Assembly (NCBI GenBank): GCA_038049695.1
Contig: CP142457.1
Span: 28,543,001 to 28,607,000 of the forward strand
Reading direction: 5' to 3'
From: Cinnamomum chago
Taxonomy: Eukaryota > Streptophyta > Magnoliopsida > Laurales > Lauraceae
DNA: 64,000 bases
Shown: in pieces, positions 1-64,000 of the stretch
Numbering within the stretch: the stretch's first letter is position 1
Layout of the letters: every line of letters starts with the position of its first letter
Notes under the pieces: generated by a model
Seen by the model: only the letters and a program-made list of their open reading frames with translations
What the model was told of the DNA's origin: nothing
The model's database searches: none
Program-made: the position numbers and the translations under genes

Positions 1-345
1 CAAGGAAGTGACACTTTGTCGATACTTGCAAATTTTCAAAAATCATGGAGACGCAACATTCCAGTTGATATCCACAAACCCACAATTCAAACAAAAACCA
101 TGGTCCAAAAAAAGACCTCAAATTTCAAAAATCATAGGGAAGTGACATTCAATCAATACCCACAAAACCATTTTTTTCTAAAAAAGCAAGGAAACGACGC
201 TTAGTCGATACTTGCACCCAAATTCACGAGGAGGCGACATTCCATCGATACTCGCAACCGAATGAGTAAGGAGGTGACATTCCATTGATACTTACAAGAC
301 TATTCAACAAGGAGGCGACTTTTAGTCGATACTTGCATTTTTGAA
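1..345. repeat. Imperfect tandem repeat, GACATTCCATYGATACTYGCA motif
   Basis: A motif reading roughly GACATTCCATCGATACT then YRCAA recurs near 25, 55, 140, 195, 235, 275 and 318, spaced about 40-80 bases with A-rich fillers. It codes for nothing recognisable. It precedes a second, shorter-period array and the antisense reading frame, so I read it as part of the repeat-rich 3' region of the Tat-like retrotransposon. Confidence 0.6.
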
Positions 346-354
346 AACCAAAAC

Positions 355-900
355 CAGACTCTCATGCCAAAATCGGCTATAAACGCCACAAAAAATCGGT
401 TATAAATGTCAAAAACCTGGCTCTCATGCCAAAAAATCGGCTATAAACGCCACAAAATCGACTATCAATGCCACAAAATCGGCTATAAATGCCACAAAAC
501 CTGGCTTTCATGCCAATTCAAAATTTGGCTTTCATGCCAACAAAACAAAACTCCTTTTCCAAAACATCGGCTCTCATGCCAAAAATCGGCTATAAACGCC
601 ACAAAATCGACTATCAATGCCACAAACCTGGCTATCAATGCCAAAAACAAAATTTCAGCTTCCATGCCAAAAACAAATTTCGGTTTCCATGCCAAAAACA
701 AATCCCGGCTATTAATGCCACAAACAGAAATTTTGGCTCTCATGCCACAAACAGAACCGGCTTCCATGCCAACCCAAAATTTGGCTTTTACGCCACAAAA
801 TTCCGGCTTCCATGCCGACCCAAATTCGGCCTCCATGCCATCTCAAAATTCGGATTCCATGCCATCTCAAAATTCGGCTTTCACGCCAAAACAACCATTT
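355..900. repeat. Minisatellite with GGC-N6/7-GCC dyads, about 20 bp unit
   Basis: More than 20 imperfect units of about 18-24 bases, e.g. CGGCTATAAACGCCACAAAAT and TGGCTTTCATGCCAAAA. Nearly every unit has GGC and GCC about 6-7 bases apart, so each could form a tiny hairpin. Long open frames occur here on both strands but they only translate the repeat and are not genes. Related arrays with the arms swapped (GCC-N6-GGC) occur near 10630-10700 and 12165-12230. Confidence 0.75.
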
Positions 901-1301
901 CATAAAAGGTTTTTCACAAAACGACAAACTTTTGATCAAATTTCCAAACAAACATTCCCATTTAACTATTGCTTGAATTTTTCACAAAAGAATTTGAGTG
1001 AAAAGAGGGAATACAAAAAAAGAGAAGTGCTAAAAAAATGTTCACAAGCACTACAAGAGAAAGAGTACCAAAAAAATATATGTGTGTATACACGGGCACC
1101 AAAAAATAGAAAGAAAAGAAGAAAAAAAAGTTTGTTAAAAAAATCAGGAGCTCAGTCTCACATGGTCTTCAACCAAAGACTTAACTCCTCAAGCAGACTT
1201 TTGGCCTTAGCCTCTAAAGCTTCCAGGCCACGCTTCTTCAAAATCTTCCCATAAAATGTGGTAGAACGTCGCGATCCATCGGCAGCACAAGGGAGCTCTT
1301 C

Positions 1302-4300
1302 TCAAAGAATCTGCCATTGCTCGTACTCTTGAGTCTTCCTCCGGAGATTGCTCTCAGCCTCCTCAACTTGGTGAATCAGAGTCCCTTTTCTGGCACGAGA
1401 TTCCACAATGGCGGCCCATTTTACAGCAGCTTGTTCCTCCAATAGCTCAAGATGTTGCCTGGTCTCAACGACCTCTCTATCAACACAGCGCATATCTTTT
1501 GTCAGCTCAATGATAGCCAACTCGGTAACGTTCCTCTCCCGATCGAATCGCTTCCGAGTCTGCGAGATCTCTTTCAGTTCAGACTTGACCTCGCTAGAAG
1601 GCTTCAAAAACATCTCATTGAAGAAGTCACCACTTGGGAAGCTCTTGGTTTCATTCCACTTGTTCCCTAGAGCTATGAATTCATCAACTAAAGCCTTCGC
1701 ACTTGCAATGTTCAGACCGACTTCTTCGCTATCAGCAAGGATGTCCTGTACATGCTTGATCATGCCAAAGTCGGCTTCAAAATGGCCAGAAGAAAGAGTT
1801 TTGACCCATGAGCTTAAAACGCTCTTAAACACTTTCTTCGCATACTCAAGAGATGGCCTGGATGAAGGCTCACCCCTCTCCATTGATCGACTGCCCGTGT
1901 CATGTCCTGTTGGAGGAGTGATCATTAAGCTCTTTCTAACCGGAGACACTGGCGAAGGAATCTGCTCAGAAAATTTCATCTCACCTGCATTAAAACTGGA
2001 AGAAGAAGTCCTTACTTCCGGACCAACTGCAGGCATCCCCTGCTCTGGCCTTGGGGAAGACGGAGGAGCTTCTCTTGTCACCTCATAACTTGCCAGCCAA
2101 AAAAAAAAAAAAAAAGAAAGGTATGAATATGATCCTGTTGAAAAAATCATTATCATCAAGGTTATTGCTACAAATACCTTCTTCGACGATCAGCGGATTA
2201 CTTTCTGCCTCTATGAGTTCATCCGAAGCGTCGTCAAAGGCCGCATCCATGGATAGCTCGAAATTGTCGGAATCCTGTGACAAGTCAGCTGACAAAAAAA
2301 CGAGCAAGATGTTAGCATATGACAGCACAGACAAAAAAAAATACAAAGAAGTCATACCAGGTGAAGATTCTGGAATCACTCTAGAGTCCCTCGGTTCTTC
2401 TTCAGATGTCGCAATCGGATCCGTCACTGCTTCATCAGCCGGAACCTCAGGCATCACCAAGTCCTCATCTTCCACTGAAAAAGGGAGAAAAGGCGAATCA
2501 AAAAAAGAAAATCTCAATGAAAGAAATGGAAGAGAAAGAGGAAGAATCATACCTTCACCAACGGTCTCTTCTTCTCGGCTCCTCTTTTCTGGAGGCTCAT
2601 CAACATCCCCTGACATCTCTTCAGCAGTGGTGAGAGGGACTTCTAAATCAAGAGAGTCTTCATGCCGTCTCTTACTACGGCGCTGCACTCTCTTCCTCTT
2701 GCTTCTATGGGTTGATTTACTTGAAGTACCCGCCCCATTGTCAAAGTCAGGAGCTTCGCTTGATTCCTCACCGAATGGTCTGCTCTTCCCAGTAAACTCC
2801 ATGGAAGCCTTCGTTAGTTTCACTTGCATCCAAGTGTCGATCTCTGCTTCCTCCTCTTCTAGCTGTTCCAAGACCTCACTAGGTATCTCTTGTACATCTC
2901 TTGATCTGATGATGTTCTGCTCACTGAGAAAGCCAATCTTGTACCTCTCTCCGGAAAGGAAAGCTAGAACTTCCTCTCGGCGGACTCCATCTGATCTTCC
3001 AAGACCTTTCCCAGGAGATTGCTTGACATCAAGCTCCTTCTTAGAAAGCCCCCGGTACACTCAAAAGCATTCCACAAACCAATTCGTGAAGCCAGCAGTC
3101 CGGAAAGTGGGCAACTCAGGATAGGAAATCATGGCGGTAGTGTCCTCTGCACTGTAAAAGGCCCATGCATTCCTCCCGTCCTGCAAACCTCCAAAACGCT
3201 TCACCATGCTCGAAGGCGCTCCAACAACGCCTTGAGAGAAGCCCAACTGCAGCGCAAAACGAGAGGGAACATACGGATGTCTATCAATAAAAAGATGTCT
3301 CCGGTACACAATCGTACAAACACGTATGTTAAAAAGCCACCCCTTTTCTGCATTGGTCAAGAAGTAATGTCTTCCCGACCCTGCCCTAGTCAGAAGTAAT
3401 GTCTCCAAAATCAAAAGCCTTCTTATACAAATCCGGAGAAAGCTTCACTGAAGATTGCCCCGATCTCGACGTCCCTAAACCGTCGGATCCTCAAACGCGC
3501 AGACAAAAGAGATTCGGAAACCGCTGTCCCTCTAGCCAACCGAATCATGAAAGGGTCATCATCCTGCGCAACTCCTAATCGATGAAAGTCGGGACAGTGG
3601 TATACATACCACGAATAGAAAATATGGGCTGAAAATACCCTTTTCATAGGGAGCCCAAGCCGAACAAGAAAAGCAGCAGCCTGCAGTTCGGTACACAAGT
3701 AGGAGCACAGAGCAGGTATCTAAACAAGCCGCTCTATGAATGTCATCTGACAAGCCGGAAAAATACAGTGCGGCCTGATGTGTGTTCCATCTCCTCCAGC
3801 AAAAACAGCCTCACCCAACCAATAAGTGAGGTAAACAGCGAGATCTCTCCGCAGTGCAATGTCAGGATAAATGGCATCTGTACTCCCGAAGAACTTCTTC
3901 AAGTCATCTCGCATGACGAAGATCTTCTTCAAACCTGGGTTCTTAGCCCTAACATCGTGGGCCATACCATCAGAAGACTTTCCGCCGTCAAAGAAGTTGG
4001 AGCTACAATTCTTCCAACTGCTACATCGGACTTTCGAGTCCTCCTTCTCCTTCAAAAAACCATAGAAGGCGACGAGCTGAAAGTTCAGGAGCCTGAACTC
4101 CTCAAACTGCTCCTCAAAGACGTTGTCGATAGGCATAAACTCCTCATAGAGTTTGCCAAGGATAAGCAGCCCGGTGATGATGCTTAATTCCTTCAAAGTA
4201 AAACCAATCTCACCGTTCGTCACAATGAAGGTGTTGGTTTGTGGAAGGAATGACTCTAGCATGGCCATGAAGGCCTCATCAGAGAAAACCACGGTTTGCA

Positions 4301-5095
4301 GAAAAGCGCGAACCGCATAAAAAATCTCGCCTCCTTCAAAATGGCTCAGCCAACCTGCAGGGTGTGATCAGTCCATGATTCCCAGCTCGAATCAGTACTG
4401 AAACGGCCACGAAATCGAAAAGGCTTCACCCAACTATTGCCGTCACCTCGAAAAATGCCAAGGCCAACAGGTCTCAAATTGACTGACGGATGGTCAGAAC
4501 CTTGGTATCCGCTGGAGGGCATCAACATGTCCATACGAATAGGCGACTTCTCCGCATATCCGGAAGGGGCCGCCAACAAAAACCCCGGTCTTTATCACAT
4601 TGGTCATCTTCACCCAGCTTGGAGGATCCTCCCTCTTGGGACACGTGGGAGAAAGACTCATGATCGAGACAGTCCGATCAAAGGTGACTGGGTAGAAACA
4701 GTTCTCTCCTCACCATCTGCCGTGCAAGAGAACTGAAAACATCTCCTTTGGTACGTCAAGTCGTCAGAGACTGCGTCACCAAAGAAAAAGGTAGGCTTGG
4801 GCACAATGCTCTGATCATCCATGACCTAAGGACGATTGTTTACCATAATCTTATAAAACTCCTCATCTTTGAGAGCAATCAATCACTGCCTCATCTCATC
4901 ATGGTTGAGAGAGTCGCACTCTTCCAAGTTCTTCTCGACATACTGGACCTTCTCCCAGGCCTGCTGAACGGGCGCATTAGGAGACCTGGTAGACCGACGA
5001 GGTGCATCAGTAACAGGCCCCTTACCCTTGTTCGTCCTAGAAGAACTACCTGCAAAGGATGGAAAAGAAAAAAAATCATCGACCATCAAAATCAC
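1302..5095 (-). pseudogene. Antisense ORF of Tat-like element, plant-mobile-domain-like, broken
   Basis: Read on the minus strand from about 5095, a Ser/Arg-rich N-terminus (SSSRTNKGKGPVTDAPRRST) is followed, after stops and frame changes, by a region at 4292-3720 with GFTLKELSIITGLLILGKLY and EEFMP. That resembles the plant mobile domain / aminotransferase-like family common in plant gypsy elements. Further downstream are acidic Ser/Glu-rich frames (3060-2083) and a heptad-like, probably coiled-coil C-terminus (2159-1302, rich in E, R, Q and K). Frames change between 4292, 3698, 3414, 3060 and 2159; a long T-run (minus strand) lies near 2100-2115. Some gaps could be introns, but as it stands no single intact protein is encoded. 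No catalytic function is assigned; the role of these antisense frames is not established. Confidence 0.6.
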
Positions 5096-5100
5096 AAAAT

Positions 5101-5323
5101 TTTGCTAAAGAAAAATTCTAGCGAAATTTTGACATGATTTCAGGACAATTCCGAAGAAAAAGGAAACATCCTGAAGAAAATAGGAAGCTTGAAGATGAGC
5201 TCAACACCGTTGTTTTTGCTAAAGAAAAATTCTAGCGAAATTTTGACATGATTTCAGGACAATTCCGAAGAAAAAGGAAACAAACTGAAGAAAGTAGGAA
5301 GCTTGAAGATGAGCTCAACACCG
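5101..5323. repeat. 114-bp tandem duplication
   Basis: Copy 1 (5101-5214) and copy 2 (5215 to about 5323) share the run from TTTGCTAAAGAAAAATTC through AGCTCAACACCG with only a few differences. The duplication sits just upstream (in minus-strand terms) of the antisense reading frame. Confidence 0.85.
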
Positions 5324-5540
5324 CTGCAAGCTCAATGAAGCATCCTCAAAGAAGGTTTGAACTCAAACATTGCTGCGAGATCAAACCAATCACATCAAAT
5401 CTCTGCAAGCCTAAAAAAGGGCTCAACATCGCTGCGAGCTCCGAACTCAAAACTTGCAAAGCTCCTCAAAATCCAGCAAGATCAAGAAATGGCTCAACAT
5501 TGCTGCGAGCTTCAAATCCCAAAACTTGCAAAGATTTCCA
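5310..5540. repeat. Degenerate repeats, GCTCAACATYGCTGCGAGCT motif
   Basis: The motif GCTCAACA(C/T)(C/T)GCTGC(A/G)AG occurs near 5318, 5420 and 5492, and a related AACATTGCTGCGAG at 5367, with partly conserved spacers containing AAAACTTGCAAAG. It continues from the 114-bp duplication and is probably part of the same expanding array. Confidence 0.65.
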
Positions 5541-6239
5541 GGTATGCATCATCATGCTCCCAATCAATTTACTAAAAAGCATGCATAAAAAAAAATCAGC
5601 ATGCATTAGATGCTAGGAAAACTTTAACCAAAGTTTGATCAATTCCAACCCAACTTGGTCAAAACCAATCAAACTTTGTTAAAGTCAAAATTCATGTTGA
5701 CTTGACCAAGAGATTCTAGCCTTCTATTTTGATGCATCAAAAAAAAAAATATGCATGAACATCTTGGAATGCATAAACCTCATTATCTCAGTGAGCAAAG
5801 GAAAAAAAAAGAGAGAGAAATTTCTTCAAAAAAATGTTTTTTGCCAGCAGGCCGTGGCCCACTGCCACGTGACAGTACGGACCTGTCCGTACAGCCAAAG
5901 GAAAAAAAAACATGTAAAAAAAAGCCAGAAAAAAGGAAGCAGCACGTGAAAAAAAAGAAGAGAAAACACGTGAAGAAAAAAAAAAGAGAAGAGAAAAAAA
6001 AATTCTACTTCTACATGAAATTTCTTGTGGAGGAAGAGAATTTACTTAAAGCCATGGATGGAGAAGAAGAAAGAACTTGAAGATTCTTGGAGAAGAAGAG
6101 AAGTTCTTGATCTTGGAGCACTCTTGGAGACTTTTCAAAAAGAAAGCAATAAGGGCAAGAGATCCAACCTCCCCTTACTTTTATAGAAGAGAGCAAACCA
6201 AAAGAGAAAACAATGAGAAAAGAAAGGAGGTAAGTGCTA
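5541..6239. other. Low-complexity A-rich, TTGAC-rich stretch
   Basis: No gene recognised. 5610-5710 repeats CAAACTTTGTT and TTGAC/GTCAA words; 5800-6010 is dominated by A-runs and GAAAAAAAA. The short frames here are low-complexity Lys/Glu-rich and unsupported. Confidence 0.4.
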
Positions 6240-6475
6240 AAAATTAACAACCTTCCCAAAAGAAAAGAGATTTGAGATATTCTCTCCCAAAGAGAAGATT
6301 CTTTGAGAAATTTTCTCCAAAAAGAAAGGGAATGAGAAATATTCTCTCCCAAAGAGAGATACTTTGAGAAAATCTCTCCCAAAAGAAGGGAAGCTTGAGA
6401 GATTCTCTCCAAGTAAGAATATTTTTAGATATTCTCTATTCAAAAGAGATATTTTTAGATATTCTTTACAAAATG
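6240..6475. repeat. Degenerate ~30-bp repeat, ATTCTCTCCCAAAGAGA motif
   Basis: ATTCTCTCC(C/A)AAAAGA followed by a TTTGAGA word recurs six or more times at about 30-35-base spacing. The minus-strand frame here (SLGENIS, FLKESSL, LWERIS repeats) is a translation of the array. It belongs to the repeat-rich 3' region of the retrotransposon. Confidence 0.6.
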
Positions 6476-6641
6476 ACACAATGTGAGATCTAAGTCATCT
6501 TTAAAAGCTTAAGGTCCCATGGGCTAGCCCACTTGAGCCAGATTTCACCACCTAGGTACTAAAAGGGCTTCATTTCAAAAATTCCTCTTACCAAGAGCAT
6601 ACAAAATGGTTCCATGCATCTTTTGAGTTGATTGGACCACA

Positions 6642-6674
6642 CACAAAAAAATATATATATATATATATATATAT
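6642..6674. repeat. (AT)n microsatellite
   Basis: An A-run leads into about 12 AT dinucleotides. Confidence 0.9.
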
Positions 6675-6769
6675 CCAAGCCTCATGAGCTTCCAAAAATT
6701 TCAAACCATCCCACCTCATATACCAAATTGAGTCAAAATCTTGAAATTGACATTCCACAAAATCCAAAC

Positions 6770-7004
6770 TTGACTCCCTAGCTTGCCACATACAACTTGT
6801 TAGGTCACAAGGTCAAAACCAAATCAGACTCCCCCAATTTGCCCCATACAGCTTGTTGGGTTACAAGGTCAAAATCAAAAAAGTCAAACCCGGCCCCCTA
6901 ACCTGCTACATACAGCTTGTTAGGTCACAAGGTCAAAAAAAAAAAAAAATCCTTCTTAACCGCCTAATGCGCCACATAAAGCCCTTAGGTTTACAAGGTC
7001 AAAA
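6770..7004. repeat. ~65-bp tandem repeat ending ACAAGGTCAAAA
   Basis: Four units contain (G/C)CCACATACA(A/G)CTTGTTAGGT then CACAAGGTCAAAA at about 6785, 6843, 6905 and 6972. The last is the most diverged. The array ends about 200 bases before the polypurine tract, as expected for the hypervariable 3' untranslated region of such retrotransposons. Confidence 0.75.
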
Positions 7005-9545
7005 GGAAAACCCAAAATCCAACTCCCGCATATCATTTTCAAAACTTTGTCTTGAAATGGTATGTGATCCCTCTAATTACCATAAAATTCCCTTGGAAAC
7101 TCAAAAGGTTATTAAAAAAAATGCTCAAAGACCTAAGTCAAATCAAAAGCTCTCCTTGAAGTTTCTCTTCAAGGCACATCGGCTCCAAAAGCTATTCGTC
7201 GCTGTACCTCGAGGGGGAATTTGTTGACACCAAAAATGCCACTTTGCCTCTTCAATATCAAGAAGCCACATGAAACCGCATCTTACTACAAATGGGCAAT
7301 GCTACTTTAAGCATCAGGTCTTGTCAGAATCAAACAAAAACTGCAAGATTGTCCAAGACAACCAAAAGAGAGGTTCACATGAAGTTTCGGGCCATTCCAA
7401 CATCATTTGGCCTAACTTCACTCCTTCGGTAGCTGAACAGGCGTTCCTGGCGGCGATGGCGTCAAAGACACCAAAACTTCGATCAGAACCTACGGATGGT
7501 CTCAAAATACCTCCAAAAGGCTCCGTGCCAAATTTCAAGTCAAACTGACAACGTTTTACCCTCCATCAACCCTTGAACAGCAAAATCAAGCCTCTCAGCG
7601 GCGAGAACTACCGAGGCCATCACTCATCAAACGGAGCACATGGGCGGCTTCAACATGCTTCAAAAGGGCTGCACGTCAAATTTCAGGTCATTCCGACAAA
7701 GTTTGACCCGACTTTGACGCTCCGAAACAAAATCAAGGCTACCCGCGGTGGAACACCTTGGGACCACAACACCAAAATCGGAGCCAATGGACCACAACAT
7801 CTTCCCCGCAGCGAAATCAAGCATAGCAGCGACGAGACCCCAAACGGCTTCAAAACTCAAACAAAAGCCCATGGTTGGTCCTATCTACTGCTCAAGAGGC
7901 TTCACCTCAAATTTTGGGTCATTCCGACATTGTTTGACCTAGTTTCGACTCTTGACCGAAAATCGGCAACTCTACGTGGCAAGGTCTTCTGCTTTTCCAA
8001 AAAAATAGGAAACTTTGTGCTCCGGTTTTGCACGACTTCTCGTCAGTTTTTTTTCAGGAGAATCAAGCCAAAAAATGAGGAAAAATATCAAGAAAAATAC
8101 AGGAGAAAAAAGGACTGAAAAAACTCGAAAAATGGCCGAAGAAAAGGCGACCATGCTGGATTTCTGCCGGAAGGCCCGTTTTCCGATCCTTTTCGCATTT
8201 CGAGAATTCCAGTCTCTGTAGTTTTACAAAAAGGAAAACCCAAAATCCAAAACCTAAATCCAACTCCCTCATGTCATTTTCAAAACTTTGCCTTGAGATG
8301 GTACGTATTCCTTCTCATTACCATAAAAAAATAGGAAACTCAAAATGCTATAAAAAAATTCTCAAAGCCTCTTGGTCAAATCAAAAGCTCTCCTTCAAGT
8401 TTCTCTTCGAGGCACATCGACTCCAAAAGCTACTCGTCGCTGTACCTCGAGGGGGCATTTGTTGACACCAAAAATGTCACTTTGCCTCTTCAACATCAAG
8501 AAGCCACATGAAGCCGCATCCTACTACAAACGGGCAATGCTTCAAGCATCAGATCCTGTTAGAATCAAACAAAAACTACAAGATCCTTCAAGACAGCCAA
8601 AAAAGGAGTTCACATGAAGTTTCGGGCCATTTCAACATTATTTGACCCAACTTCACTCCTCCAACAACTGAGTAGGGGCTCCTAGCGGCGATGAAGTCAG
8701 AGACCCTGACACACAAAACAAAGGACACTGCTGGCCCCAAGATACCACCAGGAGGCTCTACATTAAGTTTCAGGCCATTCCGACACCATTTGGCCTAACT
8801 TCACTCCTTCGGCAGCCAAACAGGCGCTCTTGGCGCCGACGGCATCAAAGACATCAAAACTTCGATCAGAGCCTACGGATGGTCTCAAAATACATTCAAA
8901 AGGCTCCACGTCAAGTTTCAGGTCATTCCGGCGACGTTTGACTAGACTTTGATGCTCCGAAAGAAAATCGAGGCTACTGGCGGCGGAGCGCCCCGGGACC
9001 ATGACATCCAAATCAGAGCTAATGGATCATCTTAAAATGACTCTAACAGGCTCCCCGTCAAATTTCAGGACAATCGGATATCGGTTGACCACACATCAAA
9101 GCGTGACATCTTTCTCGCGGCGAAATCAAGCCTAGCAGCGACGGGACCCAAACGGCTTCCAAACTGCTCGAGAGGCTTCACCTCAAATTTCAGGTCATTC
9201 CGACATCGTTTGACCTAGTTTCGACTCTTGACAAAAAATCGGCAACTCTGCGCGACAAGATTTTCGGCTTTTCCAAAAAATAAGAAACTTTGTGCCCCGG
9301 TTTTGCACGACTTCTCGTCGGGTTTTCTTCAGGAGAATCAAGCCAAAAAATGAGGAAAAATGTCAAGAAAAATACAGGAGAAAAAAAGAAACAAAAAAAA
9401 AATGGCCGACGAAACGACGACCAAAGGGGAAAATTCCCCCATGGTCGCCGGCGACACTGGAAATCCGGTTCGCCGAATTTCCACCAAAAGGCCATTTTCT
9501 GGCTCCCTTTCGCATTTCAAGACGTCCAACCCCTGTGATTTTCCA
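7003..9545 (+). repeat. Two ~1.24-1.3 kb tandem units containing PPT and LTR start
   Basis: Unit 1 is about 7003-8227 and unit 2 about 8228-9545. They align through GGAAAACCCAAAATCCAA, the TCATTTTCAAAACTTTG block, the polypurine tract, TGTTGACACCAAAAATG, ACGAGAAGTCGTGC (minus sense) and CAGGAGAATCAAGCCAAAAA. Substitutions and small indels separate them, so the duplication is not very recent. Within the units GTTTCAGGTCATTCCGACA-type phrases recur, suggesting older internal duplication. No host gene lies here. Confidence 0.8.
7209..7222 (+). other. Polypurine tract and start of LTR (first copy)
   Basis: CGAGGGGGAATT immediately precedes TGTTGACACC. A G-rich purine tract abutting TG is the usual plus-strand primer site before a 3' LTR. 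It sets the element on the + strand. A second copy, CGAGGGGGCATT before TGTTGACACC, starts its LTR at 8460. Confidence 0.65.
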
Positions 9546-9899
9546 AAGTTCTTACTTTTGAGGCTTGCAGCCCGTCGATCTTCGTCAGCATCACGGATCC
9601 GCCATCAAAAGTACGAAATCGTCATTGATCGCTCCAAGATCGCCAACCGGCTGGAAAAAAAAGTACACTTTATGTCCGACCGATCGAGAAATCGACAAGA
9701 CAAGATGGTACCGCCCCGCTGTTAGCAATCTATGTTTGAAGTTGCATGATCATCCGACATCGATCAACATGAAGATCCATTGTCGATCATCGTAAGAAGA
9801 ATTCCAAAAGACGCGGCACGTCCCGCAACTCTTCAAATCCCCGGCGACCACTTAATGCTGTTGATTGACCCAACTAAATGTGGTCATTAACTCATTATT
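9546..9899. other. LTR-region sequence without a recognised gene
   Basis: Contains GATC-rich words near 9575-9690 and no supportable coding region. It lies between the 1.3-kb duplicated units and the TATA-like region and is read as LTR upstream sequence. Confidence 0.35.
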
Positions 9900-9904
9900 T
9901 TGGA

Positions 9905-10120
9905 CGGCCGAATCAGATTCAAGAGAATGGGAGTTACAAGTCAAAACCATCATGACATTAAAGCCATGAAACTCCTCTCATCATGGAGATTAAAGGCAAA
10001 TAAATGTCCATCATTCTCCATCGAGCAATCAGATTCAAGGAAAAAGGAGTTACAAAATCAAGAAATAAAAACTTGTAACTCCTCCCATCATGGAGCATTC
10101 AAGCCATCAATGCCCATAAA
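9905..10120. repeat. ~115-bp diverged direct repeat upstream of LTR TATA box
   Basis: AATCAGATTCAAG(A/G)..GGAGTTACAA and AACTCCTC(T/C)CATCATGGAG each occur twice (9911/9968 and 10026/10075). Duplicated blocks just upstream of a TATA box are common as enhancer-like repeats in LTR promoters; that role is inference. Confidence 0.6.
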
Positions 10121-10145
10121 CCCTCCTAAATGGCTACCAAAGGCC

Positions 10146-10153
10146 TATAAATA
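10146..10153 (+). promoter_or_regulatory. TATA-like box in LTR
   Basis: TATAAATA within AGGCCTATAAATAAGAGAG, downstream of duplicated blocks and upstream of the repeated LTR 3' section. It suits an LTR transcription start on the + strand, about 2.7 kb before the helicase start codon. Confidence 0.5.
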
Positions 10154-10343
10154 AGAGAGCATTCCAAGAAAAATGGATCCAGAAATCCATCGAAGAAAAA
10201 TAAGTCAGAAAGATCGTCCAGAATTCCTAGAAGCCCTGCTATTTTGAAGAAACTCTGCTGCAACAAACACCACAAGGTGATTGAAGTCCCTTGGGGAGCA
10301 TTGCCCCCAAGGCAAAGCCCCCTCTTCTCATTCAACATGGCCT

Positions 10344-12480
10344 AGACGTGGCTTTTCAACCCGTCTCTTCATTTTTTTATCGGACATAAGACCTTCCTTT
10401 GATCCTTATCCTCTAAAAAACTGAAGTCCAAGCCAAGCCAAAAGAATCAAAGCATCAAGCGTTCTTATCTGAAGAACGATGGCGAAGTCCATACATGACT
10501 TGCGACCGTCAATCTGAACGTGTCCCCACAATCTCCTGCGAAGTCAGATCCATTTTCTTACTTTTCTATTGTATTTTGTATTTTCTTTAAGAGAAAAAAA
10601 AACTCTCAATTCTTGTCTTTCATTTTGATAAGATTTGTAAATCGCCTTTCACGGCAAAATCGCTTTCTACGGCACAAAATCGCCTCTCACGGCATTAAAA
10701 AAAAAACTTGTCTCTTTTCTTAAATATATGTGCAATGTGAAGTTAGAAAAAAGATTGATTTCCTTTCTACTTATGAAGGTGGATCTTCGGATCACCATCT
10801 CTAAATTCCAAGTGGAATAGAAAATTTGGCATACCCGTACAAAAAAATGTTGATACCCGCCTTTCCCCCCTTTTTTCCCTCCATTCGGCCCTCTCGGTGA
10901 CCCCGGGGACGGATGGGAGAGGAAATGAAGGAAATCGGGTTCATCAAGACGTGACTTTTCAACTCGTCTCTTCATTTGTTTTATTGGATATAGGACATTC
11001 CCTTCGTCTTTAGGGCCTGTTTGGATGCACAAGAAAGTACAAGAAAATAATATTTTTTAGAATATAATCTTTCATTTTTTAAAGAAAAAAATCTTGTGCG
11101 TTTGGTAACTCAAGAAAAATTTGAAGAAAATATTCTTTTCTTTCAAAAAGCTCAATATTCTCTCTTACAGCTCCCCCCTGTAAAAAACTTTATACAAGAT
11201 AAAAATCTTTCAAAATGACGATTACAAAGTGGTAGAGTAAAGTAAAGACCTTGGTTCAACAAATCCATCATAATGTGTATGTTTACATATATGGAAAAGT
11301 AAAGTAAAAGTAAATCTCACAGGACGATAAAGGTGGGGTAAAGTAAAGGTGGGATAAAGTACATGGTGAAGTAAAGTGGGAATGAATGGTAAAGTAGTTT
11401 CTTTTTTTTTTACTTTACTTAAACATTTTATCGTAGTTTTATATGGTAAATAAAAAGTGACTTGTTTAAAGGTGTGGTAAAGTAAAATAAAGATCGATGT
11501 CATATCATGGTAAAAGATGAGGTAAAGTAAGGTAAGATAAAGTATGTGGTAAAGCAAAGTGAGAGAGAGAGTTAATAAAGTAGTTATTTTTTCATTTACT
11601 TTACTTTACTATACTTTACCATGGTTTTATGTGATAAAAGAAAAGTAACTTATGGTAAAAACATGAAAGTTAAACTTTACTTTACCACATTACTTTTTTT
11701 ATCCTGATGTGGTAAATTACATATAAATTAAAATATTTAATAAAAAAAATTCTTATAATGTAATTTACTTTAATCATAGCACCTTCCAAATATCTCAATT
11801 TAAAATCTATAGTATTCTTAAAAAATTGCCAAACAGTAAAAAAATTATACTATAATAATATTGCATTATTGCATTCTATACTATTTTATTCTTACAATAT
11901 TTAAATATGTAAATATTTTATCCCGTAGACATCCAATCCTCTAAAAAAACTGAAGTCCAAGCCAAGCCAAAAGAATCAAAGCATTGCATGTTCTCATCTG
12001 AAGGACGATGGCATAGTCCATACATGACTTGCGACCGTCGATCTGAACGAGTCCCCACAATCTTCTGAGAAGTCAGATCACTTTTCTTACTTTTCTGTTG
12101 TATTTTGTATTTTCTTTAAGAGACAAAAAAAATCACAATTATTGTCTTTCATTTTGATGAGATTTGTAAATCGCCTTTCACGGCAAAAAAATCGCCTTTC
12201 ACGGCAAAATCGCCTCTCACGACATTCAAAAAAACCTTGTATCTTTTCTTAAATATATGTGCAATGGAAAGTTAGAAAAAAGATTGATTTTCTTTCCACT
12301 TGCGAAGGTGGATCTCCGGATCACCATTTCTAAATTCCAAGTATAATAGAAAATCTGGCATATCCGTACAAAAATGTTGATACCCGCCTTTCTCCCCTCC
12401 TTCCCTCCATTCAGCCTTTTCGGTGACCCCGGGGACAGATGGGGGAGGAATGGAAGAATCGGGTCCATCAACTCTCTTTG
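10344..12480 (+). repeat. Two ~605-bp tandem LTR-end units, second split by an insertion
   Basis: Unit 1 is about 10344-10946. Unit 2 starts at 10947 (AGACGTG(G)ACTTTTCAAC...CGTCTCTTCATTT), is interrupted at 11012 and resumes at 11937 (TCCTCTAAAAAA, CTGAAGTCCAAGCCAAGCCA) to about 12480. Both contain GCC-N6-GGC mini-repeats (10636-10697; 12173-12228), a TATATG-containing segment and GGTGACCCCGGGGAC. Unit 2 ends only about 375 bases before the helicase ATG. Confidence 0.8.
11013..11936. mobile_element. DNA-transposon-like insertion, GGGCCTGTTTGGATGC end
   Basis: This 924-bp block is absent from the tandem sister unit at 10408/10409, which makes the insertion point exact. The left end GGGCCTGTTTGGATGC follows a TTA trinucleotide, as in PIF/Harbinger-type MITEs; the right end (ACATCCAA) matches only the inner part of that terminus, so the outer right end and second TTA seem lost. 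The interior is filled with GGTAAAGTAAAG-type words on both strands. It has no transposase. Confidence 0.65.
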
Positions 12481-12547
12481 AATGATGGTCATCCAAGGGA
12501 GAGTGTTATGAGATATAAATCTTGTGTGAGTGCCTACTTAAGATGAT

Positions 12548-12598
12548 TTAGGGTTAGAATGGGCCAATATTATCAACCCAAATCCACCTTAATGGGCT
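12548..12598 (+). promoter_or_regulatory. Telo-box plus two site II motifs, helicase promoter
   Basis: TTAGGGTTA (telo-box, reverse sense) at 12548-12556 is followed by TGGGCC at 12560-12565 and TGGGCT at 12593-12598. Telo-boxes combined with TGGGCY site II elements are characteristic of plant genes for ribosome biogenesis, translation and RNA processing. They lie about 255-305 bases before the start codon, and a further AACCCTAA telo-box lies at 12823-12830, probably in the 5' UTR. Function here is inferred from motif and position. Confidence 0.65.
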
Positions 12599-12854
12599 CA
12601 ATCCAGCACATGTAAAGGTCAATCTCAGCTGTAGCCCTAGCAACGTTTCCTCCACAGCAGCGCCCCCCCCGTTCGTGCATCCGCACCGCCTTCTCCATCT
12701 CATAAAACCCTCCAATTCTCTGCAATCTCTCCTTCCTTACAAAGGGGTAATAAGAACAGAGATAAGCAACAGAGTAAAGAAAGAAACGCCCATTTCAAAT
12801 CAAAAAACAAAGTAGACAACCGAACCCTAAAAATCCCACCCCCACCTCTCAACA

Positions 12855-12996
12855 ATGGAGAAACAGAAGATGGGAAGAAGACATGGAAAGAAAAAAGACA
12901 ATGGGCAAGGGGCGGCAGCAAGTCCTAATGTCACAGAGACCTCCCGCATTCAAATCGCCAAACGGCTGGAAGAATTCCGAGATGGAGATGATGAAG
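12855..12996 (+). CDS. DExH6: Helicase exon 1
   Basis: Starts at ATG in CTCTCAACAATGGAG, preceded by a C/A-rich leader. Encodes 47 residues ([17 protein letters not shown] to FRDGDDE) plus one base. The donor is GAAG|GTATAA at 12997. The basic start and the [13 protein letters not shown] segment match the N-terminal flank of the R3H domain in this family. Confidence 0.85.
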
Positions 12997-15900
12997 GTAT
13001 AATCCAAAGCTATTCTTCTTCCCTTGTTTTTTTTTTTTTTTTCCTTCCGTCCTTCGAAAGTTTCGATTTTTAAGATGAATTTTGGTTCAATTAATATTGG
13101 GTAGGCTGCTTTTGGCAGTGGCTTCTGGAGGTGGGTCTGGTTATTTCTTGTTTATAAATTGATGGATTGTTGTTTTTTTGCTTGCTTTTGATGGTGGGTG
13201 TCGCTAACATGTAAGAAATCTAAGTGATTCTTGGGTGTTTTGGACGTGAGTTCTGCGGTTGCCGTGATAGTATCTGATGAGTTGCTTTGTCTTTGTATGC
13301 TTGCTGTTGATTTATATTAGGTCGTTTTAAATTGTTGGTATTGGTGCCGGTAAGAAATTTCTGTTTTTGTGTGTTTTGAGTTGCATTGAAGAAGTGGCTG
13401 TCAATACTCAATAGGGAGCAGGCATGGTGGAACCAGTGTAGGCAGGTTGAATAGAGCGGGGATTCATGTGTTATAGAGTGGAGTCACACAATTGTTTTCT
13501 TTAGTGGGGCACGACATTGTCTCTATTACTAGAATGCATTAAGCTGACCATAGCTTGATAGACTGAGGCTAAGATGATGCTAGCATGCTGTGGCGGAGCC
13601 AGGATTCTCTCTGTGAGGGGTGGGGCAGCAATAAATTTGAGAAAGAATTAAAAAAAATATATTGACATTATATTAGAAAGTTCAAGTTGTGTGTTCAACC
13701 CAATTTAACTCATAAAATAGCTATTAGATTATACCCCCAAAATGGTAAAAATGATTAATTTGTATCTCTCCATATCTAAAAACATTCAATATTGGGTCAA
13801 AAATACTAGAGAAAAATTTCAACTTGCATGATTTTAGCATATTTAATTCTGAGCATGTGTTTATAGTTAAAAAAACCAAATTAAATAACTTTCTTGAACA
13901 TCATAATTGGGGTTGATGTTCACAAAAAGTCTTGATCTTTGTCCCATCGTTTAAAGCTCAAATCCTTCTACTACTTTAACAAAAATGTTAAGGTTTTACC
14001 AAAAAAAAACCCCAAAAATGTCAAGGTTGGCTATGATGCCCAGATACGGCATGGATACGGCACGGACACGCAATAGAGACCGTAGGGACACGGATTTTAT
14101 ACATAAAAACTGAAGTATCGGATACGATACGACACGATACGTTGCCCATTTTAAAGTATCCGTGCATCATAGAAGGTTGGTGGAACCTTTGGGCATGTAA
14201 TTAATACAGAGAACTTTTTAACGCCTCTATTTATAGCCGTATGAAACCTCTTACTTAAGAATTAGATTTGATCTAATTTAATGCAAAACTTGAAATAAAA
14301 TTTCAAAAATTGGTGCAATCCCCTGAACCTCGATCGTAAATTAAATCAATCCTCGATAAAAAATTAGATCAATCTCCAATGGGATTGATTGAATCCAAAG
14401 ATGGATTCAGCCACTAGAGCACACTCAATACAATGGGAAACACCATTATTGAAGAAAAACTCAGAGAAAATCCTTGATTAATTAATAATAATCATGAAAT
14501 ACAATGAGGTTTGCTCATCCTTATGTAAGAGTTTGATCATCCTTATATAGGAGTAGGATTGATCCCTTAACAAGCAAGACTTTCTAAATAAAACAGGAAA
14601 CTAGCTAATCCTAATCAAACAATGAATAAAATTAGAAATAGTTTCTTGATTAATCAAAACTGAAAATAAAACCTATGGACTTAACCCAATGGACAAGGTT
14701 GACCTCTGGGTCAATGTGTTGGCCCAGTTGATTTCTTGGGCTTGGTCCATATGGCATCAACTCTCTCTGGCTTGGAAGAACTCGACTCCGGCAAGTAATA
14801 GCTTGATAATTTTCATAGAGATCTAGATTCAGGCGCTGGAGGTCATTAGCAGTGATCCATGTAACACCGGAGATCGGACGATTTTGCCATCGCACTAGAA
14901 TTTTTGGAATCCTCCTTGTCAAGTGGAAACAAGTTGATCATCGAGAACATCAATGATTTTACCTGCAGGTGGAGGAGTTGCTGGTAAGGTAATGGTCTGT
15001 TCTTCAGATTCTTTAATCATTGTCATGCCCACGATTGAGTGTGAGATCTGCAACATTGAAGGTTGGACTGACACAGTGTAATGCCCCTAGAATGTATTAC
15101 TTTATATACTGCCATAATCCACGTCTCTGGGCGCAAACTGCGGGGGGGAAAATTTGAACAATTAAAATTTTTCTGGCGGCCATGTGTTTCCTATAGGATT
15201 CCACGATGTGAGGGTGAGTAAAGTTTTCCTTGAAGTACAAAACTTTCAATGGAAGCTTGTGCAAACATTTCCACAGACATAAATATAAGATGAGACAAAT
15301 ATCTGAGTAAAGAACAACATTTCCAAGATGCATTGAAATTAAGGCTGGAGATATACAAAAGGAAGCATTTAAGAGTTATTTACAGTCCCAAAATGTTTGA
15401 CGTCCACTCTAGAGCCAGAACAATGCTCCATTGCACATCGTCTGTGCTCCATTTTAGTAAGCCCTGTGGTTCCTCTTGGACCGGAGTCGTCTCCTGCTTA
15501 GGGGTAATGGGGTCATTACCTACAACACCAATGCGTGGCATTATACTATGAAAATTGATAAAATACTTCTGAACAAAATAGCAAATTGGCAAGCCATGTT
15601 GATAAATTCTCCAAGCTGTCCGAATTCCCATTAAAGAAATATATAAGTATGGTTCTTTTAAACTTTAAACTGATGGCTTCATAATCGAATGGACTTGAAG
15701 TGAGATTAAGTTTGGGATCGGAGAGTTGAATACCATTGTATGCTGCAGATTGGTTGCAAAGATCTTAAGATATAATATAATGGATAAGATGTCGAGGACT
15801 CTCCAACTGCCTTACAAACCAGATAACGGCTAATGAGAGAACCGAACTGCTTGGCTATTAAGATCTTAATTTAGAGATAAACGGATCAAGATGAAGAGAG

Positions 15901-18900
15901 TATTTAAGAGTTAGAGCAAAGCACCGCCTTGAATTCCAAGGACTATATGGTCCAACAAAGGGGGTTGCTTTCAAATGCTGAACAAATCCTTCAAAACAAA
16001 CTTCCAAAATGGACATCCTTTAAAAATCTTCAAAGCTAACTAAATTAGACAAGTGGGCATGTCAAAGGGTAAAACTGATTGTACATGGTACCTACATGAG
16101 ATGCACTTGAAATAACAAGTACAATAATTATTAGACTGACTATTATGCAAGGAACCATTAACATTGCTATCCTTAGCCTTGGATTGCCATTAACATGCAA
16201 GGCAATACCATTCAGCTATATGTGTTCCAAGGATCCAGACTGTATAAGGATTGCAAGTCCTTCGGTGCTCCAATGGTCGTTTACATTCGGGATCCAATAT
16301 TCACAAATCTGACTTAGCAATGCACTTCACATGTCCCCGGACAATCCGGGTGCGAAAGTCATCTCAAACATTCACTTCCCATCAATCTCAACTATAAACA
16401 TTAAGTGAGTCCGGCATTATAGACAAAAACCCAAGTTATAGGGTCTAAGCTTGTACTTCGAAGATCAAGGGTTTAAATCCACTACGTGGTCCCGGATACT
16501 GCAAATTACCTGTGGTATCCGTACCGATACGGTCCGATACGGATACCGGTACGGGATACGGCTTGGATACGGCTTGGATACGGGGGGGGGGGGGGGGGGC
16601 AATTTCAGGATACGGCTTGCGCTATTTTTCGCCCAATATTTCGGCAGATTTTCCATTTCAGCCAATTTTTGTCTTTCCCTTAGTTTGATCAAAAGGAAAA
16701 CAAAAAAGAAGAAGAGGAGGAGGAGGAGAGGAGGAGGAGACCCACCTGCTTCGACTGCTGCTGCTGCTGTGACCTTCATGTGCCAGGTATTCCTCCTCTT
16801 CTTCTTCCTTCGTTCTTTTTTCTTTCTTTCTTTCTTTCCTTCTTCTTTTTTTTTTTTTTTTTTTTTTTTTTTTCTCTCTCATTCGTTTGTGCCCTAGAGA
16901 TGCCAACGAAAGGGCAGAAAAGAATCCATTGCTCTTATGTTTCTTTCATTTTTTAAGTTGGGCTACTGGGCCCATCAGCCACTCAGCCCATTTTTCTTTT
17001 CTTCTCTTTTTAATGTTGTGCTACTAATCAATCAGCCACTCAGCCCACTTTTCTATTTTTTCTCTTTTTCTATGCTGAGATATTGTATTGTGAGGCCCAC
17101 CTTATTGAAAATTTAAAACAAACAGTGGGCCTTGTAATATTTGAGCTCTAAATTGAGATAAAATAAGCATTCCACCTAAAATAAATCCCTAACCAAATAT
17201 TTATATTTATATATTTCTAGGAATGCCGTACCCGTATCCTAAGATTTTGAAGTTAACGTATTGGACGCTCGTTCCTGTGTCCCGTATCCGTACCCGTGTC
17301 CGTATCCGGGCATCATAGCCCACAAGGTGCAAAAGAGGGAGAAGATGGCCCCCAAAATAGTCCAAACAGGAAGGAAGGAGGGAAGAGGGGTAACAGGACC
17401 CCCTGGTTCTTCCATGGGGGATCACAGACTGACTGCATTCTAAATTGGGGGTCGTGGGACATCAACTCCTCCTTGTTTGACACCAGTTCCAATTACAGCT
17501 ATCAAAATAAACATGAACCTAACAAGCTTAACCACACAGTAAGTAGAATTTTCCAAGAATCTTCTACTTGCTTTCTTTCTTATTAGGGTTTTAAGTTGAG
17601 TGGAGAGATGAATGGAGAGATCGCTTAGAGTTTGGGAGAGAAGAGAAACAGAAAATTGATATGGAGAGAAAGAGGGCAGGAGAGAGAGAATGTTGGAGAG
17701 GGAGAGAGTTGTTTGGTTTGTGGAATGCAAGAGAGGGGTTGGCTGGTGTGTTTATAGAGGCTGGGTTTAAAGTCTCCTTACACAACTATTGTATGTCTAT
17801 CTCAAGCAAAAGACTTCTTTCTTATATATGGGAATGCTACAATTCTTGTTTGGGCCCATTGCTTACTTTAAGTAAGTCAAATATCTATAAGGGTTGTGTG
17901 GTCCTTTTATGCTACTTGGAATTGTATTTTTTTTATTTTTTTTTATAGTTGGATTAGAAGTCTTCCTTTCCTAGATATACCCATCTTACAACTAATGGCC
18001 CCCTTAATAGCAAGTCTGATTTCCAATTTAAATTGGGATACTAACTTATATTTATTTTTACTACAATAGGACTCTGAATTAAATAATGCAATGCTCTAAT
18101 AGGTCCCTTATGAGTATGCACAATGTTATATAAATTTAAATCTAAATTTGATCTTGCCATATGCTATCAACTAATTTAATTAATTAATTATTGATAATCA
18201 TAAGTTTACCCAAATTACTATATTTCTATATTATTTTATTTTTATCAAGTGTAAATTTACAGTTATGTCCAAATTGAACAATGGAGGCAACCAATTAGCC
18301 TAACTGCAAATTGGGACCTAGAATTATGGAAACCCTAGTAATTAATCCTAATTGCCCTAATTCATCTATTTGGGACCGAAATTCAAGGAAACCCTAGCAA
18401 TTGAGTAATTTTGGGTTTGGGTCTTTATAACTGTCCTGTAGGTGGTCGGAACCCCTGTAGTAGGCTCCGATTGAAATTAGAATAGGGACCCATTCTATAG
18501 ATAGACTCCTTGGCTTGGGAACCGAAGCGTCGTCTCGTCTGCTAATGCAACTCTTGCTCAACTCGTCGTACCTTGCCAGATATTTATCAGTGTTGGCAAA
18601 GTCAAACATTGGCATTTCATGCTTTATATTTGGGAGCAATCTCTCCTGGTAACGGTTGACCATTATGAAATCTGACTCATTAGTTTTGCATCGGATACAA
18701 AGCTCATGGAATTTATGAGTGTATTCATCTATGTGCATTGAACCTTGCTGCAAATTGAAGAGCTCTCTTTGAAATAAATCAAGATAATCAGATGGAAAAT
18801 ATTTGTCCTCCAATCTTTCCTTCATAACTTCCCATCGAGTAATAGGAGGACAGCCCATATTTTCATTTTGGTCGTAAATATTTTTCCACAAAATTCTAAC

Positions 18901-21900
18901 AGGACCTTTCAACTTTATCTTGACAATTGAGGATCTTCTATGTGGTACCAAGTGAAATAATCCTTAAGCGAAGTAAGCCAGTCAAGGAAGGCTTGAGAAT
19001 CAAGTTCCCAGAAAAATCAACAACATCTAATTTGACTTTCTTGGTGAAGTCATCTTGGCATGGGGCCCGTTGTATGTTATTAATTTCCCTCTCCTCAAAG
19101 AGACGTTGAAGGAACTCTTGGATTGATTCACGGGGACCAGTATCCAACTGACAACTCTCATTTTGTGGGCCAAAAGAGTTGGAAGATTCACAGTTAGGGT
19201 TGATTTCTAAGGCTTGCATCCATGAATATAAATCTGATATGCAGTTGTCACGCTGAACATCGGCGAGTCTATCACGAAAAACTTGATCAGTGCAGGTAGC
19301 CATGGGTGATTTTTTTTTTTTACTTTTTATTATTTATTTATTTATTTATACTATCGGTGGTCCAGGTTTGGGTTCAGGTCGGACCTGGTGTGTTAGAGAT
19401 TACTCTCTTTGTATGAGATCCAATCAACCGTGTCATTATTCATATGCTAGTTTAAACATTTCATTCTTTCATGTGTTTTTACTGCTTATCTTTGATGCCT
19501 TAAAAATTAAAATCATTACCTATGATGATCTGATTAGGCTGTTTCTATGATATCCCTAATTCACAATAGGCCTTCCCTTTTCCACGTTGTAATTAGCATA
19601 CATCCTGGTGTGTAGGAAGATCTCTCTCTCTCTGTGTCCAGGGGATGCCATTAGGGGTATGTGCATTATGACAGCTCTAGGCCATCTAATAAAAAACGGT
19701 TTGCAATGACTATATTAACTCAGCGCCTCTTAGAAGGTTGGGCATCTTGGATGCATGGAACCAAATTCTGTACGGTGCAAAGTATTGAAAAGATTTGAAA
19801 TGTCTGGAAAAAGTCGAACCCAGTTAGAAGGCTCAGCTTGGATGCATAGAATCAAATCTGGGTTGTTACTTGTTAGTACCGAGTATTACTAATTTTGGTG
19901 TTGACTAAGTTGGAAAGTCGAAACTGTAGTTTGGAGTTTAATTCCATATTTGGATGGGAAATGTTTTCCATTGATCTATAGTCCCCATATTTCACCTACC
20001 CACGTGGGCCATCAGATGCCATCATATATCATTTTACCGTCAGTTTTTTTATGATCCAAGCAATATTATATATATATATAAGTACACTCCCATGCCAACC
20101 CCCCCACCCCACCCATGTTTATAATATATTCATATACGCCTGTGTTATTAAATTGGTAAACTTTGTAGGTTGATCGCATTTCAGAAATCTTGTGAATTGA
20201 TTTAATTATACCCTTCAAGGGTATAAAGGAAAGAAAGCTTATGAATTTTGTAGCTTGATTACATTAAGAAAGGCTTTTATATGTTGATCGACCCATATTC
20301 TCATCCCTCTCATCTGTGCTTGCTGGCCCATGACATCTGGTTGGATATCAAAACATGGGTCATTGGTGGACTAATTTGTTTTTAATCTTTTTGTTGAATA
20401 TAAAATAATTTTTCATTTTTCTACCACTGTTTTTTGTATTCTCGAAATGGAATTTTTTCTATTGAGAGTAGAAGTTATTTTGATGTGAATTGGGGGTGAC
20501 CAAACCGTCTTATCTTTGTTTAAGAGGAAACCAAAGTGTTCTTTTGAGATCTTACTGCTGTTTTCTTTTCATTTTTTACATGCAGTGTACACATTTGAAT
20601 CCACATTGACCAATCCAGAACGTGCTGTGGTGCATGAAATGTGCAGGAAAATGGGCTTGGTATCAAAAAGCTCCGGGTGAGTTTAAACATGTGACGATTT
20701 TTACCTGCTAACGTTGTAAATAATTTTGACCTAGTAATGTTTAATCCCCGTGCTTGCATTAATTGAGTCGCTCGACTAAAAGAGCAGCATAATAGGAACT
20801 TATCAGCGGCATAATGGGAACTTATCACACAACTGATATTTTGTAACCTCATATTTTGAAAAGGAGTCAGATTATCCTTGTAGATATCAAAGATAGGGCT
20901 TCGGAGCATAGTTTCCAAAATTGGAATCATATCGCAAATCGTTCATACCCATGAATCAAATCGAATCGCGAGTCATAAGATTTTTTATTTTTCAAATAAA
21001 AATGAAAAATAATTAAAAATTAAAAGAAAAAGAAAAAAGTAATTATTCATAACCATCAATTTTCCCATTTATAGCAGTATAAATATAATAACAAGTAAGT
21101 CTATCAGATAATTGTATCAAGAACATCATGACAGATATTAATATATATGAAATAAATGATGTGTAAATAGTTAAATAAGTTTAAAGTATCAATATATATT
21201 TTATTATCTTTAAATCAAAATAGAAAAATAAAAATAAAATCCAAACCATCAATCTTACATAGTAGGATATCTCTTGAAGTTAAGAAAGTATTCCTAAAGA
21301 AACATACCAAAATAGATTAAAAAAAGAAGATATAGACAAACACCATATGTACAATTGAATGCTTTAGTTAATTGCATGTTCTTTATTCATCTTTAAAACC
21401 TTATCAAAGTTGCAAAAAACTCCTAGGAGGTTTCATTAACTACTAAATAACATTTTACAAATAAAAGCACTAAAAGAAAGAAAGAATAAAGAAATAAAAA
21501 AGGTGAAAGATTATTAATATTAACTTATTGGTGCTAGAGGTGGCAAATGGGTCGGGCTAAACGTGTCGGACCCGTTTATTAAATGGGTTAGATGCATTTA
21601 ACCTGCATCCGACCCGCTTATTAAATAGGTTAGAAACTCCTAATCCGCGTCTGCTGCGGGTCAACTTGACCCAACCCGCATTAACCCACATAACCATTGT
21701 GGGTTGTTGTGGGTTGGGTTGATCCGCACAATTTGCACCCAAACTTGAATTTATTAACAAGAGTTCTCTAATGCTTCAACCATACCCAAAGTTTAAATTA
21801 GACCCAAAATGATAAGTTAATTTATAAAATCGAGATAAGATCTAATGAACAATCCTAAACTTTCTAAATCTTATTAGTGCAGTTTGAAACCTATCATGAT

Positions 21901-24900
21901 AGGGAATATCAACAAGCTCTGCTTGGGTTATGATAAACCTAATGTTAATTTGCTTCATATAGGATCTTGAATCAGACTTAAGCTCAAGTGATATTGGGTT
22001 GAAAGTATGATGCTATAATTCACCATTCTCTTTAACTTTTGTCAGCGTATGGAGAAAATAGTGTGGAAACTAGCATGAACTCAACCAAGGTTCTGAAAAT
22101 CGGAATCGAATCGCGAATCGTTTGAGGCACCGAATCGAATCGAATCACGAATCGTTTTAGGCACCGAATCGAATCGAATCGCGAATCGTAGGATTCATTC
22201 TATTTTTTCCAAAATAGTTTTTAAAAAAATAAAAAAATATGTAAAAATAAGAAAAAAAATATAGATATGCATATCTCATCCATTTTCCATACATAGCAAC
22301 ATTTATATTTTTGAAAAAGGAAAAAGTTCTATCAACAAAACGATGCTCATGAGCTAATTTATAACCTAAACACAAAAGACTACATCCCAAAAACATCATC
22401 AAAAGATGCTCATGCGCTCATGCATGATCTAAGTACTAAACCTTCATTCCAAAACATCAAAAGACAAAAGGTTCATATGCTGATATCCCCATTATCATGG
22501 CCAAGGACCATATCCATGTCAACATCATCATCTCCAAATGAAGATGATCCATCATGAAGACATTGAACTTCCTCCTCTTCATTGTCAGATGAAGACACCA
22601 GAGCTTCTTCTTCCTCAAGCTCGGATACTTTCTTCTTTCCTTTATCTTTTCTTCCAAATGTAAGTTTTCTAGGCCCTATAATACAAGATTACAAAATTTT
22701 AGTCTACCAAATTAAAAAGTAAATATTAATCTTTAGACTTTGACATTTAGTAAATTGGTAATACCTCTCTGTCTATCTTGTCTACTCGTCCCTTCGTTAG
22801 CCGTATCGACAAAGCATTCTCCAACGTCCATCCATGACATGTCATTGTCTAAAACAAGATCTTCTTTTTCATTGATCCACTCATCATCAGATTCCATATC
22901 TGACAAGCAAATAGGATTAAGAGCTTGATACCTGTCTCTTGTTTTGACGGACTTGGAGATTTGGATTATATTTAACGAAGACTAGAGAATTAAGACGTTG
23001 CTCTAGTTTGTTTCTCCTCTTTGAATGTATCTATAAAAAAGTTAGATTAAATTATTAAATGTCAAGATTTATACAAATTATATTACTAATTAATGAAAAT
23101 AAATTTAACAAATCGCACCTGTTCAAATGTACTCCAATTTCTTTCACACCCCGATGAACTGCACGTTAAGCTTAAGATTTGAATTGCTAGCTTTTGTAGT
23201 TCAAGACAATGTTCACCATAGCTCTCCCACCATAAAGCTAGTTTATAGGAATAAAGTCAATGATTGTAAAAGAATAACATGGTGAAGAAAAAAATACGTA
23301 TTAAGGAATATAAAAAATTAAGAATATATGTACTATGTAGATTACCAGGTTGTTGTCTTAATTGTTTATTGCGCCGTTTCTCTTCCGAACATGCCGATCT
23401 TTCTCTTGAAATAGTCAATTTGTTCATCAACAAGAATCCGAGTTCTACTATCTTGAACAAATCGCTCCAATGTGTTGTACAATCCCTTTTTAACTTAAAA
23501 ATCAGCATGAAATTTCTCATCATATTGGAACGCGGGATTTAAAAAATATGTGGCTGCATGCAAGGGGCAGTGCAACTGTAGGTTCCATCTTGAATCTATG
23601 ATTCTCCATATGGGATCATATCGCTTCTTCACATTGTCGAAATTTTTGGCAATAGCCTCTTTGGCCCTGTCCATTGCTTCATAGATGTATCCCATTGGTG
23701 GTCTTTCATCGGAATCAACCAAGCGAAGGACTTTATTAAGGGAGTTGCACATTTGATGCAATATTTTATGCAACCCCAAAATTCTTCATCTGCCAAGATA
23801 ATATCTCTCACTCTCACGCCATCAATATTGTTGGATTATGAACTTTCTTCCCATTCCTTTGAAGCCAACATTGACCGCAATGCAACCCTTTGTTCATGAA
23901 TACTTTTCAAGGTCAAAAAGTTTGTAGCAAAACGGGTGACAACAGCTCTTATAAGCTCTTCCCTTTGTAAATTTCCTCATTAAATTTAACACCCATATAT
24001 GTGTATAAATAAAAACAGTAATTTTCCCTGCCTTTGCAACTGTTGTGGCATGAGTGGGCAATTTTCCAATATCAGCTAGCATCAAATCAAGTAGATGTGC
24101 CGAACACAGTGACCAAAATAATTTTTTCCTCTTTTCCATTAAGAATTCACCCGCCTTGACTAAAGCTGCAGTACTATCTGTCACCACTTGCACGACATGC
24201 TCTTCTCCAATTTCTTCAACTACCGAATCTATCAACTCAAACATGTTTTGTGCATTTTTTCAAATTGAAGATGTATCCACTGATTTAATAAAAACTGTAC
24301 CACGTGGGCTGTTAACCAAAAAAATTGTGATGCTTCTATTCTTTCCATCGGTCCACCCATTAGTCATCAATGTGCACCCACATTGGCTCCACTCTTTTCT
24401 ATATTGATCCAATGATTTTTCAATAAGTTGCACTTATGAAGAAAAGTGTGCCTCACTTCATGATAACTTGGTAGTTTCAATCTCGGTCCAAAAGCGGCCA
24501 CTGCCTCCATCATTGGAGCAAAAAACGGACTTTTAACAACATTGAAAGGCAATGCATTAGCATAGAAAAACCTACATATTGCCAACACAACCCTTTTCCC
24601 TATCTCATTTTTAACAAATGTGATTAAGTGTTGATTGTTTTGGCTTTTTTCCTTTAACCACAAAGCTATCCATTGTGCCTTTCATTTTTCCTTTATCTTG
24701 TGGTATTTCAATGACTTCATCATTGTCTTGGAAATAATAATCGGATGAACGCCCAATATCATACATGTCATCTTTTTTTTTTTCTCCTTTTCATCTTTGT
24801 TATCTTCTAATAGCTTCTTAAAAAGGTTTGCTACATCATCCTCAACTTGAGAGCACGGCTTTATGTTTTGTTTTGTTCGGGCTAAATGGTGTTTCATACG

Positions 24901-27900
24901 AAACACTCCACCCCACATCGCCTTTCCACAAAAATTGCATCTCACATTCAAGTGATTATCTGGGTTAACTTTGGAACAATAACTCCATGCAAGATCATCA
25001 TCTGTTGGGCCTGATCCTCTCCCCTTTTTTGGCCGACCCATAACTGTAAAATTAAAAAAAATAAAATCATTCAAGTTCAACAATCACCATAGTTTACATG
25101 GAAATTGATCGTGCCCCAAGTGTAGGGTCGTCACGATTGTAGTAATAACCAGTGAAACCGGGTCGATCCACAGGGAGCCAATGATCGCGATGTACCTGTC
25201 ATATTGGAAAACTAGTACTAGCCTATCAAAAATCTATAAAAACCACAAATCCTACTTTAATTAAAAATTAATCACAGATCTGAATAAAATTAATTACAAC
25301 CTGATTTAAAAAAAAAAATCCTAAATTAGAGACCTAATCTAATAGATCTATGCTAAAAACTGCATCCACCATAAAAATAATCAGAAAACCAATTTGAGAG
25401 ATAAAAAAAATTCAGAAATAATTAAATTGAAATTCAAGATTGAATGAGAGCCTTGCAATCTAAGGGTCAGGGTTCAGTTATTTTCTAAATACTGAAAATA
25501 TGGGCGATTTCATTAAGGACTCAAAATCTAAAAAAATCAGATTTATTAATATTTGAGAAATTTCAGAAAGACTCTAGTCTCCTTCGATTATTTTCAGTAT
25601 TTAGCGGCCTTTAAGCATGCAATATATCTTTAAAAAATAAAGCATCAAAAAGACATAAATAAAGAAAATAGATTAATAAATTGAAAATCAGATTTTGAAT
25701 TAAAATTGCTCACCCATAATCAATCAATAAAAATAAATCAACTTACACCCTTTCTCCTTATATTACAAGTAGCAAATCTACCCCTCCATCCTTCACAAAA
25801 TAATCAACTTTCTTCTTTAGCCTCGTATAATAGGTGAGTGAGAGATGTAGGTGATGGGGGCAAAGAATGGAAAAAAGATTTATGGGAGAGAGAATGATGG
25901 ACGTGAGATAGAGTGGAGATAGGAAGGAAAAGAAAAATAGAGAGAGAAAAGGAAAAAAATTCCAAAACGTCCAAGAGAAGATGGGTTGTTGTGCGCCTAA
26001 GTAATAGGGAAAAAGAGAGGGACATTGTGTGTGAGAGAAAAGATAGAGATGAGGGAGTTAGAGATTGAGAGGGAGAGAGAGAAATTAGGGGGGAAGAGAG
26101 ATATTCTTGGAAAGAAGTTAATGGCCACCCAATGAATTGGAGTCTCCCCTTGTGGTAAGAGATAAGAGAGAAAAAATAGGGGGTGGAAGAGAGGGTGATT
26201 CACGTGAGATATGGGAGGAGTTCCTCTTTTTTTTTTCTTTTTTGAAATTTCTCTAACTTGAACTCCTTGAATTTTGGATCTTGAAATTGGGTTCCATATC
26301 TCTTGTTGTTGCACAAAACCGTTTGGGACTCTTCAATCCTTTTGAAACTTTTCACTAGGGCTCCATTATAATCTCCTTGATTTGGCTTGATTCTTTGTTG
26401 AAAATGGCCCCACTTGGACTTGAAATCTTGTGAATTTGAGGTGGCTTGGATGTTCTCCTTTCAATTTCTATTGAAATTTCTCAAAATTGCATCTTGAGAT
26501 TTTTTTTTTTCAAACTAGCAATAGGAATGGGTCCCACTACGCCTTGTAATGACTTGGAATGATCCATGGACGTGCATCTCCCTTGCGGTCCCATTTTGGC
26601 CTACACATAAGACAGTTTATAAACATGATGATAGTGGTGTTAATATGGGCCCACTGAGTGGGTCATAACATGCACGGTTCACTAGAGTGTATAAATTTAT
26701 TAAATTAATAATCATCCAATGTTTAAAACCCAACTTTTGGATACTGTTTACTCGGATTTAAATGCAAGCAATGGGTCCCATATTATAAGTCAGGTCACAT
26801 GATGATGCATGGTGATTATCTAAATGCAATAAAATTATATCCCACCGGCATTACCTAGTTAAGTTAATGATAGTGAATGAAAGTGCTCAAACAGGGTGGG
26901 GTCCACTTGTGATCAATCACATGGTCAAAACTCAAATCATTTGACAAATTTGGATCGGGTCCTTACACTATGCATGGGGCTCAAAAATGCATAATTTGAT
27001 AATTTCACCAAGACATGCATTTTTATGAGAATTTTACTTAAATCCAACCAAAAGAGTCTAATTGCATGATTTTGTGAAAATCTATGAATTCAATGCATTT
27101 TATTTTAATTAAGTCCACAAATTTATATGAATTAATTATTTAAATATGTGATATTTTGGACTTATCAGAAATTGGAACTTGGAATTGGATAGTGACAACG
27201 GTCATCTTTATAGAAGGCAAGGCCCACCGTATTCATGGAATTTGGAATTAGGTAATTAGCAATAATAATTAATAAAAATATCATTGGTGGCCCCCACCCC
27301 CACTGATTAGAAAAATTGGTGATGGCTTGATGATGCCCAACTATAACTTTTTGAAAAAAAAAACAAAAGAACTCAGGCCAGAATTTCAGCATCATATATA
27401 GGAAAAAGATCATTGCTGGGCCCCACCCCACTAACAAATGAGAAAAATTGGTGGTTCCGTGGTGGCTTGATGATCTGTTTGATCAAAAAAGACCAAAAAA
27501 AAAAAAAAGCCCCAGACAAGATCATTCCAGCCCCAGACCAGATTATCCAGAATTTCAGCCATCATATATAATAATATCATTGGTGGGCCCCACTGATGTG
27601 AAAAATTGACAATGGCTTGATGATGCTCTAGTATAACTATTTGAAAAAAAATAAAAAGAAAAGAACTCATACCAGAATTTTAGCATCATATATAGGGCTT
27701 AAAAAATCATTGGTGGGCCCCACTGATGGATGCTCAAATCAGTGATGCAATAAGTACTCTCAGATAATTTGATGATGCCCCCACCGATGGAATCCATTGG
27801 ATGAGCCCCACCAAATGATTAAAAAGAAAATAAAAGGCAGAAGGAGACGGGATTCCCCAAATTTTGGCATCATATATAGGGCTTAAAAAATCATTGGTGG

Positions 27901-30900
27901 GCTCCACTGATGGATGCTCAAATCAGTGATGCAAGAAGCACTCTCAGATGATTTGATGATGCCCCCGCCAATGGAATCCATTGGATGAGCCCCGCCAAAT
28001 GATTAAAAAGAAAATAAAAGGTAGGAGGAGACGGGATTCTTTGAGAAGGTTCGCTGAAGAGGAAGGGAAGAAAAAAACACATACCTACCTCTCGGCTGGT
28101 CGCTGCTCCTCACTGGAACGAGCAAATGGTCGCTGCTCCTCGCCGGAATGGTTGTTGCTCCTCGCTAGAATGGTGGTCGCTGCACTGCAACCCACTGAAA
28201 TGGCTTCTCTGCTTCAAAGCTTTCTCACATGCACGATGGAGAGGATGGAGGGTGGTTTTGGGCAAAGATGAAGCTGAAACCTTGTTTGCATGCAGAGATG
28301 AAGATGAAACTCAAATGGCCAAGCCTCTTCATGAGATGAGTTTCCTTCTCGTTGCTGAGATTTTTTTCTTTGGGCTTCTTAGATTTTTTTTTTTTTACTT
28401 CTTTTCAAGACACAAGCATGCTGCCTTGTATCCCACGAAATCACATCATGGAATAGACGTTGCATTTATGGCTTTATGGGGCTCCTCGACTTCCTGCAGA
28501 TACAAATCGTATGAATCGTGCGATTTTCCCCTAAATACGATTCTAACATGCGATACGAATTGTTTTGGGTACAATACGATTCGAATCGTATGATTCGTAT
28601 CGTGCATCATACGATTTTAATAACCATGAACTCAACCATTACTTGATTATTTTATTTTATTTTTGTCATATCCATTGTATTTTCTTCATATCCACAATCC
28701 TCCTAAGAGAGGAGCACGTAAAAAAATTCTTAAGTAAACAAAGAGTCTACTTGAGAAAAAAAAGAAAGAGAAGGAATTATTTATACAATGAGTATTGTAT
28801 AAATCTTTTTAAAATAGTGACTATAGAAATAGAATAACAAATAGAATAAAAAAATATTATATCAAAATAAAAGGACAAACGGGTTATGTGGGTTAAATGG
28901 GCTGACCCTAACCCGACCCATTTAAATGTGGGTTAGAAAAGCTTGACCCGCAACCGACCCATATATTATGCAAGTCAGGTTGTGCGGGTCATATGCGGGT
29001 TGGGTCGGGTTGGTGTTTGCTAGCTCTAATTGGTGCGAGCTATTCTCGTTTAACCGAGTCACTGGAATCGTAAGATTTGATGAAATGAGTATCGAACTAG
29101 AGGATTCAAACTTGAATCCTAAGATTCATTTGTAAATGAGATTCATTGGATAGATACGAATTCGAGATGCGAATTGTAGGATTCTGATAACTATGCTTTG
29201 GACAACCATAATGGTATATTACCTGTGAGGATTACTTTTGCTTTAACTTGCCCCAATTTAAGGGGATTCTAATTTCTATACATTACCCTAATTAAGGGCA
29301 TCGTAATTGCTCTAAATTAGAAGTTACTGTATGTAACCTATAGGATATTATGAATACTATAAAAAGGGAGATTGCTCACACAAAAATTCAGTCAAGACTT
29401 CATTCCTTTCCCTTGTTTGGTTTGAATCTTTTGGGTGTTAGAGATAGTTTTGATAAGGTATCAGAGCACATCCTCTGATTTCTGAGTGAAATGATCAAGC
29501 CTTGTTCATTTTGTTTTTGCATCTGCTGTTAGAGTTGTGTAGGAAGTTTTGATAAGGTATTAGGGCATATCCTTCTGAGACGATCAATCCTTGATCGTTC
29601 TATACGAGCATTTGCTGTTAGAGTTGGATGGGGGCCATGTTTAGAGTTATGGATCAAAATAGCAACTGCTATTCTGTATTGGGAGTAGCGGCCAAACGAC
29701 TATGATAAATGGTATTTAGTGCCACTCTCATCTGTAGCGGCCACTGTGGTCCTCTACAGCCACTACGGTCAGCTACAGGCTGCTATGGATCGCTTTTGGG
29801 TTGCTACAGTGTGTGATTGACAGGTACTTTCCAAATTTTTTTAAAATATACAGCAAGGCTCGTTTCTTTTCTTCATCTCTCCAAACGACATCTTTATGCA
29901 ACTCTTCTACCCTTCAATTCTTAAAAGAGTACCCAAAAAAAAAAAAAAATGGAAGAAGAAGAAGATTTTGCTGAATTGAAGCTGATATAGAGAGATCCTT
30001 TCAAGGGCTCTTCACTAGGTACATCCTAGCAGAGATCCCCTTTGGTAGAGGTATTATTTTCTCTACTCTCAGCAAAAATACATTGTTTGTTTTGATGAAA
30101 GTTAATTTCTTATTTAATTTGAACTTCAAACTTTATTTAAGCATTACTTTATTTACTTTATAAGTAATATATCCTTTGTTATGTACAGGTGTGCTAAATT
30201 GCTTATTTGAATTATGAATTTATAATTGCATAATAGGTCCTAACTTAGTATATCTAACCAACATGAATACATTCGATTCACACCTTGCTACACCGCTACC
30301 TATCGCCTGCGATGTAGTGTTTTGGCCACCGGCTGCTACGCCCGCCACAACCACTATTTTGATCTTTGTTCAGAACAATAAATCATGGAATCATAAGATC
30401 TATGCTCGCCCCATCCATCTATATCTTCTTGCTTCCTTTCTTTGATAAATCATGATTAGAATGTGGTTTTCAAGAACCACATCTTTGGGATGACAAAGTT
30501 GGATGATAGTATTTTGCTTAATGTTCTGATGTATCAGGTTTGCCTCAAATGCACTTCAGGTTATATGACCAACCATTATGCCAAAATATTTTAACCAACC
30601 TTTGGAGTAGACATCCAAACAATTGCTTGAAATTTTCTCTGTTCGTAGACAGTCTTGTGTGAAACTTATTTTTGGTGGTGGTTGTATAGGTGTAAAAAGA
30701 CGAGGCGTGTCTCCGTTTACAAAAGTAAAAAGAAGAAAGAACCAATTATAAGGAGAAAGGAAGATGTCACTTGTTTGACATTTTCAGAAGCAACAAAAAA
30801 TGTGTTATGTGATTTATTTACGCGTTATCCTCCTGGTGATGGGGAGCTGGCTCCTGAAACACCACATAGGAACCCTAATGCAAAGACTGCTAAAGGTCAA

Positions 30901-33900
30901 ACGAAACATGATAACAGCTTCTGCAAACCTTTGATGGGCAAGGATGAAATTGCAAGGAAGGTGGATTTGCTGGCCTCAAGGTTGAATGAGGCTGCGCACT
31001 TGAGAAAGGTTCTCTCTGCTGATTAGATTAAGTTGTAAATTTAGATTTTTTCTCTTGATTTCTCATCCAATATAAGAAGAAGGTATCCCATATTTATTAT
31101 TATATATTTATTTATCTCAAACACTTGGTGTGATCCCAAAGCACAAGAAGGTATCGATAAGCATGAATTCTGCCAGTATGTTTAAAACACTTGTGATTTG
31201 GTTTAAATTCACGTGTACCCTTAACATTTTCCCCCTTTGTTTAGGTCTAGTTAGCCACATGAAATATTTCCTGCTATCAGTCATTTTGGCTTGGAATCAT
31301 AAATTTATTGTTGATGAATGCATGCAGATTGCCGAAGAGAGATTGAAGCTGCCAATAACATCCTTCAAGGATGCCATTACTTCGACAATCAACTCTCACC
31401 AGGTTCCTTTATTGTGTTTTTTCTCCCCAATTTTTTTTTTTTTTTTGGTGAATTTCAGATTGCATTCAATTTGCTCTTAAAAGATGAGGTAAAGATATAC
31501 TCATCTATTTCGCTCACGTGAAGATGTGAGATTACCATGTAATGAAGATCACCTATCTGATGGTGAATATATTAATCTGATCTGAGTGATGAACAGGTTA
31601 TGATACAATGAATTCTATTTGGTGATTTCTTCTCTGTGATCAATGTTGACATGTACATGGTAAATTCCATTAGTCACTTATCTCAAAAAAAAAAAAAAAA
31701 AAAAAAAAGGAAAAAGTCCATTAGCCCCTTAAAACCTACACTATCTCCTTCCCACCTGCTCTCCTACACATAAAATGTAAATCACAAACGTTCTGAATGC
31801 AACTCTAATTGCTGTCAGATGAAAACAAAGATAGATAGGAAAGAACTTGAAAATCCCAAAATTGAATGAGAACAAAAAATGCAACATACTCAATCTGGTT
31901 GTTACCTCCAACGAGAGTAATATTTGAATTACTAATGTAGCAACACCAATAGATTGTTGCAAGAGGGCCTGTGGCCCATGTGTGGGACCCAAGATTATTT
32001 AGAATATTATTATTTATAACTTTATTACTTTCTAATGTCACTAAAGAGTTGTAATTAGGGTAGTTTCTAAGTTGCTTAAGTTTCCTAGTTCAATTAATTT
32101 TCTTAGAGCCTAAGTTTCTTTTACTATTTATAGGAGGACATTGTAGAGATCATAATTTCAGACTTGAATTGAATACAATTTTCCCTTTGTGGAATTTTAT
32201 CGTTGGAGAGTGTCTTTATTGTGTGATTGTTTCTGCCTAAACCTAAAATTGTGTTGCGGTACCTACGATGCAAATTCTAACACTAGGAGTTGCATCAATT
32301 GGTATTAGAGCCGAAGACCCGTCATCGGATCATTCAGGTTTTACCCCGTTTCATTTTACCGTCGAAGCCCTAAAATCCACACTCCACTTCATTCAATCCA
32401 TCCATCATCCCTGCCGACTGAAACCCTAACTATCAAAACCCCATCCTCGTGCCACCGTCCTCCCCAAAACCCATCCGTACTCAAATTAAAAAAAAAATCA
32501 CTCGCCCAACTGAGTCCCCAAAGTTCCAAAAAATCTGAACCCACCTCTTTCCAAACTAAAACCGAAACCTTGAACCCATGCATCCTAGTTATCCAAAACC
32601 TTCACCCGAACCCATCACCCCTTCGTTCTCCATCCCAAGGGGGGAAAAAGAAAAAGAAGGGAGGAAGAGCAGAGAAGAAAGACAGACTTACCTTTGTAGC
32701 CTCCACTAGAACCAAGAACCTCTTGATCGTTGCAGCACTTAGCCAGTAGCCGCTACACTGTTGTTGTTGCCAGCCACACACCAACAATCACCGTTCGACT
32801 GTCAGAGTCCCTCGTCTGCATCGAGACTCCACAACAGCCTATCGATCGTCCTCACCCCCTCCACCCTAATTCTCCAACTTGATCTCTTTGAAGTCCAGCA
32901 ACAAAAAAGGATTCAAACCCCTTTTGTGTTCTTCGTTTCAGCTATAACAGGAAAAAGGTCGAACCCTCTCTCCCCTCTTTTTTCTTCTTCTGCACGCAAA
33001 CCAAAATATAAAAGAAGCAAGAGTTCAAGTTAAGTCTAGTCCAGGTCGACACCAGGCCAGTTCTGACCTGGGCCCAAACAGAACCAGAATTTCCAGAAGT
33101 TCGATAGGCTGACATCATCTGTGACATCAGTAGCGGTCAAATGGTTTGGCCAGAAGCAACAAAAGAAAATATTTTTCGTGATTGTGGGACCATCCAAGGT
33201 TAGCTTTCTGTACTGATATCTTTAATCAATGAAAGTTATCATTAAAAAAATAAAAAAATAAAAATTCAAGGTTAACTTTCATATCCGTTTTCATCTGCAC
33301 ATTCATGAAGACTAGATCTACACAGTAGGTCAGTTAAATTTTTATAGACTACATAAAATAAATTGGCTGAATATCGGTGAGTCTACCACGAAAGATTTGA
33401 CCAGTGAGGTAGCCATGGTTGTGGATTTTTATTTTTATTTTTATAGCATAAGAAACTACAATGGGGACTCAACTATATATAGAGGAAGAGGAGTAGGATT
33501 GTATCTTAGCAGGCTAGACTTTTTAAATAAAATAGGAAACTATCTAATCCTAATCTAAACAACAAAATTAGACAGTTTCTTGATTAAACAAGGAATAAAA
33601 ATAGAAATAGGATAGAAAGGAAATTACCACATTCGTTCTCCGTCAATTGGGCCTGTGGATTTAACCCAATGGACCGGGTTGACCTCTGGGTCAATGCATT
33701 GGTCCAGTTGATTTCTTGGGCCTAGTCCGCACAACATGGTCTAGTCCGCACAGCATCAACTATCCCCGGCTTGGAAGAACTCAACTCCGACAAGTTAATA
33801 ACTTGATAATATTCATAGAGATCTAGATTTAGGCACTGGAAGTATGGTAGCAGTGATCCTTGTAGCATTGAAGATTTGACGGTTTTGTTATCGGACAAGG

Positions 33901-36900
33901 AACTTCAGGAATCCTCCTTCACGAGGAGAAACGAGCTGATCATCAAGAACATGAACATCAATGATTTATTTTGTAGGTGGAGGAGCGACTGGTAAGGCTA
34001 TGTCTTGTTCTTCAGATTCTTCATCATTGTCATGCCCACGGTAGAGTGTGAGGTCATCAACATTGAAGGTTGGACTGATGCCAAGATTTGATGTTAACTC
34101 TTAACATATAGGCATTGGAGCTAAGCTCCTTCAACACTTTGAATGGATCCGCATTACATGGACGTAACTTATTAGATCATGGTGGTAATCGTTCCGAATG
34201 GATACAGACCATAACCAGATCTTTCAAAAAACTCGAGGAAATGATGACACTTGTTCGCATGGGCCTTGTAACTGTCATTGCTAGCGGCATAGTGTCGATC
34301 CAAGTCTATGGAGGATATGATTGAAACCCTTGCGAAATTATCTGGAACTGTTGCTCAGTTATCCGCAATGATCGCTAACTTCCAAGAAACTCTAATAAGG
34401 ATGGATACCATAATAACAAAATTAGAAAATAATCAGTGTGCGGATAATTGCTAAGTTGATGGAGGAAATATTCGGAATCAATGAGATCAACCAACAATTA
34501 ATGTTGATCAAGATTTAGGGATTAAACTTGTGATTCTCAAATATGATGGAAAATTAAAACCAGATGAATTTATGGATTGGTTAGTGTTTGTGGAGAATAT
34601 TTTTGCACACAAACCAATGACGGATGGCCATAAAGTCACCCTGATAGTAACTCGATTGCACAATTATGCTGTGATATGGTGGGCCGAGTTGCTAAAGAAA
34701 AGGAGGAGACAAAACATAGATCTTGTTGAGATGTGGATCGAAACGAAGAACCTTTTGAAACAAAAGTTCCTCCCAATTAGTTACTTAAGAGATCTACATT
34801 TAAGATTTTAAGATTTAAAACGAGGATCCTGGGCGCTTGTTGAGTATTCCGAAGAGTTAATGACGATGCAAGCTCGATGTGGTTTAAATGAGGCTGGTTA
34901 TGTTTTTGTTGACCGATATTTTCATAGGTTAAGAATTGACATATAACATATAATTGCAATGCCATCAAGGCCGAGGACATTGCAAATTATCAAGCCTGAA
35001 AATTAAGTGCATCTAAATAAATGAGTTGCACAAAAGACCCAATGAAAGCCAGATTCTAATCTAAGTGCTAGTTCCTCGGAAAAAGATTTCCCCAAGCGTA
35101 AAGGCCAGAATGCGATTACATCCTTTCATTGTAAACAATAGGGGCATCGATCATTAGAATGTCCAAAACGCATAAATCTTATTGAATGTGAAGGTGATGT
35201 GAAGGATATGTTGAATGATTCCAAAGGGAAAGAGACTGAGACCGAGGAATTAGAGATTGTCGGTCTCTATCATGGTGAAACTTTCATGCTCCTCAAAGAG
35301 ACTACACCTACTGTTGAGAAAAAATGGTTGCGCAATAATTTTTTTTGCTCAATAAGTATTTTGAATGGACAAGTATGCACAGAATATCATATCTCAAGCT
35401 CTTGTGGATCGTTTGAAGTTGGAGGTTTGAAAGCATTACTACCCGGCCCTATTTTGCTAGATGGCTAATGATGGGTGATGAAGTGTAGGTGCGACATGCC
35501 AGTCAAGTTACTTTTGCCATTGGTGAGGACTACAAAGATACAGTTTGGGTTGGTGCTACCAATGGATAGTGGTGATGAGGTTGAAGTTGCGTTGTGAGGA
35601 CTACAAAGATACAACAGGGCCACCTTCCTCAATTGTGCTAAGGAGGTTGTAGTTGCGTTGTGTTAATCAGTAGTACTCTGGGTCATATTGGGAAGAGGTG
35701 TTGCACTCAAAGTTCTGAAAATCGAAATCATATTGCAAATAATTCAAGGGGATGAATCAAATCATATCGCGAATTGTAGGTTTTTTCTTATGAAAATAAA
35801 AATATTTAAAAGATTAAAAAAGAAAAAAAAGTAAAAAATAGTTATTCATAATCCCTCCATTTTCCAACCCATCTAGAACAACATAAATACAAAGACTAAC
35901 AAGTCTTTATTAATGAAATTATCTGAAGAACATTATTGGCATATATTGTTATATCATAAATGATATGCATAAATAGGTAAGTATGTTTAAGATGTTAATG
36001 TTACTAGGAAAACTAAACAAGTTTTAATAGTTTATTTTTTCTTTTATTTTTAAATCCAAATCATCAATCGTACATGTTAGGATGTTTCCTTAAGTTTTAA
36101 AAGTTTTCATGAAGAAAAATTTGAAAATAATTAAATAAAAATGGATTCAATGACATGATCCCTTATGTACAAATTACAATCGAATGCTTTAGTCAAATGA
36201 TTGTTTCTTATTCATTTGTAAAACCTCCTCAAAACCATATAAATTCTAAGAAATTTCCTTAACCAGTAAATAACCTCTAAAAATTGAAATGCTAAAAAAG
36301 AAATAAATAGGAAAGAAAAAAGTAAAAGATTATTAATATTAACTACTTGCCTATGGCTATTCTCACTTGACCTGAATCATTTGAATCGTAAGATTTCATT
36401 AAACAAGTATGGAATTCGATTCGCCCCTAAACATAGTTGTCAAGTTCATTGCAGACCTGTTTCGGTTTGGCTCCAAGTGAAACATTTCAGTCGATTCGGG
36501 CATTTCGCTTTCTAATTTGGAAATTCGTTTCGGAAAATATAAAAAAGTTAAAAAATATATATTAAAAAATATGGAAAATTTCATTCGGCCCACTTCATAT
36601 AGATAATTTATAAAATAGTTTCATGAAATTTATAATTAAATCATATGCTATACAAATTATGTGAGGGTGGGCGAAGAACTTGTGTAACAGTGCTAACTGA
36701 CCACAAATTTTTTCAGTGGGCCCAATTATGAGGAATCAAAGCCATTTAATTTTGCATAGAATAGTACTAATTTAACTGTACTAATTTACTCAAATTAAAT
36801 GGCCCACTCCAAGTTGATGAGATGTAAAATAGTTTCATAAAATTTCTGATTATATCAAAGAGTACCATTTAAATTATCTGAGGGTGGGCCAAGAACTTTA

Positions 36901-39900
36901 GTAACAGTGCTACCATCAGATTTTTCATTAGGCCCAATAATTCAAAATCAAAACCATTTAATTTTGCATAGAATAGTACTCATTTAACTTCACTAATTTA
37001 CTCAAATTAAATGGCCCACTTCAGATTTAATAATTTCTAATAAAATAAAAATGACCATACAGATTGCATTAGGGTGGGCCTAGAGCCACGGTGACAGTGC
37101 TCACTTCATCTATTGAATTCTGGTAGCAAAAAATTTCAGAATTCATCCACACAGAAGTAAGTGGGCCTCACGAATCATATCAGTACTAATTAATGGCTGA
37201 AATAAGAGGGCCTCTCAATACACCATATCTCACAACGCCCTTTCTTATACTAGTGGATTGCACGTGCACCGAACACAGTTTTTACTAAGAAAATCTTAAA
37301 AAAAATTAAGTTCTTAAAAAATTCAGTATAAGCTTCAATACATTTAAAAATAAAATTTCAACAGAAAATGAGTGATTGTAAATTGCAAGGCCCGTGAAAT
37401 GTCCAAATACAGCTGATATTACTTTTTTTCTATACATTTGGAAACAATAAAATACTGATACAGTAAGAAAAATGAGATCTCAAAAGACAATCGATATGAA
37501 ATTTATATAACTTTTTGAGGATATAAATCACATATTTCTAGATATTTTATCATGAATGTTTACAAAGAAATTTTATTTTACTTTATTTAACCTGTCAGGT
37601 CAACTTATCAGTTTCCTAGTAGACTTGATCTACTAAAGATGGAATCCAGTCAAAAGCATAGTCAAATTGATAACCTGCAATTTTATAAAAAATAAAAATA
37701 AAAACTCTGAACCAGATGATCTTACTGTTCTAACCAATTATCATGAATATTATATGTTCACTACGAAATTAGATTCTATTAACCAAACCAAGCATTTTCC
37801 CACTAGGTGGGGTCGGCTATATGGATTTGACGACGCCAATCAAATCTGTTTAAGGTCATGTCCTCCGTTAGATCCATGTAGGCAAGGTCATGTTTAATAG
37901 TTTCTTTCCAACTTCTCTTGGGTCTCCCTCTCCCTCTCCTACTCCTGGCAATCTCAGTCGATTTTCTCTCATTTTATCTTTAATCGGTGCTATTTCGACT
38001 TTGCCCCTAATCTCCTCATTCCTAATCCTATCTCCTAATCTCCTCATTCCTAATCCTATCTCTCCTTGTGATCCCGCACATCCATCTTAGCATTCTTAGC
38101 TCCGCAACTTCCATCTTCTTAACATGATTATGCTTTACTGCCCAACACTCTGATCCATATAACGTTGGACGTACTGCCACCTTATAATACTTTCCTTTAA
38201 CCTTGAGGGGGACTTTCAGATCACACAAGACCCCCGAAACACTCCTCCATTTGGTCCACCCGGCTTGAATCCTGTGACTTACATCATTATCAATTTCTCC
38301 ATCTTGTTGCACCATAGATCCAAGGTACCTAAAGTTTTCTTTCTTTACAATCTTTTGTGTGCCCAAACTTACTTCTTAGTTACCAGGTGTCCTACTTTGA
38401 CTAAACTTGCATTCCATATTTTCCGTCTTGCATCGACTTAGCCTAAACCCTTTTGTTTCTAACGCCACAATTCTAGCTTAACATTCAGTCATTCTCTCAT
38501 CTCATCCACTAAAACAATGTCATCTGCAAATAGCATACACCACGGCACCTCATCTTGAATATGCCTTGTAATTTCATCCATAACTAGGGCAAACAAGTAC
38601 GGGCTTAACGCTGAGCCTTGGTGTAGACCAATTGTTCTTATAGATGTCACGGCTCTATTATATATATCCTTTATCGCCTCAATATATGCGACACACACTC
38701 TTTTCTTTTCCAGTACTCTCCATAGAATCTCCCTAGGAACCCGATCATAGGCCTTCTCCAAGTCAATGAACACCATATGTAAATCTCTCTGACCTTCTCT
38801 ATACTGTTCCATTAACCTTCTCAGGAGAAAGATAGCCTCCATGGTTGATCTCCTAGGCATGAAACTAAATTGATTCTCTGAAATGTTTGTTGTTTTTCGT
38901 AGTCTTCTCTCAATAACTCTCTCCCATAATTTCATTGTATGGCTCATCAATTTAATCCCGCGATAGTTCGCACAGTTCTGAATATCTCCTTTGTTCTTGT
39001 ATATGGGTATAAGAATACTTTTCCTCCATGTATCAGGCATCATCTTCCTCTTTAGCACTACATTAAAAAGCTTTGTCAACCAACTTATGCCATCCTCCCC
39101 CAAGCACCTCCAAATCTCAATATGGATACCATCTGGCCCAACCGCATTCTCATTCTTCATCCTTTTCAATACTTCTTTAATTTCTTCCCTACTGATTCTC
39201 CTATAGAACATATGATTCGATTCTTCCCTAGAAATGGTAAGTTGCCCCAATTGTAAGTCACTACTACTGCTATCGTTAAATAACTTGTAGAAGTAGCTTT
39301 TCCAACGCTCCTTTATATCCTCATCCTTTACTAATACCTTTTCATCCTCATCCTTAATGCATTTAACTTGGTTTAAGCCCTTGGTCCGCCTATCTCTGGC
39401 TTTGGCAAGCCTGAATATCTCTCTTTCGCCTTCCTTAGTATCAAGTCGCCTATATAGCTCCTCAAATGCCTTTGTCTTGGCTTCACTAACTGCCTTTTTG
39501 GTTTCCCTTTTTGCTTCTTTACACCTCTCTAAGTTCTTTTCATTTCGATCCTTTAGCCAAGTTTTAAAGCACTCTCTTTTAACTCTTATCTTGTCTTGGA
39601 CGGCCTCGCTCTACCACCATACCTCTTTCCGTGCCGGAGCACCCCCCTTTGGATTCTCCTAAGACTTCTTTCCCTACCCTCCTAATACACCCTGCTACCT
39701 TATCCCACATATTATTTGCACTCTCATTTACCGCCCAAACGTCTTCCTCTAGTACTTTTTTCCTTAATGCTAGTTGCTTATCACCTTTTAAGTTCCACCA
39801 TTTAGTCCTTGAGCATCTATACAACTTCTTTTTTCTAGTCCACTTTTGTAGCTGCACATCTATGATCAACAACCTATGTTGGGAAGTCAAGCTCTCCCCC

Positions 39901-42900
39901 GGTATAACCTTGCAATCTTTACAAGCTAAGCGGTCTCTTTTCCTAGTTAAGAAGTCAATCTGTGTCCTTGAGGAGCCACTCTTATAAGTCACCAAATGTT
40001 CCTCTCTCTTCCTAAAAAAGGTGTTAGTTACCATGAGATCATAAGCCACTGAAAACTCCAAAATATCCTTCCCTTCTTCATTTCTATTACCGTATCCATG
40101 TTCCCCGTGTACTCCTATATATCCATCTACGTCGCGTCCTACATGACCGTTCAAATCTCCTCCTATGAAGACCATCTCGCCTTGGGGTATCTCTAGTAGC
40201 ACTCCTTCCAAGTCTTCCCAAAACTTCTCCATATGTCCATCTCCTAAACCCACCTGGGGGCCATAAGCACTAATTACGTTCGCTATCTCTTCTCCTAACA
40301 CTAACTTAATTGCAATAATCCTATCTCCAAAGCGCTTTACACTAACTATATATTCCTTTAAGTCCTTGCTTACCACTATGCCGACCCCATTCCTCGATCT
40401 ATTAAGTCCTGTATACCATAACTTATACCCGGTCCTTTCAATCTCTTTAGCTTTCTGTCCCACCCACCTTGTCTCTTGCAAGCAAGCAATTGCGATTCGT
40501 CTCCTTTCCATTGTATCCACCACTTCCATAAGTTTACCCGTTAGGCTCCCAATGTTCCACGTACCTAATCTCAGCCTTCTATTTTGGACTAGCTTCCTTA
40601 CCCCCCACACTCGTCCCAAGTGTGAGGACCCTTGCCTATTTAGCACTGCACCCGAGTGCCGATGCAATGGTCTTTGCTCACTTATCACTGTACTCGGACC
40701 ATACAACGCGTCGCTAAGTAGGGGACGCCCCCACGAAATTTCATTAGGTCTCAAATCCATAAAGAAATCCGACTGAGTATTGTGCTGGCTGTCGGCTACC
40801 TAACGCACAACCCTCCTCCTTTGTCCGGGCTTGAGACCGGCTATGTCAAGGATACCCCAACATAGGCGGAGTTACGAAATCAGATTCTATTAAGGAAAAA
40901 AACATTATATCTTACCTAAGGACATCAAAATAATAAAACTAAGATGGTGCTTTTAATCTTAGCTTTTGTAACACCTCGAATCCTGGAGCTCATTAGGATC
41001 CAGGGCCTTACTATAAGGAATCCATATCACTTCATAAATCAAGTTAAGACAAGAAGCTGAGCAAGAAATTATTTATTTGAGGAATCAAATTAATTAGAAA
41101 AGAAACATTAATAAGTCTGCCAGTCAAAAATCCTAAAATCAACATTTATTGAAAGAAGTAATGCTAGTATCTATTCCAGTTCCATTATGACGCTCTCTCT
41201 TATCAGCCACGCATATTGAAGTCCAATAGCTGATTTTCCCCGTTGCCAAGCTCCCCCAAATGATGCACACCTGAAGTGGGGCAAACCACTTATCAGAAGT
41301 CTGGTGAGTAATATTACCACATACACAGTTCATTTCTAAAATAATGAATTGACAAAAGTGCGGAAGCATTCACAAGATAATTAATGGATTACATAAATGG
41401 TCCTTTTTGGTTAATAAATGAGGGAACATAGTCAGTCTGTAACTTTAATAAGTTCTGTGATTCCCAAATTCTGGGTTCTTATAATATAACTCTAACCACA
41501 GAGTTTCAGTACTTCAGTCCCTTTCGGGGAGGAAGTTCTTATATAATACATTCAAAAACTCCTAGTAATGGAGTCCATTGCGCAAATGGTATTTCAGTCC
41601 CAGTCCAACCTTATTCCTCCTAACCCGCCAGGGGTTCAGTGTTCAATTCAATAAAACTCAGGAGTAAGGCTCCTTTCTGTTATTTCAATGAGGTGTCACT
41701 GTTTCATATAAATCCATAACTAACATTCTCAGATGCAAGATTCATTAATTAGTGTATATTTATTATGCACTCAGTAACATCATCAAGGAATTACACACCA
41801 ATTATATTAATATAAGACTAGTTCCACATGATTGGGTTTATACATATACATGCCCCACTTAGATTCAACATGTGGTACCCACTGTTGTAGTACTATTCTT
41901 ATATCATGTAGTCTGTGTTCTAGTACCTGTCTCCTCAGATATGTGAATCATTATATATTTTAAGGTTTTCCCAATGGCTTGGAGACTCAATCTAAGATCA
42001 ACCATATGATTCTGAATTACCAACATCATGTCAATAATATCAAATATTTATGTGGATATAAATCTTAAAATATATAGTTATTCAAGCCACTCTAAAATAC
42101 ACCACTGTTATGAACAGTTTGTTTACCACTTCTAGTGTAATCTATGGCTGAGAAGGATTTGATATATATATATAATCAATAGTAACAGTACCTATTCCCA
42201 GTGACTGCCACCAGGTTACTGATGTTACTTGACTATAATGGATCTCACGCCCAAGGCTTAAGGAAACATTGACTAGTGGGCCCCTAGTGGTCCACTCATC
42301 AAGGGTACAGGACCATCCTGATCATCCACTAAGGATCAATCAATTGACTGGTCCTGATCTTCCATCCAATCCACTGGTGGGTCTGTTGTCTCCTAATCAT
42401 TCTTAATTAGAATCTTGTTTGGCTTGGCACTGTTTTCCTGTAATTTCTATGAATTCTCTGCTTCGTACATTGTTTCCAGAGCTGGGCTCCACCCTGGATG
42501 AGTTTCTCCTTTCTACATATCACACTACCAATGTTCTAAGACTCTCAGAACTTGTTACAGGAATTTGACAGCCATATATGGTTCATATAACAGGGAAAAG
42601 GGGGCTAATCAGATGGTGGGCCCTTGAATGGTTCAACTCCCCTAGGACCTGGCCCACCTTGATCGCCCAAGTGAGACCTTCAATTTGGTCAGTCCTGATC
42701 CTTGATCAGATGGGCCAGTGGGCCCCACAATCCAACCATGGAAAAACCCAGAAATTCCCCAACAGTGACGCTGCAGAGACTTTGGGAAGAAGATGTGTGG
42801 TCAGATGAGACCCATCCTGGATGGGTCCACCCACACCTGGGTCGCCCAGGGGTCCACTACCAGATCCCTGGGTCCGATGGATGACATAGTGGGCCCCATG

Positions 42901-45900
42901 GTCCCACTACCAGTTCTACCTACAGACGTCCAACGCCCAGACTGGACGTTATGCCATACTTTGGAAACAATTGTGGCCCAGGTGGGACCCATCTCCACAA
43001 GGGTCCATCTAGGCAATGGTCGCCCAGGGGTCTACTATTAGATCCCTGGGTGTGATGCTTGAATGCGTGGGCCCCCTGATCACAGTTCCACATCGACAGA
43101 TCTTGTATCTGTCGATGGGGTTGGAAACCAGGCCTCTGGCTTGAGTTTCTCATCCATTTTCTCCTCCCTGATCAAATCAACACCTGTATACCATTACACC
43201 TCACATCCAGCATTAAGCAGACATCCATAATCTATTGCTGATTAAATTGGGGGATTACAGATCTTGGTCTAACCCCAAAGGAATTTCCAAGATCTGCCAG
43301 TAATCAAATTTTTGATCCTGGTTTCCCCCTTTTGGGTTTTATTCAGGAATCATATAAACACAGTATACCCAAGAATCTACAGATCTATGTATTTGGAAAG
43401 ATCACTCACCTCCTAGTGTAGCAGATTGTGGCACGGTTGATGTGGGATCTCGAGTGCTGCACCCACTAGGCCTTCCGGCTTCTTCCTCCTTCCCACAAGT
43501 CTGGTTGGTCTCTGTTGATCTTCAGAGGAGATCTCTCTTTCTCCACTCTGCTACCTTCTTCTTTGGAAACCAGATACAAACCATGGAGATCAATATGGGA
43601 ACTAATAAGAGAGAAGAAGAGGCCATCTGGGGATAACCCCAAATTTGATTCGTTGGAACCACCCCCCCCCCCCCCTCCCCCCCCCAAGTTCAGAGATAGC
43701 TATTCCTCTCCTTCAGGAATACCGTTCTAACAATTAACAACACATATGGGCCAAAATGTTTTAGAAACAGGTTAAGACAACCCAACCCAACCCAGTAACT
43801 TATGGGCCAGACAAATCTGGGCCTAATCTGGCCCAGGTATTACAACTTACAAAGAAGAATAACATCTCACATCGACCGTCAAGAATAATGAAGTAATCCG
43901 GCTTGTCCTCAAGTGACAGGGATCAACAATGGTGGAACTATGATAAAGATATGAACTTTGACAGGTAAGATTTGCAGAGCACCTGTTGATCAATATTAAT
44001 ATTTAACATGTGCTTTGTTTTATTTTATAAGACGGACTGCTATTAGGTAAAAAGAGGCAATACATCTCCAAGAGTCAGCATCTTCTTTTGCTTGATACAA
44101 AGTGCTACATTTTATACCTTGTAAGAAAAGGATAATACAAAGTAATCATAGAAGTTCAGTTAAATGGAAGCTCCCAAATAGAGATATCAATGGGGAAAAA
44201 AATACTAAAAAACAAAAAACTACAAATACAAATCTGCCAAAAGAATTGGACCTTCCTTTTAAGAAATATATAAGAATGTAACACAGGTATTCTAGATCAG
44301 CTCTTCTGCTCCGTTCTGTATAGAGGAGGGAGTGCCGATCAAAGTAAAAAAATTCGAAATGAACAAAGACAAACTGAATTTGTTGCAGCTCAACATCAAA
44401 TACTTATTTTAGTTGTTTACACTTAAAACGACCACTTCATTCATTAACTCTGAAGTTTGAAGTTAGTAGTAACGTTAGCATAACAAGCAGTTTTTATGAG
44501 ATTCTTGTTTTCCCTTTAAAGAAAGGCATGGCGTTTCATTGAAATATATGAGAAGAAGAAGAAGAAGCAGCAGCTTGCAATGATGAAAGAAATAAATGTG
44601 TTAGAAAATGATCAAAATTTTTCAATTTAAGCCTCATGAGTAAGAGCAATAATAAATAAGTATATTCATGTTTGGTCTGGATTCCTACTGCAAGAAAAAT
44701 GTGATAGCGAATGCTCTCGGTCGCCGGAAACATCTCTTGACCACCATGGCTATTTCTGTACCGGGCTTCGAGCAAATCAAGGAGGAATATGAGACAGAGA
44801 AAGACTTTGGCACCATATATAAAGAGATCCGTCAGGGTGAGCATCTCAAGCATCCATACTTTAGCATTCATGATGGATATTTATTCTATGGTAGTCGCCT
44901 CTGTTTGCCAAATACATCTATCCGAGAGCATGTTATCAGGGAACTCCATTCTGGAGGATGTGGCGGACATTTGGGTCGTGATAAGACCTTCGCTCTTGTC
45001 GGAGATCGATACTATTGGCCACACATGATACACCCTATGTTTCTCGTATCTGTGAGCGGTGTCGTACTTGCCAGTTGGCCAAAGGAAGCAAGAAGAATGC
45101 GGGGTTATATCAGTCGTTGCCAGTTCCCTAGGGCACCTAGGAGGATATCAGCATGGATTTTGTACTTGGGTTGCCTATGACCCGCAGAAAAGTGGACTCA
45201 GTATTTGTGGTTGTGGATCGTTTCTAAAAAATGGCTCATTTTATTCCTTGTACCAACACAGCAGATGCCTACAAAGTTGCACAACTCTTCTTTAAGGAAG
45301 TTGTCTGTCTGCATGGACTTCCAAAGACCATTGCGTCCGACAAGGATACAAAGTTCGTTAGCTACTTTTGGAAGACATTGTGGGGCATGTCCAAAACAAA
45401 GCTGAAATTTTCTACTGCTTATCATCTACAAACTGATGGTCAGACAGAAGTCGTCAACCATAGCCTTGGGAATCTGCTATGTTGTTTAGTGCGAGACCAT
45501 CTTACCACATGGAATCAGGTTTTGCCTATGGCTGAGTTTGCATATAATAACTCAGTCAACCGGTCCACATGGATTTCTCCTTTTGAAGAAGTTATTGGCA
45601 CCAGACCACGTCTATCGGTTGATCTTGTTCCCCTTCCTGTAGAAGCAAGACCAAGTGTTGATGCGGACAATTTTATTCGCCATTTGTAGCGGGTTCATAA
45701 CGAAGTTCGATGCCATATTTCAGCAAGCGATGATTCATATAAAGAAGATGCAGATAAGCACCGTCGTTTCATTCAGTTTGAGGAAGGAGATATGGTTATG
45801 CTTCGTAATCGTCCAGAGTGCCTTACGCCGGGAGCCCACAAAAAGCTGAACTCCGGCAACTCCGGACTGTTTAAAATTATCAAGAAAATTGATCTTAATG

Positions 45901-48900
45901 CATGTGTTGGATTTGCCCGCAGATCTTGGTTTGAATGCTACATTCAACATTGAAGATCTTACACTCTATAAGGGCCATGACCAAGATAGCCCGTCGAAAG
46001 AACATGAGATTCAGCTACCACCCTCACTAGCCCCTGCAAATAAAATTGTTGATGTGCTTGATGATTAGATTGTCTCCACTAGACAAGTGCGATTTTAGAA
46101 GTTTCTTGTTCGCTGGAAGAATCGTCCAATCTCCGATGCCACATGGTTACAACTACCGATTTCCAGCGTCTTAATTCTGATCTTTACGAGAGATATCAGG
46201 CCATTAATTCGCCGGAATCAAGTTTTTCCAAGCTGGGGAGAGTTGATGCAGGCCGATCGAAGACCAGGACCCGCAGGCCCTGATGGACCCGCTTGATGGG
46301 GTCCACATGATCTCTAATTTTGAGATCCCTATCATTAGTTAGATAGTATCTAAATTAGTAGAGTGATTAATATATTTTTCCTAAATTCTATTTTTGATTA
46401 GGTAGTTTCTTATTTTAGAATGTCTAGGTTATTAAGAAACAATATTATTACTCTATATATATAGAGGAGTCTCCGATTGTAATAGTCATGCTATATTCTA
46501 ATACAATTCAAGAAATTCTCGTGCGTGAGTTTTGGTATTTCCCTAAGTGATCTTAGGGCTTGGGTTGGAAGACTCGATCTCACCGTTGGAGGTGTTGATC
46601 TTCATCAGTTCCGTGTTGGATCCAGATCTAGCCTAGTTCTATCGATCCATTTGCATCTGGAACTAGTTTGGATGGATGGTGAATTGAAGTAAAGTGAGGT
46701 GAAGTATCAACTCGAGAGAATAATATATAAGGGGGTTATGATGGTCTTTTGTTTTTAGTTGTTTGATAGGGAATTTTTTTGACTTTTTGTGTAAAAAGAG
46801 AATGTTTTTTGGTCATTTAGTGGAGAATGGAGGTTGTTTTTTGACCTTTTTTTTTAAAAGAAGGGAATTTTAAATTTGTGTACTTTTGATATGACCCCTG
46901 GTCTTTTCTTGTCTGGATAATGTAGGCTTTACCTCACTTTACTTCAATTTTCCATCCATCCAAACACGCCCGCAGATCTGAGATCTTTCCAATGGTGATG
47001 ACTGCAGATCCGAACAGGGCTGTTGATGTGAGACTGCCCAAAGAGGGAAAATTCTGATTCAGTGAACTGAAATAGAACACTCTAAACTTAGTTGCATGCA
47101 GGTATACTCCATAGGGTTCTGAAACCGTTTTGTAAGGCGCAGATGAAGGTCCAAGATGACAATATGAGAGATGGAAAACAGAATATGAATGTGATGAAAT
47201 GTCGTGTCCTTTGAGGATCGACTAAGCTTCATATAAATAGGGGCTAAAGGCCCTAATTACAATCAATTTACATAATCATATCAAATCTAGATCCTAACAA
47301 TTAGCTGCTCTAATTACAATCATATCAGATCTAGATCCTAACAATTAGCTGCCAAACTTAGTATGTACACGAGGCTTTGACTAATGATACATATAAAGAA
47401 TGGGCCTAAATGGGCCTGCGAGTTTGGGCTTGGAACACCCTCATTAACACCCCCCCTCAAATTGATGCCGATGAGTCAACAAGCATCAATTTGTCAGTCA
47501 AGAATTGATGACGTGGTCGAGGAAGTGCTTTAGTAAAAATATCAGCAGTTTGGAGGGTTGAGGAGATGAACGGGAGGGAAATAACATTGCGTAGATATTC
47601 ATCTCTGATAAAATGGCAAGCCACCTCGATGTGTTTAGTTCTTTCATGAAATACTGGATTTTCAGTAATCCGAATGGCACTGGTGTTATCCGCCTGTAAT
47701 GGTGTGGAAGATTTTTGTGAGAAGCCCAGTTCCTCAAGAAGACCACGAAGCCATATAATTTCGGAGCATGCGGCAGACATGGCCCGGTATTCTGCCTCGG
47801 TTGATGATTTTGAAACTTTGTCCTGTTTCTTCACTTTCCATGAAATAAGAGCATCACCTAAGAACATGCACCAGCCTGTGGTGGACCTACGAGTATCAGG
47901 ACAACCTGCCCAATCAGCATTAGAATAGGCAGACAAAGTCATCTGAGAGCCAACAGGAAAAAACAAGCCTCTGTGAGAAGTGCCAAGAAGATAACGAATA
48001 ATACGTCGAACAACTGCTAAATGAAGATGATGGGGCTTGGTCATATACTGACTCATCAAGTTGACTGCATAACTGATGTCAGGCCGAGTAGTAGTCAAAT
48101 ATATAAGACTACCGACAAGCTGGCGATAATATGTCGGATCAGGAAGAGGATCACCACTGTCACTACGGAGTTTAAGATTCAGTTCCAGAGGAGTATCCAC
48201 TGGGGTGGATTTTGACAAATCGGCGGATTCAATTAAATCCATAGTATACTTATGTTGATGCAAAATCAACCCCTTCTCAGAGTGATGAACTTCCAATCCC
48301 AAAAAATATTGCAGAGGGCCCAGATCTTTCATATGAAAAGATTGATGCAGAGAAAATTGGAGACTTTGAATCGTGGCTGTATCTGTGCTGGTGATGATGA
48401 TATCGTCTACATAGACGAGAAGAATGGTGATTCCAGTTGATGTGTGATGCAAAAACAATGATGGCTCATAAGGACTCTGCTGAAACTGTAGCTTGAGTAA
48501 AGCATCTTTGAATTTGTCAAACCATGCTCGTGGTGCTTGTTTTAGCCCATACAATGATCTTTTCAGAAGAGCAACTTGATCTTCTGATGATTTTGTGAAA
48601 CCTTGAGGCAATCGCATGTAAACTTCCTCTTTAAGATCACCATGAAGAAATGCGTTTTTCACATCAAATTGAAAAAGAGGCCAAGATTGAGATGCAGCTA
48701 TGGCAAGGATGGTGCGAACAGTGGTCATTTTTGCAACAGGCGCAAAAGTTTCTTCGTAGTCAATGCCATATTCCTGTCGGTTGCCAAGGGCCACAAGCCT
48801 AGCCTTGTATCTATCCAAAGTACCATCTGCCTTTAATTTGATAGAGTAAACCCATTTACTCCCAATAGGTTTAACCGAAGCTGGGCAGGGAACAGTAACC

Positions 48901-51900
48901 CAGGTTTGGTTCTGCTGTAGAGCACTAAGTTCTTCTTCCATAGCCTGTCTCCAGCACTCCTGTTTTGCTGCTTGTGAATAAGAAGTAGGAATGGATACAG
49001 ATGATAAAGTAGCAAAATATGAAGAATGAGAGAAGCCGTATCGATCCGGTGGACGAGATATACGAGCAGAACGACGAATAGCAAGTTGAGGTGAAGTTGA
49101 TGCTGGAGCAGGATTCGGGACCGGTTCTTGCAAAAGGGGCAAAGTAGTGGGATCTGGTCCTTGTCGACGAGTATACACCTTGTCCGGATGAAATCGCAAA
49201 GGCGAAGGAAGACATTCATCATCAAAGGATGGTACTTTAGAAAAAGAGATTTCTGGAGATGAATCAGGATAAGACTGAAAAAAGTACTGATGTTAAAAAA
49301 AAACAACATTTCTAGAAATGCGAATACGCTTGGAGGTGGGGTCATAACAAACAAAACCTTTTTGGTGGGAAGCATAACCAAGGAAGACACATTTTACAGA
49401 TTGAGCGGATAACTTGGAACGTTCATGTGTGGGAAGACGAAGAAAAAAAATACAACCAAAAGTGTGGAAATTTGTGTATTGTGGTTCCGTTTTGAAAAGA
49501 CGAAAATGTGGTGATGTGTTTTGAAGTTTTGGAGAAGGAAGGCGGTTGATGATGTGAGTAGCAGTGGTTAAAGCTTCTGGCCAAAATCTAGGTGGAATGG
49601 AAGATTCTAATAATAAACATCTAACCATGTCTAGAAGATGACGATTTTTTCGTTCTGCAACACCATTCTGTTGGGGAGTATAGGGACAAGTCCGTTGGGA
49701 TATAATCCCTTTGTCTTGTAAAAATTCCTGAAATTGTTTGGACACATATTCCCCTCCTGAGTCGGTCCGAAGAGCCTTAATACATGTTGAAAATTGATTT
49801 TGAACATAATTCAAGAATTTTTTAAACACATCAAAGACTTCAGATTTGGCATGTAGAAAATAAATCCATGTAAAACGGCTATAATCATCAATAAAAGTTA
49901 CGAAATACTTATACTGTGAATGAGAAATAATTGGTGCAACACCCCAAACATCACTATGTATTAAATCAAAACTTTTGGTAGCAGAAGAAACATGTAATGG
50001 AAAAGGCAAAGTTTTACTTTTTCCCAGCTTACAAGTGGTGCAATCAAGAGTAACATCTGATGATAAAAACTTCATTTTATTGATATGACCAGAATTTAAC
50101 AAAGATAACAAAATGGTTGAATTGGGATGGCCTAATCTATTGTGCCACAACTACACATTATTCCTAGAGACAACTGATAAAGCGAACACAGACATATCTG
50201 GATTTGGTGTTACTATGTGAAGAGGAAACAACCGCCCACACTTAGGCCCCTTCACTATCACCTTCCCTGTCTCCTGATCCTGCACCACACAACCAGAGGA
50301 GGAAAAGGAAACATGACAGTTATTATCAACCAATTGACCAACAGAGATTAAATTGGTAGAAAGATTTTGGGAACAAAAAACATCATGTAAAGGTAGAGAA
50401 TGAGAAATATCACCAACAGAGGTAATTGGTATTGTGGTACCATTAGCAGCATGGACCTGAATCTGTCCATCATATGGTTTAATTGTGGAGAAGTTTTTGG
50501 AGGATGATGTCATATGATTGGAGGCACTAGAATCAAAATACCAGTGAGAGGAAGATTGAATTTTACCAGATATACCAAGAGTGGAAAAAGCCTGGAGAAT
50601 CATCTGTTGGATCATTTCAGGGGAAACTGGAGCAGCAGAAGCAGGTGCCGAAGAAGATGTGGAAGATGAATCAATAGTGCCAGTAGCAGTAATCGCCTGG
50701 TAAACTTTCGGATTTCTGTTTTGAGGACGCTTGCGGCATTCATTGATGGAATGTCCAGATGCTTTGCAATAATTGCATATCCGCTGCTTGCACTGATTTG
50801 CAAAATGGCCGAAAGTTTGACACTTGAAACATTGCACTTTACTCATATCTCTGTTTGGTTGCTTCCCCTTGGAAGAATAAGTAACATTGACTGATGAGTG
50901 TGGTGATTGAAAGGCAGTGGGTACACTATAGGCAACATCAATAGTACCCGGACTAGCTTGGTGGAGCACACCAGATTGCGTCAATTGTCTCTGTTCCTCT
51001 CGCAGTAATTCATTGAGACAGTCATCCAGGGAAGGAGAAGGGACCCTACTCATGAGATTAGATCTGATCGATTCATACTGAGGCCTTAATTTCATAAGAA
51101 ATTGATCCCGATGACTAGTTGCTAGTATTACTTGCAATTCGGGAAGAGCTTGTGCAGAAACACTGGCATATTTGATTTCATTTAACTCTGTCCACAAATT
51201 CTGAAAACCAGAATAATATTCTTGAATGGAAGAAGTCCCTTGCATATAATTTGCTATTTCAAATTCCAACTGATACTGTCTGGCAGAATTTCCTTGATGA
51301 TACACCTTTTGAAGATAGGTCCACATATCTTTGGCAGTTTTGTATGGTTTTAAATTCATGAAAAATTGTGGTTCCATGGACCCAAGAATCCAAGATTTGA
51401 TCTTAGCATCTTTTGTGTTCCATGACACAATTTTCTTCTCATCTTCTGTTGGTTGTGGATCAGTTCCAGAGATATGGCCCCATAATTCCTTACCCTCTAG
51501 GTAAAGTTCCAATTGAAAGGACCAAGATGGGTAATTTTTGCCATTAAACTTGATTAAGTTGATTTCAGATTTCTCCATATGTAACAACCAGCAGCAAAAG
51601 ATCAAGCCAAGATCTGAGATTTTAAGAGATCTGGATGACCACGTGGGACCCACAGAGATTGACAACCAGTCACAATAATGGCAGAAAAAAAAGAAACACA
51701 GCCAGCCAAACAGTCTGCCAACAGTCAAACAGCGGCACAACAGTCCAACAGCAGCACAGCCAGCCAAACAGTCAAACAGCCAACCAGCGACAGAAAAAAG
51801 AACTCCACACGTCCATAGTCGTTAGTGGAAAAAACTCCACGTGGGCCCCAGATGATGATCAGGGATCTGATCAGATAGGGAGGATAAAAGGACAACCAAA

Positions 51901-53635
51901 ATTCGCCACTAGTGGAAGAAGACCCACTCCAATTGGATCAAAATCCACAATATTGGACGGCCGTGATGAAATCTTCTTGATAAAACATAAATATCACAAA
52001 AAATTATAGATGGCCTACCTCTGATGTGCCATAAATCTTGAAAAAATGATCATAAAACAGAAGAGGACCAGACGACCAAGATGGGTGATTCCGCTGATAT
52101 GGTGATTATGATCACAGGTGGGCCATGTCTGAGTCTGAGTTGATCAGGGCCACGTCTGGATGATCAGAGTGAAATAAGAAGCTCTGAAAGGCTTCCAGAT
52201 CCTGGAAGATGACCACCAGCAGCTGCTGATGATGATCACTTGTGGGCCACTCCTGATCTGATATGATCAGGGATGATCAAAGAAGATCAATGGCTTCCAA
52301 CGCTTGGAAGATGACTAGGAGATGATCACAGATGATTAACTTTGCTCTGATACCATGACAGTATGAGAGATGGAAAACAGAATATGAATGTGATGAAATG
52401 TCGTGTCCTTTGAGGATCGACTAAGCTTCATATAAATAGGGGCTGAAGGCCCTAATTACAATCAATTTACATAATCATATCAAATCTAGATCCTAACAAT
52501 TAGCTGCTCTAATTACAATCATATCAAATCTAGATCCTAACAATTAGCTGCCAAACTTAGTATGTACACGAGGCTTTGACTAATGATACATATAAAGAAT
52601 GGGCCTAAATGGGCCTGCGAGTTTGGGCTTGGAACACCCTCATTAACACAAGATACCCTGCATACCCTGCAGACAGCTTGTATGTCATGGATGAGGAGCC
52701 CTTTTGAGTTTTGGACCGTATATCTTCTACACGGGAGAAAATGCCGGGCAGATAATATAGTTTGAAGAGCTTTTTTTTTTTTTGCTAGAATGTCTTATTT
52801 GTGGTAACTCTAAAGCCTAGACCTCCGCAGAGAATATTTGAGAACCTGTTTCTGTGAGGGCCTTTTTGCTGAATGCTTTTAAGTGGGAGTTACCGCAAGT
52901 ATTTAAACAAAGGGTATCTCAACCTTATGGAAGTGGTCTCCACATCAGACCACGTTGTATGTAGTTTTGGTACAATGACAAAATGGGAACCTTGACAAAT
53001 ACAAAAGGAAGCCAAATGTGAAGTTGTCTCTTCTCTTTGCGGAAGTGACTCAATTTATAATAGTTCTTGTTAAAGGCTAAATTAGCGTCCGTAATTACCT
53101 AATTACATTCTGATCACATCCTGGAAGATAATTTACATATATGATAGTCCTCTTGATTGTGTATATGTCTACTTCTGACGTATTGTAGTCTGCAGGACAA
53201 TATTTCTTCTACATTTTTTTTTATTGGTAACAAACATGAAATGAACCCACAAACTCAAGGTTGCATACAGACTTTCTAGTTGCTACCCACAGGATGAACA
53301 TGTTCAGTGTTAGTCCTTCCATTATTGACATCAGTAGCGTCCGTCACATTAATGATCTGGAAAGAACCCTTGGCTCTACATGTACAAATGGGTGCCTCAG
53401 CTACCTGTACATTTCTCTTGCTGAGGTTAATGATCTGCACTTCCTTTAGAATGAGTCTTCTGAAGACTCATGTATGTTTTCCTTGTTGATCGATAACTAT
53501 TTTCGTTGTTCATTAGAAAATTTAGTTTTTTTTTTCCAATCTTAATGATAATCATCTTCTCAGTTCTCTTTGTTTTATGTTCTGAAGCAGGTGGTCCTGA
53601 TATCTGGTGAGACTGGTTGTGGGAAGACCACTCAG
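12855..53635 (+). CDS. DExH6: DExH6/NIH-type R3H-domain DEAH RNA helicase, 5' five exons (partial)
   Basis: The joined exons (12855-12996, 20586-20676, 30690-31008, 31328-31402, 53591-53635) give 224 codons with no stop and consistent phases at every GT/AG junction. The product is the N-terminus of a nuclear DEAH-type ATP-dependent RNA helicase of the plant NIH/DExH6 family. It has a Lys/Arg-rich start (nuclear-signal-like), an R3H single-strand nucleic-acid-binding domain (about residues 27-90, with the R60-x3-H64 signature in [14 protein letters not shown]), a linker, then motif I / Walker [12 protein letters not shown], at residues 214-224. The rest of the helicase core (DEAH box, motifs III-VI, HA2/OB regions) must lie beyond the window; I found no next exon to 64000. 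Introns are about 7589, 10013, 319, 22188 and at least 10365 bases, loaded with transposons. Choice between the NIH and DExH6 paralogues is not certain. Confidence 0.88.
12997..14022. other. Start of helicase intron 1
   Basis: A T-rich intron opening with a run of 17 T near 13027. From about 13600 (TGGCGGAGCCAGGATTCT) to 14000 the base composition turns A/T-rich and repeat-like, but I cannot name the element. No coding signal. Confidence 0.4.
14031..14172. mobile_element. 142-bp MITE with CTATGATGC ends and 8-bp TSD
   Basis: The left end CTATGATGCCCAGATACGG and right end reading (reverse complement) CTATGATGCACGGATAC form terminal inverted repeats. The flanking 8-mer AAGGTTGG is identical on both sides (14023-14030 and 14173-14180). 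The interior repeats GATACGG/GATACGA words. An 8-bp target duplication suggests a hAT-type MITE. A longer relative ends at 17318 with the same CATCATAG terminus. Confidence 0.8.
14200..14760 (-). mobile_element. 3' LTR region of a minus-strand chromovirus
   Basis: On the minus strand, a purine tract (CCAGAGAGAGT) abuts TGATGCCATATGG at 14759, the LTR start. A TATA-like CCTATATAAGG follows near 14555. A closely similar segment occurs at 33430-33758. The LTR's far end is not defined; a second TATA-like word near 14225 may be another LTR or element. Confidence 0.5.
14650..15080 (-). pseudogene. Chromodomain end of Ty3/gypsy integrase (fragment)
   Basis: The minus strand encodes [20 protein letters not shown] followed by [13 protein letters not shown], matching the C-terminal chromodomain of plant chromovirus integrases, which directs insertion to marked chromatin. 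The polyprotein ends shortly before the purine tract and LTR. Upstream pol is missing; the gag of probably the same copy lies at 18394-19303. A sister copy of this block is at 33640-34085. Confidence 0.7.
15090..16450. other. Intron 1 sequence without a recognised element
   Basis: No confident gene or transposon. A minus-strand frame at 15631-15380 ([38 protein letters not shown]) is not low complexity but I do not recognise it; it could be a decayed exon or transposon piece. Confidence 0.3.
16480..17318. mobile_element. Longer relative of the CTATGATGC MITE, GGATACGG-repeat ends
   Basis: The left part (16490-16580) repeats GATACGG/GGTACGG words and has a 17-base G-run at 16582-16598. The right end (17262-17318) carries CCGTATCCGTACCCGTGTCC and finishes CATCATAG, the same terminus as the 142-bp element. 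The left terminus is not clear. A long T-run (16847-16874) and GGA repeats lie inside; the short frames here are low-complexity. Confidence 0.55.
17319..18393. other. Intron 1 sequence between MITE and gag remnant
   Basis: 17600-17740 is GA-rich (GGAGAGAGA words). 17750-18390 is AT-rich. No gene supported. It may hold decayed pol of the flanking chromovirus, but I see no motif. Confidence 0.35.
18394..19303 (-). pseudogene. Ty3/gypsy gag fragment, minus strand
   Basis: Starts (minus) at [20 protein letters not shown] and, after a frame break near 18940, continues with [40 protein letters not shown] and RYQERLLPN, the conserved core of the plant Retrotrans_gag capsid region. Gag here, with a chromodomain 3.3 kb downstream on the same strand, outlines one chromovirus whose pol is largely deleted. 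The same gag start is seen at 33415-33355. Confidence 0.75.
19304..20585. other. Rest of intron 1
   Basis: A T-run and (TTTA)n at 19311-19348, then ordinary AT-rich intron sequence. 19720-19860 has a short diverged repeat (AGAAGG(T/C)T..GGCATCTTGGATGCATGGAA and CAGCTTGGATGCATAGAA). 20098-20117 is C-rich. The acceptor tract ends at 20585. Confidence 0.4.
20586..20676 (+). CDS. DExH6: Helicase exon 2 (R3H core)
   Basis: Acceptor ATGCAG at 20585, donor CTCCGG|GTGAGT. Ninety-one bases complete the split valine codon and encode [20 protein letters not shown] then [10 protein letters not shown], the R3H core, with two bases carried into exon 3. No ATG-initiated frame reveals this exon; it was found by homology and splice-phase matching. 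Confidence 0.88.
22460..25083 (-). pseudogene. hAT-family transposase (BED finger, DUF659, hATC), broken
   Basis: Read from 25083 on the minus strand: [19 protein letters not shown], then a BED-type zinc finger ([20 protein letters not shown]). Next is a DUF659-like part (24663-24367: [20 protein letters not shown]). Then the catalytic-region strand [20 protein letters not shown] and [20 protein letters not shown] (24200-24050). The C-terminal dimerisation motif ([14 protein letters not shown]) lies near 23170-23100, followed by an acidic tail ending [13 protein letters not shown] near 22480. Stops and frame changes occur between these parts, and some gaps may be introns. No intact transposase can be made from this copy. 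It belongs to the large plant hAT family seen as BED zinc-finger proteins; it would cut and paste elements with matching termini. Confidence 0.75.
25084..27164. other. Unclassified repeat-like insert, LTR-like start
   Basis: Begins near 25108 with TGATCGTGCCCCAAGTGTAG and a GTGAAACCGGGTCGATCCAC word common to several plant LTR-type repeats, and may end near 27168 at GGACTTATCA. GA-rich tracts at 25840-26100 translate to nothing meaningful. No coding domain seen. Confidence 0.35.
27265..28015. repeat. Tandem array, ATCATTGGTGGGCCCCACTGATG core, 130-185 bp spacing
   Basis: The core ATCATTG(G/C)TGGGCCCCAC occurs at about 27280, 27412, 27575, 27706 and 27890. Between copies GATGGCTTGATGATGC, a CAGAATTTCAGC-type phrase and ATCATATATA recur. 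The last two units are near-identical over about 185 bases (27700-27880 vs 27884-28065). Confidence 0.8.
28095..28190. repeat. ~30-bp repeat, TGGTCGCTGCTCCTCGC
   Basis: TGGTCGCTGCTCCTC, its variant TGGTTGTTGCTCCTCGC and GGAATGG/GAATGG spacers recur four times. The overlapping frame is a product of the repeat. Confidence 0.6.
29201..30689. other. End of intron 2 with an LTR/PBS-like remnant
   Basis: 29356-29366 has a TATA-like ACTATAAAAAG, and 29457-29468 reads GGTATCAGAGCA, matching the initiator-methionine tRNA primer site of many plant retrotransposons. A second, similar phrase (AGGTATTAGGGCAT) follows at 29556. From 29685 to 30360 several GTAGCGGCC/GGCCGCTAC-like words occur on both strands and may be ends of an unnamed MITE. 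No coding region. Confidence 0.45.
30690..31008 (+). CDS. DExH6: Helicase exon 3
   Basis: Acceptor GTATAG at 30689; donor AGAAAG|GTTCTC at 31009. Encodes the end of the R3H region ([17 protein letters not shown]), then [20 protein letters not shown] and a polar linker to NEAAHLRK. The phase is 2 in, 0 out. Confidence 0.88.
31328..31402 (+). CDS. DExH6: Helicase exon 4
   Basis: Acceptor ATGCAG, donor CACCAG|GTTCCT. Exactly 25 codons, [20 protein letters not shown] then INSHQ, the conserved lead-in to motif I in DEAH helicases (LPI..FKDAI). Phase 0 at both ends. The intron before it, 31009-31327, is the only normal-sized one. Confidence 0.88.
31403..31954. other. Start of 22-kb intron 4
   Basis: Ordinary T-rich intron with T-runs at 31430-31447 and a 24-base A-run near 31685. 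No gene supported. Confidence 0.4.
31955..32297 (+). mobile_element. 5' LTR of a gypsy-type element
   Basis: Runs from TGTTGCAAGAGGGCCTGTGG to GTTGCATCA (343 bp), with TATTTATAGGAGG as TATA-like box near 32131. The primer site TGGTATTAGAGCC follows at 32300-32312. It shares phrases (CATGTGTGGGACCCAAG, ACATTGTAGAGA) with the solo LTR at 57515-57870, so both belong to one family. Confidence 0.65.
32300..32312 (+). other. Primer binding site (tRNA-iMet-like)
   Basis: TGGTATTAGAGCC lies two bases after the LTR end and differs by one base from the usual TGGTATCAGAGCC complementary to initiator Met tRNA. It fixes the + orientation. Confidence 0.7.
32313..33354. other. Retrotransposon leader-like, C-rich sequence
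   Basis: Follows the primer site; 32380-32900 is C-rich with many CCATC/CCACC words and no supportable frame. From 33000 it carries short A-runs. Probably the untranslated leader of the + strand gypsy element plus unclassified insert. Confidence 0.35.
33355..34085 (-). mobile_element. Minus-strand chromovirus junction: chromodomain, LTR, gag start
   Basis: In minus-strand order: a decayed chromodomain region (34085 to about 33775) aligned to 15080-14770; a purine tract and LTR start TGATGCTGTGCGG at 33758; a TATA-like CTATATATAG near 33478; then a gag start ([12 protein letters not shown]) at 33415-33355 matching 19303-19260. A pol end joined through one LTR to a gag start is the order expected where two copies share an LTR or have recombined. 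The LTR is shortened. Confidence 0.6.
34300..35470 (+). pseudogene. Ty3/gypsy gag and protease remnant, + strand
   Basis: 34530-34811 encodes [20 protein letters not shown], then [20 protein letters not shown] and [15 protein letters not shown], the plant gypsy capsid core. A zinc knuckle near 35125-35168 (FHCKQ, stop, [10 protein letters not shown]) has an in-frame stop. Then 35199-35468 ([15 protein letters not shown]) resembles the lead-in to the aspartic protease, whose catalytic Asp-Ser-Gly is not recognisable. It is probably the coding part of the element started by the LTR at 31955; a minus-strand fragment has landed between them. Confidence 0.65.
35711..36440. mobile_element. Uninterrupted copy of the outer DNA element (empty site)
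   Basis: It aligns with 20903-21534 joined to 29037-29200: GTTCTGAAAATCGAAATCAT at the start, GATTATTAATATTAACT in the middle, and GAATCGTAAGATTTCATT near the end. Where the other copy has ATTGGTGC-hAT-ATTGGTGC, this one runs straight through (ACTTGCCTATGGCTATTCTC). It is non-coding, about 730 bp. The right terminus is unclear because another repeat begins near 36430. Confidence 0.75.
36650..37115. repeat. ~200-bp tandem repeat, GAGGGTGGGC(C/G)AAGAACTT unit
   Basis: AGGGTGGGC occurs at about 36664, 36885 and 37072, each followed by GTAACAGTGCT or GTGACAGTGCT. CCATTTAATTTTGCATAGAATAGTACT and TACTCAAATTAAATGGCCCACT phrases repeat in the first two units. About 2.5 units remain; they probably lie inside an unnamed MITE-like block starting near 36430. 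Confidence 0.7.
37116..37762. other. AT-rich intron sequence before LINE
   Basis: No gene or repeat recognised beyond short A/T runs. Confidence 0.35.
37783..40873 (-). mobile_element. Nearly full-length RTE-clade LINE with 20-bp TSD
   Basis: A 3.09-kb minus-strand element flanked by ACGAAAT(T/C)AGATTCTATTAA at 37763-37782 and 40874-40893 (19 of 20 identical). It carries a single open frame, endonuclease then reverse transcriptase, as in plant RTE LINEs. The 3' end on the minus strand contains GCCGACCCCACCTAGTGGGA. The 5' leader is short, about 110 bases before the first ATG at 40760. The size agrees with a complete RTE element, so it inserted whole and later decayed. Confidence 0.85.
38028..40760 (-). 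pseudogene. RTE LINE endonuclease-reverse transcriptase polyprotein, frameshifted
   Basis: From 40760: an AP-type endonuclease (40760-39579) with [25 protein letters not shown] and, near its end, [11 protein letters not shown] supplying the usual Asn, Glu, Asp/Asn and His positions. Then, after a frame change near 39579-39250, a reverse transcriptase (39250-38489) with [39 protein letters not shown] and the catalytic [10 protein letters not shown] further shift leads to the C-terminal part (38366-38028: [39 protein letters not shown]). At least two frameshifts prevent one intact protein. The enzyme would nick DNA and copy its own RNA into the nick. Confidence 0.85.
42800..43080. repeat. ~175-bp diverged duplication rich in GGGTCC/GGGCCC
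   Basis: GTCGCCCAGGGGTC(C/T)ACTA followed by AGATCCCTGGGT occurs at 42841 and 43019, each followed by TGATG and GTGGGCCCC phrases. Confidence 0.65.
43661..43685. repeat. C-run
   Basis: Two long C-runs separated by one T (15 then 9 C). The overlapping Gly- or Pro-rich frames are not genes. Confidence 0.9.
43850..44655. other. Intron 4 sequence before gypsy pol remnant
   Basis: No recognised gene; a (GAA)n run at 44551-44570. Possibly decayed pol of the following element. Confidence 0.3.
44660..46240 (+). pseudogene. Chromovirus RNase H end, integrase and chromodomain, broken
   Basis: 44668-45180 encodes the RNase H end ([14 protein letters not shown]) and integrase start with the His-His zinc-binding part ([28 protein letters not shown]). 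After stops and a shift near 45060-45230 the catalytic core follows: [78 protein letters not shown]. The chromodomain near 46090-46180 ([17 protein letters not shown]) has stops just before it and a shift after. Asp and Glu of the DDE set are visible in part. Reverse transcriptase, protease and gag are not adjacent. Confidence 0.8.
46244..46607 (+). mobile_element. 3' LTR of the chromovirus remnant
   Basis: GGGGAGAGT (purine tract) abuts TGATGCAGGCCGATCG at 46244. A TATA-like CTATATATATAG lies near 46456 and the probable end is GATCTTCATCA at 46607 (364 bp). Only loosely like the LTR at 31955, so the two need not be a pair. Confidence 0.6.
46666..46965. mobile_element. 300-bp MITE with ~38-bp inverted repeats
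   Basis: The left end GTTTGGATGGATGGTGAATT continuing GAAGTAAAGTGAGGTGAA is matched by the reverse complement of 46926-46965 with few mismatches. Target duplication not clear. Its terminus GTTTGGATG and the GTAAAG words are like the insertion at 11013-11936. Confidence 0.8.
46966..47151. other. Intron 4 sequence left of copia
   Basis: Ordinary sequence, continuing at 52654 right of the copia insertion. Nothing recognised. Confidence 0.35.
47157..47449 (-). repeat. Copia 3' LTR
   Basis: 293 bp; TATA-like CTATTTATATGAAGC on the minus strand near 47230. Differs from the other LTR at three positions (near 47162, 47242 and 47319). Confidence 0.95.
47450..47461 (-). other. Copia polypurine tract
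   Basis: Minus strand TTTGAGGGGGGG directly before the 3' LTR start TGTTAATG; it primes plus-strand DNA synthesis. It begins within a few bases of the polyprotein stop. Confidence 0.9.
47457..51578 (-). pseudogene. Copia gag-protease-integrase-RT-RNase H polyprotein, two stops
   Basis: One frame throughout, probable start [19 protein letters not shown] at 51578 (the frame is open further upstream, but the Leu/Cys/Phe-rich stretch before is not Gag-like). Order: Gag capsid; two zinc knuckles ([28 protein letters not shown]); protease with [12 protein letters not shown], where the usual D-S-G/A reads D-S-S; integrase zinc site (WHNRLGHP...CTTCKLGK) and DDE core ([24 protein letters not shown]). 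Reverse transcriptase follows with [12 protein letters not shown] and YVDDIIIT, then RNase H ([25 protein letters not shown]). A TAG at 50151-50153, just before the integrase, and a TAA at 49293-49295, between integrase and reverse transcriptase, interrupt it; no frameshift is seen. About 1374 codons if read through. Confidence 0.92.
51660..51800. repeat. CAGTC/CAGCC short repeats in copia leader
   Basis: AACAGTC, CAGCCAAACAGTC and CAACAGCAGCACAG words are clustered in the untranslated leader between the primer site and the Gag start. GATGATCA-rich repeats continue at 52090-52340. Confidence 0.6.
52344..52355 (-). other. Copia primer binding site
   Basis: Minus strand TGGTATCAGAGC immediately follows the 5' LTR end, an exact match to the standard initiator-Met tRNA primer site. 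Confidence 0.95.
52356..52648 (-). repeat. Copia 5' LTR
   Basis: 293 bp, TGTTAATGAGGG to CTGTCA on the minus strand, with TATA-like box CTATTTATATGAAG near 52430. The internal duplication AATTACAATCA..ATCAAATCTAGATCCTAACAA occurs twice in each LTR. Confidence 0.95.
52654..53590. other. End of intron 4
   Basis: No transposon recognised. The last hundred bases are T-rich with the acceptor GAAGCAG at 53590. Short frames near 53261-53489 have no family likeness. Confidence 0.4.
53591..53635 (+). CDS. DExH6: Helicase exon 5 (45-bp Walker A micro-exon)
   Basis: Acceptor GAAGCAG with an upstream T-rich tract, donor ACTCAG|GTTACC. Encodes [15 protein letters not shown], helicase motif I, binding the ATP phosphates through Gly-Lys-Thr. 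Phase 0 at both ends, so it joins exon 4 directly across a 22.2-kb intron; skipping it would keep frame but delete the ATP-binding loop. The following exon, expected to begin like VPQ, is not seen. Confidence 0.85.
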
Positions 53636-54520
53636 GTTACCAGTTCTTTGCTTTGTCTTAATTCTGGCACATATAGCATATTCTGTATGAGAACTACTGT
53701 TATGTAACTTGAATCTCTTAAAAATTTCTTACATATGCCAATGAGTGAGCGTGGAGGCATTGTTTACAAAAAAAATATGACCGATGAAAAGTGGCTTGGG
53801 CAGAGCTGTGCTGAAGACTGTCACAACCACTATGGTTCTGGGCCTGTCCTGACCTGCTGGGAGTCTAGGACTCTGACCTTTGTTCAATCCTGCTTTCTAG
53901 AAAAGTGATAAACTTAGTAACTCTCTTTAGTTGTTTTTGGTGAATATGACTTTCTCATCCTGATTATATACTGGGCCTAAAAAATAAGGATTGCTCCAGT
54001 TACCGTTGTAAAAAACTGCACTTAAAAAACAGCCTGGTCGAGTCCAGTCGCACGCTTATGCTGGCTGATAATATACATTTTAACTACTTTGTTTTGTTTT
54101 ATGATTCATTATAATTGAGTATACTATAAAATAAGGCACATCTGGCTAATATTTAATTTTTCTGCAGATGTGCTGTACACAGGGTTTTAAAAACTGGACT
54201 TGGCCAGGGTCAGGTAGAGTCAGGTTGACTCGGCCAGGTTGGCTCAGTTTCACACACACACACACATATGTATATATGTATGTATCTATAAATTTTATTT
54301 AAGTGTACCCCTCCAAAATTGTAAAAACCATAGATTTACCAAATCTAGGGCCTTGAGACCTCTAAATCATGAGAACAATATAAATTATATAATTTTGGGA
54401 AGTGGGATGGGTTTTGTTGGAGTTGGGAAGTGGAAGGGGGAGTTTGAAATTGGAGAGACTAGAAAATTGGGGAACTGAAGGGGGTGTTTGGAGCAATAAT
54501 TAGTGAGGAAAAGAGGGAGG
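53636..54520. other. Start of intron 5
   Basis: Ordinary intron sequence. 54180-54245 has GACTCGGCCAGG/CAGGTTGACTCGG words of a possible MITE end, followed by a (CA)n run at 54250-54266 and TATGTATG repeats. No following helicase exon is seen. Confidence 0.4.
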
Positions 54521-54524
54521 GAGG

Positions 54525-54754
54525 TGTGTGTGGACTGGGGTCGAGATTTGAATATTAGCTTTTGGGAACAAACCCAGTTTTGAATGGGTGATGGAATTGA
54601 TGTGCCCCGCCATGGAGATACCATCCTCAGGACAAATCTCTCTGCGCCTGTGTGTGGACTGGGGTCGAGATTTGAATATTAGCTTTTGGGAACAAACCCA
54701 GTTTTGAATGGGTGATGGAATTGATGTGCCCCGCCATGGAGATACCATCCTCAG
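54525..54754. repeat. Perfect 106-bp tandem duplication, 124-bp period
   Basis: Copies at 54525-54630 and 54649-54754 appear identical, from TGTGTGTGGACTGGGGTCG to GATACCATCCTCAG, separated by an 18-base spacer. Identity suggests a recent duplication or gene conversion. Confidence 0.9.
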
Positions 54755-54804
54755 AACCTTTCCATGACATAATAATATTGATCTGAGGGATAGCCAAAGT
54801 GCCA

Positions 54805-54900
54805 AACCACTGAATAGCTCAGTGGTAGGGGCATTTCCCTTCCCAGGGGTGACAGGGGGTTGATCCCTGCCACCCTAGATTAGAACCACAGTACTGTACC
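54805..54900 (+). mobile_element. tRNA-like sequence, probable SINE head
   Basis: A-box-like TAGCTCAGTGG (54815-54825) and B-box-like GGTTGATCC (54858-54866) are spaced as in a tRNA. A T-arm CAGGG-loop-CCCTG and a D-arm can be folded; the anticodon loop region TTCCCAG would resemble Gly(CCC). The acceptor stem is not convincing, so this is a tRNA-derived SINE head or decayed tRNA rather than a working tRNA gene. Confidence 0.45.
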
Positions 54901-56680
54901 ACTCATCCAATGGAGCGAAAAAAGAAAATGATCTATGGTGCACAGATAGATATATCATAAAGAATTATGCTAGTTATTGATAAATTAAAAGGGTTACAGA
55001 AGTTGAAGTGTTGATGTCTAATACATATTATCTTGGATAAGCTTAGGAAGAGAATAAAATATTACCTTTGTAGCTTCAATACTAAAGTAGAAGATGAAAA
55101 ATTGCATTGATCTTGTGTTTATTTTGGAATTTAGAAAACCCCGTGTGTAAATTTATGTTGTCTTGTTGGTTGTCGTCTAATTAAATGGTTAGATCAGATA
55201 ACCAAACATTATGAGCTACAATTTTTACTGGCATGATTTGAAGCTTTTTTCGTAGAAATATTAGATTTTGCTTGTGTAAGTATGATTTCTTGTTAGTTTG
55301 CACTATTCTATATATCTCCTTCACTTCTATAAAAAGGGACAACATGGTTATTTATTCTAATTATTTTATTTTTATTTTCTGTCGTGGTCATGGTCGCCAT
55401 CATCATCTTCATCAATTTCTATGCTATCTTATTGGAGGAGTCCTCAATTAATCATTCTTATCCCATAAACAAGTCAAGTCCAAAATTCCTTTACATCTAA
55501 CCATAGAATATGATTCTACAAGCTTTATTCTTTTGGCCTAAGTTTTTAAAACAATTTGTAAAAATATGCCTGCAATTTTTGTATCTCCTTGTTTCTTATA
55601 ATTGCTCTTTTCCGTTTTCTTGTACTTCATATTTGTTGAACAATTTGCTTAACCAACTAAACTTACTCCCATTCAAAAAGAACCTAAATTTCTATAGGTC
55701 TGCCATCTGTTCTATGCTCTCTTTTTCTTCATCTTTGCTAAGGGTACGTCTAGTTATGGTGAAATGCACCAATTCTTTCTTTTTGTCCACTTCTCTAGAG
55801 GTTCAGTTATGACTGTTACATCATTATATACTCCTTACTCTTAATCAGTCATCAGCTTCAACTTGTCAAATATCATCTCTGCTATCACTTTCCAATACTT
55901 TAGGAGGAAGTTTGGTGTCTGATTATTGATTGAAGATAATAGGTTAATGGCCTGGATAAGATTTTTCTTTCTGCCCATCTAGTTTTAGTGACTTTAGTGA
56001 ATTGGGAGTTGACTCGGCTGAGTTTTATTGTACTTGAATCCCTAGCAGATATATCTGGAACGTAACACACAGAATGGGGTATGACTTGGTTGTGTTCCAT
56101 GAAGCTTGGCCAAGTGATAGGCAATCAAGTCTTTAGTTTTCTAATTAAAATTGATTTTTTAAAACAGTTTTTAAGTTTTTAGTTTTTACCTTTATTTTGT
56201 CATGGAATTTTCATGTTATTGATCATGATATGGTCAGAGATAGCAAGATCAAACATCATCATCATCATCAATAGCATGATCAAACATCATTATGAATATT
56301 TAATCAGTTGTTCTCTGATCGTCAAATAAAATAAATAAATAAATGAATTTACTTGAGTTGATTCACACTAGGTTTCGCATCAAAATATGCAAAATTTACA
56401 AATAAAAAAATATAACATTTCTTGTCTTTTAAGTTTTCTAGTATAAAGTATATTTCCTATTTTTAATTTTCTTGAATTTGTAGGGCTATTTCTTTTTTGT
56501 GAATGGTAATCGTCATTAAGAATAGCAAGGCGGATGAGGGATATACCGACAAATTTTTTTTTTATTGATGATATACCGACAAGTTAACCACCCAAAAGAA
56601 GCAATAGAGAAAATAGAAAAAGAGCTGAGCTAGAAAGGGTCAATACAAAAGACTATTTTCATTAGATATAAACAAACTCT
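54901..56680. other. Intron 5 sequence, nothing recognised
   Basis: AT-rich. A GACTCGGCTGAG word at 56009 matches words near 54220. A CAT microsatellite lies at 56255-56270 and (AAAT)n at 56325-56345. No gene supported. Confidence 0.35.
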
Positions 56681-56689
56681 AGTAAGAAA

Positions 56690-57990
56690 CTCCCTCCTTA
56701 GCTAGGCTGTTTGCCACCTTTTTAGCCAATCGGTTAATATGATGGAATGAAGCATTTAAATTTCTTGCCAAGTTAAGCACTTTTCCATTGCATCCGCTAA
56801 TCTCCAGGGAGCCTTACCAGCGCTGGAAGCCCAACAAATGATGCAATCAAATCACCTTCCACCAGTAAACCACTAAGATTGAGCTGAAGTGCTTCTCGCA
56901 GATCCGTCTGCAAAGCAAGAAGCTCCACCTTATTTACCTTGCAACAGCCAACAAGGCCAGAATACTAAAGGATGTGCGATGCATTCCATTCTTGAATGAT
57001 TCCTCTAATGAATGCACTACCTTGATTGCCGATAGGACTACCATCTAAGTTTAATGGCCTTTTCTTTTCTTTTTTTTGGGGGGGGTGGGGGGGTCGGGGG
57101 AGTTGTGTTTGCAATGATTACCTTGAGACTGGGAGGTGCATGATGACCAAGAAGTAGTAAGAAATATCAATCAGAGGTTCAACAGAGGGGATTCTACATT
57201 GAAAGCACCTCAGACTTCTTTCCTTACACAATACCCATAATGTAGCCAAAAAAGACAGTTTCCGCATCTTCCCCTCTTGCCGTACGCACAACCATCTTCC
57301 AAATACCAAGAAAAATTGCAGTGTCTCTGGGGAAAGCCCGATTGCACTCAAACGAGCCAAGAACTGACCTCCACAAGACTAGAGCCACTCTAAAGGAACA
57401 AATGATCCATCGTCTCCTCATCGGCAAGGAACATTGGGCAGTTATTCTCAATTTTTCTTTTTTGCTGACAAAGATTATCCATGTTTAGGACACAACCCTG
57501 AAGGGCTAGCCAACTGATGTAGATGGACCTCAGACCACATGTGTAGGGCCCAAGTATATTTAGGTTTTATTTGTTATTAGATTTCTAATTTTATGTAATT
57601 AGGATTTAGTTTCCAATTCCATTAGGATTCTTATTTTATTTCCTAAGATAGGTTATTAGGTTTCTTGGACCCTAAGTTATGGTTCTTATTTATATGACAT
57701 TGTAGAGAAGCAATTCTCAGAGAGTTGATTAATGAAAATTGGGTTTTCCCATTGAGGTGCATCCTCTTTTATCGTCTCTACGGAGATTTATTGTGTGTTT
57801 GGACACGTGCTTCGGCACCCAATTGTGCTTTGAACACTCCCCGCAAGCCCTAACCTTAGGGCCTACATCAACAACCAAAAACAGCAACCCCAGGAGGGGG
57901 CTTCAATTTCCAAAGACAAAACACCGGGCTAATATCAGAAATTTGATAAGACTTGATCTTTGGGCCATAGGAATCGGCATCACCTAGCCA
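56690..57990 (-). pseudogene. L1-type LINE 3' region (zf-RVT and RNase H), split by solo LTR
   Basis: On the minus strand, WLALQGCVLNMDNLCQQK (crossing the LTR insertion point), NNCPMFLADEETMDHLF and LFRVALVLWRSVL match the zinc-binding zf-RVT part of plant L1 LINEs. DGSPIGNQGSA near 57040 and VNKVELLALQTDLREALQLN (about 56940-56880) match the RNase H part. Frames change and stops occur; the reverse transcriptase itself is absent. The solo LTR at 57515-57870 interrupts it. Confidence 0.65.
57515..57870 (+). mobile_element. Solo LTR inserted in a LINE
   Basis: TGATGTAGATGGACC to GGGCCTACATCA, 356 bp. Outside are CCAAC and ACAAC (four of five match). A TATTTATATGAC TATA-like box lies near 57687. 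It shares phrases with the LTR at 31955-32297. No primer site or internal sequence follows, and LINE sequence resumes on both sides, so it is a solo LTR left by LTR-LTR recombination. Confidence 0.75.
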
Positions 57991-60906
57991 TACTGAGATA
58001 AAGTTAATTCCTGAAGTAGTGATTTAATTGTACCTTATAACTGCCCCAAAATGCTAATACCCATTTGAAAAAATGTAATTCATGCACATTTATACATACA
58101 CTACTATAGAAATAAAATGTTATGTTGGTAGGCGAATGAAACTCGTGCTAGAGATGGGAAGTGACAAGATGGTTTGTTGTTGTTGGAACCTTATATTCAT
58201 ACAAACACACAGAGACATATATAATAACATTTATATTTGAAATGGTTAAGTGGAAAGGAAAAGAGAAACAAAAAAGAAAAAGAAAAAAGAAGACAAGCAT
58301 ATATTAAACTAAAATGGGTACAGCAAGATACACTTATTTATCTTTGGGCTATGCCTCATGACAGAGAAAAGCTTATTTAAGAACGACATTGCAATGCAAT
58401 TCATTTTAACTTTATTCTTAAGTGCCAACTCATCAATGTGGGACTCCTTTTCCACTCAATTTTCAATAAAATTTCAAAACTGCGGCACTGTAACACTTTC
58501 GTTGTCACTCAATCACTCACATGTCAGACTTGGATTTAATATGCCGTATGATGCATATAGGCTTTATTTATAGTTGTGGAAAGTTCACTCTATCATCGAT
58601 ACAATGGATATTGGACCAATGTTGGTTTAAAATGGATGTCATGGAAGGCAATATGGTCAACTTGTAAAAGCAATATATCGTTGCGATACACAACGATTCA
58701 CAGTTATTAGTATAAATTTTGATGCGGCCTGAAAAAAGTTGGAAACAATCCTAAAGATCCATAATATTTGGAAAATATTGGAATCTAGTGTTCTTGTGAA
58801 TTCGAGCATAGTATCTAGGTAGGGGGCCCCAGAGTTGTACAGGTCCTTTTTTTCATTCTTTAGTATTAAACTGTTGAAAATTTTGAAATTTAATGATTGA
58901 ATCAAATTTACTTCAAGAAATTGAATGTCATTCATGGTTGCATTTTTTAAATCTAAAATGGTGGCCACACATGCATTAGCTTTTGAGTGAGTTCTTCTGA
59001 TCTTTGATATGTTTTCTCCATGTTCTCTTGCTTTCATCCTTTATGATTCCTTCCTATTTGACTTTGTACAGTGATTGGTGATAGTCTCAACTCTCAAGCA
59101 TAAATTACACAACGTGAACCATTTTATAGTTGGCACAATATATATATATATATATATATAGTTTGATTGGAAACAAAAGGCTCTTATTGAAGTGAAGAAG
59201 ATAATAAGAAAATAAACAAAAAATCAATAGTATAAGAGCTATATACTGTAGTGGCTTTAAAGAAAGGCTATAGTGATTTTTGATGAAAGCTACCCTCTCC
59301 GTACATTATCTACTTGCTGTTTTGCTAGCATGTTAGGTGTCTTCATTTGCCTCTTTATACACATGCAAGAAAGTGACAGTCATCAGAGATACTAACTTTT
59401 CTATCTCCCTTTGTATGGAAGCCAACTTGAATGGGTATTCTACTTTTCCCTTAGCCCACTTGATTGGATATACCTCCTTTTCCTTAGCCCACTTGATTGC
59501 ATTCCCATGGTCTCTTTCAATGATCATCTTGAACTGACAAAGCTCCCTATACAATATCTAAATCTTGAAGAATAGCCAATACTCACGCTTCTTTTGACTC
59601 CTTGTAGCCAACTGAATCCGAAAAGATTAGACAATCTCTCCTCCACTATTCCTTATAATTCCCCAACTCCTGCTGTCCAATTTTATTATAATTCCATTAA
59701 ATATCACACAATTCCTTATAATTACTCCAATTCCTTTGGTGGAAACTGTTTTAGTTTCTTCTCCTTGAGCCTCCTGAGTCCCGACAATGAGACTCTTTAT
59801 ATTACTGGATATTTGATGCCAAGAAGCCCTTTAAACTCTTCAATTGCAGCTCATGATGCCACACTAATATGTGCTTAAGAATCTCTTCCTCTAAAGTTTC
59901 TCTTTGATTAAAGACTCTTTCTTATGGACTCCATGCCACTGATGGGATCATCTTTCATAGCATCCCCTCTCTTGTTGGAAAAGCCCTTGACCGCTGGTGC
60001 AGCCAAGGAAGTGATTTCCCCATTTGTTGTGATCCAAAACCCCAAAATTTTAATTAATACAAAATTGCATGCAGGTCAAGGAGAAAACAGTTGTTTATAC
60101 TTACCAGTAAATGCTAGAACCACTGTAAAGTATTTGAAATGGGAGATGCTCTCAACCGAGAACGCAAAAGTGCAGCAGAGCAGTCACTTTTATTCAAACT
60201 ATTATGAGAAATAACAGTCTGAAACAGTCTACCCTTTCTATAGTATTTATAGTACCTAAATCCTAAACCATGTTAAAACTCCTAACTAAATCTCATTCAC
60301 TCATTATAATTCCCTTAGCTATTGAAAATGCTAAGTTAAAATGACCTAGTTACGTCAAAACAGGGAAAGAAGACTAAAAGGAAGCATTGGATCTCCCAAG
60401 AAAACCTTGTGCAGGTCTTTATGGATCTTCCTGTGCATCATGCCGTCTGGGGCCCACTGGTTGATTCTGTTGGACCAGCTGCTGGTTGCAGCTTGTACAC
60501 CAAGTGTGGGTGATCATTGGGTTGCTATCGCAGCTGAGCTAAGCTTGGTTTGGCTCTGGTTCAGTTGGGTCCAACTGAACTGACCCACTGTCCCCTTTTT
60601 TGTGAATTGACGGCCGTCCAGGCGATGGTGGACCTGGACTATTAAAATACTGTTCTGTCCCTTCTTTTAATGCAGGGCATTTGTGATTAAGTTTGGGACG
60701 TATTTGGGCCTCATTTTTACTGTCCAACTTATATTTTAACACTTTTCTCTTGATAGGGCCCTTATTGAGTATGAATCAAGAACCCTTTTGAACAAGTGAA
60801 TTGAATCTAAATAATTGGAGCCTGATCAGTCACATGATCCTCCAAAATCTAGAAATATTGTCCTCCATCAACCCCCATGCTAATATTTACTTCATCCACT
60901 CTTCCT
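57991..60906. other. Intron 5 sequence, no clear gene
   Basis: AT-rich, with (TA)n at 59143-59160 and an A-rich purine tract at 58255-58300. 60040-60250 has a TATA-like motif on the minus strand (CTATAAATACTATAG) and may be part of an LTR. No coding domain recognised. Confidence 0.35.
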
Positions 60907-60909
60907 TAA

Positions 60910-61340
60910 CCCTCCGTTTGGGAAGGGGAGAGGGGAGGGGAGGGGAGGGAAAATTTGAGGGGGAAGGAAAATGAAGGGGAGGGGAGAGGAGGGAAAATTA
61001 ATTTTACCTCCTCTTGTTTGGGAAGTCAAAAAGTAGGGGGAAGAAAAGTGAAAAAGTAGGGTTTTGTTTGTTTGTGAGATAGAGAGAAAATTACTGTTTT
61101 GTCCTTACTTTTGTAAAAAGGTCAAAATTATCTTTTACATATAAAGGGCAATTTGGTAATTTTTTCCATTTTCCCCTCCTTTCCCCATTTTCCCCACTGT
61201 TTTGGGGGCAAAAATTTTTGAACCCATTTCCCCCTCCCCCCCACCCCCTATTTTCCCTCCCCCCCCTCCAAAAAACTTTTCCCCCCACTTTCCCCTCTTT
61301 TTTTCTTCCTCCCCCCCATTTTCCACCCTTTCCAAACGGG
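60910..61340. mobile_element. PIF/Harbinger-like MITE, G-rich left arm and C-rich right arm
   Basis: The left end CCCTCCGTTTGGGAAGGGGA and reverse-complemented right end CCCGTTTGGAAAGGGTGG are inverted repeats. TAA trinucleotides flank both (60907-60909 and 61341-61343). The first 100 bases are almost pure GGGGA repeats and the last 130 are almost pure C/T. The Pro- and Gly-rich frames are not genes. Confidence 0.8.
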
Positions 61341-61409
61341 TAAGAGGATCATTGCGCTGTTGGACAAAGCCAAATTCATATACCAAATCTTCTCCAAGAA
61401 AGAGATGAT

Positions 61410-62520
61410 TTACTGAATCATTCTTTACTTCTCACATCTGGAATGTAAGGCATGCATTGATTTGCACAATTCCTCTCTTGACTGTGTTATCCATGGTTAA
61501 ATTATCTGCCACTACTGTCCATGCAAAAGTCTCTAACTCTGTTAGGGGGCCATGACAGGCCAAACTAAGATAATGAGGGTGCACAGAAATGAGAGGTGCA
61601 AGAGCCTTGAAGGTGGATTTCACTGAGTATCTTCTTTTAACTCCCACATCAAGATTCTTACATTTTGTATCCTCCCAAACCCAACTCTATCCGCTCTTCC
61701 CACCAAAAGATGGAACCATTCCTCAAAGACTTTCCTTATGGAGGACTTTTCGAACTATTGACAACCCATTTCCTACTATAGGACTTGACCCTAGAGACTG
61801 CCTAGAACCCACCCCGTGAGCTTCTATCTCTTCCCCACCATTATTTGCTTGAAAGTGTCTAATTCCTTATCCTCCCATCCATGAACTTCCATTTCTTTTT
61901 CTACCTCCCAAATTACTAGATGTGCCTAGTTCTTTTTGTCTTTTCCTTTCCATTGGATATCTCTTTGAAGCTTCTCATGCCTCTTTGCCACTGATAGTGG
62001 AAGATGAGGCTAAATTCAATCACCCCCTCGTCTTAGCTCTTTTCCTAAAGATAGTTGTCTTCTCTTCCATGTCACATACTTCTTTTCCACTCTTTACACT
62101 TTTGGATCCCCCATTACTTTGACCTTGGATTAGAACATAAGGGTAGCCCTAAATATTTTATTCGAAGCTTGTTTGTTTTGCATTTCATAATTTTCACCAG
62201 AGCACTCATCCAGCTTATGTTCACCCTTACTCCCACTGTAAAGCTATTCCCCATGCTTATCTACTGACTTGAGGCTGCCTCAGAGCATCTAAGAGTTTCC
62301 TTGACTTCTCAATCACCCTTAACAAAGTGTCACAAAACAACAGTGCATCATCCACAAATTGTATGTGACTGTGACTAGTCTGCTCTTGCCTACTTAAAAC
62401 TATTCTCCATTGTTTACTATGAGCACTCTCTGATAATCCATATCTATCGATAGAACTATAAAGAGGAAATAGAGATAATGGATCACCTTGCCTCAACCCT
62501 AGTGAAGAACCAAATGTGGA
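61410..62520 (-). pseudogene. L1-type LINE reverse transcriptase and zf-RVT fragment
   Basis: Minus strand: FGSSLGLRQGDPLS, then HIQFVDDALLFCDTLLR (the usual FADD reads FVDD), then YLGLPLCSNPRSK and, past several stops, KRRYSVKSTFKALAPL and FAWTVVADNLTMDNTVKRGI. These are the end of the palm, the thumb and the zf-RVT part of plant L1 LINEs. The front of the element is missing: at about 62521 it meets an LTR-like sequence. It cannot be functional. Confidence 0.75.
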
Positions 62521-62522
62521 AG

Positions 62523-64000
62523 TTGTTGGAAGTATGTGGGCCTAGTGGATCGATTTTCAAAACTTTTGACCCACTTTACTCAGAGATCAAGTACCCATAT
62601 GGCCACAAAAACCCAATCCAGGATTCAAGAACCTCAAACTCATGATCAAGATCAGTAAACACTGTCTCTAGGATAGTAAATAGTAACACCATACAACCAA
62701 AATAAATCCACAACATACGAGGAAGTAGATTATACCTTTGGAGCTCGATAGCGCTCTAATGGAGAAGAAGACAATTAGCTTGAACAAGAACTCTTCTTGT
62801 AGCGAATTAAAGATCTCCAAGACCTTGTTGTCTTCCACGCTATGACCCGTTTCAGATCTCTTTTCTCAAGAAGAATGGTGGAATTTCCAAGAAAAAATCA
62901 ACTAGTGCAACTCTTACACTATTGGGCGTGAATTCCAAGGTAGACGTCCAAGGGGTTTGGTTCCCCTATTTATAGCCCTATGCAACCTCATTTTTCTAAT
63001 TAAAATAGAAGTGTCACTTCCATAAGAATTAGTAACTATCTTCTTTCTAATTATTTTTAGAAGTCTCACTTCCATAACAATTAGTAACTATCTTCTTTCT
63101 AATTATTATTAGAAGTCTCACTTCCATAACAATTAGTAACTTACAATTACCACTATCAGAAGTCTTACTTCAAATAGAAATAGTAACTTTCTAATTCCTT
63201 TCCTTTTGAGTTCAAGTAGAATTAGCAATGATCTAATAATTGGGCCAGCGTGGGGACCACTAGGGATTCCATAGAAAGCTGGCTCCAACCGGGACACCCC
63301 GACCCCACATCTAATGTGCAATCCGGGCCCACAGTTAATTGCTAATAACTCCACTATATAAATACAATTGCACTCCAGTCTTAGGAATAAATTACAAAAA
63401 AGACCACTTCCCTATTACCACAAGTAGGCCCCTCCATCTATATTTATGGATCAATTGGACCTGTCCACCAAATTAGATCCATATCTTATTATCCTTGAGA
63501 CCCAATTAATTGTAGTGATCATCAGTACCATCCAATTAACTCTTAATAGGAATAGGTGCGCACTTACCAATGATAAATCCATTAATTGGAATAAGGGGAT
63601 TATGTGGATAGATTCCATCTTGACTATTGAATGTTCCCACGGTCCTACTACCATGTACCCAAAACACTGAGGTGTTGAGCTACAGTTGGCTTCACTCATT
63701 GGAGACTCAAAGCAAATGAATAGACAGAACTTGAGTTTATTAATATCTCAGGATTGAGAGCCTATTGCTAGGGAATTATAGAGCAGACCTTAAAATATAG
63801 ACAGTGTTTCATAAGGTGCTTCAATACATCCAATGTACCAGCACCATGATCCAGAATCTTACATTCTGATGATCGAGACAAACCACACTATCTCATAGTG
63901 ATCAAAGTGCTGCAACATTTTCAAATGAGATGCCCAATCTCATCACCGGTTGTAAATCAATTTTAAGTTTAGGATTTGTAACATATGTCTCCTGTATGTG
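62523..64000 (-). mobile_element. LTR-like sequence running off the window
   Basis: Begins TGTTGGAAGTATGTGGGCC exactly where the LINE frame is broken. Minus-strand TATA-like box GGCTATAAATAGGGG near 62965-62980. An internal ~60-bp unit AGAAGT(C/G)TCACTTCCATAA(C/G)AATTAGTAACTATC occurs near 63008, 63060 and 63110. No protein domain is seen to 64000. Confidence 0.45.
63000..63145. repeat. ~58-bp tandem repeat
   Basis: CTCACTTCCATAACAATTAG and ACTATCTTCTTTCTAATTAT alternate for about 2.5 units, inside the LTR-like sequence. Confidence 0.8.

Follow-up and report, generated by a model that had tools for sequence, protein, structure and literature searches.

Can five short exons, with 672 coding nucleotides spread across 40.8 kb, belong to a single helicase gene that is still intact? 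The question is raised by a 64,000-nt stretch of contig C7 (C7:28543001-28607000, + strand), referred to here as the window. A sequence-only reading had assigned the exons to a helicase of the NIH/DExH6 type and predicted that the remainder lies downstream. We traced the gene beyond the window in 200 kb of the same contig (C7:28606001-28806000). The genome contains 1,061,006,199 bases (1.06 Gb) in 14 contigs, and C7 coordinates equal window coordinates plus 28,543,000. The analysis indicates with high confidence that the window holds the 5' portion of a complete NIH-type R3H/ankyrin DEAH-box RNA helicase gene, apparently present once in the genome, whose introns have probably been swollen by transposons.

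All five exons were located where they had been placed (Table 1). The four introns between them have the sizes given earlier and all are bounded by GT-AG. The splice phases of exons 1-5 (1, 2, 0, 0, 0) match and the joined frame is free of stops, as had been noted. More than 10.4 kb was thought to follow exon 5, consistent with the 12,109 bp measured for intron 5. Beyond it, exon 6 starts with VPQFLLDHMW, which is the VPQ exon predicted downstream. The predicted DEAH-type box is found as DEIH in exon 9. The remaining exons follow one another on this strand, their phases fit, and the extreme length and intactness claimed for the gene are upheld.

The complete model has 14 coding exons with 3,741 nt, encoding 1,246 residues with no internal stop. 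It spans 71,825 bp from ATG to stop, at C7:28555855-28627679, and 5.2% of this is coding. An in-frame stop is located 24 nt 5' of the ATG in exon 1. Introns 5 to 13 measure 12,109, 128, 9,217, 1,708, 1,255, 138, 2,089, 525 and 806 bp. GT-AG borders are found in 11 of the 13 introns; introns 12 and 13 require GC donors, and intron 3 has a weak one, GTTCTC. The intron-12 join is backed by the alignment to DHX36 described below, and the join between exons 13 and 14 by the open frame and splice sites only. If intron 3 is retained, the frame stops five codons into it. In transcripts that end within intron 4, the frame would continue briefly before a stop.

Table 1. Coordinates of the helicase gene, its predicted protein and related loci. 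Positions are window coordinates unless a contig or residues are given; exons 6-14 and introns 12 and 13 are located beyond the window.
Feature	Position	Strand	Remarks
Coding exon 1	12855..12996	+	142 nt; N-terminus and start of R3H
Intron 1	12997..20585	+	7,589 bp; retrotransposon gag fragment at 18394-18963 (-)
Coding exon 2	20586..20676	+	91 nt; middle of R3H; spliced copy on C9
Intron 2	20677..30689	+	10,013 bp; hAT-like transposase remnant
hAT-like remnant in intron 2	zf-BED 24682-25083; DUF659 23894-24259	-	
Coding exon 3	30690..31008	+	319 nt; end of R3H and linker; spliced copy on C9
Intron 3	31009..31327	+	319 bp
Coding exon 4	31328..31402	+	75 nt; helicase core begins
Intron 4	31403..53590	+	22,188 bp; LINE, Gypsy remnant, full-length Copia
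LINE remnant in intron 4	38489..40799	-	RVT_1 and endonuclease domains
Gypsy-type remnant in intron 4	44656..45180	+	Integrase_H2C2
Copia LTR retrotransposon in intron 4	47157..52648	-	gag, integrase and RVT_2 domains
Coding exon 5	53591..53635	+	45 nt; Walker A (motif I)
Intron 5, part in window	53636..64000	+	whole intron ends at 65744 = C7:28608744
Coding exon 6	65745-65835	+	starts VPQ
Coding exon 7	65964-66022	+	
Coding exon 8	75240-75401	+	
Coding exon 9	77110-77162	+	DEIH box
Coding exon 10	78418-78451	+	
Coding exon 11	78590-78679	+	
Coding exon 12	80769-81773	+	
Intron 12	81774-82298 = C7:28624774-28625298	+	GC donor GCAAGC
Coding exon 13	82299-83393	+	
Intron 13	83394-84199 = C7:28626394-28627199	+	GC donor GCAAGT
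Coding exon 14	84200-84679	+	supported by its open frame and splice sites
R3H	residues 32-89		Pfam, 43.3 bits, cut-off 26.8
DEAD	residues 200-365		Pfam, over cut-off
Ank_5	residues 467-507		Pfam, 30.7 bits, cut-off 27; between helicase lobes
Helicase_C	residues 559-686		Pfam, over cut-off
HA2_C	residues 780-843		Pfam, over cut-off
OB_NTP_bind	residues 911-998		Pfam, over cut-off
C9 open frame (L043)	C9:61343635-61344992	-	407 aa, no stop; helicase and ATPase fragments
Other helicase match group	C5:78.80-78.84 M		at least about 42.6 kb, if one gene
Other helicase match group	C5:75.83-75.86 M		at least about 28.4 kb, if one gene
Other helicase match group	C7:61.30-61.32 M		at least about 26.1 kb, if one gene
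Other helicase match group	C1:4.58-4.61 M		at least about 25.0 kb, if one gene
Other helicase match group	C4		at least about 19.1 kb, if one gene
Other helicase match group	C10		at least about 13.6 kb, if one gene
Other helicase match group	C1:100.29-100.30 M		at least about 11.5 kb, if one gene
Other helicase match group	C6		at least about 5.0 kb, if one gene

Domain searches support the joining of these exons. The 224-aa product of spliced exons 1-5 contains a Pfam R3H domain (E 5.9e-12, 45.9 bits). When exons 1-4 were scanned singly, R3H was found on exon 2 only, at 26.0 bits and below the cut-off of 26.8, and exons 1, 3 and 4 gave no Pfam match. R3H exceeds the cut-off only once the exons are spliced, indicating that the exon phases carry real information. 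The 3' part of the same product aligns to DEAH helicases in the PDB up to Walker A (best E 7.4e-6). In the 1,246-aa protein, ten Pfam families are found at E <= 0.001. In addition to those in Table 1, the single-repeat Ank model exceeds its cut-off; Ank_2, AAA_22 and nSTAND3 fall short of theirs. The downstream helicase core is thus present, and motifs I (GETGCGKT) and II (DEIH) are intact. No YTH domain is found among the ten families, as expected of the plant form, and this argues against the name YTHDC2 for the protein itself.

The best relative in the PDB is DHX36 (5vhe), which aligns to residues 179-401 and 544-1010 with an E value of 4.6e-179. Ten of the 13 exon joins are located inside the aligned stretches, which are gap-free at each of them, and two more inside the R3H match. 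The remaining join, 13/14, is outside every alignment. The assignment of the helicase to the NIH/DExH6 type is predicted from domain order. The order of the domains is that published for plant NIH (PMC5832417), in agreement with the identity proposed earlier.

The five longest introns (1, 2, 4, 5 and 7) account for 61,116 of the 68,084 intron bases (90%), and recognizable transposon genes are found in three of them (1, 2 and 4). The domain scan covered 18 intron ORFs and two ORFs upstream of the gene. Transposon-type families are over the cut-off in 9 of the 18 intron ORFs, and two more have sub-cut-off matches only (DUF802 and SH3_Tf2-1). No family was found in the other seven scanned, and the single ORF scanned in intron 5 has none over the cut-off. 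The two LTRs of the Copia element in intron 4 differ at 3 of 295 positions (98.98% identical), and the element is flanked by a 5-bp target duplication, CAAGA. Two in-frame stops interrupt the element's own frame. At substitution rates of 0.7-1.3e-8, the insertion is younger than a million years. Subtracting the element leaves an intron 4 of about 16.7 kb. The introns were probably once of ordinary size and became swollen through successive transposon insertions.

Several features are found on either side of the gene. Degenerate tandem repeats with units of ~21-62 bp occupy window positions 368-893. An ORF 5' of the gene (window 3720-4367, - strand) matches the plant mobile domain (PMD) at 37.0 bits (cut-off 34.9), which together with the gene family and the transposons points to a plant genome. 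The next ORF on the same strand as the gene starts at 88141 (C7:28631141) and, judged by eye, has the look of a P-loop kinase (GHPGTGKST).

A genome search with exons 1-5 returned 11 matches. Four belong to the C7 gene, six are weak matches to the P-loop regions of other helicases, and one is located on C9. This last is a copied fragment, and apart from it no use of the exons in other genes was found. The fragment is part of an element of 2,407 bp with direct-repeat LTRs of 425 and 427 nt, identical at 405 of 431 positions. Two bases past the first LTR is TGGTATCAGAGCC, and a purine run, GCGGGGAAGAA, immediately precedes the second. These correspond to primer-binding and polypurine-like sites, hallmarks of LTR retroelements. 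The element is bounded by ATGGT and ATTGT, a candidate target-site duplication in which four of five bases are equal. One full-length copy was found in the genome search.

Between its LTRs, the C9 element contains exons 2 and 3 in full together with 11 nt of exon 4 (9 match). The copy is identical to the spliced C7 gene at 358 of 423 nt and ungapped across joins 2/3 and 3/4. When the inner part was used for a DNA search of the genome, 33 matches were found, one of them to itself. Two are exons 2 and 3 of the C7 gene, which are separated by 10 kb there and lie side by side in the copy. Six are ordered pieces along 14.5 kb (C6:78647866-78662328), which are head to tail in the element; four come from a relative on C3. 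The other 20 are dispersed places that match the first 254 nt, which probably represent the leader of a retroelement. The C6-derived part encodes a GHKL-type ATPase (PF13589, 34.2 bits, cut-off 25), presumably MORC-like. The C9 element carries spliced mRNA pieces from two host genes, with parents on C7 and C6. Since exons 2 and 3 are free of the intron in it, the copy shows that the join across the 10-kb intron was made in mRNA. It also favors the 3/4 join, through the 11 nt of exon 4.

Over the 138 codons of this one pair, the C9 copy and the C7 gene differ by a dN of 0.135 and a dS of 0.32. The ratio of 0.42 is consistent with one constrained and one free copy. The LTRs have diverged by 0.058 compared to the dS of 0.32, indicating that exon capture predates the present insertion. 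The maize element Bs1, likewise an LTR element, carries spliced pieces of three host genes combined in a single hybrid frame (PMC13317346). The donor genes are different: those of the C9 element are an NIH-type helicase and a GHKL/MORC-like ATPase.

Searches with downstream parts of the gene point to a single copy. Exons 12-13 gave 34 matches, two in the C7 gene and 32 elsewhere at 26-56% identity; none of the 32 covers the ankyrin part. OB_NTP_bind gave 17 matches, one of which is the C7 gene, and the short loci around the others hold distant relatives only. The scored candidates, the best from each genome search, include no second copy of the helicase, and among these the C7 gene appears to be single-copy. 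The other helicase matches were assembled into groups from their positions alone. If each group is one gene, they span 5 to 43 kb, suggesting that great length is a trait of the genome as well as of the gene; 72 kb would then be the longest helicase span seen, along a continuum. A DEAH relative at C11:2377001-2397000 (L040 and L041) contains a gap of ~2.5 kb just after its GKTTQ-like motif. In the C7 gene, the 12-kb intron 5 occupies the corresponding position.

The gene is probably still working. It could instead be a recently silenced pseudogene, with an open frame but a transposon load that ended full-length transcription. A 5.5-kb Copia element with nearly identical LTRs inside intron 4, the weak donor in intron 3 and the GC donors in introns 12 and 13 are in line with such a loss, and the gene is known here from DNA sequence alone. 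However, there are no stops or frameshifts across 3,741 nt, the helicase motifs are intact, no replacement copy was found among the scored candidates, and the dN/dS against the retro-copy is 0.42. Introns of comparable size are also reported for many working plant genes (PMC12122422, PMC10246380). We consider silencing very unlikely.

Two further readings question the joining of the exons. The 22 kb between exons 4 and 5, and the stops soon met when intron 3 or 4 is read through, could mean that there are two genes, one with exons 1-4 for an R3H protein and another with exons 5-14 for a helicase. However, exons 4 and 5 belong to one fold and the DHX36 alignment is uninterrupted over their join; exon 5 by itself has only 45 nt, and R3H followed by the helicase is the order typical of the family (PMC5832417). 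Two genes are therefore extremely improbable. The chance that misplaced repeats have pushed the exons apart in the assembly is equally slight. The introns are rich in repeats and the model was built on assembled sequence. Against this, the joined 263 kb of window and downstream sequence contain no N, and all 14 exons are ordered on one strand. The ends of the Copia element bear a target duplication, indicating that its insertion is real.

As a single complete gene, the locus would be transcribed through its long introns and spliced into a 1,246-aa ATP-dependent helicase, predicted to bind RNA through its R3H and OB parts. Genes whose introns are heterochromatic depend on IBM2 in Arabidopsis and rice, and transcripts terminate early inside the intron without it (PMC7145194). 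By analogy, transcription through the transposon-rich introns would probably need IBM2/EDM2-type machinery that prevents premature polyadenylation. The introns could also serve as a switch, in which the state of heterochromatin sets whether an R3H-only RNA-binding competitor or the full helicase is made. An R3H-only protein of ~190-235 residues would result if intron 3 were read through or if transcripts were polyadenylated prematurely in intron 4, and the 407-aa frame on C9, over the same R3H piece, could supply a further competitor. We regard such a switch as unlikely.

The complete helicase gene with swollen introns suggests that a conserved, apparently single-copy RNA helicase can remain intact while its gene expands to 72 kb, 5% of it coding. 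It also indicates that DNA is enough to reconstruct such a gene, provided that exon phases and domain models are used jointly with a retro-copied fragment. The gene is well suited to testing annotation programs that limit intron length, and equally to testing how intronic heterochromatin is controlled. According to a grape study, prediction programs split genes at large introns (PMC3058033), in agreement with the earlier remark that gene finders would report fragments here. According to a 2018 paper, the function of plant YTHDC2 homologues was unreported to its authors' knowledge (PMC5832417); having the gene model right contributes a little in this respect.

The C7 helicase shares R3H, a core with inter-lobe ankyrin repeats, HA2 and OB with Arabidopsis NIH (nuclear DEIH-box helicase) and animal YTHDC2. 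Homologues with the YTHDC2 architecture but without YTH are described in green plants, including Arabidopsis NIH (PMC5832417), and the C7 helicase likewise has none. Compared to these proteins, its gene is 72 kb long, and the likeness to NIH is judged by domain order. DHX36 has the helicase core, HA2 and OB in common with it. Its alignment breaks at residues 401-544, the ankyrin part of the C7 protein, and leaves the R3H part uncovered.

Many plants are known to have giant introns filled with transposons. In grape, 2,697 introns are longer than 3 kb and consist mostly of repeats (PMC3058033), and one pine has 18,536 introns longer than 20 kb (PMC12122422). In Sapria, 23 genes contain introns longer than 100 kb and are called functional by the authors (PMC10246380). 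Introns of 10-100 kb in these plants have grown mainly by LTR elements and LINEs (PMC3058033, PMC12122422, PMC10246380), and those of the C7 gene are the same in kind. The gene is a strong but ordinary example of them.
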